64,000 bases of DNA from Sipunculus nudus (lineage: Eukaryota; Annelida; Sipuncula; Golfingiida; Sipunculidae): assembly GCA_026874595.1 (NCBI GenBank), contig CM049313.1, positions 76,066,659-76,130,658 on the forward strand, read 5' to 3'. Positions 1-64,000 of the stretch are shown one piece after another. The notes under the pieces were generated by a model that saw only the letters and a list, made by a program, of their open reading frames with translations, was not told the origin of the DNA and ran no database searches. Within the stretch, counting starts at the first letter, position 1; each line of letters opens with the position of its first letter. The translations under genes were made by a program, and so were the position numbers.

Positions 1-614
1 TTTTATAGAGAAAAAGCTTAAAAACCTTTAAAAATCTTCTACTCTGAAACTGTCCAGCCAAATTGTCCAATATTTCACAGAAATGATCTCTGGAACAATC
101 TCTCTCAAGTTTGTTCGAATGGTTCCAGTTCAGAGATTTTTGGCCGAGTTACAGGAGGTTGAACTTAGTCATCTGTCCAAAAAAGCACACTAAAATTAAA
201 ATCTCAGAAACGGCTGGAGCTATAATGACCAAATTTTATACCAATGTTTGTCACATATGTCATATCTGATTTAGAGGTATTGGTGGCGCCACCTACGTTT
301 ATGTGTTTTTTACAAGCAAAAATGTAATTTTAAACTCTTCTAGCTTATACACTGATTTATGATGAAACTGTTCAGCTGATTGGTTTAAACTTTACAAGAA
401 TTATTCTATGGTAGGGTTCTGCCAGTTTTATAAGAATAGATTGGGTAAATACAGTTTTAAAAAAGCATTGTAGCCAATTGAAAAAAGGCTTTCTGTATTT
501 GAAAATAGATTTGACTTCATGCAGCCAAGTCAAGAGGTCAATCAGTACAAACAGGTGGGGTCCAGACATCACCATGGCAACTGACCTGGCTGGGGGTGGG
601 GGTGTCTAGACAAT

Positions 615-634
615 GTGTCTAGACGTCTAGACAC
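615..634. repeat. perfect 20-bp palindrome
   Basis: GTGTCTAGACGTCTAGACAC reads identically on both strands. One more half-copy, GTGTCTAGAC, lies at 602-611 and a related TCTAGATGTC lies just after. It sits where fam3 sequence stops matching its relatives and before fam1 sequence begins. Confidence 0.85.
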
Positions 635-735
635 AGCATCTAGATGTCTGGATACAATGTTAGATGCAGAATTCCCAGATTATTGGAACTATATCTTTCA
701 ACTGTTTGAAAAAACTTGGTTTGCATTTTAAGCAA

Positions 736-1511
736 ATCGAGTTTATCATCAGGTCACATGTGAACTGCTGCGCCTTCATTTTAAGTTGACCTCTGACCTT
801 TCCTTGCTGCCCAGTGTCCATTTGTGCGTCTGTTTCCACACATAAATCCACATATCTCTGGAACTGTTTGACCTATCAGGCTAAAATTTTTGCACAAATG
901 TAGCCCTTTGATAGCTTTATAACATACACTAAAAATGGTGGCGCCACCTGCAACCATTTTTGCACAGCGTCCATTTTTGTTCATCTGCCTGGGGATAATA
1001 TTACTCATATCTCAGCAGTGGTTTGACTTATCCACCTGAAATTTTGCAGGTTTATACATCCTGGACAGCTTTCTTGATTTTTTATGACAGGTGGCGCCAC
1101 CTACATTCACATTTACTCTGCAGACATCCAAGCTCATATCTCGGGAACCGTTTGACCAATTAGGCCAAAATTTTGCATGTGTATAGATCTCACATAGCTC
1201 TTGGCGCCACCTGCAACCACTTGTGCACAGCATCCATCTGTTGATCTGCCTTGGGATAAAATCACTCATATCTCGGCAGTGGTTTGACTTATCCACCTGA
1301 AATTTTGCAGGTTTATACATCCTGGACAATTTTCTCGATTTTATGACAGGTGGCACCACCTACATTCACGTTTAAGCTGCAGACATCCATGCTAATATGC
1401 AACACACCACGCTCTATTCCCCTTGCCACTTAATCCATGCCTCACTTCACCCAGCCCACTCTGATTTCTGCGGATACACATAGTGGCTTGTCGACTACCC
1501 ATATTCTGGTT
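736..1511 (+). mobile_element. fam1 element, 5'-truncated, nested in fam3
   Basis: The block starts where the sequence matches the fam1 leader (gtcacatgtgaactgctgcg) and runs through palindrome-bearing core units (GGTGGCGCCACC at about 1090) to the fam1 3' end: a GCGGATACAC motif, a stem-loop, and CTGGTT at 1506-1511. The usual 5' terminus is not recognisable. Confidence 0.75.
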
Positions 1512-1683
1512 TTAAAATGTCCTAGTCCGAAACTTGCAGGTCAGAAACGTCCATTTTGCTGAAATCATAATGACTAAGGTAGATATGCAGGACTTAGGAA
1601 GATCAATATTAAATTTTAAAAATAAACCTCCATTCATACTCCTAAACTTTGCACAGGTTCGCATTAGGCCTGTAGGCCTTGTT

Positions 1684-1975
1684 CATTGTCCTGACCTTTC
1701 AAGGACCTTCACGGCAGTGCCCCGGACTTCCATGGCAATGGCACGGACATCCGAGGCAAAGCCCCGTCAAAGCTATAGATGAGCCCCGGATCACCCCGGA
1801 TTACATTCCGCCCCAGATCACCACGACTGGCAGTTTTTGACATCCAAAACTGTTCCGGACCATTCCGGACCATCTTTGACCATCCCGGCAGCGCTACCGC
1901 TTTCCCCCTTAGATCACCCCGGACGTATCTGTGGCACTGCCGTAGATCTGCCGGGTCCTCTATGGGACTTATACT
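1684..1975. other. GC- and CpG-rich interval with CCGGA motifs
   Basis: The interval repeats CCCCGGA and CCGGAC many times in imperfect phrases such as gatcaccccgga and gaccattccgg. Base composition is unlike both flanks. A chance 82-codon frame crosses it but shows no protein features. It may be an old repeat or a regulatory remnant. Confidence 0.4.
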
Positions 1976-2204
1976 TTAGGAGGTTTGACAGATGGTGATA
2001 AAAGAATTCTATAAATGCTAATATATTACTGTATGCTTGTATCAGATTTGTTTTCAAATATGAAAATAAAAAATTTTATTCTCTTTTGCTCATCTATTAT
2101 TATTAAATTATGTATTTGATTAATGAATGTATTTAACGTTTGCTGCTATACACACAATTATCACTGTATAAATTTAATAATGATAATTTTCTTTCCTCTT
2201 TCAG

Positions 2205-2234
2205 TGAAGAAAGCCCGATTGACAGGAGCCTCAG
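2205..2234 (+). other. candidate 30-nt micro-exon
   Basis: A pyrimidine-rich acceptor (ttttctttcctctttcag) ends at 2204 and a consensus donor (CAG|gtaaga) starts at 2235. The 30 nt between are a multiple of three. Two frames are open: phase 1 gives KKARLTGAS and phase 2 gives EESPIDRSL; the third starts with TGA. Neither peptide was recognised. The splice signals are among the best in the window, but without a neighbouring exon or transcript this stays a candidate. Confidence 0.4.
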
Positions 2235-2934
2235 GTAAGACTGTTTTGACATCTTCTTCATGATGAAAGAGGTGCCTGTTTTGCTGCTGATTTGAGGGAG
2301 ATTTAAGCTGTATTTCCCCTTATGCAGTCCGTATATGGATACCAATTATACTTAGAGTGGTTTCCACTTGTACATTCACCATACCTCGTTATATTTTATC
2401 ATATGTTAATTCCAACTGTACCCTTAAGTGGAAACAGCTGTAATCATCTTCATTTATCTTTTACTGAATTTTAACTACACTAGCATGTTGACCTTGGAGA
2501 TAGTTACATCTTACATGCATAAAAAAACCTTGTCTGGTTTCTTTTGTTGGCATGCATTATTAAAGTTCAGAGATCATCCAAAGATAAGGGAAGAGAATGC
2601 AGCAGCTGTGGAATCTCGAGCAGGCTGCATGGTCAGTCATTAAGGTGCTGCATTGTTCATCATAACAAAACCACCTGGAACATGTTGTAGATTTTTGCTT
2701 CCTATTATCATTTAAATAATGTTTTTGTAGGGAAGATTGAAGAGAAAAAAAAATCATTTATTTGCCATTTATTATAATCCTGTAATTAAGGTTAGTAAAT
2801 GTTTGTAATGTTACCTTAAAGTTGTGGAGAGTCCTGAGGAACATTAAACATTTGATAGAAAAGTGTCATGCCAAACCCGCAGTATTCTCCGTTTGTATTT
2901 TCATTAGTTAAGAGATTGAGATTTAAATGGATTT
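2235..2934. other. unassigned AT-rich sequence
   Basis: No open frame longer than 71 codons, no repeat match within the window and no RNA gene were seen. It would be intron if the preceding micro-exon is real. Confidence 0.4.
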
Positions 2935-4075
2935 ATGTTTGTGACTATAGTAATCACCCTGTCCTCCCGTCTTTCTTACTGTCTGTCTCTCGGTCCGTCA
3001 TCAAATTTTTTTCTGGATGATAACTCCTGTTTTATGACATTTAGTTTTCAAACTTTTTATATAAATGGCCCACCACTAAGGCAAGAACCCTTTTGATTTT
3101 GGTGTCATGATGTCAGAGGTCAAGGTCACAGGACCCACATCTCTAACAAAATTGTGGATGCATTTTAAGACCAATATTTCATCCAAGTCCTTCCATCTTG
3201 CACGATAGGGTAAGATCTCTATCATATATGCATTCTAAGGTCAAGGTCACTTGAGCCATCTGTCCATAAATTCATTTCTGAATGATAACTCCTGTTTTGA
3301 TTGACATATTGATTTCAAACTTGACTTAGGTATGGCCCACCACTAAAGTAAGAACCCTATTCAGTATTGATTTTGGGTCATGGGTTCCAAGGTCAAGGAC
3401 CAACATCTTAAAAAGGAATGTGGGTGCATGTTAAGCCATAATTTTAATTCCATACCTTACATCTTGCACATAAAGCTCACCTGCAAATAGGGGAAGATCC
3501 CTTTCAATTTTGGGGTCATGAGGTCCAAGGTCAAAGTCACAGGAACCATCTCTCCAAACATTTGTTTTTGGATGTAGTTCCAGTTTGATTTGACATATGG
3601 ATTTCAAACTGGACCTATATATGGCCCACACTAAAGCAGGAACCCTTTTGGTTTTTTTTTGGTCATCAGGTCAAAAGTTAAGGACACAGGACCCACATCA
3701 TTTAAAAGAATCAGTATGTTGATGCATTTCAACTCAAACTTTTCATCCCACTCCTTCTGCCTTGCACTCATATCTCACATGCAAATAGGGGAATATCCCT
3801 TTTGATTTTGGGGTCACACGGTCCAAGTTCAAGGTCACAGGAGCCATCTGTCCAAACATTTGTTTCTTGAAGATAACTATAGTTTGATTTTACATATGGA
3901 TTTCAGACTTTACTTATATATGGCCAAGCAGTAAAGCCAGAACTCTATTGAACTTGGGGTCATTAGGTCAAAGGTCAAGGCCACTGGACCCACATCTTAC
4001 AGTAGGGGGAGAGCCATATTAATTTCAACATCACAAGTTCAAAGGTCAAGGTAACAGGACCTGATCCTACTGAAT
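2935..4075 (+). repeat. diverged tandem array, units about 265-300 bp
   Basis: Four units repeat the order gataactcctgttttg, ttcaaactt, atggcccaccactaa, aacccttttgattttgg, ggtcaaggtcacagg. The anchor phrase recurs at about 3019, 3283, 3571 and 3872. A short tc/cgt-rich lead-in (gtctgtctctcggtccg) precedes the first unit, as in the other tandem-core elements here. Terminal structures were not found, so the element class is open. Confidence 0.75.
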
Positions 4076-4253
4076 AATGCTGACCAGACTTACAGTTTAA
4101 TACATCAGATGTAATTATGCCTCTGTTGCCAGGGATGCTTCACTCCTACACCTTCATACATGAATTTCACTGATTCAAACCATCACATCTTCGTTCAGAT
4201 ATTGAAATACTGGTTTTTGATCAGTTCCCTCTGTCTCTGCATGTAATGAGTCC

Positions 4254-6133
4254 TTTTTAGCTCAGCTGACTATAAGTCATCTGAGCTATAGTTGTGGTCC
4301 TTTGTCCGTCGTCCGTCTGTCTGTCCGTAAGACTGGCACGTTTTAAAACCGTTGGACCTACGAATCCAAAATTAGCATACCATTAGATGTCCCCAAAATC
4401 TCCTACCATACCGAAAATTGGGTCATTAGGACTTTGTTCCTTCGAGATATTAAGGAAAAACCTCTGTTCTCCATTCAAAAGCCATTGTTACACTTCAAGG
4501 CTGCCTAAAATCAAAACCACTGATATGTTTTTTATCATATTTAGTATTCATTTTCTTCCATACATTTTCTATGAACATACCAAAAATTAGGTCAGTATTG
4601 GGTATTATTTTGAAGTTATTGGCCCAAATATAATGCAATTTTAAAAAAATAGGAAAAAAATATATTTACTCACCTAACATGAGAATTGCTGAACCTAGAG
4701 ATTTTTTTCAGGAATATAACTTTATTTAATCAAGATTCAATTGTTTAACCAAAATTAGATATGAATTTTGCAAATTTGTCAAGTTATTAGCATAAATAAA
4801 AAATCAATACCATAAATTTTGTCCAACTTTGGCAATGGCACGTTTTTTCCCTGTAAGCACTGTTGATTTAATTTTCACAACATATATACATAAGGATTTA
4901 ATCTTTTAAAATCTGAACTTTCAAAGGAATTGATTGAAAAGAGTTACTTTTATTCAAGTTTCCATACACCATGTCAAGTGTTGTTTATATCTAGTCCACC
5001 TGGTAGTACAGCCTTCACTTGCATTATGTAACTGACCCCAGGCAGCTTGCCTTGGCTCAGCTTGGCCACTACTAGTAAGCTTCCCCTCTGCCCTGCACTC
5101 CCCCCCCCCCCCCAGATGGTGCATTAACTAGGTGAATGTTATAATTTTCTTTATTTTATTTTATTCTTGGCTATGCTACATTTTAGATTTTGTATTGTAC
5201 CACCAGGGTTACAATGATTAAAGAGCACATTGAATTGTGTCCACAAAGTGGGGTATTGGTATGAAAGTTTGGATGTTCATCAAATAAGTAATTCGGTACT
5301 TTAGAAAAGTAAAATCTTCACCGGGTGTGAAATTATTAATTCCATTAATAAATCATAGCTGAGATAGTAATTAGCACAATGATATTGTTTGTCCCTCATT
5401 CAACCAACAGTGTGTATACTTTATTTGAAAAGATGTTTTTATTTTATCAAATTTACTGAATCTTTTATTTCAATTCAGTGAATAAAATTAAGCATGTACT
5501 GAAAACTCCAATGAGCAAAACTTTTTAATAGTGATTCAAGGAATAATCTTTTTAGATGCCATGTTGTGGCATTATTTTCTTTTAAATTCAGTTTAAACAT
5601 TTGTGATTTAAAAATAATGAAATATATGTGTATGCATAATATGACCCAATATGAGCTACACTCTGGATATATAATGATTGCAACTTAGAATTCTAATATT
5701 TTAACTTATATTTTCAGTTTTTTTATTACAAATTTATAAAACTTGTAAATAAAAAAAAATGAATCAGATAAAAACTATTAATGGAAAAAGTGGATATGCT
5801 AAAAAATAGGCTTATATATAAACTTAAATGCATTATTCTCTTGAAAGTGAAATAAAGGTATTAGTCCATTATGTCCACTTGCCTGTCCATCTATAAATTT
5901 TTCATATGCATTACAGTATCTCAAACTGTTACTGTTTTTCTTCATGACAGTCTTGTCAGAGTATTAGTTTGCAATCATATATTTAGAACTGTACTATAAC
6001 CAAGTAGGAGGGCCCCTTTCCTCCTAGCTTCTCATATGCTTATATAGATGAAAAACATTACAATAGAATATTTTGCATATGTTGCATATGCAAAAATTTT
6101 CAGCTGAGCGCCATGACCCATTGGTCCCTTGTT
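4254..6133 (+). mobile_element. fam2 element, full length
   Basis: It starts TTTTTAGCTCAGCTGACT, which folds with the following AGTCATCTGAGCT. A GTCC/GTCT microsatellite follows (about 4304-4331). It ends TCAGCTGAGC, then a GACCCATTGGTC hairpin, then CCTTGTT at 6133. GCTCAGCTGA at the 5' end is the exact inverse of TCAGCTGAGC near the 3' end. A C-run (5101-5114) lies inside. Open frames such as the 67-codon one at 4387 recur in other copies as repeat sequence, not as genes. Confidence 0.8.
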
Positions 6134-6841
6134 AATATTTTTTCAAACATCACTCACCCTGCACTGGAACTGGAAGTCTATATTGGCCTTTTGTAGGACC
6201 CTTCCTGACCTTTCAGTATTCTAGTTAATCATAACTTAGCACATCTTGTTTAAGCTCTTTGGGCATTTTAGAAACCAGTTAAAACCTTAAAACACAAGCA
6301 ACATACCTGCCTTACCATTATAATTATTATTCCTTCATTATGTGGGATGGCCATATATTTCTTGTATTATGCCTTAGAAGAAAAAGAAATCTGCCCCCAC
6401 AAGATTTGTTTCTTTGAACAACAAAAATCATTGTGACCTTGCTTCAGTTTTATATGCCCACACTTGGCCTTTTGTAGAGCACATTGTACATGGGAAGGAT
6501 GAATGAAACACTGTCAGGGATTTAATGGGAATAGAATAGACATCCCACTAGGACACGAGAATCCAGGTCATCAGAGTCACCAACAAGCCATTAAATCTGA
6601 TGGGTTTTTTTTTCCACAGAACACAAACTTACAATGGAGAATTGAAAACCACATTTTAACTTGAATCAGTAGGAGCTGTGTGGGTGCTTTTGTGGGCGTA
6701 GAACATTATATCGCCTAAAAATTTTGAAATTATTTTCTATTCAGTAGTTGAGATCAGAGGATGCCTTAATTTTTTGTTGTCTTTTCAAGACACTAGTTTA
6801 CACTTAATAGACAATGAATTTCTTTTACTAGTTTATCTTAA
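6134..6841. other. unassigned AT-rich sequence
   Basis: Unique within the window. No convincing frame, RNA gene or repeat was seen. Confidence 0.4.
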
Positions 6842-7430
6842 TTTTTTAGCGAACCTGTGAGCTTATGCAATGGCGCTGCGTTGTCCATCTGCCATCCTCC
6901 GTCCACCGTCCAAGGTTGGCTGTCCGCTGTCTATGGCTTTAAGTCAGAAATGGTCAGAGCAAGCAGCTCCAAACATTTTTGCATAGCATCCTTCTGTTTG
7001 TCTGCTGTGGGATAAAATCACTCATATACAAGTAGTGGTTTGACTTATCTGCCTAATGTTTTGCATATGTATATAACTTGGATATCTTTCTGGATTTTGT
7101 GGTAATTGGGGCAACCTACATACACATTTTGGCTGCAGACATCCCTGCTAATATGCAACACACCTCACTCTTTTTCCCCCTTGCAATTCAATCCATGCCT
7201 CACTTCACCGTTCCCACTGTTATTTTGGCTCTTGCCTGTCAGCTACCTGTATTCTAGTTTAAAAATGTCCTAGTTCGAAACTTGCAGATCCGAAATGTCC
7301 ATTTTGCTGAAATCTTATGACGAAGGTAGATATGCAGGACATAAGAGGATCAATATTAAATTTTAAAAATAAACCGCCATTCATACTTCCAAACTTTGCA
7401 CAGGTTAGCATTAGGCATGTAGGCCTTGTT
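6842..7430 (+). mobile_element. fam3/fam1 composite element, short copy
   Basis: It opens TTTTTTAGCGAACCTGTG and ends CACAGGTTAGC, TTAGGCATGTAGGCC, TTGTT at 7430. The middle (about 6950-7258) is the 3' portion of fam1, ending CTAG at 7255-7258 and followed by the same aaaatgtcctag sequence as in the 1-1683 copy. The fam1/fam3 junction is therefore shared by two copies. Confidence 0.7.
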
Positions 7431-9230
7431 TATAAAGATATTGATATATGTGTTGTTTATTTGCTTGATTATGCACCTACTCAAGTAGGTAGCATTCTTT
7501 TAGGTACATGTGTATGAGTATGTATATCTGGATATAAAATTGAAGAAAAAAAAAGAAACAACTGAGTGAAATATGTATTGCCCGAGTTATACATCCCTGA
7601 AGATTTCATTGGGATTTTGTTAAGAAAATGAACTCCATTATCTTTCGTTTTTTCACATTGGGAATTTCTAATTGGCAGTTACATACTGGGATAAGTTATG
7701 TCATCAGTGATAGCATTTGGTTTAATGTTGTTTAACCTCTGCCAAGGAGGTAATGTTTTCACTAATGTTTCTTGACTGATATGCTTTGGTGTCTGTGAAA
7801 ATTTTTTTTTATAGAAAAGTGCCAAAACAACTTTCAGTTGATTTAAATAAATCTTGATTGAATGATTGGCATGGATTTAGGAAGTCATAACCATTTAGTT
7901 TCAGTGTTGACTATGATTTGTATGCAAATTCTAGATTTACAGTATTTTCATTTCTCTCTTCTGCGTGTTCTGACGGCTTCAGACTCATCAATAATCAGAT
8001 ACTCATTAAGATTTAAAAGGATAATCATTATTCATCCTGTTTGTATGCTGTGCATTTGAGCATCTACTTATGAAAGAATACAAGTATGTATTGACAATTA
8101 AGCTCTTTAATTTGACATTCAGGGCTTGATGGAGGTATCTGCACTCTACTGAAAGCCCCCTAGTTTCTTAGATGACACTCACAGAAACATAATAATTCAA
8201 ATCAGGGATAAGGAAGAATGTAAGAAAAACATGAAGGTGGTGGTTGGTGATGTTGGACCAACACATCATGCAGATAGACAGGAAGCCGCAAAAAAAGAGA
8301 TGAACATGTCTGGTATGCACGAGTTCCATGATGTCCTCAAAAAATCATGCAGGAGACATTGTGTACGTTGTTGTCAGCATGTAGGGCCCACAGCAGCGAT
8401 TAAGCAGCGGGATTATTGAATTCCCAGAATGCTTTGTTCCCGAGCTGGTCCTGACAGTTCTGAAATGACTATTTACATTTGAATACAGTCCCTGTCTTCT
8501 GGCTTCTTAATCTTTATGAGACAGCACCAGGCCAACCTTTTCCTGCATGAACACCGGAATGCTCTCATCTGCAGTTATTGCTGAGCAGTAATTATTGCTT
8601 GAACATGTATGTTTCTTGGTAAGCGTAGGTGACTTATGATTAATTTCATGCCCTGGATAGGGAGTCTTTTCATTGATTATGAGGTGGCCAGGTTTGTGGT
8701 GTTTTATTGTCTCTTGGGTTCTGGAGGGCCTTTTGTTGAAAGGGACATACATCTGTACTGTATTAACCCAGGGCAGCCTTGAAAAGAGAATAAATTGTGG
8801 AAATCTGTCTCTGGCCAGAGTTAAAAAGGTGAATACTCTCCCATTAAATGCACTTAAGTAAAGTTATACCAGACTCAAGTAATTTGTTTTTGTTAAAGGC
8901 AGTAGTACTGTCACTGATGCTGCTTTGTTAACAAGGTTTGTTCTTACAGTTGCAGTATCTTTGAGACATCTTGACATTCATAACGGCCTATTTTTGTGTG
9001 TCACCTGGGTCATTTTTTAATAACCCAATGTTCAAACACCAATACTCTAAAAGGAAAACTTTTCATGTTTTAGTTATTTTTAAATTCAGAATCAAAATTA
9101 AAAAAAATACTTTTATTTATCAACTACTGAATATTGCTGTGCTAATTAAGACATGTTTTTGTGCACATTACAGACTTGGAGATTTTCAGTTGATCTAAAT
9201 TTTTATTGATCCTTTTGAGACATAAAGGTA
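7431..9230. other. unassigned sequence
   Basis: No repeat shared with the rest of the window and no gene-like frame. The part at about 8200-8760 is less AT-rich and could be conserved non-coding DNA, but nothing in it is recognisable. Confidence 0.35.
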
Positions 9231-9278
9231 ATTGTATCCGCCAAAACAGAGTTTTGCGGATACTATGTTTTCAGCTGG

Positions 9279-9281
<3 letters not shown>

Positions 9282-9314
<33 letters not shown>
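9282..9314. repeat. GCC trinucleotide microsatellite
   Basis: An uninterrupted run of gcc/ccg units just inside the 5' end of the fam1 element. Shorter, interrupted versions occupy the same place in the copies at 30205, 33839 (inverted) and 50761, so the site is part of the element and varies in length. Confidence 0.9.
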
Positions 9315-9315
<1 letters not shown>

Positions 9316-9482
9316 GTAGGTGTCCGGAGAACTCCTCCGTAACCGCTGGGCGGAATTTTCCGAAACCCGGGATTATGTTCGGGTCACATGTGAACTGCTG
9401 CGCCCCGATTTTGTTTTGACCTCTGACCTTTCCTGTGCGCTCTGCGTCCGTTTGTGCGTCTGTTTCCACACATAAACCCACA

Positions 9483-10700
9483 TATCTCGGGAACCGTTTG
9501 ACCGATCAGGAAAATTTTTTTGCACAAATGTAGCCCTCGGAGAGCTTTATAACATACACCAAAAATGGTGGCGCCACCTGCAACCATGTTTGCACAGTGT
9601 CCATCTGTTCGTCTGCCTTGAGTTAAAATCACTCATATCTCTGCAGTGACTTGACTAATTCACCTGAAATTCGGCATGCGCAAACATCCTGGATAGCTTT
9701 TCTGATTTTATGACAGGTGGCGCCACCTACATTCACGTTGACGCTGCAGACATCAAAGTTCATATCTCGGGAACCGTTTGACCGATCAGGAAAATTCTTT
9801 TGCACAAATGTAGCCCTTGGAGAGCTTTATAACATACACCAAAAATGGTGGCGCCACCTGCAACCATGTTTGCACAGTGTCCATCTGTTCGTCTGCCTTG
9901 GGTTAAAATCACTCATATCTCTGCAGTGACTTGACTAATTCACCTGAAATTTGGCATGCGTATACATCCTGGATAGCTTATCTGATTTTATGACAGGTGG
10001 CGCCACCTACATTCACGTTTACGCTGCAGACATCCAAGCTCATATCTCGGGAACCGTTTGACCGATCAGGAAAATTCTTTTGCACAAATGTAGCCCTTGG
10101 AGAGCTTTATAACATACACCAAAAATGGTGCCGCTACCTGCAACCATGTTTGTACAGTGTCCATCTGTTTGTCTGCCTTGGGTTAAAATCACTCATATCT
10201 CTGCAGTGACTTGACTAATTCACCTGAAATTTGGCATGCGTATACATCCTGGATAGCTTTTCTGATTTTATGACAGGTGGCGCCACCTACATTCATGTTT
10301 ACGCTGCAGACATCCAAGCTCATATCTCAGGAACCGTTTGATTGATCAGGAAATTTTTTTTGCACAAATTTAGCCCTTGGAGAGCTTTATAACATACACA
10401 AAAAATGGTGGCGCCACCTGCAACCATGTTTGCACAGTGTCCAGCTGTTCGTCTGCCTTGGGTTAAAATCACTCATATCTCTGCAGTGGTTTGACTAATT
10501 CACCTGAAATTCTGCATGCTTATACATCCTGGATAGCTTTTCTGATTTTATGACAGGTGGCGCCACCTACAATCAAGTTTACGCTGCAGACATCCAAGCT
10601 CATATCTAGGGAACCGTTTGACCAATTGGGCCAAAATTTTGCATGTGTATAGTTCTCACAAAGCTCTTTATCATACGCTAAACTGGTGGCGCCACCTGCA
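9483..10700 (+). repeat. 280-bp higher-order tandem array with GGTGGCGCCACC
   Basis: The 12-bp palindrome centres near 9571, 9721, 9851, 10001, 10281, 10411, 10561 and 10690, with a mutated copy near 10131. Spacing alternates at about 150 and 130 bp. The two half-units resemble each other (CATATCTC-G, TTGAC, AAATT, GCATG, AGCTTT, palindrome), so the 280-bp unit is a dimer of diverged monomers of about 140 bp. Confidence 0.85.
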
Positions 10701-10958
10701 ACCCTTTTTTGCACAGCGTCCATCTGTTTGTCTGCCAAGGGCAAAAATCACTCATATACAATATAGTGGTTTGACTTATCTGCCTTAAATTTTGCATATG
10801 TATACAACTTGGACGGCTTTCTGGATTTTTTGGTAGGTAGCGCAACCTACATACACAATTTGGCTGCAGACATCCATGCTGATATGCAACACTTCACCCG
10901 TTCCACTCTGATTTAGGCGGATACAAGTAGTCGCTTGTCGACTACCCGTATTCTAGTT

Positions 10959-12998
10959 TTGAAGTACATGTTACTGAAATTGTATTGAATTAAAAAAAAA
11001 ATTGTGCAAAGTGATTTTTCTGGCAGTTAAATTTTTACAGAAGATGAGCTCTTATAAACAGACTTTGAGACTTTAAATTTTCTCTGCTTTTAACACTGTG
11101 ACTCCCTGAGATCAAATGATTCTTTTACTTCATTGAAATATTTTCCTCATAGAAATAAGATCAACATTAGACTTCTGTATTTAACTTAGTAATTAACACT
11201 GTCTAAATTTCTTTGCTTCTTAATATAAGTTACTTTAGTATTGTACTGTTTTGTATGATGAAAATTTGAAAAAAAAGTTTTCTTTGTACATGGCTACATA
11301 CGTCATTTTTATCTTTGTACTACAATGGTCATATTTTTTCCTATATGTTGGTCCTACTATATGAAGTGATAATCAACAACCTTATAATTAATGAGGCTAT
11401 TCTGTTGTGTTGCATGCTTTCACTCCTCAGCTTCATAATTTTGAGAGTTCATCTTTGTTTTAATACTTCTTCTGCATGGATGCTGTGTGATTTTAACCAA
11501 GCAGTGAGATATTTTGACACCTGAAGCAGTTCTGATGTTTTCATACTTGAGAAGTGATTGTTATGCCATAGCAATTACCTCCCAGATACTGTAGTTGGCT
11601 TCATTTTAAAGACGTCAGATTTTTTGCGATTTTTCCGTTTTTATTGTTTTACAAGATTTCCATTTTTGCAGTCTCACAGTCTAGAAACCTATACAGAGTG
11701 ACAAATCATTTAGTTCATCATTGACAAATATTATGAATCTTCTATGAGACTATAAAATTTATATTAGCAGTCTTTGAAACATGAAGGATATGTTATTATT
11801 TATTTTAACCGTTTGCCTTTCATGTTTAATGCATGGATAACATATACCTTACACAAGATGCCAGTGAGGACATGGTATAATGACCCTTCATCGGTCGGGT
11901 GTCTCATTCACAAAGGTTTCATTTTTCGCCTTAATTTCCCTTTCACAAAAAAAACAAAAATTAAAAACCCTCGCAATAAATAATGTACAAGATGGGACCA
12001 AAGGTGCAGCAGACTTCAGTGAAGATTTTCAGTCAAGATGTCCATTAAATGATGTAATTGTTTCTTTGAATCTGAAAAACAAAGTGACCCATCATGCTAT
12101 TCATGGTTCAGTTCCCATTATTTTAAATTTCCTGTCGTTGTGTTTGTGATTGTAAGTTTAGGATGACAGGTGTGAACAACTCAGCCCACAAGCATTGACA
12201 CATGTCATTTTCAATATGATTATATTGACAGCAACAATAATCTGTTTTCTGTCTTTTCATGCCTGAGATGGTAAATTTATCATCATGTGTTGCATGATCA
12301 TTAATTTGATATGTCACTGTCAACACAGAGAAATCTTTGGTTGACTTTCATTGACATCATTGTTTTTTTTTTTCACTCAATTGTCACATTTAAAGCTTTA
12401 GTTAGTACGAAAAAAGCGTTGTAAGATGTCCTTATTTTAAAATACACACAAGGTCTTTTCTGATGTTATATTCATCCCATGGGGCTAAATAACCGACACT
12501 TTGCAGTTTTCAGAAACCATCTAAGCCTTTTAATTATCCTCTTTGGGTATTGGGAGTAAACAAAATTGATGGTGGTAGATTTGGGTGGCTTCTCGTTGAG
12601 GGTTTCAACTTCCTTTATGGTGACATTATGTCTGAACAGTTTTCCTTCTGTCTGGGGGTGTTGCCTGTAAACTTGTAAGTGATATGTTAGAAGATTGGTT
12701 CAGCTGTCAGGGCAGGGAGTCAAATACCTCATAAAGCACCTCCTTCTGTGACTGCCAGTTACTTGTGCCGCTATTGCCTTATTTTACCCGACTAGGTACT
12801 TGGAGGAAACATCAGAAACATCAAAGGAAAATTCATCAAGGGGATACCAGTCAAGTGGCAGTGAAAAGTACATTGTGCTGTTCTGAAACTGCACTTTTAA
12901 CACTTTTCTGATTGCTTCAGTAGCTGATTTTCCTTCATTTGCTCCTTACAAATCAGACAAAGTCACACTTTTTATGGTTGTGCAGTAACTCTGTATCC
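10959..12998. other. unassigned AT-rich sequence
   Basis: No repeat family of this window and no convincing gene. The longest frame (89 codons at 11880) has no recognisable features. Confidence 0.4.
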
Positions 12999-15358
12999 TT
13001 TTTAGTGAACCTGTGAGCTTATGCGGTAGTGTGGCATCATCTGCATGTTAACCCATACTACCATAAATTCTGCAGGAGCCAGCATCACCAAATTTTATGC
13101 AAAAAATGAGACATCTAAGTAACTCTATAGAATTTTCCCCAATTTGTTTGCTATCTGCATTTACTTAGATTTTATCAAGAAAAAGCAAGAAAAACTTTAA
13201 AAATTGTCTTCTCAGAAATTGTTGAGTCAAATGTTCAGTATTTCACCGAAATAATCCCTGGATCAATCTCTCTCAAGTGTGTTCGAATGGTTCTAGTTTG
13301 GCGAATTTTAGCTGAGTCACACTAAGCTGAACTTAGTTATTTTGCATTTTGCAAAAAAGGTATACTAAAATTACAATATTAGAAACAGCTGGAGCTATCA
13401 TCACCAAATTTTATGCAATGTTGGTAACATGAGTTATTTGACATTGAGGTATTGGTGGCTCACCTTCATCTACCTTTTTTGTACAGGGGTCATTGGTCAT
13501 CAGTACATTAACCATAATTTCTCAGGAAAAGCAGGTGCTAGCATCCCCAAATATTATGAAAAAATTTGTCCCATATAAAATGTTGTGGGATTGAACATTT
13601 TGTGTTTCCACCTGCATCAACTTACATTTTACCAGGAAAAAGCTTGAAAACCCTTTGAAAATCTTCTTCTCCAAAATCATTCCAACAGATTGGGCAATAT
13701 TTCACAGAAATGATCCCAAAGACAAGTTTTCTCAAGTTTGTTCAAATGGTTTAAGTTTAATAAATTTTGGGCGAGTAAAAGGAATTTGAACTTAGTCATT
13801 TGGCCGAGTAAGCTTTACTAACATAATAATCTCAGAAACAACAGGAGCCAGCATCAAGTTTTCATGCAAATGTTGGTCACATTACTTATATTTGAAATTG
13901 AGGTTTTTGTTGCGCCACCTACATTGACCTTTTTCTACAGGCAAAACGTCGTAATTTTAGCTTCTTTCAGCTTGAAAATATTTTATGATAAAACTCTCAA
14001 GCTGAATGGTTTAATTTTTCACAAGAATTATCCTAGGGTAGGGTTCTTTCAATTGTATCAGAATAGATTTGGTTCATTGATATGTTGGTCTAAAGGGCAT
14101 TAGTAAGCCTATTTCAAACCAAGGGCTGCAATAGTCTTCTTCTGCAAAACTGTTTTAACTATGTATTATTCATAGGTGGCCTTTGTTCAGATTTACTTAA
14201 ATGATTCTTTGCATAGTTATTGCATCTTTAATAATGAAAGGACTGTGAGATACTTCAGTAAACAAAGTTAGTAGATTTATTGTGTTAACAAACTGAACTC
14301 TTTGATTATATAAGCAGAGCTGTAAAGGCAACAAATATTGGTCTACATCCAGCTTATGTATAATGTTAATCTATGAATAAAATATATCTGTATTCTGATT
14401 TTGCTTTCGATAGCATCTGTTATTATTCAATACTATATGATAAAAATCTCATGAATATATCAGCTTGAAAAATTAATTGTAGCCACAGTCTTTCAGTATG
14501 TGTAAACAGATTTACCAACAGGCCAGCATTGTATCTGTATCTATAAATAGCTTTGCAGACTGCCTACTATTTCAGATTTTGCAACAGGCCAAGTTTCAGT
14601 CTATCTATTTATAGCCTTGGCACACTGCCAGATGTATCAGATTAGGCAATTGGTCTAGAGTCCAGACAGTACAGCCTATTGCAGGTATAGAGTTCACTCA
14701 GTGCAGTAGCTGCAGCTGGTAATTTGTTCTGGTTCACCTTTGGAAAATTTCTTCCTCAGCTGTGCTTGGTCAGCCAAGTGCACCTGACTCAAGGGAAGTT
14801 TGATGTATTGGCCTAAATTTTTTACTTGTCCATACATCTGTGATTGCTTTCACGGATGACTGGTGTCGCCACCTCCAGTGATTTTTGCATAATTTATGTC
14901 CCTGCTTATTTCTCAGGAAGGATTTGTTATATCATCTTGAAATTGGGCATTTTTAAATATCTCACATAGCTTGTCACATACAAGACTTGTGGGGCCACTT
15001 ACAATTGTTTTGGGCTCATATCTCTGCACATAGCTCAAGAGTGGTTTGAAGTATCTGCCTGAAATTTTACTTTTCTATACATATTTGATGACTTTCTCCT
15101 ACACAAGACCAGTGGCGCCAACTACAATCATCTTATGTTGAGTACTTCTATTCCAGTATTGCAGGAGTGATGTTTGTGTAATTGGTGTTTGCACTTCAAT
15201 TTAAAATGATCAGTTATTGCATTGTACATGTGCATGTCACATTTTCTTGAAAAGTTATCAAGTACTTTTCAAATAATGGTCAAGCATGTTATCATGGAAG
15301 CATTATACCTGATGTATATCCCATTGCCCAGGTTTGCATAAGGCCTGAAGGCCTTTTT
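12999..15358 (+). mobile_element. fam3 element, old full-length copy
   Basis: It starts TTTTTAGTGAACCTGTGAGC and ends CCAGGTTTGCATAAGGCC, tga, AGGCCTT at about 15354. The first 1.1 kb matches bases 1-560. The later part (about 14720-15150) is decayed fam1-like core with tggcgcca and cgccacct remnants. The stretch at about 14110-14700 has no match here. Divergence suggests this is the oldest fam3 copy. Confidence 0.65.
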
Positions 15359-18300
15359 TTGCCTTTTCTTGTTTTTTAAAATCACAGTGTCAGTGACCTA
15401 TAGGCCCCGGGCTTGTATTTTAAAGTTTAGACCTCAATTTTATGCTTTAAGATAGCAGCTAGGGTTTAAATGTTTAATCAGTTCCACTTAATTAGAACCC
15501 AGTTATATTTCATATATCCTGTGCACAATATTTTCAGCTTTATTGAAAATTTACTAATTGATATTTATATTTCTGAGAATTAGTGTATAGCTTTTGCTAA
15601 TATTTGGAATAAAGAAGTGACTGAAATTGGTCTTAAAACAGTCTACATTGTTTCTTCAGTTCACTTTAAACATCATGATGATGTATGTACTATAACAGAT
15701 GTGTATTCCTGTGTCCATTGTATGTATCTTTTATAATCACAGCAAGTTTAATCATAAAACTAAAAGGGAGTTGTGTTAGATATCTTTTTGTCACTTCTTT
15801 GGTGATATCAATCAGTGGATCATTTACATGATATAGTTTTAAAAAGTCATGATAAAAACATTTATATTAATATATTCTTTATGCCATTGTATATATTAAT
15901 CAGACTAAAGAAATGTTGAAAAAGAATCGCTTTCTGGATAGAATTCCAAGTAACTCAAACCGTAAAACATTCTCTGGAAGTCGGAATCGGCTTACTCCAA
16001 TACTAAGAGGAAGCACTTAACCATTTCAAGCTGTCTCTTTCATAATCATTTTAGACGGGATAATCTTCTAGAAATAAAAGAATGATTGTATTGGTTGATT
16101 TCCAGAAAACAGTATTAAATTTTATAGGAATGATGTTTCACATTAAAGCTTTGTACTCATATATTAGTCAAATAAACATATTGTGAGATATAGCCCAACT
16201 CCAGTTTAAGTGTATAGCTATACATAACATGAGTTTAACCTGACAGCCATGTAAACAGATGGCAAAATGGCAGTATGTAAATGTATTCCAATGTATCACA
16301 CTATCAGACAGAGGAGTTTTGACTCAGGGTCACATCCTTGGTTGCAATGCAGATCATAAATACATTAAGAAAAATATCAATAGAAGGTCCACCTGGTCTG
16401 GCTGGCTGTATATAGCATAAATTTATGGATGTTGCTCTGAAAGGCAAAGTACTTTATAAATGAAAACCACAAAATCTTTCTTCTGTATAGTAAAAAAAAC
16501 ACACATGTCCCTTCTTCATTTGTTGGATGTTGTAAACAACTTTACCACTGGCTCCAACCTTGCAGATGACACTCAAATGTCTCCTGATGTGCTATCCTGA
16601 TGTTATCTAGATGTCGTTCTGATGTCACCTGAATGTGTCCCTATGCCACCTCAAGTCTGAAAAGTTTTTAAAAATGTTAAAAATATGTTCTGATGATTTT
16701 ACTGCTGTTCTCCACTTCCCAGTGTCCTCCTGACGTCTCCCCAGTGTTTTCCTAATATTATGTTGATGTCATATGGGGACACTTGCTGTTAATACATGAC
16801 TCGCTGAGTCAGTATTTAAGCCTAACTTGAGTCGTAATACAAGCCATAATGGGTAATGTACTGCAAAGGCCATCCATCTTGTTTGCATTGTTACATGATA
16901 CATAGCCAATAATCTTACCAGAAGGCTACAAATGGAGATTTACTGGTAACACCAAAGAATACATATGAACTCACAAACCAAAGTGTAAATCCATCTATAA
17001 CATGGTAGGTGTTGTTAAAAATATACTAAAAAGCCAAGAGTTTATGTCAATTGACAGCATCCTTTCAGGCCATGAGGCGTGGTGAAAAATGACAAAATAT
17101 TTGTATCCCCATGGAGCATTAGAGTGTGGTCTCAATGCAAGATGTAAAGGCACTCTGATGCTGGTCTAATGTCATAAGGCAGAAATGGGGCTAATGGGGA
17201 CACATCATGGAGGAAACTCCCTATGTGTGAGCTGTTTCTAACTAATGTTAAACCTTATGGCCAGATTCCTTTCTCTTAATTGTAATATAATTAACCAAGA
17301 GTCATCAGACATGTAATTTACCTAATAGAGTATTATGGCACCTTTTGATAATTAAAAAAATTGGGAAGAGTGACAGGCAGGATTAGACATTCGCCCACTC
17401 AAAGGAATTATCAGATTTCCAATCTTCTGGAGTCCGATTATAAGCTTTTTAACTTTCTGTTGATCAAGGGGCATTTAAGTCTTGATTATCTAGAAATGCT
17501 GTTAACTGATAAATTAACTTGTTTCTTGTATTTGACACTGTGTGCCCCTGTTTGCCTGATTAGCAGTTGGGCAGTAATTGTGGAGCACTGTAAAATTTAT
17601 TTTTAGTGCAAAGAACAACAGCTGGCTCAGTATGTTGATAAGTCCAAGTTGATTCTTAGGATTAACAGTGGCAATGACATTAACCTGAGTCTGTAAGATT
17701 ATGGATGGATGTGACAGGAACTGATTTAATCTGCATACTGATCACACAGGTTTAAGATAATTCTTATTCTGTGTCTTACTGGAAAATTTGTAGTGAATTA
17801 TGAAAAATTCAAATCTTAAAAGAATGGAAATCAATATGTTAAGTGTAAATTATATGCATTTATCATATGAATTAATCTTATGGTCTTTTTGTTTGCTTCA
17901 GCAAAAGTATGCAATATATATGTTCTATAATGGCTCAACTTCTGGACACAATGCTATCAGGGGTAGTTCATTAAATACATCTTACCTTCTTGCTTTATCA
18001 ATAATCAATCACCCAATAGGGGCTGATATTCAATAAAAATATATTCTGTTAGCCAGCCTTCTAGAGACAAGATGATCATTATTTTGTCTACATGTCAGAT
18101 TTGTTCTTTACTGGCCGGGTATTTGTTTCTAAAATAAGTGCTGGCAGTGTTGGTGGACTACAACCCATTATCAAATTTATGTGTTAACTTTCACTTGTGG
18201 CCTTAATTTTGATACTAAACTTGAAATTAAATATTAAATATTATGTAATGTTTCACACCTTAGATGACCAGAAAGCTTAATTGCTAATACATCATGTCTA

Positions 18301-20488
18301 CTGGTCTACTAGCAAAGCCAGAAATAGAAAAATCAAAACATATATAAATATTGCTTTAAGACAACTCTGGTCAGTCTAAATTTTAAAATCCCAAAATATC
18401 TAGTGTGAAAAAAAATTTCATTTATGGTATTTGAGAATTGTCCCATTCAGTTCTGAGATACCTGTTTATTCTGTCAGGGTCATGACAACCAGGCATTGTG
18501 ATGCCCTCCCACTCAGTCCTGTCACAGATTCTGACACTCTAACCAGATTTAGCCTGAAGGGCTTAGTCATTTGACAAATTCATTAATAGGGGCTTCATGG
18601 TTGATATTATATCATATTGTGGCTTTACAGTCATTCATGAGCACAGAATGTGCCCCAAGTGACTGACGCTGTGTCCCTCATGTCTGTATCAAGTAGCCAG
18701 ATGATATGGATAAATCAGAAGGTATCCAAATGTTATATATGAAAATTCCCATCTCAGCTACTAGTAGCCAAGTTCCTAACTCAACTGGATTCCTATGTAC
18801 ACTTTAACGTATATGCATGCATTAATGATATACCATCAGTATTCAATCACAGTTAGTAAATATCAAAATTTGTTTCCAGGATGACTTTCACACTTTGATG
18901 GATCATTTAAAAAACAGTATTTTAAAATTCTGTAACAAATTTGAATTAATTATCACTGTTATGTATTTCTTATGTGTTAAAGTAATTTATAGAAAAAGGA
19001 CTTACCATGGAAATAAAGAATAAACAAAAAACAGGGTATTCATCTTATCGATTTGTTTTTCTCATAGTGATCAAAGGCAGGTGTGTAACAAATTGATAAC
19101 ATTACACTCATGGTTAGTTTTTATTATTATTCAGCAGACAGGGTCAGGCGACTGTATGGAACCTTGTCAGGCATGTTTCAACAGTAAAAACACTATAATA
19201 GGTGCAGGGCAAAGTTCTCATTTCATGAATATCAGCTGGTCCTAACTAGTGATATAGCTATTCAAGTCACATGTGCCTGCAGAGGAAAAAGGTCAATTTC
19301 CATGATGAGACAGATGACTGGAGCCATGAGATATTATCATAAAGCTACCGATGCCTGGCGTGTTAATGGCCTCCACAAATACAGAAGCAGCACTCGCGTG
19401 TTTGTGCATTGACTGTAATAATGCATGATGCTGTTTATCTGTCTCGTCTTTATGAATAAACCCTCCATCTGCCCTCTTCACTTTATAATTATTGGCCTTA
19501 TTTGATCCTCATTTGGTGATAAGACTGTACTGTATTTGCAGGCTGCTTACAAAATCCATGGTACAGGTGACACATCTTATTAAGTGTCCAAAAACAATAT
19601 GCTACAGAACATGTATAAGTTATTTAGACAAAATGTATTATTACAGAGCATGCAGTAGAGATATCCGTTTTTCCTGAGATTTGGTCTGGACAAATCGCCA
19701 ATTTGTCCAGATGGGGATCTTTGCCTTGACATATACATTTTTGTATGCACACAGAGCTGTGAATATGTATGCACACAAAGTGTGACTCTGGCAGTCATAT
19801 TAAAGTTACACTGTATATATGATGTGTTTTTCTTCCTGTGCTCTCATGTTTTCAGTTGGTTGGTTAGTTCTTTAAAGAAAATAATCTTATTATTCAATAT
19901 CAGTAAAAATTCTCAGAAAAGGCACAGTCAGCATAAGAAAGTTATACAATTTCAGTAGTGATGGTACATGCTTGGAAGAAGGTTATAAATATATATCATT
20001 GAAGGTTTTATACTCTGATCAGTCTTATAAGACATATGCTTTGCTTGCTTGTCATATTGGCCTGCATACTCTTGACGTTGAAGCTTAATTTCCTAAGCTC
20101 CCCTGGCATTGTGCACATGCCCAGGTCATGTAAAAGTTCCAGAAAATGGTTTCACTGGTAGGGCTTTCAAAAGTCGACTCATACTTGCCCAGTTTGGAAA
20201 ATTGGCCAAACATAAATCTTTACCTTAAGCACAGACTCTCAACTATTCTTCAGTTACACATTGTCTTTCTTGGATTAAGGAAATCACATTTATTAATACC
20301 CCTTTATGCTAAATTACTTGAATGTTTATCTTTAAAAATTCCAAAGAGAAATATTATTAACAAACAAACATTTTGAGATGGTAGTTGTCAAACATGCATT
20401 AAAACCTGCAATACAATCATGTGTTAATGAATGTGATCCTTGATATTTGTAACAAAAATTCATGTATACCAAGTAAAAGACTAAAAGC
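15359..20488. other. long AT-rich stretch, no gene seen
   Basis: Five kilobases with no recognisable gene, RNA or repeat family. A run of imperfect ctgatgt phrases of roughly 13-16 bp lies at about 16570-16640. Frames of 60-81 codons (for example 17361 and 17800) lack protein features and good splice contexts. Confidence 0.4.
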
Positions 20489-20552
20489 TACAGTGAAACC
20501 CTGCCTTGCAACCACCCTCGAGGTGGTCATGATTAGGGGGTTCTACTGTGTA
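20489..20552. mobile_element. minimal mariner-like MITE
   Basis: TA followed by CAGTGAAACCC at the left and GGGGTTCTACTG near TA at the right give inverted ends with two mismatches. An inner palindrome, ACCACCCTCGAGGTGGT, fills the centre. The ends resemble those of the 37699 element. Confidence 0.5.
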
Positions 20553-21149
20553 AGTTAACTGGACAAGTACTTTAATAAAGATAATGTCAAGCCCAACACT
20601 CCCATTTAAACACACATAAATGGTCTAGTTGAATTGTTATTCCATAAACAACAACATACTCTGCCCTGTTTCGTCCTATATCTGGTGTTTCTCTCACAAA
20701 GGATTTAAATTAGACGGAGAATCCAATGAACCACCTGGTTCTAGAATTAACCATCACCAACAGGTGACACAGTGCGTCATGGGTTTTAATCAGGCCATAC
20801 TGAACTGGCAGCTCCTTGTATTGTTATTGATATTCTGTTTACCATGGACAGAAACACACTTACTTCGTCAAAGTCAATAAATAATGAACATGTTTTCAGT
20901 TTGTAGAACTGTTTACAGGGTATGCTACCAATAAATTAGGTTGAAATATGATCTCATTAAAACAGGGCTTCAGAGATTTATCATTTACACTGGAATTTCT
21001 ATATATAGAAGAGACAGAATATTGAATGTGTAAAGCATACTTATAAAAAAGGTATATTTAGACGATATGAAAATTTCTCATAATTTGATAATGAGGAGTT
21101 TTGGAAACTTGTTTCAGTTATATGGTTTATGATTATTGATTGTGTTGTG
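20553..21149. other. unassigned sequence
   Basis: No gene or repeat was recognised. An 83-codon frame at 20629 has no identifiable features. Confidence 0.35.
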
Positions 21150-22750
21150 TTTTAGCTCATCTGACTGTAAGTCATAAGTCATATGAGCTATAGCAATGGT
21201 CCTCTGTCTGTTGTCTGTTTGTCTGTCTGGCCATCAGGGTATCCATCCATTAACAGGGCACATTTTGAAACCATTAGACATACAAATCCAAAATTTGGCA
21301 TACAGTTAGATGTCCCCAGAATCTCCTAACATACCAAATATTTGGGCACTAGGACTTTGTTCCTTTGAGATATTAAGGAAGAAACCTGATTTGTCCATTA
21401 AATACCCATTGTTACACTTTAAGGCTGCTTAATATCAATACCACAGCATCTATTTTTGATCATATTTGACATAAATACTCCTCTTTATATTTCCTATGTT
21501 CACTACAGAAATTATGTCAGTGTTGTGTAATTCCTTGAAGTTATGGGCCCAAATATGATACACTTTGTACAAAACCAGAAAAGATATTTAATTGTTGTAG
21601 CTAGTGACTTTTTTTTCATGGGTTATAACTTTATTTGATCAAGATTCAATTGTATACCCAAAATGAGGTCTGAATTTTACAATTCTTTTAGTTATTAGCA
21701 TAAATATAAAATCAGTACCTTAAATTTTGCCCAACTTTGGTCATGGCATGTTTATTTCCTGTAAATACTGTGGATTTAATTTTCAAAGCATGTACACACA
21801 AGGCTTTAATCTGTTAAATCTGAAATTTGAGAGAAAAGTTCCAAAATTAGGCTAGTTATTGAATTTTTGGAGGCTTTTATTGTATTGCTGGAACGAGGAC
21901 TTGTAACTAAATATTCAGGAAGGAAGGCCCTTGAAAAATCTATTTAAGATGATAAAAATCAAGCAAGCCTAGGATTTATAGGATTATATAAGGATTCTGA
22001 TATGGGCTGGCCCAGTTTAAAATCAGTCCACCACAGGATTGTATTATTGATTGGCCGAGATCAAAATTCTAATCTGGGCTGGCCCAGTTTAAAATCAGTC
22101 CACCACAGGATTGTATTATTGATTGGCCGAGATCAAAATTCTAATCTGGGCTGGCCCAGTTTAAAATCAGTCCACCACAGGATTGTATTATTGATTGGCC
22201 GAGATCAAAATTCTAATCTGGGCTGGCCCAGTTTAAAATCAGTCCACCACAGGATGGTATTATTGATTGGCCGAGATCAAAATTCTAATCTGGGCTGGCC
22301 CAGTTTAAAATCAGTCCACCACAGGATTGTATTATTGATTGGCCGAGATCAAAATTCTAATCTGGGCTGGCCCTGTTTAAAATCAGTCCACCACAGGATT
22401 GTATAATTGATTGGCAGAGATCAAAATTCTAATCTGGGCTGGCCCAGTTTAAAAATATTCCAGATCAGATTTGAATCCTGAAGTCTTAACTACAGGATTG
22501 TAATCTGAACCGGCTCAGATCAACTTTTTAATTTGGATTCGCCCAGTTTAAAACTGGTCTGGGCATGCAAGGTTTAAATTTTGATCTTGGACAGTCAAGA
22601 TCAAAATTTTAATCTGGGCTAGGCCAGTTTTTAATTGGACCAAATTCTAATCTGGGCCTTGACATAAATAATAAAAAAAATAAGTATATTTTGCATTTGC
22701 TAGAATTTTCCTAAATTCAGCTGAGTGATGTGACCCATGGGTCCCTTGTT
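21150..22750 (+). mobile_element. fam2 element carrying a 72-bp array
   Basis: It starts TTTTAGCTCATCTGACTGTAAG and ends TTCAGCTGAGTGATGTGA, CCCATGGG, TCCCTTGTT at 22750. The first 700 bp matches the 4254 copy. The 3' half is replaced by a tandem array and its decayed flank. It is non-coding. Confidence 0.8.
22001..22450 (+). repeat. 72-bp tandem array, about 6 copies
   Basis: The unit begins GGGCTGGCCCAG and contains tcagtccaccacagg and gattggccgagatc. It repeats every 72 bp with very few substitutions. Decayed copies continue to about 22657. Because 72 is a multiple of three and the unit lacks a stop in one frame, a false 134-codon frame of 24-residue repeats appears. Confidence 0.95.
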
Positions 22751-23906
22751 CATGTGTATATGTTTGGAAAGAAATCTTATTTTATCCATGTTGAATCATA
22801 TTGAAGGTAGCTTTTTGTATCATGTGGGATTTGGTGTACTACCTTCACCTGTGTATATTTCAGCATAATTCCTGTAGAACAAAATTGTAATGGTAAATTT
22901 TAGCCAGCTCATGGGACCCTGCAGAGTGTAATTAAACATATTTGAGATGTATCAGCCCAGACCACACCAACTCAAACACTTCCTGGCCTCCTGAATCATA
23001 CATGTCCAACTTACCATCACTGACACCTCTCACTGCCGAGTCACCGCCTGATCTTAACTTAAACATGTCTTCACTCGTCCTTGCCAAGAACCAGAGGTTT
23101 ATACCTGTCACATGTATCCTGGTCCCGAGTGTCACACATTAAATAGTAAACTGGCTCTGCTTGACCTTACTTGGATGAAATCCTACCTCTGAGCAATGAT
23201 GGAAAAATACATGATTTTATGTAAAAAAAAAGGCTGCTTGATTTTAAATATGACCCTGCAGATGATCATATATGTAACTGTGTTTTTCAGAAATATTTAA
23301 TATAATTATGAATTCTTATGTGATTGTCCTTTGTGCAGGCCTTGCTTAATTGATGGGCTTGGTACACCACCAAACTATTTTCAGCTTTACACAAGGGCAA
23401 TTTCTAATGCTGAAGGTTTATGATGCATCCCCAGCCTTGACAGCCACTTACACATACTTGTTTGGCTGCAGTACATTCTGCGTTCTGTCATTAATCCAAC
23501 TAGGATGGTATATTTTGCTGATCACTGTACAGTAAAATATATAAAACTCACCTAGGATGATTTACTTGGCTCACTTAATCCCACTGAATTTCAGTCTCAT
23601 ACACTAAAATGTTTGTTCATCCCAAAAATTCCTTAAATTTAATTTGGCTGGAGTATTTTAGCTGTGGCGAAATGCCATATGCTGACATTTCCCTGGGCAA
23701 TGCTTGGTACCTCTGCTCATGTTTTATCAAAATTCTAATATTTTGTAGTTTCACAGGAAATATGCATTGTAAGGTCACTATAAAAAAGTATAAATATATG
23801 TTTCAGCATGTGCATAACAAAACATGACTGTAAGAAGTTCACATAATGATCTTACAGTCTGAGGTTTACATTAGAATTTGGTGAAGTTGTAACATTCTGA
23901 AGTGTT
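22751..23906. other. unassigned sequence
   Basis: No repeat match and no gene. The overlapping 66-67-codon frames on both strands at about 22932-23142 are chance openings. Confidence 0.35.
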
Positions 23907-23908
23907 AA

Positions 23909-24058
23909 TTAGTCCCCTGCCATAAGGAGGGGGACTACTAAAATGGTCTGCGTCTATCCGTCTGTCCTTCCATCTGTCAATCCTGTCCCATCACTGATGC
24001 CACACTTTCCTAATTAAAACATAGAGCAGAGGACTATTTGTGCCTCTAGGCCCTTGTT
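23909..24058 (+). mobile_element. fam4, minimal 150-bp element
   Basis: The 5' end TTAGTCCCCTGC folds on GGGGGACTA. A GTCTATCCGTCTGTCC microsatellite-like stretch follows. The 3' end has GCAGAGGACTA, the hairpin GCCTctAGGC and CCTTGTT at 24058. TAGTCCCCTGC and GCAGAGGACTA are inverse repeats with one mismatch. It is the smallest element here with the complete end plan. Confidence 0.65.
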
Positions 24059-25224
24059 AAGGATGTGACCTATTGTCCAATTCTTTTTACCACTTTGGTT
24101 TTAAAGAGATAGCAATCCATCCTTATTACAAATTGTAGGAATTTTTTCACCTCAAGATGAACAAAAGATATTCAAACAAGTGGTCATATTTATCTTGTAC
24201 ATACAATTCAAAGCAGAATATCCCATTTTATGTAGCCAGCCATCAGAAAAAGTGGCCTGAGGTAAGTACACATAATGTTAGCTTCAGTCCCAGACCTCAT
24301 TAAATGTAGATGACTGTGAGCTTGTGACTTGATACAGTGGTGTGCTGTATACATTGACAAGGGAGCTTCTCCTGGGCTGTGCCGTGGGCTTTTGGAGCAA
24401 GGAGCGCTCACCTGTTATACAGATAATGTTAGATTATCTATCATGATGCTGTATACAAGCTGGATAATGGGCACTCCCTCCGCTACTCTCAGATTCAACT
24501 CAATCATCATGGTTTATAACAAAGCAGAAATTTTGGAACACTGGAAGTTGATGTTTCTGGCACAACAGTATTTTCCCTCATAAGGCCCCGGTAAAAAATA
24601 TCATAATTAATTCCTGGAAAATGTATATGCACAGTCTTTTTTGTTTGTATAAATTTGAATGAAAAGTTGACAAGAATTTAGGGGGCCTAACACTGGAGAG
24701 AACTTCAGAAGAACATCTGAAGTAAGGGACCTTGAGAGTGAAGCCAGTGTTAAAAATATAACAAATTACATAGCCATGCTTACCTGTGGATCCTAGGGTA
24801 CAGTGATTTCACTTTTCTGATAGTGATGAGTTCTGATTCAGTCACACAAGTCGCATGCTCATGTTTTTCACCCTTTCATTTGATTTGATTGCTTGCTTTG
24901 AACTTGAAGTCTGAAGAAAGCCCATATATAGGTTCAGACAGTGATCTGTTGTCATACACTGATGACTCACGTCAAGTTGATAATGTTATAGTACACTTAG
25001 AGCTGTGTACCAAATCATAATCCCATATATTAATGATTTATCATAACCAGAATTACACATACCTCTGTTAAGGTAAGACAAAGGTAAAACAGTACAGGGT
25101 TTATAGTCTGATATCAATCAAGATATATGGTCTTTTGGGCCAGTTCATTGTGGTAACTTTTCTCAGCCCCTCAAGCAGCATATCTGTAACCCAGGCAGCC
25201 AGTATATGCACTAGAAGGTTATTT
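24059..25224. other. unassigned sequence with isolated donor-like sites
   Basis: No gene was recognised. Good donor consensus occurs on plus at 24247 (CTGAG|gtaagt) and on minus near 24782 (CACAG|gtaagc), with no convincing exon attached. Confidence 0.3.
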
Positions 25225-25397
25225 GTTCTCCATTTTCCTGCCACCCATGACCAGTATCCATTTAACCCCTGGGTGGAGAGGGGACACCCTCTGGTAAAGA
25301 CTTTGGCCAGGAGTCTTATCCAGGAAGGTAGACAAGGATGCAAACCCACAACTTTGTGTGTCCAGCACCCTAACCATTATGGTACCACATTCCACCT
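25225..25397 (-). mobile_element. tRNA-derived SINE-like copy
   Basis: Read on the minus strand it starts near 25397 with an A-box-like ATGGTTAGGGTGCTGG and a B-box-like GGTTTGCATCC about 30 bp later. A body containing a ggtgtcccctctccaccc phrase follows. The two spaced RNA polymerase III boxes are the evidence. Both are degenerate, and the tail is not defined. Confidence 0.5.
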
Positions 25398-25545
25398 TGC
25401 TAGTCCCACTGTTTAAGTCCACATCTACACCAACATTTAATGTAATCTTCCATGGCCCAATGTTGTCCCCATCCTGCAACCTGACCACAACCTATAAAGT
25501 TTTTTTTTGGAATCAGTTTCTGAATTTGTTTTATTCTCTCCACAG

Positions 25546-25606
25546 GCAAATTTACCAAAGGAAGAAACATAAACCAGTGATGACATAATCTCTTCACCTG
25601 AATAAA
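25546..25606 (+). other. candidate terminal exon with poly(A) signal
   Basis: A strong acceptor (tgttttattctctccacag) ends at 25545, and AATAAA lies at 25601-25606 with GT-rich DNA after it. The three frames would end QIYQRKKHKPVMT, KFTKGRNINQ or ANLPKEET. None was recognised. Phase 1 and phase 2 would both fit the micro-exon at 2205, but linking them is speculation. Confidence 0.25.
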
Positions 25607-25629
25607 GGACTCACTTTGTACCTGTAATA

Positions 25630-28600
25630 TGTCTTACTTGCTGCCTGTTGTACATGATGAGGAAATTATGTCTTCAAACTGTTCAGTTGACACAAATGAT
25701 TAACAGTCACCTATACCTGCCATACATTGTTTAGGATATTTTTGTTATAAACTTAATTTGTTGAGAACCTTGTTTGTTTGTGGGATTCATGTTACAGTGA
25801 CAGTTATGAATTTTCTTGTTCTTAAATTATTACCTTTTACTTTTGAGTGAAAAGGTTTCCTTTGTTTGCTTTCTATGATAAGTTGATCTTTTCTTTATTG
25901 TTATAGCTTTCTTGGGAATACCACCATGCTGTATTGTTTATGCTTTCTGTGTAATCAGCCACTGTTTCATCTATTGGAAATCTTATTCGCTGTAATGCTT
26001 TTATGTACAGATACCTGGATTTTTGTATTCTGGCATTTCTTCAGCATAACAGAGGCTGGATAGCTATGACAATGTGATTTGTTTAAATTAAAGAACATTA
26101 TTCATCTCAATCATGTGGTCTTTTATTCTAAAAAGAAAGAAAGGATTAGATTAAAATATGAAACATGGAAAATATTTACTTTCTCCTGTCCTTCATTCAG
26201 AGCCCCCTCTAGTGCAAGGTCAACACTGGATGCCAAGGAGCCATACACACATGTCCTTTTTTCCCAAGCTGACATTGGTCCATTTATGTGTGTTACATGA
26301 ACAAGCTCGGAAAGGTCAATCCATGCTGGTAAACCAAGGCAATCAAGAAACATCCGAGGGAACCATTCTTGTGTTTGTGCAGAATAAATAAGCAAGAACG
26401 GTTTCAGTTACACATTGACACTCAGAACCCAAGCATGTAACTTCTCTCTCGGTTAACACAAAAATGACTTCCAGTTGGTATCTTTTCATTTTCTCCTTGA
26501 CATTGGTTTTCCACAATAAATATTGATGATTGCATTGATGAGGATCATTTTGTGAGCTGCTTTGATAGAAGAGTTGCTGCAAATTTTGAGTGCTCGTATC
26601 CGTGGCGAGTATAATAGTTGGGACATTAAACCTGCTTTTCCTGCCTGACATTTAGCCCAATGAAAACATGAAAAAGGACTGCTTTCATGGTTTTTATTCT
26701 TTGCATTTTCACCTTGTTACTGATATTTTGATAGATTGAAAATCCATGCATTGCATTCTGTTATTGTGTAATCATGATATATTTCATTTTACTTTATTTC
26801 ATTCTCATACATGGGCATTAATTGCCATTACTGCCTTAGAGTTTATGGTTAATACACTGACACATAAGAGCATGTAAGTATTTAAAAAGAAATGATATAA
26901 ATGATCGTGTTTTGTGAGTATGTATTAGCTGGAATCAAGAACAATTAATTTATTTTAAATATAAAATAGTCAGCCATGCTTTGGTCATTTACATTCACAT
27001 ACAGGATTTCTTGGAAATTCTTGCCAGAGAACACTTTAGAGTGCATCATCAGTTTTGTTATATATGAAACTGAGAAAAGTTTACTTAGTTCTGTGTTAAA
27101 ATGGTAAGTATTGAAATATATAATCAAATAGTCTTGCTTGTACATTCCTGACCTGTTCCCTGAGATGGGGTGGTAGTTTAGTAGTAGCCCTACTAGTGGG
27201 TATCTACCTTTCATAAAAAAGGTCTGGTTTTAAAACAGGGCAGTAATCACACCAGGGGATTGTCTGCAAGTGATTGGAACTTTGGTGTTTGATGCACCAG
27301 TCACAGCATTCACCGGCGATATCACTTTCTTTTTTCTGAGGGCTTTTCAGAAGAAAAATCCATTAACCAAGAGAAAACCATTTGGAGAACTTATAGTAGA
27401 AACAGATGTACATTTGGGTTTGCATTCAGAATCCTGAAGCCAAAGGATATTTAAGCATATGATATGCCCTGAATGTTATCAGGACAAAAAGAAAAGAAAA
27501 TATTTTTCATAAATCCTGAACAGTACTTAGAAAAAATGCCATGTATGTAAAGGTGCTCCTGTTACAGTATATTTCAAGATCGTGATGAAACAGGTGACAT
27601 CATAAAGAATACAACCTTATACAACCATATCAGTTGAGTCATAGCCTAAAAATCCCTAAGAGTCATCATATTGTCTATTTTCATTGAGTAATCCAGCATT
27701 TTATAGACAAGTGTTTGGCAAGCTCTTCTTAGCTTCCAGAGGAATGCAGTCAGATACTGTATGACTTAAAGGGGCTGAATCCTGATGTAATGGGGACTAC
27801 CATCAGTCATTTAAAGAGAACGGTGACATTTACCAGTCAGCCTTGTTAATTGAGATTATTAATAGGACCACTGATACACAAGTAGGAATAAAGGTGCAGG
27901 ACAGGTTGAACATTTGCGTGAAATATCATCAGTACTGAATTAGACTTGTGTTGACACTGCGTGAATCATTGGTGTCTGTTACTCATAATCCATCACCAGA
28001 TAGTATTTGTCACCAGTATGGATGATTTGCACTGCTAATTGTTTATTGGGAGTACTTCATGCCCTAACTGTTACATGTGCATCCTTACAAATCTATATTA
28101 AACTAAAAATAACACCAACAATTACTCTGTTACATTTTTTGGGCTTGAAATCCTGTGGTGAAGAGGTGTGATGACTGAAGTTTTCATTTCATTTACATGC
28201 TGCCAACAAATTGCTTTTGAAACAGTTTCTTCTCTTGCAAGATTTTCAGTTAAGCATTATGATTCCTGACTTACATTTCAATATAATAAAGGATTAAATG
28301 TTGCAACTTTTGCCCGGTGGAAGTTTTTCACATTGGATTAAAGTGTCAACTGTTGGTTGCCCATACAGTTGCATTAATGTTAATGATAGTTGGGCCCTAA
28401 ATGAGAACAGATTTGTTGTATTCTTAAAGTAGACCCTAATCCTTTCATTATTAATATTGAACCAGTACAGATGCAGGCTGCCTTGTTATTGTTTGTTGTT
28501 GTACATAACACTTTGGGATGTAGGTGACTGTTCTGGAAAACAAGTCAGTGTATAATGTTTTTGGGATATCATGAATAGGTTGATATTTGATGGATGCAGT

Positions 28601-28639
28601 TCTTTTTTTTTTCTGCTGTACATGATGATGCTGCCAGCG
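25630..28639. other. unassigned AT-rich sequence
   Basis: Three kilobases without a recognisable gene or repeat. Overlapping 73-102-codon frames at 26079-26651 lie on both strands and show no conserved features. Confidence 0.4.
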
Positions 28640-30175
28640 TTTGAAGAGAACTACCGTAAAAGACGTTGTAGAAGTCGCGACTTGTACTAAGAAATCGAAT
28701 TCTAAAAACCAGAATTTTCTGGCAAAGTCGGGGTGCGACTTGTAATACGTACTTATCCCGTCCCAGTCAGCTTTTGCGGTACATGGAACGACGTCAGTTG
28801 AGCGATAATCGGCGATACCTTTACCAGTGCTTTGTGAAACGTCTTTCCCCAATAATTTACATCTTTAACCATCTCTTATGAAAACCTGCCTTCTGTTTGG
28901 TGAACTGACGGAATTTCCATTTTATTAACATGAAATGCAAATTATAAATTTGCCCAGTTCCAGGCCTACCTGTTCTGACAAGTCGCAATTCAAGTGACAC
29001 TTCCTAATCTGCATAACTGTTATATCATGAGTCAGTTTGACCCATATGTCAGTCTGCTGCTCTTTGACGTACACTTTCTTTCCGTTGAATCTCTATGGGT
29101 ATGCGTGTCATTATGTAAACTCGCAGATCCATAGCCGTTTATACATGTAATGTTGCGTCACATTCGAACGGGCACTAAAGACACATCGTGAATTCTATTG
29201 CCTGCCCGGTTGAGCGCTTGGTAACAGCTGACCTTTGAAGCCGTGTAGCGGAAGTTGAAGCCCTGGGTCACCCGTGCAATGACCTTTACATCCCAAGGTC
29301 AAATAAGCCTTTCGTGACTGATATCCACGGTTATAAACTCCCATATTAAGAAACATTAGGTCACCGTCACCATCTTGTGTATGGGATAACAATATTATAA
29401 CGTTTCACGTGAGCTGCAAATAAACAATTTGCTTCGTGTTTTACCCCTGTCTCGTTCATGACGATTGTATGCCCCGTCAACAATATGGCGACACGCATGC
29501 ATTACGGCCAATCGTGCGTTGACGTATTCATGATTTATTCAATGAAGACACATTAATAAAGTACAATGAAATAACAAACACCATACTATTATATATTTTA
29601 TTTACTGAAATGGCCAAATACGTACCTAAATTCCACAAGAACCGACATCGTTTGGTGTCATGATGGATCTGGTTCAACACAGCTGAGGTTTCCAGACATC
29701 CAAGTAATTTGAACATAATCACTGATAACGATGGAAATTAGACTTTCCAGATATAATCACAGAATAAAAATCATTAGTCTCGGTAAATATAATACCAGTT
29801 AATTCAATGGTGTTTATTTTACATTTAACTTACCGGTCAATAAAGCGTTTATGATGGCATTGTCGATGGACATATTTCAGTGATTTCAGTAATACCGTGC
29901 ATGTGCCACCGCGCCTTGATGGTAAGTTGCAATAATTAATTCAAGGGTTACTTATTACGTTTTAGAGCCCATTTAAGAAATTAGGTGAATAAATTCAAAC
30001 TAAATCATTCATTCCATCCTTCAGTTGTGTTAAGTCAGTTAAACATATGCCCAATGCGGCGGATTGGGACTCGTCACGCGTTCGCAAACTAATCATAGTC
30101 TACTGAATTCACTCTACTTTTGACGATCTTTAATGATTTAAACAGTTGCTTGATTGTGATAGTATTTTGCTCAAG
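28640..30175. promoter_or_regulatory. CpG-rich stretch, possible promoter or enhancer
   Basis: CpG is frequent here (about 29 in 29041-29530 by hand count) but rare in the flanking AT-rich DNA. TGACGT/TGCGTCA motifs (29065, 29154, 29520) and TATAAA (29332) occur. Donor consensus lies on minus (ending 29834, ACCG|gtaagt) and on plus (GATG|gtaagt at 29932). Part of 28650-28790 (accgtaaaagacg, gcgacttgta twice) looks like a decayed DNA-transposon end, so some of the CpG may be transposon-derived. The 133-codon minus frame at 28451 overlaps that remnant. Confidence 0.35.
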
Positions 30176-30204
30176 ACTTTTATTTTATTCATATTCATTT
30201 AGTC

Positions 30205-30951
30205 ATTGTATCCGCCAAAACAGAGTTTTGCGGATACTATGTTTTCAGCTGCACGCCGCGGCCGCTGCCGCCGCCGCCGCATAGGTGTCCGGAGAACTCC
30301 TCCGTAACCGCTGGGCGGAATTTTACGAAACCCAGGATTATGTTCGGGTCACATGTGAACTGCTGCGCCCCGATTTTGTTTTGACCTCTGACCTTTCCTC
30401 TGCACTCTGCGTCCGTTTGTGCGTCTGTTTCCACACATAAACCCACATATCTCGGGAACCGTTTGACCGATCAGGAAAATTTTTTTGCACAAATGTAGCC
30501 CTTGGAGAGCTTTATAACATACACAAAAAATGGTGGCGCCACCTGCAACCATGTTTGCACAGTGTCCATCTGTTCGTCTGCCTTGGGTTAAAATCACTCA
30601 TATCTCTGCAGTGACTTGACTAATTCACCTGAAATTCGGCATGCGTAAACATCCTGGATAGCTTTTCTGATTTTATGACAGGTGGCGCCACCTACATTCA
30701 CGTTTACGCTGCAAACATCCAAGCTCATATCTTGGGAACCGTTCGACCGATCAGGAAAATTTTTTTACACAAATGTAGCCCTTGGAGAGCTTTATAACAT
30801 ACACAACAAATGGTGGCGCCACCTGCAACCATGTTTGCACAGTGTCCATCTGTTCGTCTGCCTTGGGTTAAAATCACTCATATCTCTGCAGTGACTTGAC
30901 TAATTCACCTGAAATTCGGCATGCGTACACATCCTGGATAGCTTTTCTGAT
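30205..30951 (+). mobile_element. fam1 element, 3'-truncated
   Basis: It has the complete 5' end (ATTGTATCCGCC hairpin, interrupted GCC run) and about 1.5 core units. It stops in gatagcttttctgatt, where the other copies continue to tatgacagg. It faces the inverted copies at 31117-33839. Confidence 0.8.
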
Positions 30952-33325
30952 TATGGAATAACAGAATCATTACATATAAAGTCGGGGTTCAGTTGTCAGT
31001 AAAGATTTGTAAGTGCCAGAGTCAGATGCGTCAGATAACATTTTGTGCTGTGAACCGATGTCATTATTGCCGTTTCTTACTAGGTTAAGTAACATAAGAA
31101 CGCAAATATCAAGTTAAACTAGAATACAGGTAGTCGACAAGCGACTACGTGTATCCACCTAAATCAGAGTGGAACGGGTGAAGTGAGGCATGGATTGAGT
31201 GGCAAGGGGAAATAGAGTGTTGCATATTAGCATGGATGTCTGCAGCCAAATTGTGTATGTAGGTTGCCCCCCCTACCACAAAATCCAGAAAGCCGTCCAA
31301 GTTGTATACATATGCAAAATTTAAGGCAGATAAGTCAAACCACTACATGTATATGAGTGATTTTAGCCCGTGGCAGACAAACAGATGGACGCTGAGCAAA
31401 AATGGTCGCAGGTGACGCCACCAGTTTTGCGTATGATACAGAGCTATGTGAGAACTATACACACAAAAAACTTTGGCCCAATCGGTCAAAAGGTTCCCAA
31501 GATATGAGCTTGGATGTCTGCTGCATAAACTAGAATGCAGGTGGCGCCACCTGTCATAAAATCAAGAGAGCTGTCGGGGATGTATAAACCTGCAAAATTT
31601 TAGCCAGATATGTCAAACCACTGCCGAGATATGAGTGATTTTATCCCATGGCAGACAAACAGACAGGAGCTGTGCAAAAATGGCTGCAGGTGGCGCCACC
31701 AGTTTTGCGTATGATGAAGAGCTATGTGAGATCTATACTCATATGCAAAATTTTTGCCCAATCGGTCAAACGGTTCCCGAGATATGAGCTTGGATGTCTG
31801 CAGCGTAAACGTGAATGTAGGGGGCGCCACCTGTCATAAATCAGAAAAGCTATCCAGGATGTATGCGCATGCCGAATTTCAGGTGATTAGTCAAGTCACT
31901 GCAGAGATATGAGTGATTTTAACCCAAGGCAGACGAACAGATGGACACTGTGCAAACATGGTTGCAGGTGGCGCCACCATTTTTTGTGTATGTTATAAAG
32001 CTCTCCAAGGGCTACATTTGTGTAAAAAAATTTTCCTGATCGGTCGAACCGTTCCCGAGATATGTGGGTTTATGTGTGGAAACAGACGCACAAACGGACG
32101 CAGAGTGCAGAGGAAAGGTCAGAGGTCAAAACAAAATCGGGGCGCAGCAGTTCTAACTTGACTTGACTAATTCACCTGAAATTCGGCATGCGTACACATC
32201 CTGGATAGCTTTTCTGATTATGGAATAACAGAATCATTACATATAAAGTCGGGGTTCAGTTGTCAGTAAAGATTTGTAAGTGCCAGAGTCAGATGCGTCA
32301 GATAACATTTTGTGCTGTGAACCGATGTCATTATTGCCGTTTCTTACTAGGTTAAGTAACATAAGAACGCAAATATCAAGTTAAACTAGAATACGGGTAG
32401 TCGACAAGCGACTATGTGTATCCACCTAAATCAGAGTGGAACGGGTGAAGTGAGGCATGGATTGAGTGGCAAGGGGAAATAGAGTGTTGCATATTAGCAT
32501 GGATGTCTGCAGCCAAATTGTGTATGTAGGTTGCCCCCCCTACCACAAAATCCAGAAAGCTGTCCAAGTTGTATACATATGCAAAATTTAAGGCAGATAA
32601 GTCAAACCACTACATGTATATGAGTGATTTTAGCCCGTGGCAGACAAACAGATGGACGCTGAGCAAAAATGGTCGCAGGTGACGCCACCAGTTTTGCGTA
32701 TGATACAGAGCTATGTGAGAACTATACACACAAAAAACTTTGGCCCAATCGGTCAAACGGTTCCCAAGATATGAGCTTGGATGTCTGCTGCATAAACTAG
32801 AATGCAGGTGGCGCCACCTGTCATAAAATCAAGAGAGCTGTCGGGGATGTATAAACCTGCAAAATTTTAGCCAGATATGTCAAACCACTGCCGAGATATG
32901 AGTGATTTTATCCCATGGCAGACAAACAGACAGGAGCTGTGCAAAAATGGCTGCAGGTGGCGCCACCAGTTTTGCGTATGATGAAGAGCTATGTGAGATC
33001 TATACTCATATGCAAAATTTTTGCCCAATCGGTCAAACGGTTCCCGAGATATGAGCTTGGATGTCTGCAGCGTAAACGTGAATGTAGAGGGCGCCACCTG
33101 TCATAAATCAGAAAAGCTATCCAGGATGTATGCGCATGCCGAATTTCAGGTGATTAGTCAAGTCACTGCAGAGATATGAGTGATTTTAACCCAAGGCAGA
33201 CGAACAGATGGACACTGTGCAAACATGGTTGCAGGTGGCGCCACCATTTTTTGTGTATGTTATAAAGCTCTCCAAGGGCTACATTTGTGCAAAAAAATTT
33301 TCCTGATCGGTCAAACGGTTCCCGA
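30895..33325. repeat. 1267-bp tandem duplication
   Basis: Sequence from about 30895 recurs at an offset of 1267 bp from about 32162 with only scattered differences. The unit contains the end of the plus-strand fam1 copy, a unique 165-bp spacer (30952-31116 and 32219-32383) and an inverted fam1. After 33325 the second copy continues with one more 280-bp unit. Confidence 0.85.
31117..32152 (-). mobile_element. fam1 element, inverted, 5'-truncated
   Basis: On the minus strand it has an intact 3' end (stem-loop plus CTAGTT, read here as AACTAG at 31117). It lacks the 5' terminus and is cut at cgcagcagttc, after which taacttgacttgac joins it to the duplicated unit. Confidence 0.8.
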
Positions 33326-33839
33326 GATATGAGCTTGGATGTCTGCAGGGTAAACGTGAATGTAGGTGGCGCCACCTGTCATAAAATCAGAAAAGCTACC
33401 CAGGATGTTTACTCATGCCAAATTTCAGGCGAATTAGTCTAGTCACTGCAGAGATATGAGTGATTTTAACCCAAGGCAGACGAACAGATGGACACTGTGC
33501 AAACATGGTTGCAGGTGGCGCCACCATTTTTTTTGTATGTTATAAAGCTCTCCAAGGGCTACATTTGTGCAAAAAAATTTTCCTGATCGGTCAAACGGTT
33601 CCTGAGATATGTGAGTTTATGTGTGGAAACAGACGTACAAACAGACGCAGAGCGCAGAGGAAAGGTCAGAGGTAAAAAAAAATCGGGGCGCAGCAGTTCA
33701 CATGTGACCCGAACATAATCCCGGGTTTCGTAAAATTCCGCCTAGCGGTTACGGAGGAGTTCTCCGGACACCTACGCAGCGGCGGCGGCGTGCAGCTGAA
33801 AACATAGTATCCGCAAAACTCTGTTTTGGCGGATACAAT
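32384..33839 (-). mobile_element. fam1 element, inverted, full length
   Basis: Both ends are present: AACTAG at 32384 (3' end) and the GGCGGATACAAT hairpin end at 33839 (5' end), with a short GCG-rich run next to it and palindrome-bearing core units between. With the 30205 copy it forms a large inverted arrangement about 3.6 kb across. Confidence 0.85.
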
Positions 33840-34734
33840 AATGATATGCTATGGAGCAACAGTGAACTGATCTTTGTTTTCAAAAAAACTGTCATTGACA
33901 AAACAGTTTCACCATGCTTGATGTACATGGAAATAGAAAATTCATTTTAAGCCGACCAGTTTTCTATTTTCTGTAAGTCTTTGAATTGTAATAGGCCTAG
34001 AATTGATTTAGTAACATCATGAAAGATAAACTTTGCAAAAAATGAGCACCTGAGTTTTGTTCCGCTGTTGCCTTGTATGGATTCGTAGCTGCATGTTTGA
34101 AGAAAATTGTCTTGCCTATCATGGGCCACAAATGCATTTGTAAATTAAGCTGTTCAATGCATAGCTTAATTATTACAGTTGGACAAACTATTACCGGTAG
34201 TTTAAGGCTTGTAGAAGAATAGAACAGGGAGAAGTGGAAAGTTAAACAGAATTAAGGCAATGTTATTCATAACTCTGCTTGAAAAGGCATCACAGTGCAG
34301 GTTTGGAAAGTCTGTTTAAAAAACAAAGTTTTCTTTAACTGTGGTTTATTTAAAGTCACGCAATCTCATTCCAATTCTGTACACACTGTCACTTTAACCA
34401 TAATTGTTCTTTGTTGAATGGTAAGTGCTGGACATGATTTTCTGCATCAGTACATCAGCATGACTCTCTGATTTTCTGCATCAGGAGCATGACTCTCAGG
34501 CCAGGAGCTAAGGGAATGGTCCATGTTGTGATTACTTACTTTCTAAAGTGTGATTATTTGCTGCAGATAGTGATTTGTACCAACTGACAATTTCCTTTAA
34601 AGTAACCTATTCTGATACCTGACATGTATTATCTAAAGAAAATTCCTTGAACCTTTTATGAAAATATGCCCAAATATGCAAATCCAAGCACACATAGGCT
34701 GCTCATTTTATTTAAATCCACAAGTTTTAGCAGG
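33840..34734. other. unassigned AT-rich sequence
   Basis: No gene or repeat match was seen. A short near-duplication, gattttctgcatcag, occurs twice at about 34437-34486. Confidence 0.35.
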
Positions 34735-35063
34735 TGGGGGACTGACCAAAATAAACAAACATTCATCAAGTGCATATGACAGCAAGTCGGACTAAGTCTA
34801 CTTTTGAAAAGGGTGTTTTGCAACTAGTGTCCTCGCAACTTCAGCACTATTGCAACTCACCACCTTAGGTTACATGTCTTTTACCTTTTATCAGCATTTC
34901 TGTATTTAGTAACAACCTGTAGATAAGCTCATACATTTGTCACAGAGGCTTTATGAGATCTTTTCTTATTAGGAATCACCTAGAGTTCATTAATATGTGC
35001 AAAGAGTAAGCCAGGTAAATCACATAAATTGTATCTATAAAAGGTAGGTGAATAGCTGGCTTT
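34735..35063 (+). repeat. unclassified diverged repeat, copy 1
   Basis: It aligns by eye with 60415-60755 through a series of shared phrases: ccaaaataa, ttttgcaa, caccttaggt, aagctcat, cagaggc, ggaatca, gttcatt, and aaaaggtaggtg-atagctggct. No ends or coding potential were recognised. Confidence 0.6.
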
Positions 35064-35520
35064 AATCTGTTAGTTCCAGATTGTGGTTGGTAGAATTTCA
35101 GCTTTATTTCACAGTGTATTTGTGTTATACAATATAGATACTGTTTAAATAGGTTAATGGCACGTTCAGTTACTCTGACCTCTCATGTGTGTATCATGTG
35201 CAATGAGTTGGGATTGTACTCAGAGTGTAGGTTGGGTTTACATCATTAGTTACAGCGATACATTAGGTTCTTGGCCATTCATGCTGGCAGCAAGGGGGAC
35301 AAGTATCCAGAAATTCCCATGGATTTCTCCTGTACAGGGCTTGCATTGTATCCCATGAATCACAGCCCACCTACAAGAGCTTGAATAATGTTATTGATCT
35401 TTGTTATATACTGAGTACACACTTTCAGGTATTTTGCAAGGTTATCTTGAAGCTCATTTATTTAATACAATGTCTCTTCAACCATAGGACATATTTTGTT
35501 ATTAAATGCTAACATATCAT
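35064..35520. other. unassigned sequence
   Basis: Nothing recognisable. Confidence 0.3.
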
Positions 35521-35805
35521 TCTTCTGTGGCTCAGGGGAGCACAGGATGCAAAAAAGGGAGGTCATGAGTTGGAATCTCATCTGAGGAGGTGAGATTTTT
35601 CACGGTCAGTCCTCACCCAAGGTGAGCACTCTGCAGGCTTAATGGGAAGGCTGTGCCAAACAGCCATGTTTCACTCACAAACAAGTGCACATTTCAGAGG
35701 TTCCTTGGTCTTATGACCCAGTGATGAGGACGATTACACATCAGGGCCTGCAGGTGCAGTAGTGACCATGCCTGGTTGACACCAGGATAAAAAATGACAG
35801 GAAGT
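35521..35805 (+). mobile_element. tRNA-derived SINE-like copy
   Basis: An A-box-like TGGCTCAGGGG (35528) and a B-box-like GAGTTGGAATCTC about 35-40 bp later are spaced as in tRNA-headed SINEs. A body of about 220 bp follows (tcctcacccaaggtgagc onward). Target duplications were not identified. Confidence 0.5.
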
Positions 35806-37010
35806 GTGATATACTGACAGTCACATAGTCCGGATCCAGAATGGAATTTTGCAGATGAACATATACTTATTCAAGCTAGCATTTAAAAATGGAGGTGGTT
35901 ACCTAAAAAAAAATCTATATAATTCTTAATAAGTAAAATTGTTTTCTTTGCAGAATACATTATTTTATCAGTTAATCTTTATACATCTGCTTCAAATATG
36001 AACTCATTTGCTGATAATTCTTTACTCTGGAATTAACAGTTCATTAAACGTGGCCTGTTTAAAGCCATTTAATTGAGCTTAAATTCTGGGGGTTTCTTCA
36101 AGAATCAGGCTGGTGCTTCATAGAAATAATTAAGAGATGAGGCATTTTTGTACATCAATCTAGCTGTTTGTCATTTGTGCACAGTATTTGACAAATCATA
36201 CATATAGGACATATTTCATTTTGTTTGTTTTTGTTTTGGGTTTTTTTTTTACACAAGAGTAGTAAGTGCTTACAGGAGGATGCATCCTATTTTATCAAAT
36301 TGCCAACATGTAAGAAACCCCACCAGGGCAACCATCTTGGAATTCATTTAGGTAATTAATTGTCTCGAGGATCATCAGAGAAATTCCAGTCAGTTATTAC
36401 TTGGGATTGGTACTTTTGACAGAGTCCACAACAAATTTTTGACTGTTTCTGGGAATGTTGGCTTTGGAGTGACTTAAATCGAGGACTTGTATGGTCATAA
36501 CCATTTCTGGTTTACATATTTTTGCATTGTGTTCGGCCATCAGGATAGTCAGATATCAGGTAAAATAGACCTGTATTGGAAACTGATGAAACACTTTATT
36601 AATAATTTAATAACCCCATAAATAAGTCTGAATAACAGAGACATCAAGTAATCAGGATTTAGGAATTGTTCATCATGTCTCCAAGTGGGTGTAGGAGGCT
36701 TTCATATTAATGCTGTTAACATGTGTTGTTGTGAAATTTAATCACAAAATGGAAATAAAATCCAAGGTACACATTTGTGTAGGGATGGTTTTTCATTTGA
36801 ATTAACTTTTGTACTCCAGAGTACACAATACAGAGTTCATTGTGTTTGCTGACAGTTAATGAACTAGTTCTTTCTTTTTGCAACAGAGGGGTTGGGTTCT
36901 TTGAGATTTAATGGCTCAAATTAGAAACAAGATAATCATATCAGCTAGTCTCTTATGTTGTAGAGGGATCTTGTGCACCAAATCTCTGATGAAGAGAAGA
37001 GTCATAGTTA
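35806..37010. other. unassigned AT-rich sequence
   Basis: No gene, RNA or repeat was recognised. Confidence 0.35.
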
Positions 37011-37678
37011 TAAGTCATTAGAGTGAACCTCAGGTCCAGTTGACAGAGAGGTTAGGTTCTGAGTTCCACTAGTTTCTCAAGGCTTGGACATAGTTGTCAT
37101 TGTTGTTATTAGTCATAAGAGTGAACCTCAGGTCCAGTTGACAGAGAGGTTAGGTTCTGAGTTCCACTAGTTTCTCAAGGCTTGGACATAGTTGTCATTG
37201 TTGTTATTAGTCATAAGAGTGAACCTCAGGTCCAGTTGACAGAGAGGTTAGGTTCTGAGTTCCACTAGTTTCTCAAGGCTTGGACATAGTTGTCATTGTT
37301 GTTATTAGTCATAAGAGTGAACCTCAGGTCCAGTTGACAGAGAGGTTAGGTTCTGAGTTCCACTAGTTTCTCAAGGCTTGGACATAGTTGTCATAGTTGT
37401 TATTAGTCATTAGAGTGAACCTCAGGTCCAGTTGACAGAGAGGTTAGGTTCTGAGTTCCACTAGTTTCTCAAGGCTTGGACATAGTTGTCATAGTTGTTA
37501 TTAGTCATTAGAGTGAACCTCAGGTCCAGTTGACAGAGAGGTTAGGTTCTGAGTTTCACGAGTTTCTCAAGGCTTGGGCATAGTTGTCATAGTTGTTATT
37601 AGTCATTAGAGTGAACCTCAGGTCCAGTTGACAGAGAGGTTAGGTTCTGACTTCCACTAGTTTCTCAAGGCTTGGACA
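37011..37678 (+). repeat. 98-bp tandem array, about 7 copies
   Basis: Units start gagtgaacctcaggtcc at 37021, 37119, 37217, 37315, 37413, 37511 and 37609, exactly 98 bp apart. The first four and the last three differ at a few shared positions (cattgttg versus catagttg; cataagag versus cattagag). That suggests duplication in blocks. Confidence 0.95.
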
Positions 37679-37698
37679 GGCAAGTGTGGGATGATAAA

Positions 37699-37885
37699 TA
37701 CAGTAGAACCTGTGAAATAAGACCACTTGTGGGACTGGCTAAAAGTTGGCTTAATTTCACATGTGGTCTTTATTAGACAGGTCAGTTATATAGCCAATTA
37801 TGAATATGTTTCGTTCACTTAAGAGTGGTCTTAATAGAAAGGTGGTCTTAAAACACTGGTGGTCTTTAAGACAGGTTGCACTGTA
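37699..37885. mobile_element. mariner-like MITE
   Basis: A 187-bp element with ends TACAGTAGAACCTGT and ACAGGTTGCACTGTA: 15-bp inverted ends with two mismatches, flanked by TA on both sides. The interior repeats the phrase tggtctt. It has no coding capacity. Confidence 0.7.
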
Positions 37886-40800
37886 TACTGGTATTCTTTC
37901 TTGCATGGCATTTATTGTTAGGGAATATTTAAGCAGTAGTGTTATAGTATTTTTGTGTGTATGGTTTTCACCTGAGTTAATCTCATGCTTTGCTAATGTT
38001 TATCTCTGTACTTAAGGAATCACATGCTGGTGGTAACTAGACCTCCTCTCACCTTAAGACTTTTTTTCAAAAGGGAGGCTTATTTTCAAGTGCAGTCGCT
38101 TAAATGAAAAAAAGCAAGTATTTTGTCTGGAACACTGGCTAATTAAGGTATCATACCTTCAGCAAGAGTGACATGAAACATATGATTGACTTTCAGTCAT
38201 AAATACATATTATTTGTGCCAGTATTTTAATATCTTGATTTATATATCAAATATGATTAAATTTTTTCCCCTCATCTCTGGTATAGGATACGCCTGGGTA
38301 AAAGTTCTCAAAGTTGTGTTCACATGAGGCGATTCTCTTTTGATTGGCCCTCTGTGTAAAAAATGGATATTCTGGTTGTTCTCCAAATGCTAATAAATCT
38401 CCTATGAGTAATATGACTCTGAAGCTGACCTAATTTTTGCAACCATAATATCACAGAGCATATCCCTTGAGTGAATCAAGCCCCAATCCTGGCCAGACAC
38501 AGGATTACAGGGTTTGACAGAAAGAAGAGAAACCAGGGCCTGTTTCTAGAATTCATGTCACATGTGTAATAGAGACTTTGCTTTGGCAGGTGCCCTCTCC
38601 TTGAATGATCCGTGTCTAGACATTTGCCCTGTGTCCAGATCCTAGTGTATTTATTCAAAAATCAATTTTGTATTAGACTGTCGGGTTTAAACATTCTCTG
38701 ACATGTGGTGCAGTAATTGCCCAGAGAAATCTCGTAATAAATTACTTTACTTTCTGAGATTATATGTATTCGTTATACATTGGATTTTTATTTGAGACCT
38801 ATCTCTGATGGTTTTAGCTCAGGTGCCAGGTTTTGAAATTGTATCAAATGTTTGACTGGAATATTTGTATAAAATATGTATATGACCTATGAATCAATCA
38901 TTTGTTTATTCAAATATGTTATTCTTTGATACTTTTGTTACTTGCATTATAGACTGAATTATATCAGTAATGAACACTTTTGGAGGAAATCAAGAAATAA
39001 CAAATGTCTTAATGTACAAAAGGTAAAGATGGTTCAGAGGAAATATTTTCAGTTGATAAATACCAGAAGTTCCATGGATATCCGATTAATTACAGATTAA
39101 GATGAATTAAGTTGTGATGATAAAAATCAATAACATGATGATAAAGAACTAGACAGCAATGTTCATGAAAAAAAATTTAAATTTATTGCATGTTCATCAG
39201 GAATAGCAACCTTGAAAGAAGATGGACAAATGATTAAAAGAAATAAATGAATGATTACAAATTATACCATTAGACACTGTTACCTTAGAATTATTTATTG
39301 GCAAAGAAAAAAGGCTGAGGAATTTGTTTCAGACACAAAATAAGGATAATAAGTTGAACAGTATTTTGTTAATTATTTGTGTAACATGAAAGAAAATAAG
39401 TTAAATATAAAGTAAAAAATTACAAGTGCATGGGTGAAAGTTACCATGTTAATATCAAGGACTGGTTAATTAATTTGGCCGAGTGGATTATTTATACGGC
39501 TTTAACAACCCTAGTTACCATACTTATATACTTAAGGGATACTTCCTCCCCTAGCCTCGAGGTAGAATATGTGTTTGTATCCTTCCTTGTATTAAATTAT
39601 ATGCCCTGAGAACAGGAAGGCCGGATCTCACTACCAAGTTTACCTGTTGCCATAGTAAATCCTGAACCTAATTGGATGCCTGATGGGGGCACTTGCTCCT
39701 CCGATGGTCCAGCCCTCCCTTAATTTACAAAAAAAAAATACTTGTTTGTGGTAAATTCTCTTTAACTTGCTACCTGTCCTGAACTGTTTATTGCTGATGT
39801 CATCACTGATTGCACTTTATATAAAATAAAGTTTTGCTTAAGTTTTAATGCTTCACAGAGATTTCATTTCTGGGAAAATTGTGAATATATTAAGCATGCT
39901 GGAGGACAGACATGCTGACCAGGATCACCAAGAATTCTTGTTCTTTTCTGGATAGATAAGAATTCCTCATGTCCAGGCAGAACAAACCCATTGAGCTAAT
40001 ATGATACCAAGATGACTGCCAGGACACTGAACTTGCCAGTCATGGATCTGTCTTCCAGGAAATTCCAGGTGATTCTATTTCTAGAGTTTACAGCACATTA
40101 TTAAAAATGTCTCAGGCAGGTGCAGGCATTCAATCTTGACTTAACACTTGTGGAAACAGAATCACTTCAGACTGATGGACTTACAACACAAAGCTAGTTA
40201 AAAGTGTACTTTGGCTGTTACGCTTAACACAGGGTGAAAATGGACTCAGTAGGTCGTTGAATCAATATAGAGAGCTGAAATTTGACTAATTTGTGACAAG
40301 AAATATGTTGAAAAGCATGCATCCATAGATTGGTAATAAAAAAATCCATTTAGTTGATGTATTAATTTGATGTTTATTAAGTGAAGTTGTAAACCTATAT
40401 TTATTATACGTATATATTTCAAATATCTGTTTCTGATCATTGAACATCAGTTTTTGGCTTGGGATACAGGATTGCATTGCATCAGAAATACTGCAGCACT
40501 CTCATCAGCTATTATTCTTTTATCTAAGCTGATTCATGTCTTGAAAAGTGTACAGGGCATTCAGCCAGTTTGAAAATTAATCTGGAGTTCTAGGTAAATC
40601 TTCAGGATTCCAGCATTGGCTTAATACGTTCTTAGTGTGATGAAGGTCATGAATAAATTAATATAACAGATTTTTCAGTAAAGTTTGTGTCCCTGTAACT
40701 GGACATAAATAAATGTAATTGTAATTTGTTACACCACACAGATAGTATCTCCAGTATTTGATTTGCAAAAGTAATAATATATATTGAGTGAAAAGTTGAT

Positions 40801-41381
40801 AATATGTTTTTTTTTTGCTGCAGAATGTTGCATAGGCTGCCATCACCAGAAATAAACCATGCACTGGACCATTGGTCCTGAAAAAACAAATTGATATTTG
40901 ATAATTGAATGAGACATAAAGATTATCAGTGTTTTCTAAGGCATTAGTATTTCCAGTTTTAGACATTTAGTGATCCCTTACCTTTTGTACTGCTCATAGG
41001 GCCAGGTTGTCAAGGTAACCGATCTATGGTATCCTTGGTGACTTAATGGATGAGATAAGCTATTTTGTGAAAAGAAACCAGAGTGCCACTTTATTTCAAT
41101 ATCTGGTTGCTATGGAAACTATATTTGGCAATCAGGCCATGAAAATCCATGAAAATCCTAGCTACTGTGGGCTGAAGTCACCATCAAATCACTCAGTTAT
41201 CATAAATAATAGACATTAACTTCCTTTATTGCAATATATACAGCAGTTACCATTTAGAATAGTCCATATAATAAACTCAGGGATTTGATCTTTAAATTTG
41301 CTGATAATGTTGATTGATACCCATTGGTATTATATCGGAGAGGTGTGAAATGTACCGGGTTGTTATTTGTTGCTCCCTCAG
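37886..41381. other. unassigned sequence
   Basis: No gene was recognised. At 39475-39730 a perfect A-box-like TGGCCGAGTGG begins a less AT-rich block that could be an old tRNA-derived SINE, but no B box was found. Frames of 60-102 codons lack protein features. Confidence 0.35.
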
Positions 41382-41498
41382 TTGGCAAGATGAAAATATG
41401 TCATTTTTTGGCAAGCATCACAGGGTCCCTCGAGACCTGGAAAACTGGGTGCCGAGGTCAGACTGACAAAATAATCAATAACGCTCATCCCATGGTTG
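41382..41498 (+). other. candidate 117-nt internal exon
   Basis: The acceptor ttgttatttgttgctccctcag ends at 41381 and the donor GTTG|gtaagt starts at 41499. Only the phase-1 frame is open through the exon (39 codons, beginning VGKMKICHFLASITGS). It lies in a longer 99-codon frame (41324-41623). The exon is symmetric (phase 1-1), as is one reading of the 2205 micro-exon. The peptide was not recognised. It could instead be conserved non-coding DNA. Confidence 0.3.
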
Positions 41499-42148
41499 GT
41501 AAGTGGGGCAGATTTGATAACCAGTGGAATTCTCCGTTATGTCACTGGGTGAAACATGCCCAGGTTTTTGATGGTAGATGGAATCGTGCATTTCATGTGA
41601 ATTTTGTGGTGCATTGTTTTTGAATGTCATAAGAAAACTATTTGTATTTATAATACATACCAAGTTGTGATAGTGTTGTGGTATATCCCAAAATCACAGT
41701 CTTTTTACCATGAAGAGGATGCACAAGCAAACCTGCTACGTCTCAGTTTCAAGAAGCCTTATGAGTTATAAGTATATTATGAGTTTTAATTATATCCAAC
41801 AGGAAGCACCTGTCAGAATTTATGTATAGATTTAATATATTCACTGCTGGAAATAGGGGAAAGCTGAAGCTCAGTAAATTTTGAAATTGTAGAAAAAAAT
41901 TGTCCAGTGTTTTGCATTGGAGCCTATGAGTGATTCAAAATTAAAATCCAACATTTAAATTCTTCAGGTCATTGTCAGATGCCTCATGGTAAAGCTGGCT
42001 GTGTTTTGAAAATTATGCCATGTTGACCATATTTTCAAAATCACTTGTAGAATTAATCAGTGAGGAAAGATTTTAAACGGCTCACCCACTGAATAACAAA
42101 CATTTATATATCTTGATTCTTTTATTTGCATCCTAAAGTCTGGGTGTA
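41499..42148. other. unassigned sequence
   Basis: Nothing recognisable beyond the tail of the 99-codon frame. Confidence 0.3.
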
Positions 42149-42952
42149 ACCAAGGAGTTTACAGGGATGGAGTATCAAGTGAGAGTCTGGCCGTGTCGGA
42201 TGTTGCTGACAGGGGTCATAAAACTCGCTGCTCAAAGGCACAAAGAGATGCCGCTGATAAGCCCGGTGCTAATTGATACGGCCAAGAGACCCCCCTTCAG
42301 GGTGACTTCGGAACAGCTCATTATAGTGCCGGTATTTTTATAAATATTGTGACAAGGATGTGTAAGTTTCTCCCCAATTTTATCTCAGGTAGTATTTAAT
42401 ATAAATTTTTAAACAATCACAAGTTTGAACACCATATTTTCATATGTGTGGGAAACTTGTGTGAAGCTGTCGTTGCTAATGACGCCTGAGCTATAGCTTG
42501 GCTGTGGTAAATATGGGCGATAATACGAGAACAACGCTGTCAGTGACAGGGGGGGGATAACTCACTGTTATCCATCAAAATGAAAGTCATCCAGTCATAA
42601 GCGTCAAAATTTTTTTTATTGACGGAATACTATAATACATGGCTAATTATTAATATAAGTCAAAAGTGTGTGAACTGATGGAATTTTTTATAATTCCAAA
42701 GTTATTCAGGGAAAGTAAGGTTTACACTTACCTGTCGTCCGTCATGAATCACGGCAGAAGTTGATGTAGAGTGACCGCATCTATCCCAAAATCGATCAAA
42801 TCGATCTCTGCTGCGCCTGACACTGCGGCACAATAGGCGCACAATAGAGTTAATGGGCTTATCATGTCTTAATTGCAATTAGCGCACGACTGACACTCAC
42901 GACCTGGCAGGGCTTCTGACAGTTGTTACTCCATCCCTGTAAACTCCTTGGT
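42149..42952. mobile_element. CpG-rich block bracketed by a 26-bp inverted repeat
   Basis: A perfect 26-bp inverted repeat (42149-42174, starting ACCAAGGAGTTTACAGGG, and 42927-42952) brackets 752 bp that is richer in GC and CpG than its surroundings. GTA flanks both outer edges, a possible 3-bp target duplication. A MITE or other non-autonomous DNA transposon is the simplest reading. The interior has an ATCGATcaaATCGAT repeat (about 42791) and a minus-strand splice donor at 42731. Confidence 0.6.
42732..42860 (-). other. candidate minus-strand exon ending in strong donor
   Basis: On the minus strand the exon ends GGACGACAG at 42732, followed by gtaagtgtaa. One frame stays open for about 50 codons upstream (with RSRDRFDRFWDRC inside) but has no ATG, so a non-coding first exon is as likely. 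The 5' edge given is nominal. Confidence 0.2.
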
Positions 42953-44230
42953 GTAATTAAATATAGTGTCACTGAAGTAAATCAGTGGCCAGTTGTTACA
43001 TGGATATCCAGTTTTACTGTCAGTGCTGTGTACTGAGGGCTTTTTTTTATTATAAACAAGAGCAGACAATTCTGTTTTGAGGAATTTCCTGTAGAAATCT
43101 CTCGAGGGATAATACATGAATAAATGTTTGTGTTGAGCCCGACCTGAATAAAGAACCTGCACTTATTTCTGCAGATCCTGTCTGAATAAAGTGTTCAGGA
43201 AATCAAGGATTTCCTCTGTCAGCTCACACAGTCTTTGATCATACAAAGGTGACTACAGGTAATAATTTTAAAATACAGGTAGTCTTATTTGAAATTTAGC
43301 AAAAATTCTCAGGTATGGTTGTTGATGGATGAGTCTTGTTCAGCTGGTCCAGGTGATTATCAGTTTACAAGCAGATGGGGCTTATAATGGTCTGTCAAAT
43401 TAAGGATCTCTCCATCTGATAAGTAGCCACCTTTGGCCATCATATTATCAAGAATCTATTAGGTCATTCTTAATAAAAAGCTCCTTATTACCAGCTGTGA
43501 TTGTGTCATTATAGCTTATACTACAGGAGCAGCTATTGAAGCTAAGCTGTTCCCTTTTCAGTGTGCTTTTTTCTATCTCATTGGGCCTCGCTTCCCACTG
43601 GGACTAATGATGTTCAGTATCGTCAGTTCGTACATACTTTGATCAACCCATTCTCAGTTTCTGCACTGCCTGCTTTTGTGAGTCAAGTTTAAGTCATGTT
43701 CCTTCAAGATATTGTCTGGTTGCTTTATTGGTCCACTCTCAGTAGTGAACAGAGGTTTCAGCAGCAACTGTCGCAGCCCAGGAACAGTCTGATGGAGTCA
43801 CTTTGGTCAACAGCCTGCTGAAAAGCCCTTTTCCATTTTATTGGTTTGGATTGTTACTGGTCATCCTTCAAAGCCAGAACCTTAGGGAACAAAATCATTG
43901 GCAGAATGTCATTACCAAAATCTGTGGCCATAGAAACATGGACAAATGGTGGCCAAAGGAACATGGACTTTGGACACACTGCAGGACAAGGCTCTTGACA
44001 AACTGGTATGACAAACTAGAGGTGTAGACATAGCTACATACCCCACATGGATCCTAAACCAAATCTCCTTTGTTCCTCTACACCCCACACTACAATACAC
44101 TACAGTCATCCCACACCTCCTCTGTTTTAACCGCTGCTTTGTACAGTAAGATTCTCTGGGTTCCACCACCAGGGCTGGCACAGAGCAAACACCTGTACTC
44201 ACACTACTGAGAGTGTGGTATTGCATTGTG
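42953..44230. other. unassigned sequence
   Basis: No gene recognised. The 74- and 104-codon frames at 43803-44226 overlap on opposite strands. Confidence 0.35.
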
Positions 44231-44354
44231 CATCCAGCTCCTAATTTTAAACATGCAACACTGCTCTCGTTGGTCTGATTCTTAACTCTGTGCCAGAACA
44301 GGTGTAATCAGACCAAAGAGAGTGTGCGTCGCATGTTTAAAATTTGGTGCTGGA
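44231..44354. repeat. foldback (long inverted repeat)
   Basis: Arms of about 50 bp (44231-44281 and 44305-44354) pair with a few mismatches. Shared blocks are ttttaaacatgc, then ctctcg/ctcttt, then tggtctgatt, and the loop is about 23 bp. A transcript would form a stable hairpin. Confidence 0.7.
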
Positions 44355-46288
44355 TACAGAGTTAGACTCCACTGCAGTGTATAACCATTAACTGGAACAA
44401 AGCAGCCCCCAATATTGATAAGTGTTTTTGTCCCTCACCTAGACAAAAAATAATCACCCTATATCACATTGTATATAACCAGGTTAGGTTCAAAAGTGAG
44501 TAGGTCCTTACCCTCCACCAAGGTTCACCAAAATCTTCTTAATACTTTTTGTATCAAGTTGCTAACAGACAAACCAAGGAAAAATTTAATACTTAGCCAT
44601 CTTGATGAGGCATAAAGAAGAGTGAGAATTGGTCTTATAAGAAGTTTGATGTTTGCATTTCTTTGAGTTTACAGAGGGCTATCCAATTTTTAAAAGTGAG
44701 TTTTTTTGTTTTTTTTTGGAGGGGGGGGGGGGGGGGGGAGGGGGATTGCAGAATTTCTTCAATGAAAAAAATATTCATTGCTGTTGAATGTTTTTATGTT
44801 CTTAATTTTTTTAAAGACATAAATGACAAATGGCACTTTTCAGTCAAAAAAACATCATGAATGCATTTATCTTGAGTGTGCTGCAATGGGACCAGCTGTT
44901 TGTTACAAATATTATGAACTTTTACAGTTGGTTTATCATTGACCAGTTGCTGCAGCATGAAAAACCATACCAAAACCTGCACAAGAAGCACAATTTTGAG
45001 TACATATATTTGGATAAATAAGATGCTGAGAGGTATTTTTTTTAATGCTCTAATGGTTTTGCAGGTGATGCTTTATTCTTTGGTCCCAGAGGACCTTGAG
45101 GATCAGTTAAAAAGCTTGTGTAGTGCAAGGGACAATTGATAAGATTGTGTTTTGGCTCAAAGTGTTCCTATGAAATAACAAAACTTAATGCAATAGCACT
45201 GTGTTGTAATGCAACAGGGTTAAATATTGGCAGGGTTAAAAGTTACAAAACAAATGAGATGGAAATTCTGATGACAGTGAAAGACACTGTTATGTTCAAT
45301 ATTAGTATATTTTGGTTTTCTTATATAGTTATCTTTTCAAAGAGTATAAAACTGTCTGTATGAACTCATGTAAGAGACAACAAGATTAAAAACTCAAGTA
45401 TACACCAAAGTATAAAATTAGAAGTTGGAAGGATGCTGAGCTAGACATACAGCAGCTTTAAGGGAATACCTGAATGGACCCCTGTGGTTGTTACATAAGG
45501 AATGTGCTGAGATGATCTGAAATAGAACAGTATATTACAGTTCTTTCATCATTGAAAGTGGCAGTTCAATTTCTGAAGGTGTCTTCAGACTGGGGGGAGA
45601 GATGAGGACTAATGCTAACAGACAAGAGTCAAACCAAAAAATACTCATAAAAAGTTAGTCTCTTCTATTAACACTTTCTGCCTGTGTTCCAAACCAATAT
45701 CCTGTGTGCAAGAACGCTTATTGTAGCCTAATGTAGTTCGCGTGTACCTGTCATATTATAACGGCTATCTGCATTAGTAAGTTGTGAAGGGATCGATGGT
45801 GGGAATTAAGTTGATCAGAACATGTCACGATATTGATGGAGCTGAGTAAGGAGACATGACTGTAAACTCCCTGTGGACTCATCCATGTTTACTCATGAAA
45901 ACTATATGGGATGATCCTGTTTGCTTCCATGTCTGGCACTATTATGTCGCAAGAGAATCTTAGGTATCTTGGTTATTGTCAGCATTTTGGAAATGGCTCA
46001 AAGTTATTTATCTGGATCTTATTTCTGAAAAGATTTTGCTGAAATCCCAGTGTTCAAGTAAATTTAATATATTTATTTATGTATATTTAGTCACTGTAAT
46101 TAATAATTGTAAGTAGTATTAAACAAATACTTGAATGTGGCCATTATTTAGTTGTAAAACTTAGCCATGTAGAGCGTGACTAAATAAGGCCTTAAGGCTC
46201 AGCCTATGAGAGTGGCTTCAATGAAATGGGCCACAATGATTTCATTTTAACCATTGCCATGTTGGGAGTTTGTTTCAGTTAAGTTATA
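44355..46288. other. unassigned sequence with a long G-run
   Basis: A run of G broken by one A lies at about 44719-44745 and could form a G-quadruplex or slip during replication. No gene was recognised. Confidence 0.4.
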
Positions 46289-47187
46289 TTTTTTAGCTCA
46301 GCTGACTATGAATAATCTGAACTATAGTTGTGGTCCTTTGTCCATTGTTCGTTCGGCCATCAGTTAACAGAGAATGTTTTGAAACCGTTGGACCTATGAA
46401 TCTTAAATTTTGCATACAGTTAGATGTCCCCTAAATCTCCAACCATACCGAAAATTGGATCACTAGGACTTTGTTCCTTTGAAATATTAAGGAAAAACCT
46501 CTGTTTTCCATAAAAAAGCTATTGTTACACTTCAAGGCTGCCTTATATCTAAACCATTGATCTGTTTTTTTATCATATTTAGTATTCATATTTTTCCATA
46601 CATTTTCTATTATCATACTAAAAGCTTTTTTTCAGGGATATAATTTTATTAAATCAAGATTCAATTGTTTACCCAAAATTAGATCTGAATTTTGCAATTT
46701 TTTAAAGTTTTTAGCATAAATAAAAAATCAGTCCTTAAATTTTGTCCAAATTAAGCTATGGCACATTTTCCCCCTGTAAGTACTATTGATTTAATTTTCA
46801 CAGCATATATACATAGGGTATTAATCTTTTAAAATCAGAAATTTCAAAGGAATTGATTGAAAAGAGAAGCTTTTATTCAAGTTTTCATTCACCATGTCAG
46901 GTTTTGTTTATATCAAGCCCACCTGGTAGTATAGCCTTCACTTGTGTTATGTAACCCTTTCCAGGCAGCTTGCCTTGGCTCAGCTTGGCCCCTACTATAT
47001 ATATATATTATAGCAGGCTTCCCCTCTGCTGTGTACCCACCCTTCCCCAAGCTGGTGCATAAACAAGATGGATGTTATAATTTTCTGTATTTTATTTATT
47101 CTCATTCTAGGCTATGCTACATTTTAGATTTTGTTTAGTACCAACAGGGTTACAGTGATAAATGTGCACATTTTTGGTTTGAAAGAT

Positions 47188-47193
47188 TTTATT
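47188..47193 (-). terminator. LINE poly(A) signal AATAAA
   Basis: On the minus strand AATAAA lies 14 bases before the 3' end of the LINE at 47174, which closes with a short A-run next to the 14-bp target duplication. Confidence 0.65.
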
Positions 47194-47508
47194 GATACAA
47201 AGAATACAAAAGGCGTACAGTAATGGTAAAAGTATACAAGCAGTGTATCAAAGGGATTTGGGCGCAAGCCGTAGGCTTAGATTTGCCCGTTCCCTTACAA
47301 TAAAACAGACATTAATTCAAAGAGATGACATATATAGGGGTGCATGTAATGAATTGTTAGCAGATGGTAATGGTAAATAAAATGTTAGTATAATATCGTG
47401 TGTGTTTAATGCAATGTTGGTTTGTTGGATGTGATATAATAGAGTTAATGTTGGGGTTTGTATAGTGACTTAATGCTGAGTTTGACCTGGTTGTTAGAGT
47501 ATACTGTT

Positions 47509-48035
47509 TTATGTTTTGAAATGATTTGTCTCTGTAATGTATACTGAGACTAGTTGAAAAATTTTGATATTGTCTGCTTGTTTTAATTTGGTATCTCCAA
47601 GTAATAAAGTTTTAACAGGTAGGTTGGACAGGTATTTCTTTCTATGAGTTGAGTAGAGAGGACATTGAAGAAAGAAATGATTTTCGTCCTCCACCGGATG
47701 ACCGCACAGACAGGACATGGTATCAGATACATGGCGAAGGAATTTGTGATAATTCAGATTACTGCATCTTATCCTTAGTCTTGCGTGTGCAATTTGGGAT
47801 GTTCTTGAACCTGAGTTTAAATATTTTGGTGCTTTGTTGTTGCCAAGTATCTTCCTTTTAAGAGTGTTTGGTGATAATATATATCTTTTTTCTCTATCTA
47901 GTGCATTCCACAGCCTGGTGGTATGAAAGATTCATAGTATAATTCAGTTCTAGCCAAGATAGGTGTGAATGTCAGAGCATCAGAGCGGGTGAAGTGAGAT
48001 TGCGTTTTAGGAGGGGGAAGGAGTATGTAAAGATA
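47509..48035 (-). pseudogene. LINE ORF2 C-terminus with zinc knuckle
   Basis: Beyond the stop at 48036 the same frame reads FTRSDALTFTPILARTEL, then shifts to HTTRLWNALDRE. The final open frame (47718-47509) begins MSCLCGHPVEDENHFFLQC, a CxCx8Hx4C finger typical of the C-terminal end of CR1/Jockey-group ORF2. The finger is thought to bind nucleic acid. Two breaks separate it from the RT. Confidence 0.75.
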
Positions 48036-49253
48036 TTAGGGTACCTCTTTATTTATCATTTTGCGAAAAAGGCATAGCTGGTTTGATTCCCTCCTTTGTT
48101 TGAGTGTTGACCATTTTGTTTCCATATATAATAGATCATGGCTTGTACCTTTTACTCCTCCTGTTACAATTCTAGCTGCCTCCAGTTGTACATTTTCTAT
48201 TTTGTTAGAAAGACTTTTAGACAAGTTGGACCAAACAGTGTTGGCATATTCCAGAATAGGTCTAATGTAGCTGAAGTAAATGTTCTGTAGAGTCCGGTGA
48301 TCTAGTAGGTATTTACATTTTCTAAGAATGATCATTCTTTGGTTAGCTTTAGTAGTTATGTTGTGAATATGTTCATCCCATTTACCATTGGATTGGAAAG
48401 TAATTCCAAGATGTTTGTGACTAGAAGTGGTTTTTATTTTTACATTATTTAAAAATAGATCTGGATGATTTGTTTTAATAATCTGTTTAGAAAATATCAT
48501 GGATTCAGTTTTGTTTGCATTGAAGGTAGATAACCATGTTTTTAACCATTTATATATCTTTTTCAAGTCATCGTCCATCATTTTTGCAGCAGTTGTTGGA
48601 TTTTCGACAGGTAGGAAAATCATGGTGTCGTCTGCAAAGAACCTGACATTGCAGGTCAAGTCATTTGTTATATCATTGATGAAGATTAGAAATAATAATA
48701 GCCCTAGAATAGAACCTTGAGGTACTCCGGCATGGAGTGCTCCCCACTGAGATTCAGAGTTGTCTACGATGACTCTTTTTCTATTAGTGAGATAATTTTC
48801 GAGCCAGAGTATTAATTTTCCCCGAATGCCTTGGGACTGTAATTTGCTAAGCAAACCTCTATGCCAGACTTTATCGAATGCCTTGCTCATGTCGAGATAG
48901 ACAGCTCCGACTTCTTTGTTATGTTTGAGTTCAGTGCATAAGGAGTTGTAAAGATCTGTGAGTTGGTTGACGGTGCAGTCACCTGGTATGAAGCCAGACT
49001 GGTGAGGAGAAATTGTATTATTAATTTTGAAAAAGTTATACATTGGTTTGAATATTATTTTTTCCATGACTTTGCATATGCAACAAGTTAGTGAGATTGG
49101 CCGGCAGATTAAAGGTTTTGATTCATTTCCTTTTTTGTATATTGGTTTCACATTTGCCTTTTTCCATATTGAAGGTAGAGAAGAATGTTTGAATGAGGGG
49201 TTAAAGATTAAGGTAATGGGATATGCTAATTCATTAGAACATTTATTTAACAT
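48036..49253 (-). pseudogene. LINE reverse transcriptase (ORF2)
   Basis: The longest open frame of the window, 405 codons. It copies LINE RNA at the nicked target. RT blocks in order: RPISLTCCICKVMEK (residues 51-65), HQSGFIPGDCTVNQL (84-98), motif A YLDMSKAFDKVWH with catalytic D121, motif B GVPQGS (176-181), and motif C FADD (206-209) with both catalytic aspartates. Motif E-like HLGITF and a thumb region follow. After GVPQGSILG the usual proline is leucine. The frame ends at a stop at 48036, but related sequence continues in the same frame beyond it, so the stop is a mutation. The start ATG is only the first in the surviving frame. Confidence 0.9.
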
Positions 49254-49487
49254 TTATATGGGTGAATATCATCTGGGCCTGGTGCTTTATTTGTGTCAAT
49301 CGATCAAGTTTAAGTAGCCCTGTACTTCGGAAATTTAAAAAACTATCATTAAGCATGTTTTTATTTATGCGTTTCAAGAGGGGAGTGGGTATAGCTGAAT
49401 CATTGATGACGGTTTCTTTAATAAATTGTTGATTGAGGGTTTCAGCTTTAGAAAATGGGGTAACAGCTAGTATTCCATCTTCATTTA

Positions 49488-49793
49488 CTAGGGGGAGGGG
49501 GGTAAAGATTGAGATTGGTTACCTTTTAATAGGGAGTTCACAGTTTTCCACCATTTAGATTTGTTTTGTAAATTGGATTTCAGTTTACAGGCTAGTTCTA
49601 GTGGATAGTTTGTTTTTGCTTTCCTAACTTCATTATTGAAATTGTTTCTTATGATTTTATAACTATTCCAGTGGTCTTCTGTTCTAGTTCTCGTTGCTTT
49701 GTTTCTTGATCGTAGTACTTTTCTTTTGAGAATTTTGAGGTCTTTTGTAAACCAAGGTTTATGTTTGGGTTGAGTAGTCACCTATTTGTTAGG
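49488..49793 (-). pseudogene. LINE ORF2 pre-RT segment
   Basis: It continues from CIPN across the MITE. After one stop the frame (49781 down to 49488) reads HKPWFTKDLKILKRK and then KWWKTVNSLLKG, the PWWT/PWFT-type segment that precedes the reverse transcriptase of CR1/Jockey-group elements. It ends in a G-rich interruption near 49488. The next 230 bases toward the RT are still LINE sequence but out of frame. Confidence 0.8.
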
Positions 49794-50609
49794 TAGTGTT
49801 GGGACGATATGGGTTTTTGATATCATGATAATTATTCAAATTTTATCGTGATATACCGTGATATCGCGATATTTTTAATTATATATAATGGCATTAATAA
49901 GCCTTCAGTAATGATATTTATAACAACCGCCTTTGTTTTGACCTTATACAAGGGGTTAAGTATTAATATCATTTATACCTATTGTGCCAGTACCACAGAA
50001 TGACTCATTCAGTGATGTAAGTTGCATGAAGGTCCTGCAGGTGTTCAAGCTTGAGGCGCGGGAAGTCCTGCCCCCATCATCAAATCATGCTCGTCAGAAC
50101 TTTCCATCAGTTTCCTATAGCTACATAAAAGCCGGAGAATTTTCAGAGAGCGTGTCATACCAATCATGGCTAAATATACCATCCCAATTTTATATGGTAA
50201 AATATGCAACCTGTATGGAATGTTCGATTCAGTTGTGACACTTTCATTTTGACATTTTCGTTCTATGCAATAAAAGCATAAATATGTGAATTTATTGCTC
50301 TTTCATTACAATGTTATTTTGTCCTGGAATTCTGATTCATCCTGCTACTTCCGGACATTTCTGACTAATCCCGAAGTCTGTAAGCACACGGTTTCACCCA
50401 CACGCGTGTATTTAAATACATGTGGTTTATGAAAAGTAATGTGATTCTCTGAAATAAATTTATTTTGAATCTCAAGGGCTTGCTTGTGAACCAAAATCGT
50501 GAACAAAATTGTTATCATGGTATCGCGATAATAGGAAAGTTGACGGTATGATAACCGTAGCTGTCAGATATCGTGATAATACCGTATACCGGTAACCATC
50601 CCAACCCTA
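49794..50609. mobile_element. hAT-like MITE, 816 bp
   Basis: Ends TAGTGTTGGGACGATA and (inverse of the other end) TAGGGTTGGGATGGTTA are terminal inverted repeats. The flanking 8-bp target duplication is TTGTTAGG at 49786-49793 and 50610-50617. The subterminal regions are rich in atcgtgata and atcgcgata. An 84-codon frame inside is not gene-like. It was inserted into the LINE ORF2. Confidence 0.85.
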
Positions 50610-50760
50610 TTGTTAGGTATACATTTGTGGGCTATGTCACTAATTTTTGCGATTAGGTTGTTATATGAATTTTCAATATCTTGAGTTATTAAATCGTTCC
50701 AGTTGGTTTGTGCAAGTAATTGATTCATTTCATCATAGTTTCCTTGAGAGTAATTCCATA
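50610..50760 (-). pseudogene. LINE ORF2 linker segment
   Basis: A short piece between two insertions. One frame reads WNYSQGNYDEMNQLL through to AHKCIPN, the usual region between endonuclease and reverse transcriptase in CR1-like ORF2. It is bounded on the right by the fam1 copy (50761) and on the left by the hAT-like MITE, whose target duplication is 50610-50617. Confidence 0.75.
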
Positions 50761-52305
50761 ATTGTATCCGCCAAAACAGAGTTTTGCGGATACTATGTTT
50801 TCAGCTGCACGCCGCCGCGGCCGCCGCGTAGGTGTCCGGAGAACTCCTCCGTAACCGCTGGGCGGAATTTTCCGAAACCCGGGATTATGTTCGAGTCACA
50901 TATGAACTGCTGCGCCTCGATTTTGTTTTGACCTCTGACCTTTCCTTTGCGCTCTGCGTCCGTTTGTGCGTCTGTTTCCACACATAAACCCACATATCTT
51001 GGGAACCGTTTGACCGATCAGGAAAATTTTTTTGCACAAATGTAGCCCTCGGAGAGCTTCATAACATACACCAAAAATGGTGGCGCCACCTGCAACCATG
51101 TTTGCACAGTGTCCATCTGTTTGTCTGCCTTGGGTTAAAATCACTCATATCTCTGCAGTGACTTAACTAATTCACCTGAAATTGGGCATGCGTAAACATC
51201 CTGGATAGCTTTTCTGATTTTATGACAGGTGGCGCCACCTACATTCACATTTACGCTGCAGACATCCAAGTTCATATCTCGGGAACCATTTGACCGATCA
51301 GGAAAATTCTTTTGCACAAATGTAGCCCTTGGAGAGCTTTATAACATACACCAAAAATGGTGGCGCTACCTGCAACAATGTTTGCACAGTGTCCATCTGT
51401 TTGTCTGCCTTGGGTTAAAATCACTCATATCTCTGCAGTGACTTGACTAATTCACTTGAAATTTGGCATGCGTATACATCCTGGATAGCTTTTCTGATTT
51501 TATGACAGGTGGCGCCACCTACATTCACGTTTACGCTGCAGACATCCAAGCTCATATCTCAGGAACCGTTTGACCGATCAGGAAAATTTTTTTGCACAAA
51601 TGTAGCCCTTGGAGAGCTTTATAACATACACCGAAAATGGTGGCACCACCTGCAACCATGTTTGCACAGTGTCCATCTGTTCGTCTGCCTTGGGTTAAAA
51701 TCACTCATATCTCTGCAGTGGTTTGACTAATTCACCTGAAATTCGGCATGCTTATACATCCTGGATAGCTTTTCTGATTTTATGACAGGTGGCGCCACCT
51801 ACATTCACGTTTACGCTGCAGACATCCAAGCTCATATCTAGGGAACCGTTTGACCGATTGGGCCAAAATTTTGCATGTGTATAAATCTCACATAGCTCTT
51901 TATCATATGCAAAACTGGTGGCGCCACCTGCAGCCATGTTTGCACAGCTCCCATCTGTTTGTCTGCCATGGGATAAAATCACTCATATCTCGGCAGTGGT
52001 TTGACATATCTGCCTAAAATTTTGCAAGTTTATACATCCCGACAGCTCTCTTGATTTTATGACAGGTGGCGCCACCTGCATTCTAGTTTATGCAGCAGAT
52101 ATCCAAGCTCATATCTTGGGAACCGTTTGACCGATTGGGCCAAAGTTTTGCATGTGTATAGAGCTTTCTGGATTTTTTCGTAGGTAGCGCAACCTACATA
52201 CACAATTTGGCTGCAGACATCCATGCTAATATGCAACACTTCACCCGTTCCACTCTGATTTAGGCGGATACAAGTAGTCGCTTGTCGACTACCCGTATTC
52301 TAGTT
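50761..52305 (+). mobile_element. fam1 element, full length, inside LINE ORF2
   Basis: It starts ATTGTATCCGCC and ends in the stem-loop plus CTAGTT at 52305. Core units carry GGTGGCGCCACC. The LINE reading frame resumes in register when the insert is removed (SKF joining WNYSQG). No long target duplication is present. Confidence 0.9.
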
Positions 52306-52919
52306 TAAATTTAGAGGGTGGAATCATATTTAAAAACAGTCTAGTTTTGCGAATATCCTACAGTGGTCACTATAGTGTTGAGGGAAGATGCCTGTTTGTA
52401 ATATGTTGTCACCTACATTGCTAATAATAATATCTAATAGAGATTTGCTATGATATTTTATCCTGGTGGGTTGAGTAATGTGCTGGGTTAGGTTTAGATT
52501 ATTAATTATAGTTTTGAGGATTGGTTCTGGTTTGTCAATCAGGAGATTGCAGTTCAGGTCACCAGTAATTATGTGTTTGAGCAGGGGAATGGATGTTAGT
52601 TCTTCAAAATATTCCTGTAACATTGACCATTTATCAACTGTTTGGTTGGGGGGTTTGTAGATAATTGTAACCAATAGAGGATAATTTAGCTTTAATATCT
52701 TGATACATATTGTTTCGAATTCAGCTGATTCTAGGTCAGGTCGTCTTTTAAAGAATATATGCCTTCCTTGATGTATACAACAATGCCCCCTCCGTGTCTG
52801 TTCCTGTCTTTCCTTATGGGTACACTGTAATTTGGAATGGAAATTTGTTCATTACTAATGTTGTCATCTAAATGTGTTTCAGTAAAACCTATTACTTCAG
52901 TCTTCTATTTCTGATATTA
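52306..52919 (-). pseudogene. LINE ORF2 endonuclease domain
   Basis: The AP-type endonuclease nicks target DNA to prime reverse transcription. The frame continues from NKID at 56699 into ISEIED at 52919, then IGFTETHL (catalytic Glu). Next come the glycine-rich segment RHGGGIVVYIKEG and IYKPPN, then GDLNCNLL (residues 38-41 of the frame starting at 52674 hold GDLN) and SDHCRIF (SDH motif). Frameshifts occur after ISEIED, after DDLT and after LDCF. The last coding bases before 52306 (SKF) rejoin WNYSQGNYDEMN beyond the fam1 insertion. All the main motifs are still readable, so decay is moderate. Confidence 0.85.
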
Positions 52920-55900
52920 ATTGTATCTGCCAAAACAGAGTTTTGCGGATACTATGTTTTCAGCTGGCCACCGCGGCGTAGGTGTCCGGAGAACTCCTCC
53001 GTAACCGCTGGGCGAAATTATAGAAACCCGGGATTATGTTCATGTCATATGTGAACTGCTGCGCCCCCATTTTGTTTTGACCTCTGACCTTTCCTCTGCG
53101 CTCTGCGTCCATTTGTGCGTCTGTTTCCACACATAAACCCACATATCTCGGGAACCGTTTGACCGATCAGGCTAAAAATTTTATACAAATTTAGCCCTTG
53201 GATAGCTTTATAATATACATTAAAAATGGTGGCGCCACCTGCAACCATTTTTTAACTGTGTCCATCTGTTCATCTGCCTTGGGATAAAATCAGTAAAATC
53301 TCTGCATTGGTTGGACTTATTCACCTGAAATTTGGCATGCGTATACATCCTGGATAGCTTTTTAGCTCAGCTGACTATAAGTCATCTGAGCTATAGTCGT
53401 GGTCCATTGTCCGTCGTCCGTCTGTCTGTCCGTCCGTCCGTCTGTAGATGTGGCACGTTTTGAAACCGTAAGACCTAGGAATCCAAAATTCGGCATAATG
53501 TTAGATGTCCCCAAGATCTCCTACCAAGCCGAAAACTGGGTCTTTGCAACTTCGTTCCTTTGAGAAATTAAGGAAAAACCTCAATTTTATATTAAAAACC
53601 TATTTTCACACTTCAGGACTGCCTAATATCAAAACCACTCATCTGTTTTTCCTCATATTTACCATAAATATTCCTCTATATAGTTCCTATGTACATGCCA
53701 GAAATTATGTCTGTATTATTTAATTTAAAAAAGTTATGGGCCCAAACATAATGCATTTTGTAAAAAATCAGGAAAGATATTTGATCACTTAATACAAAAA
53801 ATGTTAAAGCTATGGACCTTTTTTCCAGTAATATAACTTTAATTAATCAAAATTAAATTGTATACCCAAAATTAGATGAAAATCTTTTAAATTTTTTAAA
53901 ATATTAATAAAAATAAAAAATTGGTACCTTAAATTTTGCCCAACTTTGACCATGGCACGTTTTTTTCCTGTAAGTACTGTGGATTTAATTTTCACAGCAT
54001 GTTTTTGTTAGCATTTCAACTGTTAACACCAAAAATTTGAAACCAGTTGATCAAAAACTGTAGATTTTAATCAAGTTTTCAAGCACCATGTAACATATTG
54101 TTTACATCAAGCTAGTATTATGCAGTTTGCAAGAGCTCGGCTCCCCAGCTTCAGCTCTAAGTTCCTTAAATTCGGCATACAGTTAGATGTCTCCAAAATC
54201 CCCTACCATGCCAAGAATTTGGTCACTAGGACTTAATACCTTCGAGATATTAATGAAAAACTTCATTTTTCAATTAAAAACCCATTGTTACACTTTAAGA
54301 CTGCCTAATATCAAAACCACTGATCTGACTTTAATCATAAATAATATACATATTTTTCATTCTCTATGCACATGCCAGAATGATGTCAGTATTGCTTAAT
54401 TGTTTTAAGTTATGGGCCCAAACATAATGCACTTTGTAAAAAATCAAGAAATATATTTATCCCTTAACAAGGGCATTGCTGAAGCTAGAGATTTTTTGTC
54501 AGGGATGTAACATTTTTTAATCAAGATTCAATTGAATACCCAAAATTAGTTCTGAATTTTTCAAATTTTATAAGTTATTAGTATAAATATAAAATAAGTA
54601 CCTTAAATTTTGCCCAACTGTGACCATGGCACGTTTGTTTCCCGTGAGCACTGTTGATATAATTTTCATATCATGCACACATAAGGATTTCAGCTTTTTA
54701 GTTTAGAAAGCTGAAAGAAATTGGCCAAAAATTGTAGCTTTTATTAATGTTTTTTATGAGACCCTGTCACACTTTGGCTCTCTCCTGCCCCTCTTGAGTC
54801 ACCTGTATGTTGACCTTGTTGACCTTTCATCAAATTATGCACGCTTGAGGCGAGGCATACAGGAATCCAGGCAGCTTATGGCCAGCCACAGTTGATCCAG
54901 GTGTCCAACCTAACTCATCTAGTAGTTTTAACAAACAACATAACAATAAACAATAAATTAATAAATTTTTATTGGTTTTTAATAACAAATTAAAGAAAAA
55001 TAGAAAAGGAATTTGTTAGTTTATAATAACAGGAAATTAACTTGCAGTTACTGATGATATAAGAATCTTGTATCAATGGGTAGAATGTCACATATTCCAA
55101 ATAACACCATGCAGTCACCTATGGCATTTTTCAGTTCAATTTTAATGATAAAGAAGTAAATCATATTATTCATTACTAATCATTAGGGATCATATGAAGG
55201 AAATTAATGATAGACAAAGAAGCAGTTGATAATATTAATCTAGATTCCTACTGTGTCTAGTGTGTACATTGATGTGAAATTAGTCCAAAATGAATTTTTT
55301 ACAGTTATTTTTTAATATAAATAAAAGCCATAAAACCAGGTACTTATGATCATTATTTAAATGTGTGAATTTTGTATATTCTGGATTCTCAACATCATTG
55401 TTTGGTGAAAACTGAATAAATACCAGACATGGTGCGAATACTTTGTAATTGTATTTAAATACGAATATGATTATATACTCCATTATAAAATTTCTTGCAT
55501 AAAGAATGGGAAATCAGGTAAAAATGAAAGTATGTGAATACCAGTGCAAATACTTTCAAAATGTATTCATGAGTGCATTCATGAATATATTCTTTAATAT
55601 TATTTTAATAATCATATCAGTTATATTTCATTTTAAAAAAAGTTAAACTCTTATATTATATGTTCTGCTTATAAGTTATATGGACAAGTCAAAATCTGTG
55701 TGACAATAGTACTCCATTTGTTAATAAAATAAATGAAATCAATCCTCTTCCCTGTCTCCAAAGGTACTATCAAAATCATACATAAGCTAAACAACAACAA
55801 CTCATAATACAGCTTATATAAATTACCACACAAAACCAGCATGTGTCTCATTTCTAAATAATATTTTTTATCATATATAACAGCTGAGCGTCGTGACCCA

Positions 55901-56698
55901 TAGGTCCCTTGTTTTGATTTTGTGACAGGTGGCGCCACCTACATTCATGTTTACGCTGCAGACATCCAAGCTCATATCTTGGGAACTGTTTGACCGATTA
56001 GGCTAAAAATTTTATACAAATGTAGCCCTTGGATAGCTTTATAAAATACACTAAAAATGGTGGTGCCACCTGCAACCACTTTTGCACAGCGTCCGTCTGT
56101 TTTACTGCCCAGGGATAAAATCACTTATATCTCGGCAGTGGTTTGACATATCCACCTAAAATTTTGCAGGTTTATACATCCTGGATAGCTTTTTCGATTT
56201 TGTGACAGGTGGTGCCACCTACATTCTAGTTTACGCTGCAGACATCCAAGCTCATATCTCAGGAACTGTTTGACCGATTAGGCCAAAATTTTGCATGTGT
56301 ATAGATATCACATAGCTCTTTACCATGCACAAAACTGGAGGGGCCACCTGCAACAATTTTTGCACAGCTTCTGTCTGTTTGACTGCCGTGGGCTAAAATC
56401 ACTCATATCTCTGTAGTAGTTTGACTTATCTGCCTAAAGATTTTGCATGTTTATACATCTTTTATTGCTTTCTCGATTTTTTTTGGCAGGTGGTGCCACC
56501 CACATTTATGTGACAGCTTTCTGCATTTGTGGTAGGTGGCGCTACCTACATATACATTTTAGCTGCAGACATCCATGCTAATTTGCAACACACCTTACTC
56601 TTTTTTCCCTTGCCACTCAATCCATGCCTCACTTCACCCATTCCACTCTGATTTCGGCGGATACACGTTGTCGCTTGTTGACTACCCGTATTCTAGTT
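52920..56698 (+). mobile_element. fam1 element inside LINE, split by fam2
   Basis: The left part (52920-53360) has the 5' hairpin end with one substitution (TATCTGCC) and stops in catcctggatagctttt. The right part (55914-56698) resumes at gattttgtgacaggtgg and ends CTAGTT at 56698. Removing it rejoins NKID with ISEIED of the LINE endonuclease in frame. Confidence 0.85.
53361..55913 (+). mobile_element. fam2 element nested in fam1
   Basis: It starts TTTAGCTCAGCTGACTATAAG with a long GTCC/GTCT run. It contains two direct units of about 680 bp (from about 53460 and about 54140) homologous to 4330-5000. It ends CAGCTGAGCGTCGTGA, then CCCATAGG, TCCCTTGTT at 55913. It entered a T-run of fam1. It is the youngest layer at this point of the stack. 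Confidence 0.85.
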
Positions 56699-57035
56699 GG
56701 TCAATCTTATTGACTAAGCTACGTACGTTAAGGTGATAAATACTAAATGTGTTTTGGATACTGTTCGGACCGGGATTTGTTTCTACATCTCCGGATAGCA
56801 ACATCCTCAGAATTACTAATATTTTTAGTCTATTATTGTGATAGGGGAGTTTCAGTATAATAGTTATTATAAGAGACCATTTGTGTTTGCTTTTTTTGTC
56901 ATAGGTGGTAGTTACTAATTTCAAAGTTTTTATAAGATGTTCTATAACTGTTATTGCCAATATTGGTTGGGATATTTTGTTTTTTTTATGTGAAGTAACT
57001 AAATGTTTGTGCACAGTGACGAAAACATACCTCAT
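56699..57035 (-). pseudogene. LINE ORF2 N-terminus with 2A-like motif
   Basis: The frame begins with ATG at 57035. Residues 82-90 are GDVETNPGP (56766-56792), preceded by hydrophobic LVILRMLLS. This fits the 2A consensus D-(V/I)-E-x-N-P-G-P, at which the ribosome fails to form the Gly-Pro bond, giving two proteins from one frame. Such motifs are established near the ORF2 N-terminus of AP-endonuclease LINEs from sea urchin, molluscs and lancelet. After it the endonuclease domain starts (FSIYHLNVRSLVNKID), and the frame is then cut at 56698 by the fam1 insertion. An 84-codon frame upstream (56986-57240) overlaps it. Activity is an inference from the motif. Confidence 0.75.
56766..56792 (-). other. 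2A-like ribosome-skipping motif GDVETNPGP
   Basis: All consensus positions (D, V, E, N, P, G, P) are kept, and a leucine-rich stretch precedes the motif. The predicted skip is between G89 and P90 of the frame starting at 57035. Confidence 0.75.
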
Positions 57036-57255
57036 TTGAGTTAGTTGACAGTTGAATTAGGATGTGACGGTTATTAAAAGAACTGTAGGTTGAAAAACCT
57101 AAGGTAAAAGTATTGAAGAATTGAAACTGAGAGTACATAAATCTGTGAGGAGGTGGAGAAATAATGCTGTGAGTGATGGAGTTCATGGAGGTCGGACGAC
57201 GTTCTCTATTGTTATTGTCACATATCCGGTTCCAGGTCATTTGAGAGGTTAGAGT

Positions 57256-57795
57256 TCATGCCGTGGATTGGTTGCCAGGGCTGTTATTGTCTTTGGTCAT
57301 CAAGTTAAAAAAAGCGATGTATTTTTCAAGTTTAGATTCATCTTTTATTAATGTTGGGGAATCAAGTTCATCTTCTTTGACGTATATTTGTCCATTAAAT
57401 GTCCAAACCGATTTGATGTTGAATTCTTTTGTTTTTTTCCAAGTTTTGAAGAATAAATCCTGTTGTTCTTTAGTCAGATTTTCGTTGATGTATATTGATT
57501 GGTTTTCCAGTTTTAATCTTCTGAGTTTAGCTCTAGCTTTGTGAATTTTAGCTTTGGTCTGGCGGTTTGTCAGTTTCACCATGATTTTCTTGGTTTCTCA
57601 GGATCTTTCTTTCCTATTCTTGATACTTCTTCAATTTCTGAATTGTTAATGTCCAAATCCATTTTTTCAAATAATTTCTTCCCTTGTTCTGTTGGATTTT
57701 CATTGTGTTTTTCCTGTAGTCCGTTGATTATAATATTTTTCATTCTGGATTGACTTTCTGCTACAGAAAAGTTTGATTCCAGGCTGATGCATCTT
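57256..57795 (-). pseudogene. LINE ORF1 protein remnant
   Basis: ORF1 of CR1/L1-like elements encodes an RNA-binding chaperone that coats the LINE RNA. The first part is read in one frame from the truncated 5' end and includes MKNIIINGLQEKHNENPTEQ. It hits a stop near 57590. The match resumes one base out of register at MVKLTNRQTKAKIHKA and runs to 57256 through a basic helix-rich stretch and the segment INENLTKEQQDLF. The pattern (I-I-NG-, then -RIGKK-P-KPR, then V-LTNRQTKAKIHKAR-KL) is that of the RRM-like and C-terminal domains of such proteins. One frameshift and loss of the N-terminus make it a pseudogene. The zinc-knuckle or coiled-coil part, if any, is missing. Confidence 0.65.
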
Positions 57796-58692
57796 TTTTA
57801 AATGTGCACATTTAATTGGGTCCACAAAGTGGTTTATTGCTATATGAAAGTGTGGATGTTCATCAGATAAGTAATTCTTTCCTTCATGAGAGTAAAAACT
57901 TCACCAGGTGTGAAATTGACTATTAATTTGCGCAAAAAATTATAGCTGAGATAGTAATTAGCACTGATGTTGTTTGTCCCTCATTCAACTAACAGTGGGT
58001 ATACTTTATTTGAAAAGATGTTTTTATTTTATCAAATTTACTGAGTCTTTTACTTCAATGAATAAAATTAAAGCATGTACTGAAAACTTCAATGTGCCAA
58101 ACTTTTCAATAGTGATTCAAGGAATAATCTAGAACATGCAAGGTTGTAAATATAATAAAAATAATAATAAATATGTGTATGCATAATATGACCTGATATG
58201 AGCTTCACTCTGGATAAATAATGATTGCAACTTAGAATTCTGAAATCTTATATTTTTAGATTTTTTTTCAGATTATTACAGATTTATAAAACTTGTTAAT
58301 GTAAAAAATTAATCTGATAAAAACTATTGATGGAACAAGTGGATATGCTAAAAATATAGGCTTAAATATTAACTTAAATGCATTATTCCCTTGAAAGTGA
58401 AATAAAGGTATTAGTCGATTCTGTCCACTTGCCTCTCCATCTGTAAATTTTTCATATGCATCACAGTAATATCAAAACTGTTACTATTTTTCTTCATGAC
58501 AGTCTTGTCAGAGTATTAGTTTGCAATCATATATTTAGAACTTTACTATAACCAAGTAGGAGGGCCCCTTTCCTCTTAGCTTCTCATATGCTTGTATATA
58601 TGAAAAACAATACAATAGAATATTTTGCATATTTTGTATTTGCAAAAATTTAAAATAATCAGCTGAGCGCTGTGACCCATGGGTCCCTTGTT

Positions 58693-60414
58693 TAAGTCTA
58701 GTAACAGGCTTAAAATACTTTTGTTGTGTCATAGTGTTACCCTGCTGACAGATAGGGCTAAACAGTGCATGCAAAACTAGTCCATAATATGACTATAGAA
58801 TCGGGAATGAAATGAATATTTCATTTTAGTTTTTGCATAAATTTACAGTAGTAATCTACCCTTTAGATCTCTAGCTCGTCCCCAGTACAAATTAAACTAT
58901 CTGCATCATGAAGTAAGCCTTCACGTTTAAAAAGGAAAGTTTCCTTATAACCTAGCAATAGGCTGCTGCATGAGAAGACTTAATTACAAAATTTTATAGA
59001 CTGAAATGCCCAGGTAAATTATAACATAATGTTCTTAATAAGATCTTTGAAGAATCTGTGAATACATATACCTAATGAACAGAATACTAGGATTCTTTTT
59101 AGTAATGGAATTGAAATTGGATCAAGAGGTAAAAATCAATAATTCAGTGGAACCAAAGACCGCTTAACAGTTCACTGGTGCAGAGACACACCTCAATCTT
59201 TACTTTAAGTTCACTGGTGCAGAGACGCACCTCAATCTTTACTTTAAGAAGTCCTTATATGACTTCAAAGTCATTTATATAACAGCCACCAGGTCACATT
59301 TCCAACTGTGATACAAAAGGAATTTTTTTTTCTATGTTGTAACAGATTAGTATGAGAATTACCATAGGATATGCCTGACGTCACACTTGATAACCGTAAG
59401 GTTCTTGAACAGGAGGAACAGTATGTTAAATATGAGTGATGTTGGTGTTTGGTCCCTAGGGACATTGTGTAGATTAACATAGGGACTGTGAAGGTGGACA
59501 AGCCAAAAGCCATCAAAAGAGATCAGTGAGGGCATGGTATTGACGGCCAGACTTCCCCAATAAAGTCCTGACTGGCCACATATGTGTGCTTTAGTGGGGC
59601 ATAAACTGAGCTGCACACAGCCAGAACTTTGTCATGCTGCAGAGCTCCCAAGAGTTCTGTAAAAAAAAACAGAGGTTCAAAATCTTCGATGGTCATCATT
59701 TATCTATGTCAGCGGCACTGCCAAACTGTCTCAGGTCCTGCATACAGCACTGCCAGCCGAGGTAGTGGACTGGTTGGTAATATATTATGGGGTCTTGATC
59801 TTTGGTTGTAGGTTTTGCAGGGGATTTATGAGGCAGAACATAGTAGCGTTTATATCCCTGTATGATTCTGACAGTAGATGGCATCTTCTGCCAATGGGCT
59901 CTTATTGGTACGCCTGTATGACCTATTTCCCGAGGGAGGAGAGATGAAAACAAAGTAGCTCTCTGTCCTAAGTCTTCAACTTTGAAGGATTGTTCTTCTT
60001 CAGGAAAACCCAACTGCCAGTCCTGCTAATGGGGTTGAATTTTCATTTGTGTAACTTTTAAGAAGTTTGGATTTGAGTTATGCTGCAGCCCCTTGGTTGG
60101 ACATCAGGGTATATTAAGATAAACTTTTCCCTTGATTACCCAGTAAGCCAGCTTGTCCGTGTAGCTGTTCACCAGATGACCAAATCAGGGTTGGAAACCA
60201 GGACTTATGGAGAGGTGTCCATTTACAATGAGGAACTAATACCCTAAAAAAGCAGTTCCAGGAGGGAGTTTAAGGGGCCTATTCTGAAAATTGATGTCTG
60301 TTAACTAAAAATAATACCTTGAACAGTTTTTAAGAATAGGCCAGATAATGCCAATCCCACTGCACACATGCTGTTTGTTTATATATATATCCATGTGTTT
60401 ATAAAATATTGGGG
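58693..60414. other. unassigned sequence
   Basis: Apart from the small tandem duplication at 59171, nothing was recognised. The 105-codon minus frame at 59696 overlaps 60-codon plus frames and has no family features. An AT run and a G-run close the interval (60379-60427). Confidence 0.35.
59171..59248 (+). repeat. 39-bp tandem duplication
   Basis: Two copies of ttcactggtgcagagac onward, 39 bp apart, differing at one position (cacacct versus cgcacct). Confidence 0.95.
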
Positions 60415-60755
60415 GGGGGGGGGGGGCTGCCAAAATAATCTGACACATTCAACAATAATATCTGGTCAGACTAACCAGAGTTATGCATAGGGCATTTTGC
60501 AAGTATTGACCTTTGAACTTCCATACTTTTGCAACCAACCACCTTAGGTAACTTTGGATTTCCTGTTTGTCAACACTGCTGCATGCACTTTGTATAATAA
60601 CAGCTTGTATATAAACAAGCTCATTCATCTGTCAGAGAGGCATTATAAGTACTTTTCTGAACAGGAATCATCTTCAGTTCATTGATATGCCCTCAGGACA
60701 AGCAAGAAATCACATAACTTTTACAGAAAAGGTAGGTGGATAGCTGGCTCTAAGT
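60415..60755 (+). repeat. unclassified diverged repeat, copy 2
   Basis: Homologous to 34735-35063 by a chain of shared phrases (ccaaaataat, ttttgcaa, caccttaggt, aagctcatt, gttcattgatatg, aggtaggtg-atagctggct). The start lies beside a G-run. Confidence 0.6.
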
Positions 60756-62559
60756 CATATTTTTATATCTTGCATTTAGGGTGTGCCACAAGTTCAGAGG
60801 GAAAACATGCTTGTTTTCTCATAAAAGTTGTGCTGATAGTGAAAAACATGCAACTAGAATGGTTTGACATATTGTGATATTGCTTGATTTTTAAACAATT
60901 ATTCAGGGCCTTTGATTCGGGCAAATATATAGTACACATGATCAGTGTCAAAACATTCACTTGTCCCAAGCTTTTAGTAGTGAATAAAATAATGAAGAAT
61001 TTGTTGCAAGAAATGATTTAGGAAATTATATTCTAAGATTGATAAGTCAAAGATTTAAGATTAAACAGCAGAAGATTATGCAATATTTTCAGTGCTTTAT
61101 TATAAAGATGTACAGGTTATACACCATGTATATGGTGTGCAACGTGAATGTTGCTACATGCTTACCAGGAACTTGTAACTGACCATACATAGTAACCAGA
61201 CATATAGAATCTGCAGGTGCAGTGATGTTTTATTCATAAGAATATCTTAATATCATTCCATGTACACAGTTTATAGCTGTACAAAGATATTAAATCACAC
61301 ATCAGACGACTCCTCTAAAATATTTTCATCAAACAGAAATAATTTGTACCCATGCATAATACAGAATCAGATACATGAGCAGCCCTGACATCTGTTGGCT
61401 TTACCTTCTTTTACTTCATGAATTAACCATGAGAGGTCTATCACATTTCTTATTTTTGCCTTGCAAAATTTATTATGTGTTTGTTTCTCCATAAGTTTTC
61501 TATTGCTGACTACAGATTTCAGCTCATTCATCTCTAATTTAGAGGTACCATTTATGTATTTTAGGTTATTTATGACTGCTTAATTGGTGTGGCAATTAAA
61601 CATATAACATACTTTTTACCAGATAAGACATCTATTTTTTTTTTCTTCTACCACCATCTCCTCCACAAAATATTTATAAACCAGCAAATTATAAAAAGTC
61701 TGACTTTATAGCAACAAATCTTAAATGTTTTCAGTTAGGGGTGTAACAATGCATTGAATTGGAACCCCGTGATTAAATTGTAGCTAGTTCTTAATCTCTG
61801 AATCAATTTGTTTCAGTGAAGTATTATTTCTGTTTCATGTACCACCTCTCTGGCCTCTGTAAGATGTCAAATATGACACAGCAGACTGTGATGTTGAGGC
61901 ATATTTATCATGCATATGCCCTAGCTGAAGTTTATATGCTTGCCTGTAGACTGCTCCACTTATATTGAAAAAATGGTGGTGACAAACAGAATGAGAGCTA
62001 CATGGCTCCTTAACTTGCTAAAATCAACTACATCCATGCTTGTAAAAATGTTTGCTTTAATTTTTAAAGGATTCTAAAATTTCCTGCTTAATTGATAATT
62101 GGATTGAGAATTAAATCAAAGGTAAAAGAATTGATAATTGAATTGATTCAGTGTCCCCTCACACTCCACAGGCCTAACTTCAATATGCAGTTACAAACAG
62201 GATATATTGATTTTGGTGCTTCTTGTCTGAATATGGTCAAATGACCTTTATACCAAAGGTCACTTCTACAGGGATGGTAGGGCTTGTCTAGATGTGTCTA
62301 TTTTATGCTGTTACCCTCTGGTTAAATAATGATGTAATATTATAAAGCACACCAATGCCCTCAAGTGTATGTATTGGCAGTTTTGTACATGTTGCAGAAG
62401 TGTTGATAAAATATGCCTTGCAGTTGAAACTTACCAAAAGTAAACTTTAAACCTGCATTGACCAAACTCTTCTGCTTTTCTTGTAGTTCAAGTGTGTGGA
62501 CTAGATGGCTTTTATAATGGCTAGGCTTATGTTTTACTACGCTTGGTTATTTATTTTGA
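60756..62559. other. unassigned AT-rich sequence
   Basis: No gene, RNA or repeat was recognised. Confidence 0.35.
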
Positions 62560-62790
62560 ATGTGTGAAAATTCATTCATAAAGTTCTCAACAGATTTTGA
62601 TGAAAGTTGGTAGAGGGTTATATAACATCAGGGAACAATTCATTAAATTCTGGAGGTGATCTGAATCACCATAATATGTTTTTTAATTTAAATGATTCTG
62701 GCTGATTGTTACAAACCATTATTTCATTATAATAGGGCTATTCATCAATACTAAGGGGGCATTGTTCTGGAGGTGACTTGGGATTGGGTT
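62560..62790 (+). repeat. degraded interspersed repeat
   Basis: The phrases aacagattttgatgaaagttgg, aattctggaggtgatctgaatcacc and a second tggaggtgactt resemble a repeat common in many invertebrate genomes (gattttgatgaaa ... ggtgatccggatcac). The resemblance is from memory and the copy is decayed. Confidence 0.3.
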
Positions 62791-64000
62791 GTTGAACAAA
62801 CTAGACCAAACAATAGAAAGGTTTGTTGTTTCTAACTATAAGGGCCATGTGCAAACAGGTTTCTGTTATAACTCAGCATATTTGGAAATCCCCCTGCATG
62901 TACGTTTGTTGAATCCCTGATGGAATACAAGCATGTCTCCAACAGCTTATGTGAATGATAGCCAAGTTGTGCTGGGAATATAGGATCTGACAGTGGTTAC
63001 CATTGAGATGGGGATTTATACTTTTGAACATTCACATTTATTCTTTTACTGCTCACTTGAAGCCTTATGATAAGGTTACTGGCTCTTTAAAGCAATATGC
63101 AATTGCACTTGGAGTGCAATTTTCCCTGTGACTGGTGATAAGTAAGCCCTATCAGTTCAATATACATACCTACCAAGTCATGAATTCATGGCTTTTACTA
63201 CTCCAGATCTGTCATCATGAACAGAACAATTCAAATTAAAGGTCATTTTCGTGACAGCCCATTCATTTATGACTCATTTATGCAGTGCCACAGAAATCCC
63301 TGGCATTTAAGAGAGGACAAGAAAAGTAACCAGTAAGCAGTGACATTTTAAAGTACATGATACAGGAGGTCTCTTTCTGATTACTGAAGAACAGTTTCTG
63401 GTAGTACTTTAGACATGCTATCAGTGTTGGATTTTGTTTATTAACCTTTTGAAAATATCCCCAATAAAAAAAAAATGACCAGCTCTCTTTTATCCCTTTG
63501 CAATGTCTTTAATTTGTCTGTCTATTCCCCACTGTCTAGGTGGGCCATTTATCTGTAATGGTTAACCAGAGTACACCGACTACATATTTTGATGAACATT
63601 TTCAGGGAAACACAAGAAGGTTATCTCTGTATACCGTATTTTCTCAAATTATTCAGAATCTGTTATTTCGTAAATGTAGTTTTCTGAAAATCTTAATTAT
63701 TTTTTTTACTATATAATTTCGGAAGAAGAAACCGTATTGATCGTATTGAATGGAACAACATGAACTTTGCACCTTTTTTAGTGTGATCAAAGATATTACT
63801 GATATGAATGTAGTACTAGGGTGACTATTAAAAATACATATATTGCTCAGAAATGGTTTTCATATGTCTGAGTAGCATCCCAAGATTAGAAAAAAATGCA
63901 ACTTAAATAAACTATCCTTGGCCTAAGCCCTAACCGGGCCGGGGACGGCCCCTTACCGCAAATTATCACCTCGAGTAAAACATACGCAGTTGACAATTGA
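62791..64000. other. unassigned sequence; GC hairpin near the end
   Basis: Mostly AT-rich and unassigned. At 63633 ataccgtattttctc resembles a DNA-transposon end. At about 63929-63952 GGGCCggggacGGCCCC forms a GC-rich hairpin, perhaps the edge of an element beyond the window. Confidence 0.3.

Follow-up and report, generated by a model that had tools for sequence, protein, structure and literature searches.

Repeat families at the locus

The window analysed here, a 64,000-nucleotide stretch of the Sipunculus nudus genome (contig CM049313.1, positions 76,066,659 to 76,130,658), carries a LINE and copies of four repeat families, fam1 to fam4, which we take to be HINEs (non-autonomous Helentrons). 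Among the open reading frames listed for the window, no host gene stood out. The features are given below, with subTIR for subterminal inverted repeat and IR for inverted repeat.

<1-1683, +: fam3 element, 5' end outside the window; 3' subTIR 1652-1662, hairpin 1666-1679, TTGTT
~725-1510: 5'-truncated fam1 copy inside the preceding fam3 element, keeping the fam1 3' subTIR and hairpin
4260-6133, +: fam2 HINE; subTIR GCTCAGCTGA at 4260, inner IR TCATCTGAGC at 4277, GTCC/GTCT microsatellite; 3' subTIR at 6100, hairpin 6115-6126, CCCTTG-TT
6849-7430, +: fam3 HINE, with a fam1 3' portion (6964-7262) within fam3 ends
9232-10956, +: fam1 HINE; TTGTATCCGCC, inner IR GCGGATAC, CGC microsatellite, five 280-nt core units; 3' subTIR at 10916, hairpin 10927-10945, CCGTATTCTAG
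13005-15354, +: older fam3 element, containing tandem units of its own and, at ~62%, a fam1-like core
21155 to ~22750, +: fam2 HINE, with a 72-bp tandem array at 21994-22454
23910-24058, +: fam4 HINE of 149 bp; subTIR, inner IR, short GTCT-type microsatellite, no tandem core; 3' subTIR at 24026, hairpin 24042-24051, CCTTG-TT
30206-31117, +: 5' part of a fam1 copy, truncated at about 30952-31011
31118-33838, -: fam1 copy on the opposite strand, with an internal 1,267-bp duplication (30892-31191 matches 32159-32458 at 99%)
46296-47173, +: 5' half of a LINE-interrupted fam2 element, with a 15-bp duplication, TAAATGTGCACATTT, at 47159-47173
47174-57798, -: LINE, split by two fam1 insertions; reverse transcriptase 48036-49253, endonuclease parts 52330-52848 and 56682-57056
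50762-52301, +: fam1 HINE within the LINE, with CCATAA/TTTAAATT as its exact empty site (slash marks the insertion point)
52921-56696, +: fam1 HINE within the LINE and split by fam2, with GATATTAA/TTGGTC as its exact empty site
53365 to ~55912, +: fam2 HINE in a T-run of the fam1 core, its 5' unit repeated with a ~680-bp period
57799-58692, +: 3' half of the fam2 element begun at 46296, the 15-bp duplication repeated at 57799-57813

The 5' ends of fam1 lie at 9232, 30206, 50762 and 52921 (+) and at 33838 (-). Its 3' hairpins lie at 10927 and 52274 (+) and at 31130 and 32397 (-), and a further, degenerate one spans 56657-56696. An open reading frame at 21948-22406 that looked coding was rejected, as it is the 72-bp tandem array. 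The nesting dates activity: fam2 was followed by the LINE, then by fam1, then by fam2 again, showing that activity of the three was interleaved.

A shared terminal plan

In the window and in genomic copies, the four families share the plan that a preliminary description had assigned to them: a motif at the 5' end that recurs in inverse close to the 3' end, followed by a 3' hairpin and a CTTG/CTAG-TT tail. All of the terminal motifs it quoted are found in the window, at positions consistent within each family. The subTIRs (11-15 bp) lie near both ends of the repeats, the palindrome is restricted to the 3' end and lies just inside it, leaving the two ends asymmetric, and in all families TTA/TNA precedes the 5' subTIR and CTTG/CTAG-TT follows the hairpin. 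A further HINE hallmark, which the preliminary description missed, is a second inverted repeat located immediately internal to the 5' subTIR (GCGGATAC in fam1, TCATCTGAGC in fam2 and GGGGGACTA in fam4). This inner repeat and the 5' microsatellite, an arrangement of the DINE-1/oyster type, are clear in these three families; in fam3 the microsatellite, previously described for every family, is weak, and a search for a second inverted repeat inside the 5' subTIR saw none.

Other details of that plan need amendment. The families had been called unrelated in sequence, which does not apply to fam1 and fam3, as the fam3 copies at <1-1683 and 6849-7430 include core sequence of fam1 together with its 3' end. 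Tandem core units are absent from fam4, which is only ~110-150 bp long, and the fam1 hairpin and CTAG, given as contiguous, are separated by 7 nt. In most genomic copies of fam4 the sequence is GCAGGGGACTA, which complements the 5' TAGTCCCCTGC perfectly; the mismatch seen in the window's copy is a minority variant. Canonical Helitron ends (5'TC and 3'CTRR, with no subTIR) are found in none of the families: fam1 has TT...CTAG with subTIRs, and the others have CTTG.

Collecting genomic copies, as had been proposed, shows that these ends are widespread. A scan of the 1.43-Gb genome with 3'-end patterns of 30-34 nt, allowing up to 3 mismatches, found near-complete 3' ends numbering ~10,344 for fam1, ~25,268 for fam2, ~11,252 for fam3 and ~104 for fam4. 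Reversed patterns of the four ends, used as a control, gave 0 matches genome-wide, and the matches are therefore not due to chance.

A coding element with fam2 ends

In this genome Helentron Rep/PIF1/endonuclease genes are numerous, and some have intact frames; the proposed search for such genes between family ends succeeded for fam2. A ~14.9-kb element (C17:35625479-35640360, minus strand) carries both fam2 ends around a 2342-codon frame; its 5' end, GTTTTTA-GCTCAGCTGACTGAAAGTCAACTGAGC followed by a GTCC/GTCT microsatellite, is as in fam2. This C17 element is 98% identical to one on C5, and the two diverge right after CACTTGTTT. The predicted protein contains a Rep domain (Helitron_like_N, E 5e-27) with the motif GSPHIH; GSPH, with S between G and P, has been reported as a Helentron Rep signature (PMC4067079). 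Fused to it in one protein are a PIF1 helicase (E 6.5e-23) and a C-terminal endonuclease, the combination that marks Helentrons. The endonuclease match is weak in C17 itself (Exo_endo_phos, E 4e-4, 20.5 bits, below the cut-off) and clear in a relative on C13 (Exo_endo_phos_2, E 4e-8, above the cut-off). From its sequence, C17 is a putative autonomous Helentron with fam2 ends.

This pairing extends beyond one element: a fam2-type 3' end lies downstream of Rep in 12 of the 16 loci of the C17 Rep group (rough chance probability 5e-15). Since fam2 HINEs and the coding elements have only about 36-40 bp of their ends in common, descent of the HINEs by deletion from a coding element is not established.

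Insertion sites

Two fam1 insertions, whose junctions were searched singly against the genome, have exact paralogous empty sites, with three paralogues each, and a third, natural empty site lies inside a relative of the C17 element. These sites place the fam1 joints to the base: the ends are TT...CTAG, the site is AA|TT, and there is neither loss nor duplication beyond the ambiguous TT. For fam2, fam3 and fam4, empty sites were read from nesting and flanks, with no exact paralogues; for fam2 and fam3 these are consistent with insertion into a T-rich or TT site without target duplication.

The repeats are short, non-coding and abundant, with inverted motifs near both ends, as would be expected of MITE-like DDE transposons with subterminal repeats. 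Such an origin is extremely improbable. The ends are asymmetric, the hairpin being confined to the 3' end; the six paralogous empty sites of fam1 show no target duplication except an ambiguous T, and TIRs with a fixed-length duplication are not seen in this family; and it is Rep and helicase, not a DDE transposase, that lie between fam2 ends. A DDE origin is already contradicted for fam1 and fam2. The Helentron-like guild suggested in the preliminary description, which had proposed defining ends from empty sites, is upheld by the fam1 sites, exact and lacking DDE-type duplication, and by the presence of Rep/PIF1/endonuclease genes, one group of which has fam2 ends.

Other Rep lineages

A Rep ~33% identical to that of C17 has different ends, GCGGGGGCATTC-GTGTCGTTCCGACAC-ATCTAGTT, present in 4,295 genomic copies; two copies of this type, at 99% identity, both stop at CTAGTT. 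Between the autonomous end types the hairpin shows a compensatory change (TGACCCATGGGTCA versus TGGCCCATGGGCCA), and coding Helentrons other than the C17 type end in CTAGTT with subTIRs. Because fam2 ends are found on 12 of 16 loci and other ends on the ~33%-identical Rep, end type appears, as judged from these sequences, to track Rep lineage.

Among the 3' flanks of 26 Rep loci, no fam1, fam3 or fam4 end belongs to a coding element (about 0.4 chance matches per family are expected in these flanks). Three candidates were rejected: the fam1 ends near C17/C5 are those of a HINE nested in a Helentron, the fam1 match at L047 is to a 5' end lying on the opposite strand, and the fam3 end at L079, which has 138 bp of homology to a fam3 HINE, accompanies a broken Rep fragment, has no helicase beside it and appears to belong to a HINE of its own. 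A second intact Rep group, the C11 type (~31%), could serve fam1, fam3 or fam4; no end was found for it (L011-L028, L045, L046, L049, L078), the 99% identity between two copies spanning the whole stretch compared.

The preliminary description had left open whether several replicases or one serve the four families. A single Helentron replicase with loose end recognition, the end differences being neutral drift, would fit the shared geometry, the TTA/TNA and CTTG/CTAG-TT of all families, the overlap of their activity in time, and the fact that coding elements in the main Rep group bear only fam2 ends. We consider this improbable: fam2-type ends follow one Rep group, the C11 type offers a second candidate source, and the different ends of the ~33%-identical Rep favour several replicases with matching ends.

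A separate question is whether fam1 is a Helitron or proto-Helentron-type element, not a Helentron derivative. Its exact AA|TT empty sites and TT...CTAG ends recall proto-Helentron-Pi of Phytophthora infestans, for which 5'TT, 3'CTAG and insertion between A and T are reported (PMC4067079). Unlike that element, fam1 has the subTIRs, inner inverted repeat and 5' microsatellite of the HINE plan; CTAGTT also terminates other coding Helentrons of this genome, which have subTIRs, and the TT is equally explained as the Helentron TT target. We regard this assignment as rather unlikely.

Proposed mechanism and relation to known elements

We propose that the four families are, very probably, HINEs copied in trans by the Rep-helicase-endonuclease of full-length Helentrons. 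In this model, the Rep domain would nick the 5' terminus and the helicase would peel off one strand, with the 3' subTIR and hairpin acting as terminator; the strand would then be joined into a T-rich site (A|TT for fam1) without a target duplication of the cut-and-paste type. End recognition would be specific to the Rep lineage, the fam2 ends belonging to that of C17.

The HINE terminal plan has been described before, in Drosophila, mite and oyster (PMC4067079, PMC7492417). Cg_HINE of Crassostrea gigas resembles the Sipunculus nudus families in its 11-12 bp 5' subTIR, inner inverted repeat, GTCY-type microsatellite, central tandem repeats, 3' subTIR followed by a palindrome, and T-rich target without duplication (PMC7492417). 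Oyster Helitron-like elements likewise combine, at their ends, features of Helitrons (CTAG, A|T) and of Helentrons (subTIR) (PMC7992393). The Helentrons and HINE/DINE-1 elements of Drosophila, mite and Culex share with ours the terminal plan, Rep (S between G and P), PIF1, endonuclease and TT target, and fall into several end families within a genome, with coding partners (PMC4067079); here the coding partner is that of fam2, and in contrast to those HINEs, fam2 HINEs have only their ends in common with it.

HINEs spread satellite-like tandem repeats through the oyster genome, yet two studies did not find the elements that mobilise them: no autonomous Helentron could be related to Cg_HINE (PMC7492417), and no autonomous element was detected for the Helitron-like elements (PMC7992393). 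The full-length coding element with fam2 ends is new here, and is the kind of partner missing from both. The assignment of the fam2 ends (about 25,000 copies) to particular full-length Rep-helicase-endonuclease genes, some of which have intact frames, provides a known protein and known ends with which mobilisation and end specificity can be tested.

Strand coherence

Nearby copies share a strand across families, in 95% of cases at 5-20 kb and in 50% beyond 1 Mb. This coherence takes in copies of five end families over tens of kilobases, and we found no description of such a pattern in PMC4067079. In the window the elements stand at 12:1 (+ versus -), and T5+ runs outside them number 115 (+) and 109 (-); oligo-T availability was rejected as the cause.

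One tentative explanation, which we hold as possible though doubtful, is that Helentron insertion is polar: as a replication fork or transcription bubble passes, a single-stranded intermediate would be joined at one of its strands. If so, the direction of forks or of transcription in an animal genome would be preserved, as in a fossil record, in the orientation of its HINEs, and that orientation would show the stage of the cell cycle at which rolling-circle elements integrate.

Terminal anatomy and insertion sites

All motifs quoted in the preliminary description were found in the window (C8:76066659-76130658, within a genome of 1.43 Gb) in an order consistent per family, and fam1-fam4 each have the proposed plan: a subterminal inverted repeat (subTIR) on the 5' side and again, inverted, on the 3' side, followed by a hairpin and a tail of CTTG-TT or CTAG-TT. 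Non-autonomous Helentrons (HINEs) share this plan (PMC4067079, PMC7492417), and fam1 has the same TT...CTAG ends and A|T site as proto-Helentron-Pi. An A after T-rich DNA precedes the 5' subTIR in most copies; directly inside it, a partial inverse of the subTIR occurs in fam1, fam2 and fam4 and was not seen in fam3. A microsatellite follows the 5' end in each family, with varying clarity. The tandem core ascribed to all four is absent from fam4 (~110-150 bp); the form of this family met most often in the genome, GCAGGGGACTA, complements its 5' motif perfectly. Pattern searches (<=3 mismatches) found 10,344 fam1, 25,268 fam2, 11,252 fam3 and 104 fam4 3' ends in the genome; backward-read control patterns of these ends gave 0 matches. 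A 98-bp tandem repeat (36909-37790, ~7 copies, 98% identity) lies outside any recognised element.

Empty sites define the ends of fam1. Joined flanks of two LINE-nested copies, used as queries, each recovered three uninterrupted paralogues, exactly restoring GATATTAA|TTGGTC and CCATAA|TTTAAATT in alignment around termini TTGTATCC...TATTCTAG. As originally reported, there is no clear target duplication: none beyond an ambiguous TT, and no loss. The fam2 copy at 53365 entered a T-run of a fam1 core, and additional T's at its joints are assignable to neither side, as likewise described for HINEs (PMC4067079).

Coding Helentrons with fam2 ends

Oyster HINEs could not be related to any autonomous partner (PMC7492417), and none was detected (PMC7992393). 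Here, Rep/helicase genes flanked by family ends were found for fam2, the one family among fam1-fam4 with a coding partner seen in the 26 Rep loci examined:

C17:35625479-35640360, minus strand: full-length coding Helentron with both fam2 ends, ~14.9 kb

This element starts with GTTTTTA-GCTCAGCTGACTGAAAGTCAACTGAGC and a GTCC/GTCT microsatellite and ends in TCAGCTGAGCATCATGACCCATGGGTCACTTG; a C5 relative, 98% identical, diverges directly after CACTTGTTT. The C17 frame encodes DUF6570, a GSPHIH-bearing Rep and PIF1; an endonuclease match at its C terminus is weak here and clear in a C13 relative. The final 36 bp of a C7 element match the window fam2 end at 58659-58694 at 97%. In 12/16 C17-type Rep loci the flank that was read contains a fam2-type 3' end (C17, C5, C7, L048, L051, L052, L054, L057, L059, L060, L076 and L077; rough chance probability 5e-15), and the remaining four (C13, L050, L056 and L058) show none there. 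Sub-types of this end on coding elements differ by a compensatory hairpin change. At L052:1347-1970, two successive 3' ends of different sub-type lie 590 bp apart, the tail of the first damaged, a possible end bypass.

The Helitron_like_N profile has 143 matches in the genome, in frames reaching 2426 codons. Rep matches concentrate in few multi-megabase zones, perhaps gene-poor heterochromatin (C1 ~63-72 Mb, C7 ~46-50 Mb, C14 ~41-44 Mb and C8 ~28-30 Mb).

L053, whose Rep is ~33% identical to that of C17, terminates instead in AGCGGGGGCATTCGTGTCGTTCCGACACATCTAGTT, as does L055, 99% identical to L053 across the last 395 bp; this end type has 4,295 genomic copies. Since fam2-type ends accompany C17-type Reps and other ends this Rep, ends appear, from sequence comparison, to track Rep lineage. 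The C11-type Rep group (~31%) has GSPHAH, PIF1 and endonuclease. Intact Rep-helicase-endonuclease loci of this type lie at C11:50377000-50396500, C7:31567851-31573851 and C7:31582851-31587351 (L029-L030, L061-L063). No boundary was found for its ends: two copies are ~99% identical throughout the >19 kb compared, with long repetitive tails, and are either very large elements or a recent segmental duplication.

Nesting and hitchhiking

The families are less separate than their description as unrelated implied: fam3 copies at <1-1683 and 6849-7430 hold a fam1 core and fam1 3' terminus within fam3 ends. In L006 and L056 an identical left flank borders the fam1 copy, which suggests that a single fam1 insertion multiplied along with its carrier. 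Insertions of the families are also layered:

46296-58692: nest of four levels, a LINE within fam2, two fam1 within the LINE, a further fam2 within one fam1

The halves 46296-47173 and 57799-58692 form one fam2, interrupted by the LINE, on either side of which 15 bp, TAAATGTGCACATTT, are repeated exactly. Two fam1 copies interrupt the LINE and a second fam2 one of these, so fam2 moved both before and after fam1. At 30206-33840 a fam1 5' part faces a fam1 copy in the opposite orientation, within which 1,267 bp are duplicated at 99%.

One HINE family hitchhikes within another's coding element: the fam2-ended C17 and C5 Helentrons (L041-L042, L036, L040) carry a fam1 upstream of the replicase gene, and the C13 relative lacks it and has an empty counterpart of the site (roughly 73% identity).

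Strand coherence

Among 3' ends of five types on C1 (0-104 Mb), pairs agree in strand in 95% of cases at 5-20 kb, both within and between families, in 66-84% at 20-100 kb and in 50% beyond 1 Mb. In an independent set, the strand of end type A was predicted correctly in 29/32 cases from the closest element of another family lying no more than 20 kb away (p 1.3e-6). Duplication cannot easily produce the between-family agreement. Gene-strand effects may do so, as may fork-coupled integration; bacterial single-strand transposons show orientation linked to the replication fork (PMC5371812). Within the window, A/T-run availability does not explain the coherence; 12/13 elements there lie on the plus strand, and the DNA between them is skewed, on that strand, towards T relative to A (+5%) and towards G relative to C (+4%).
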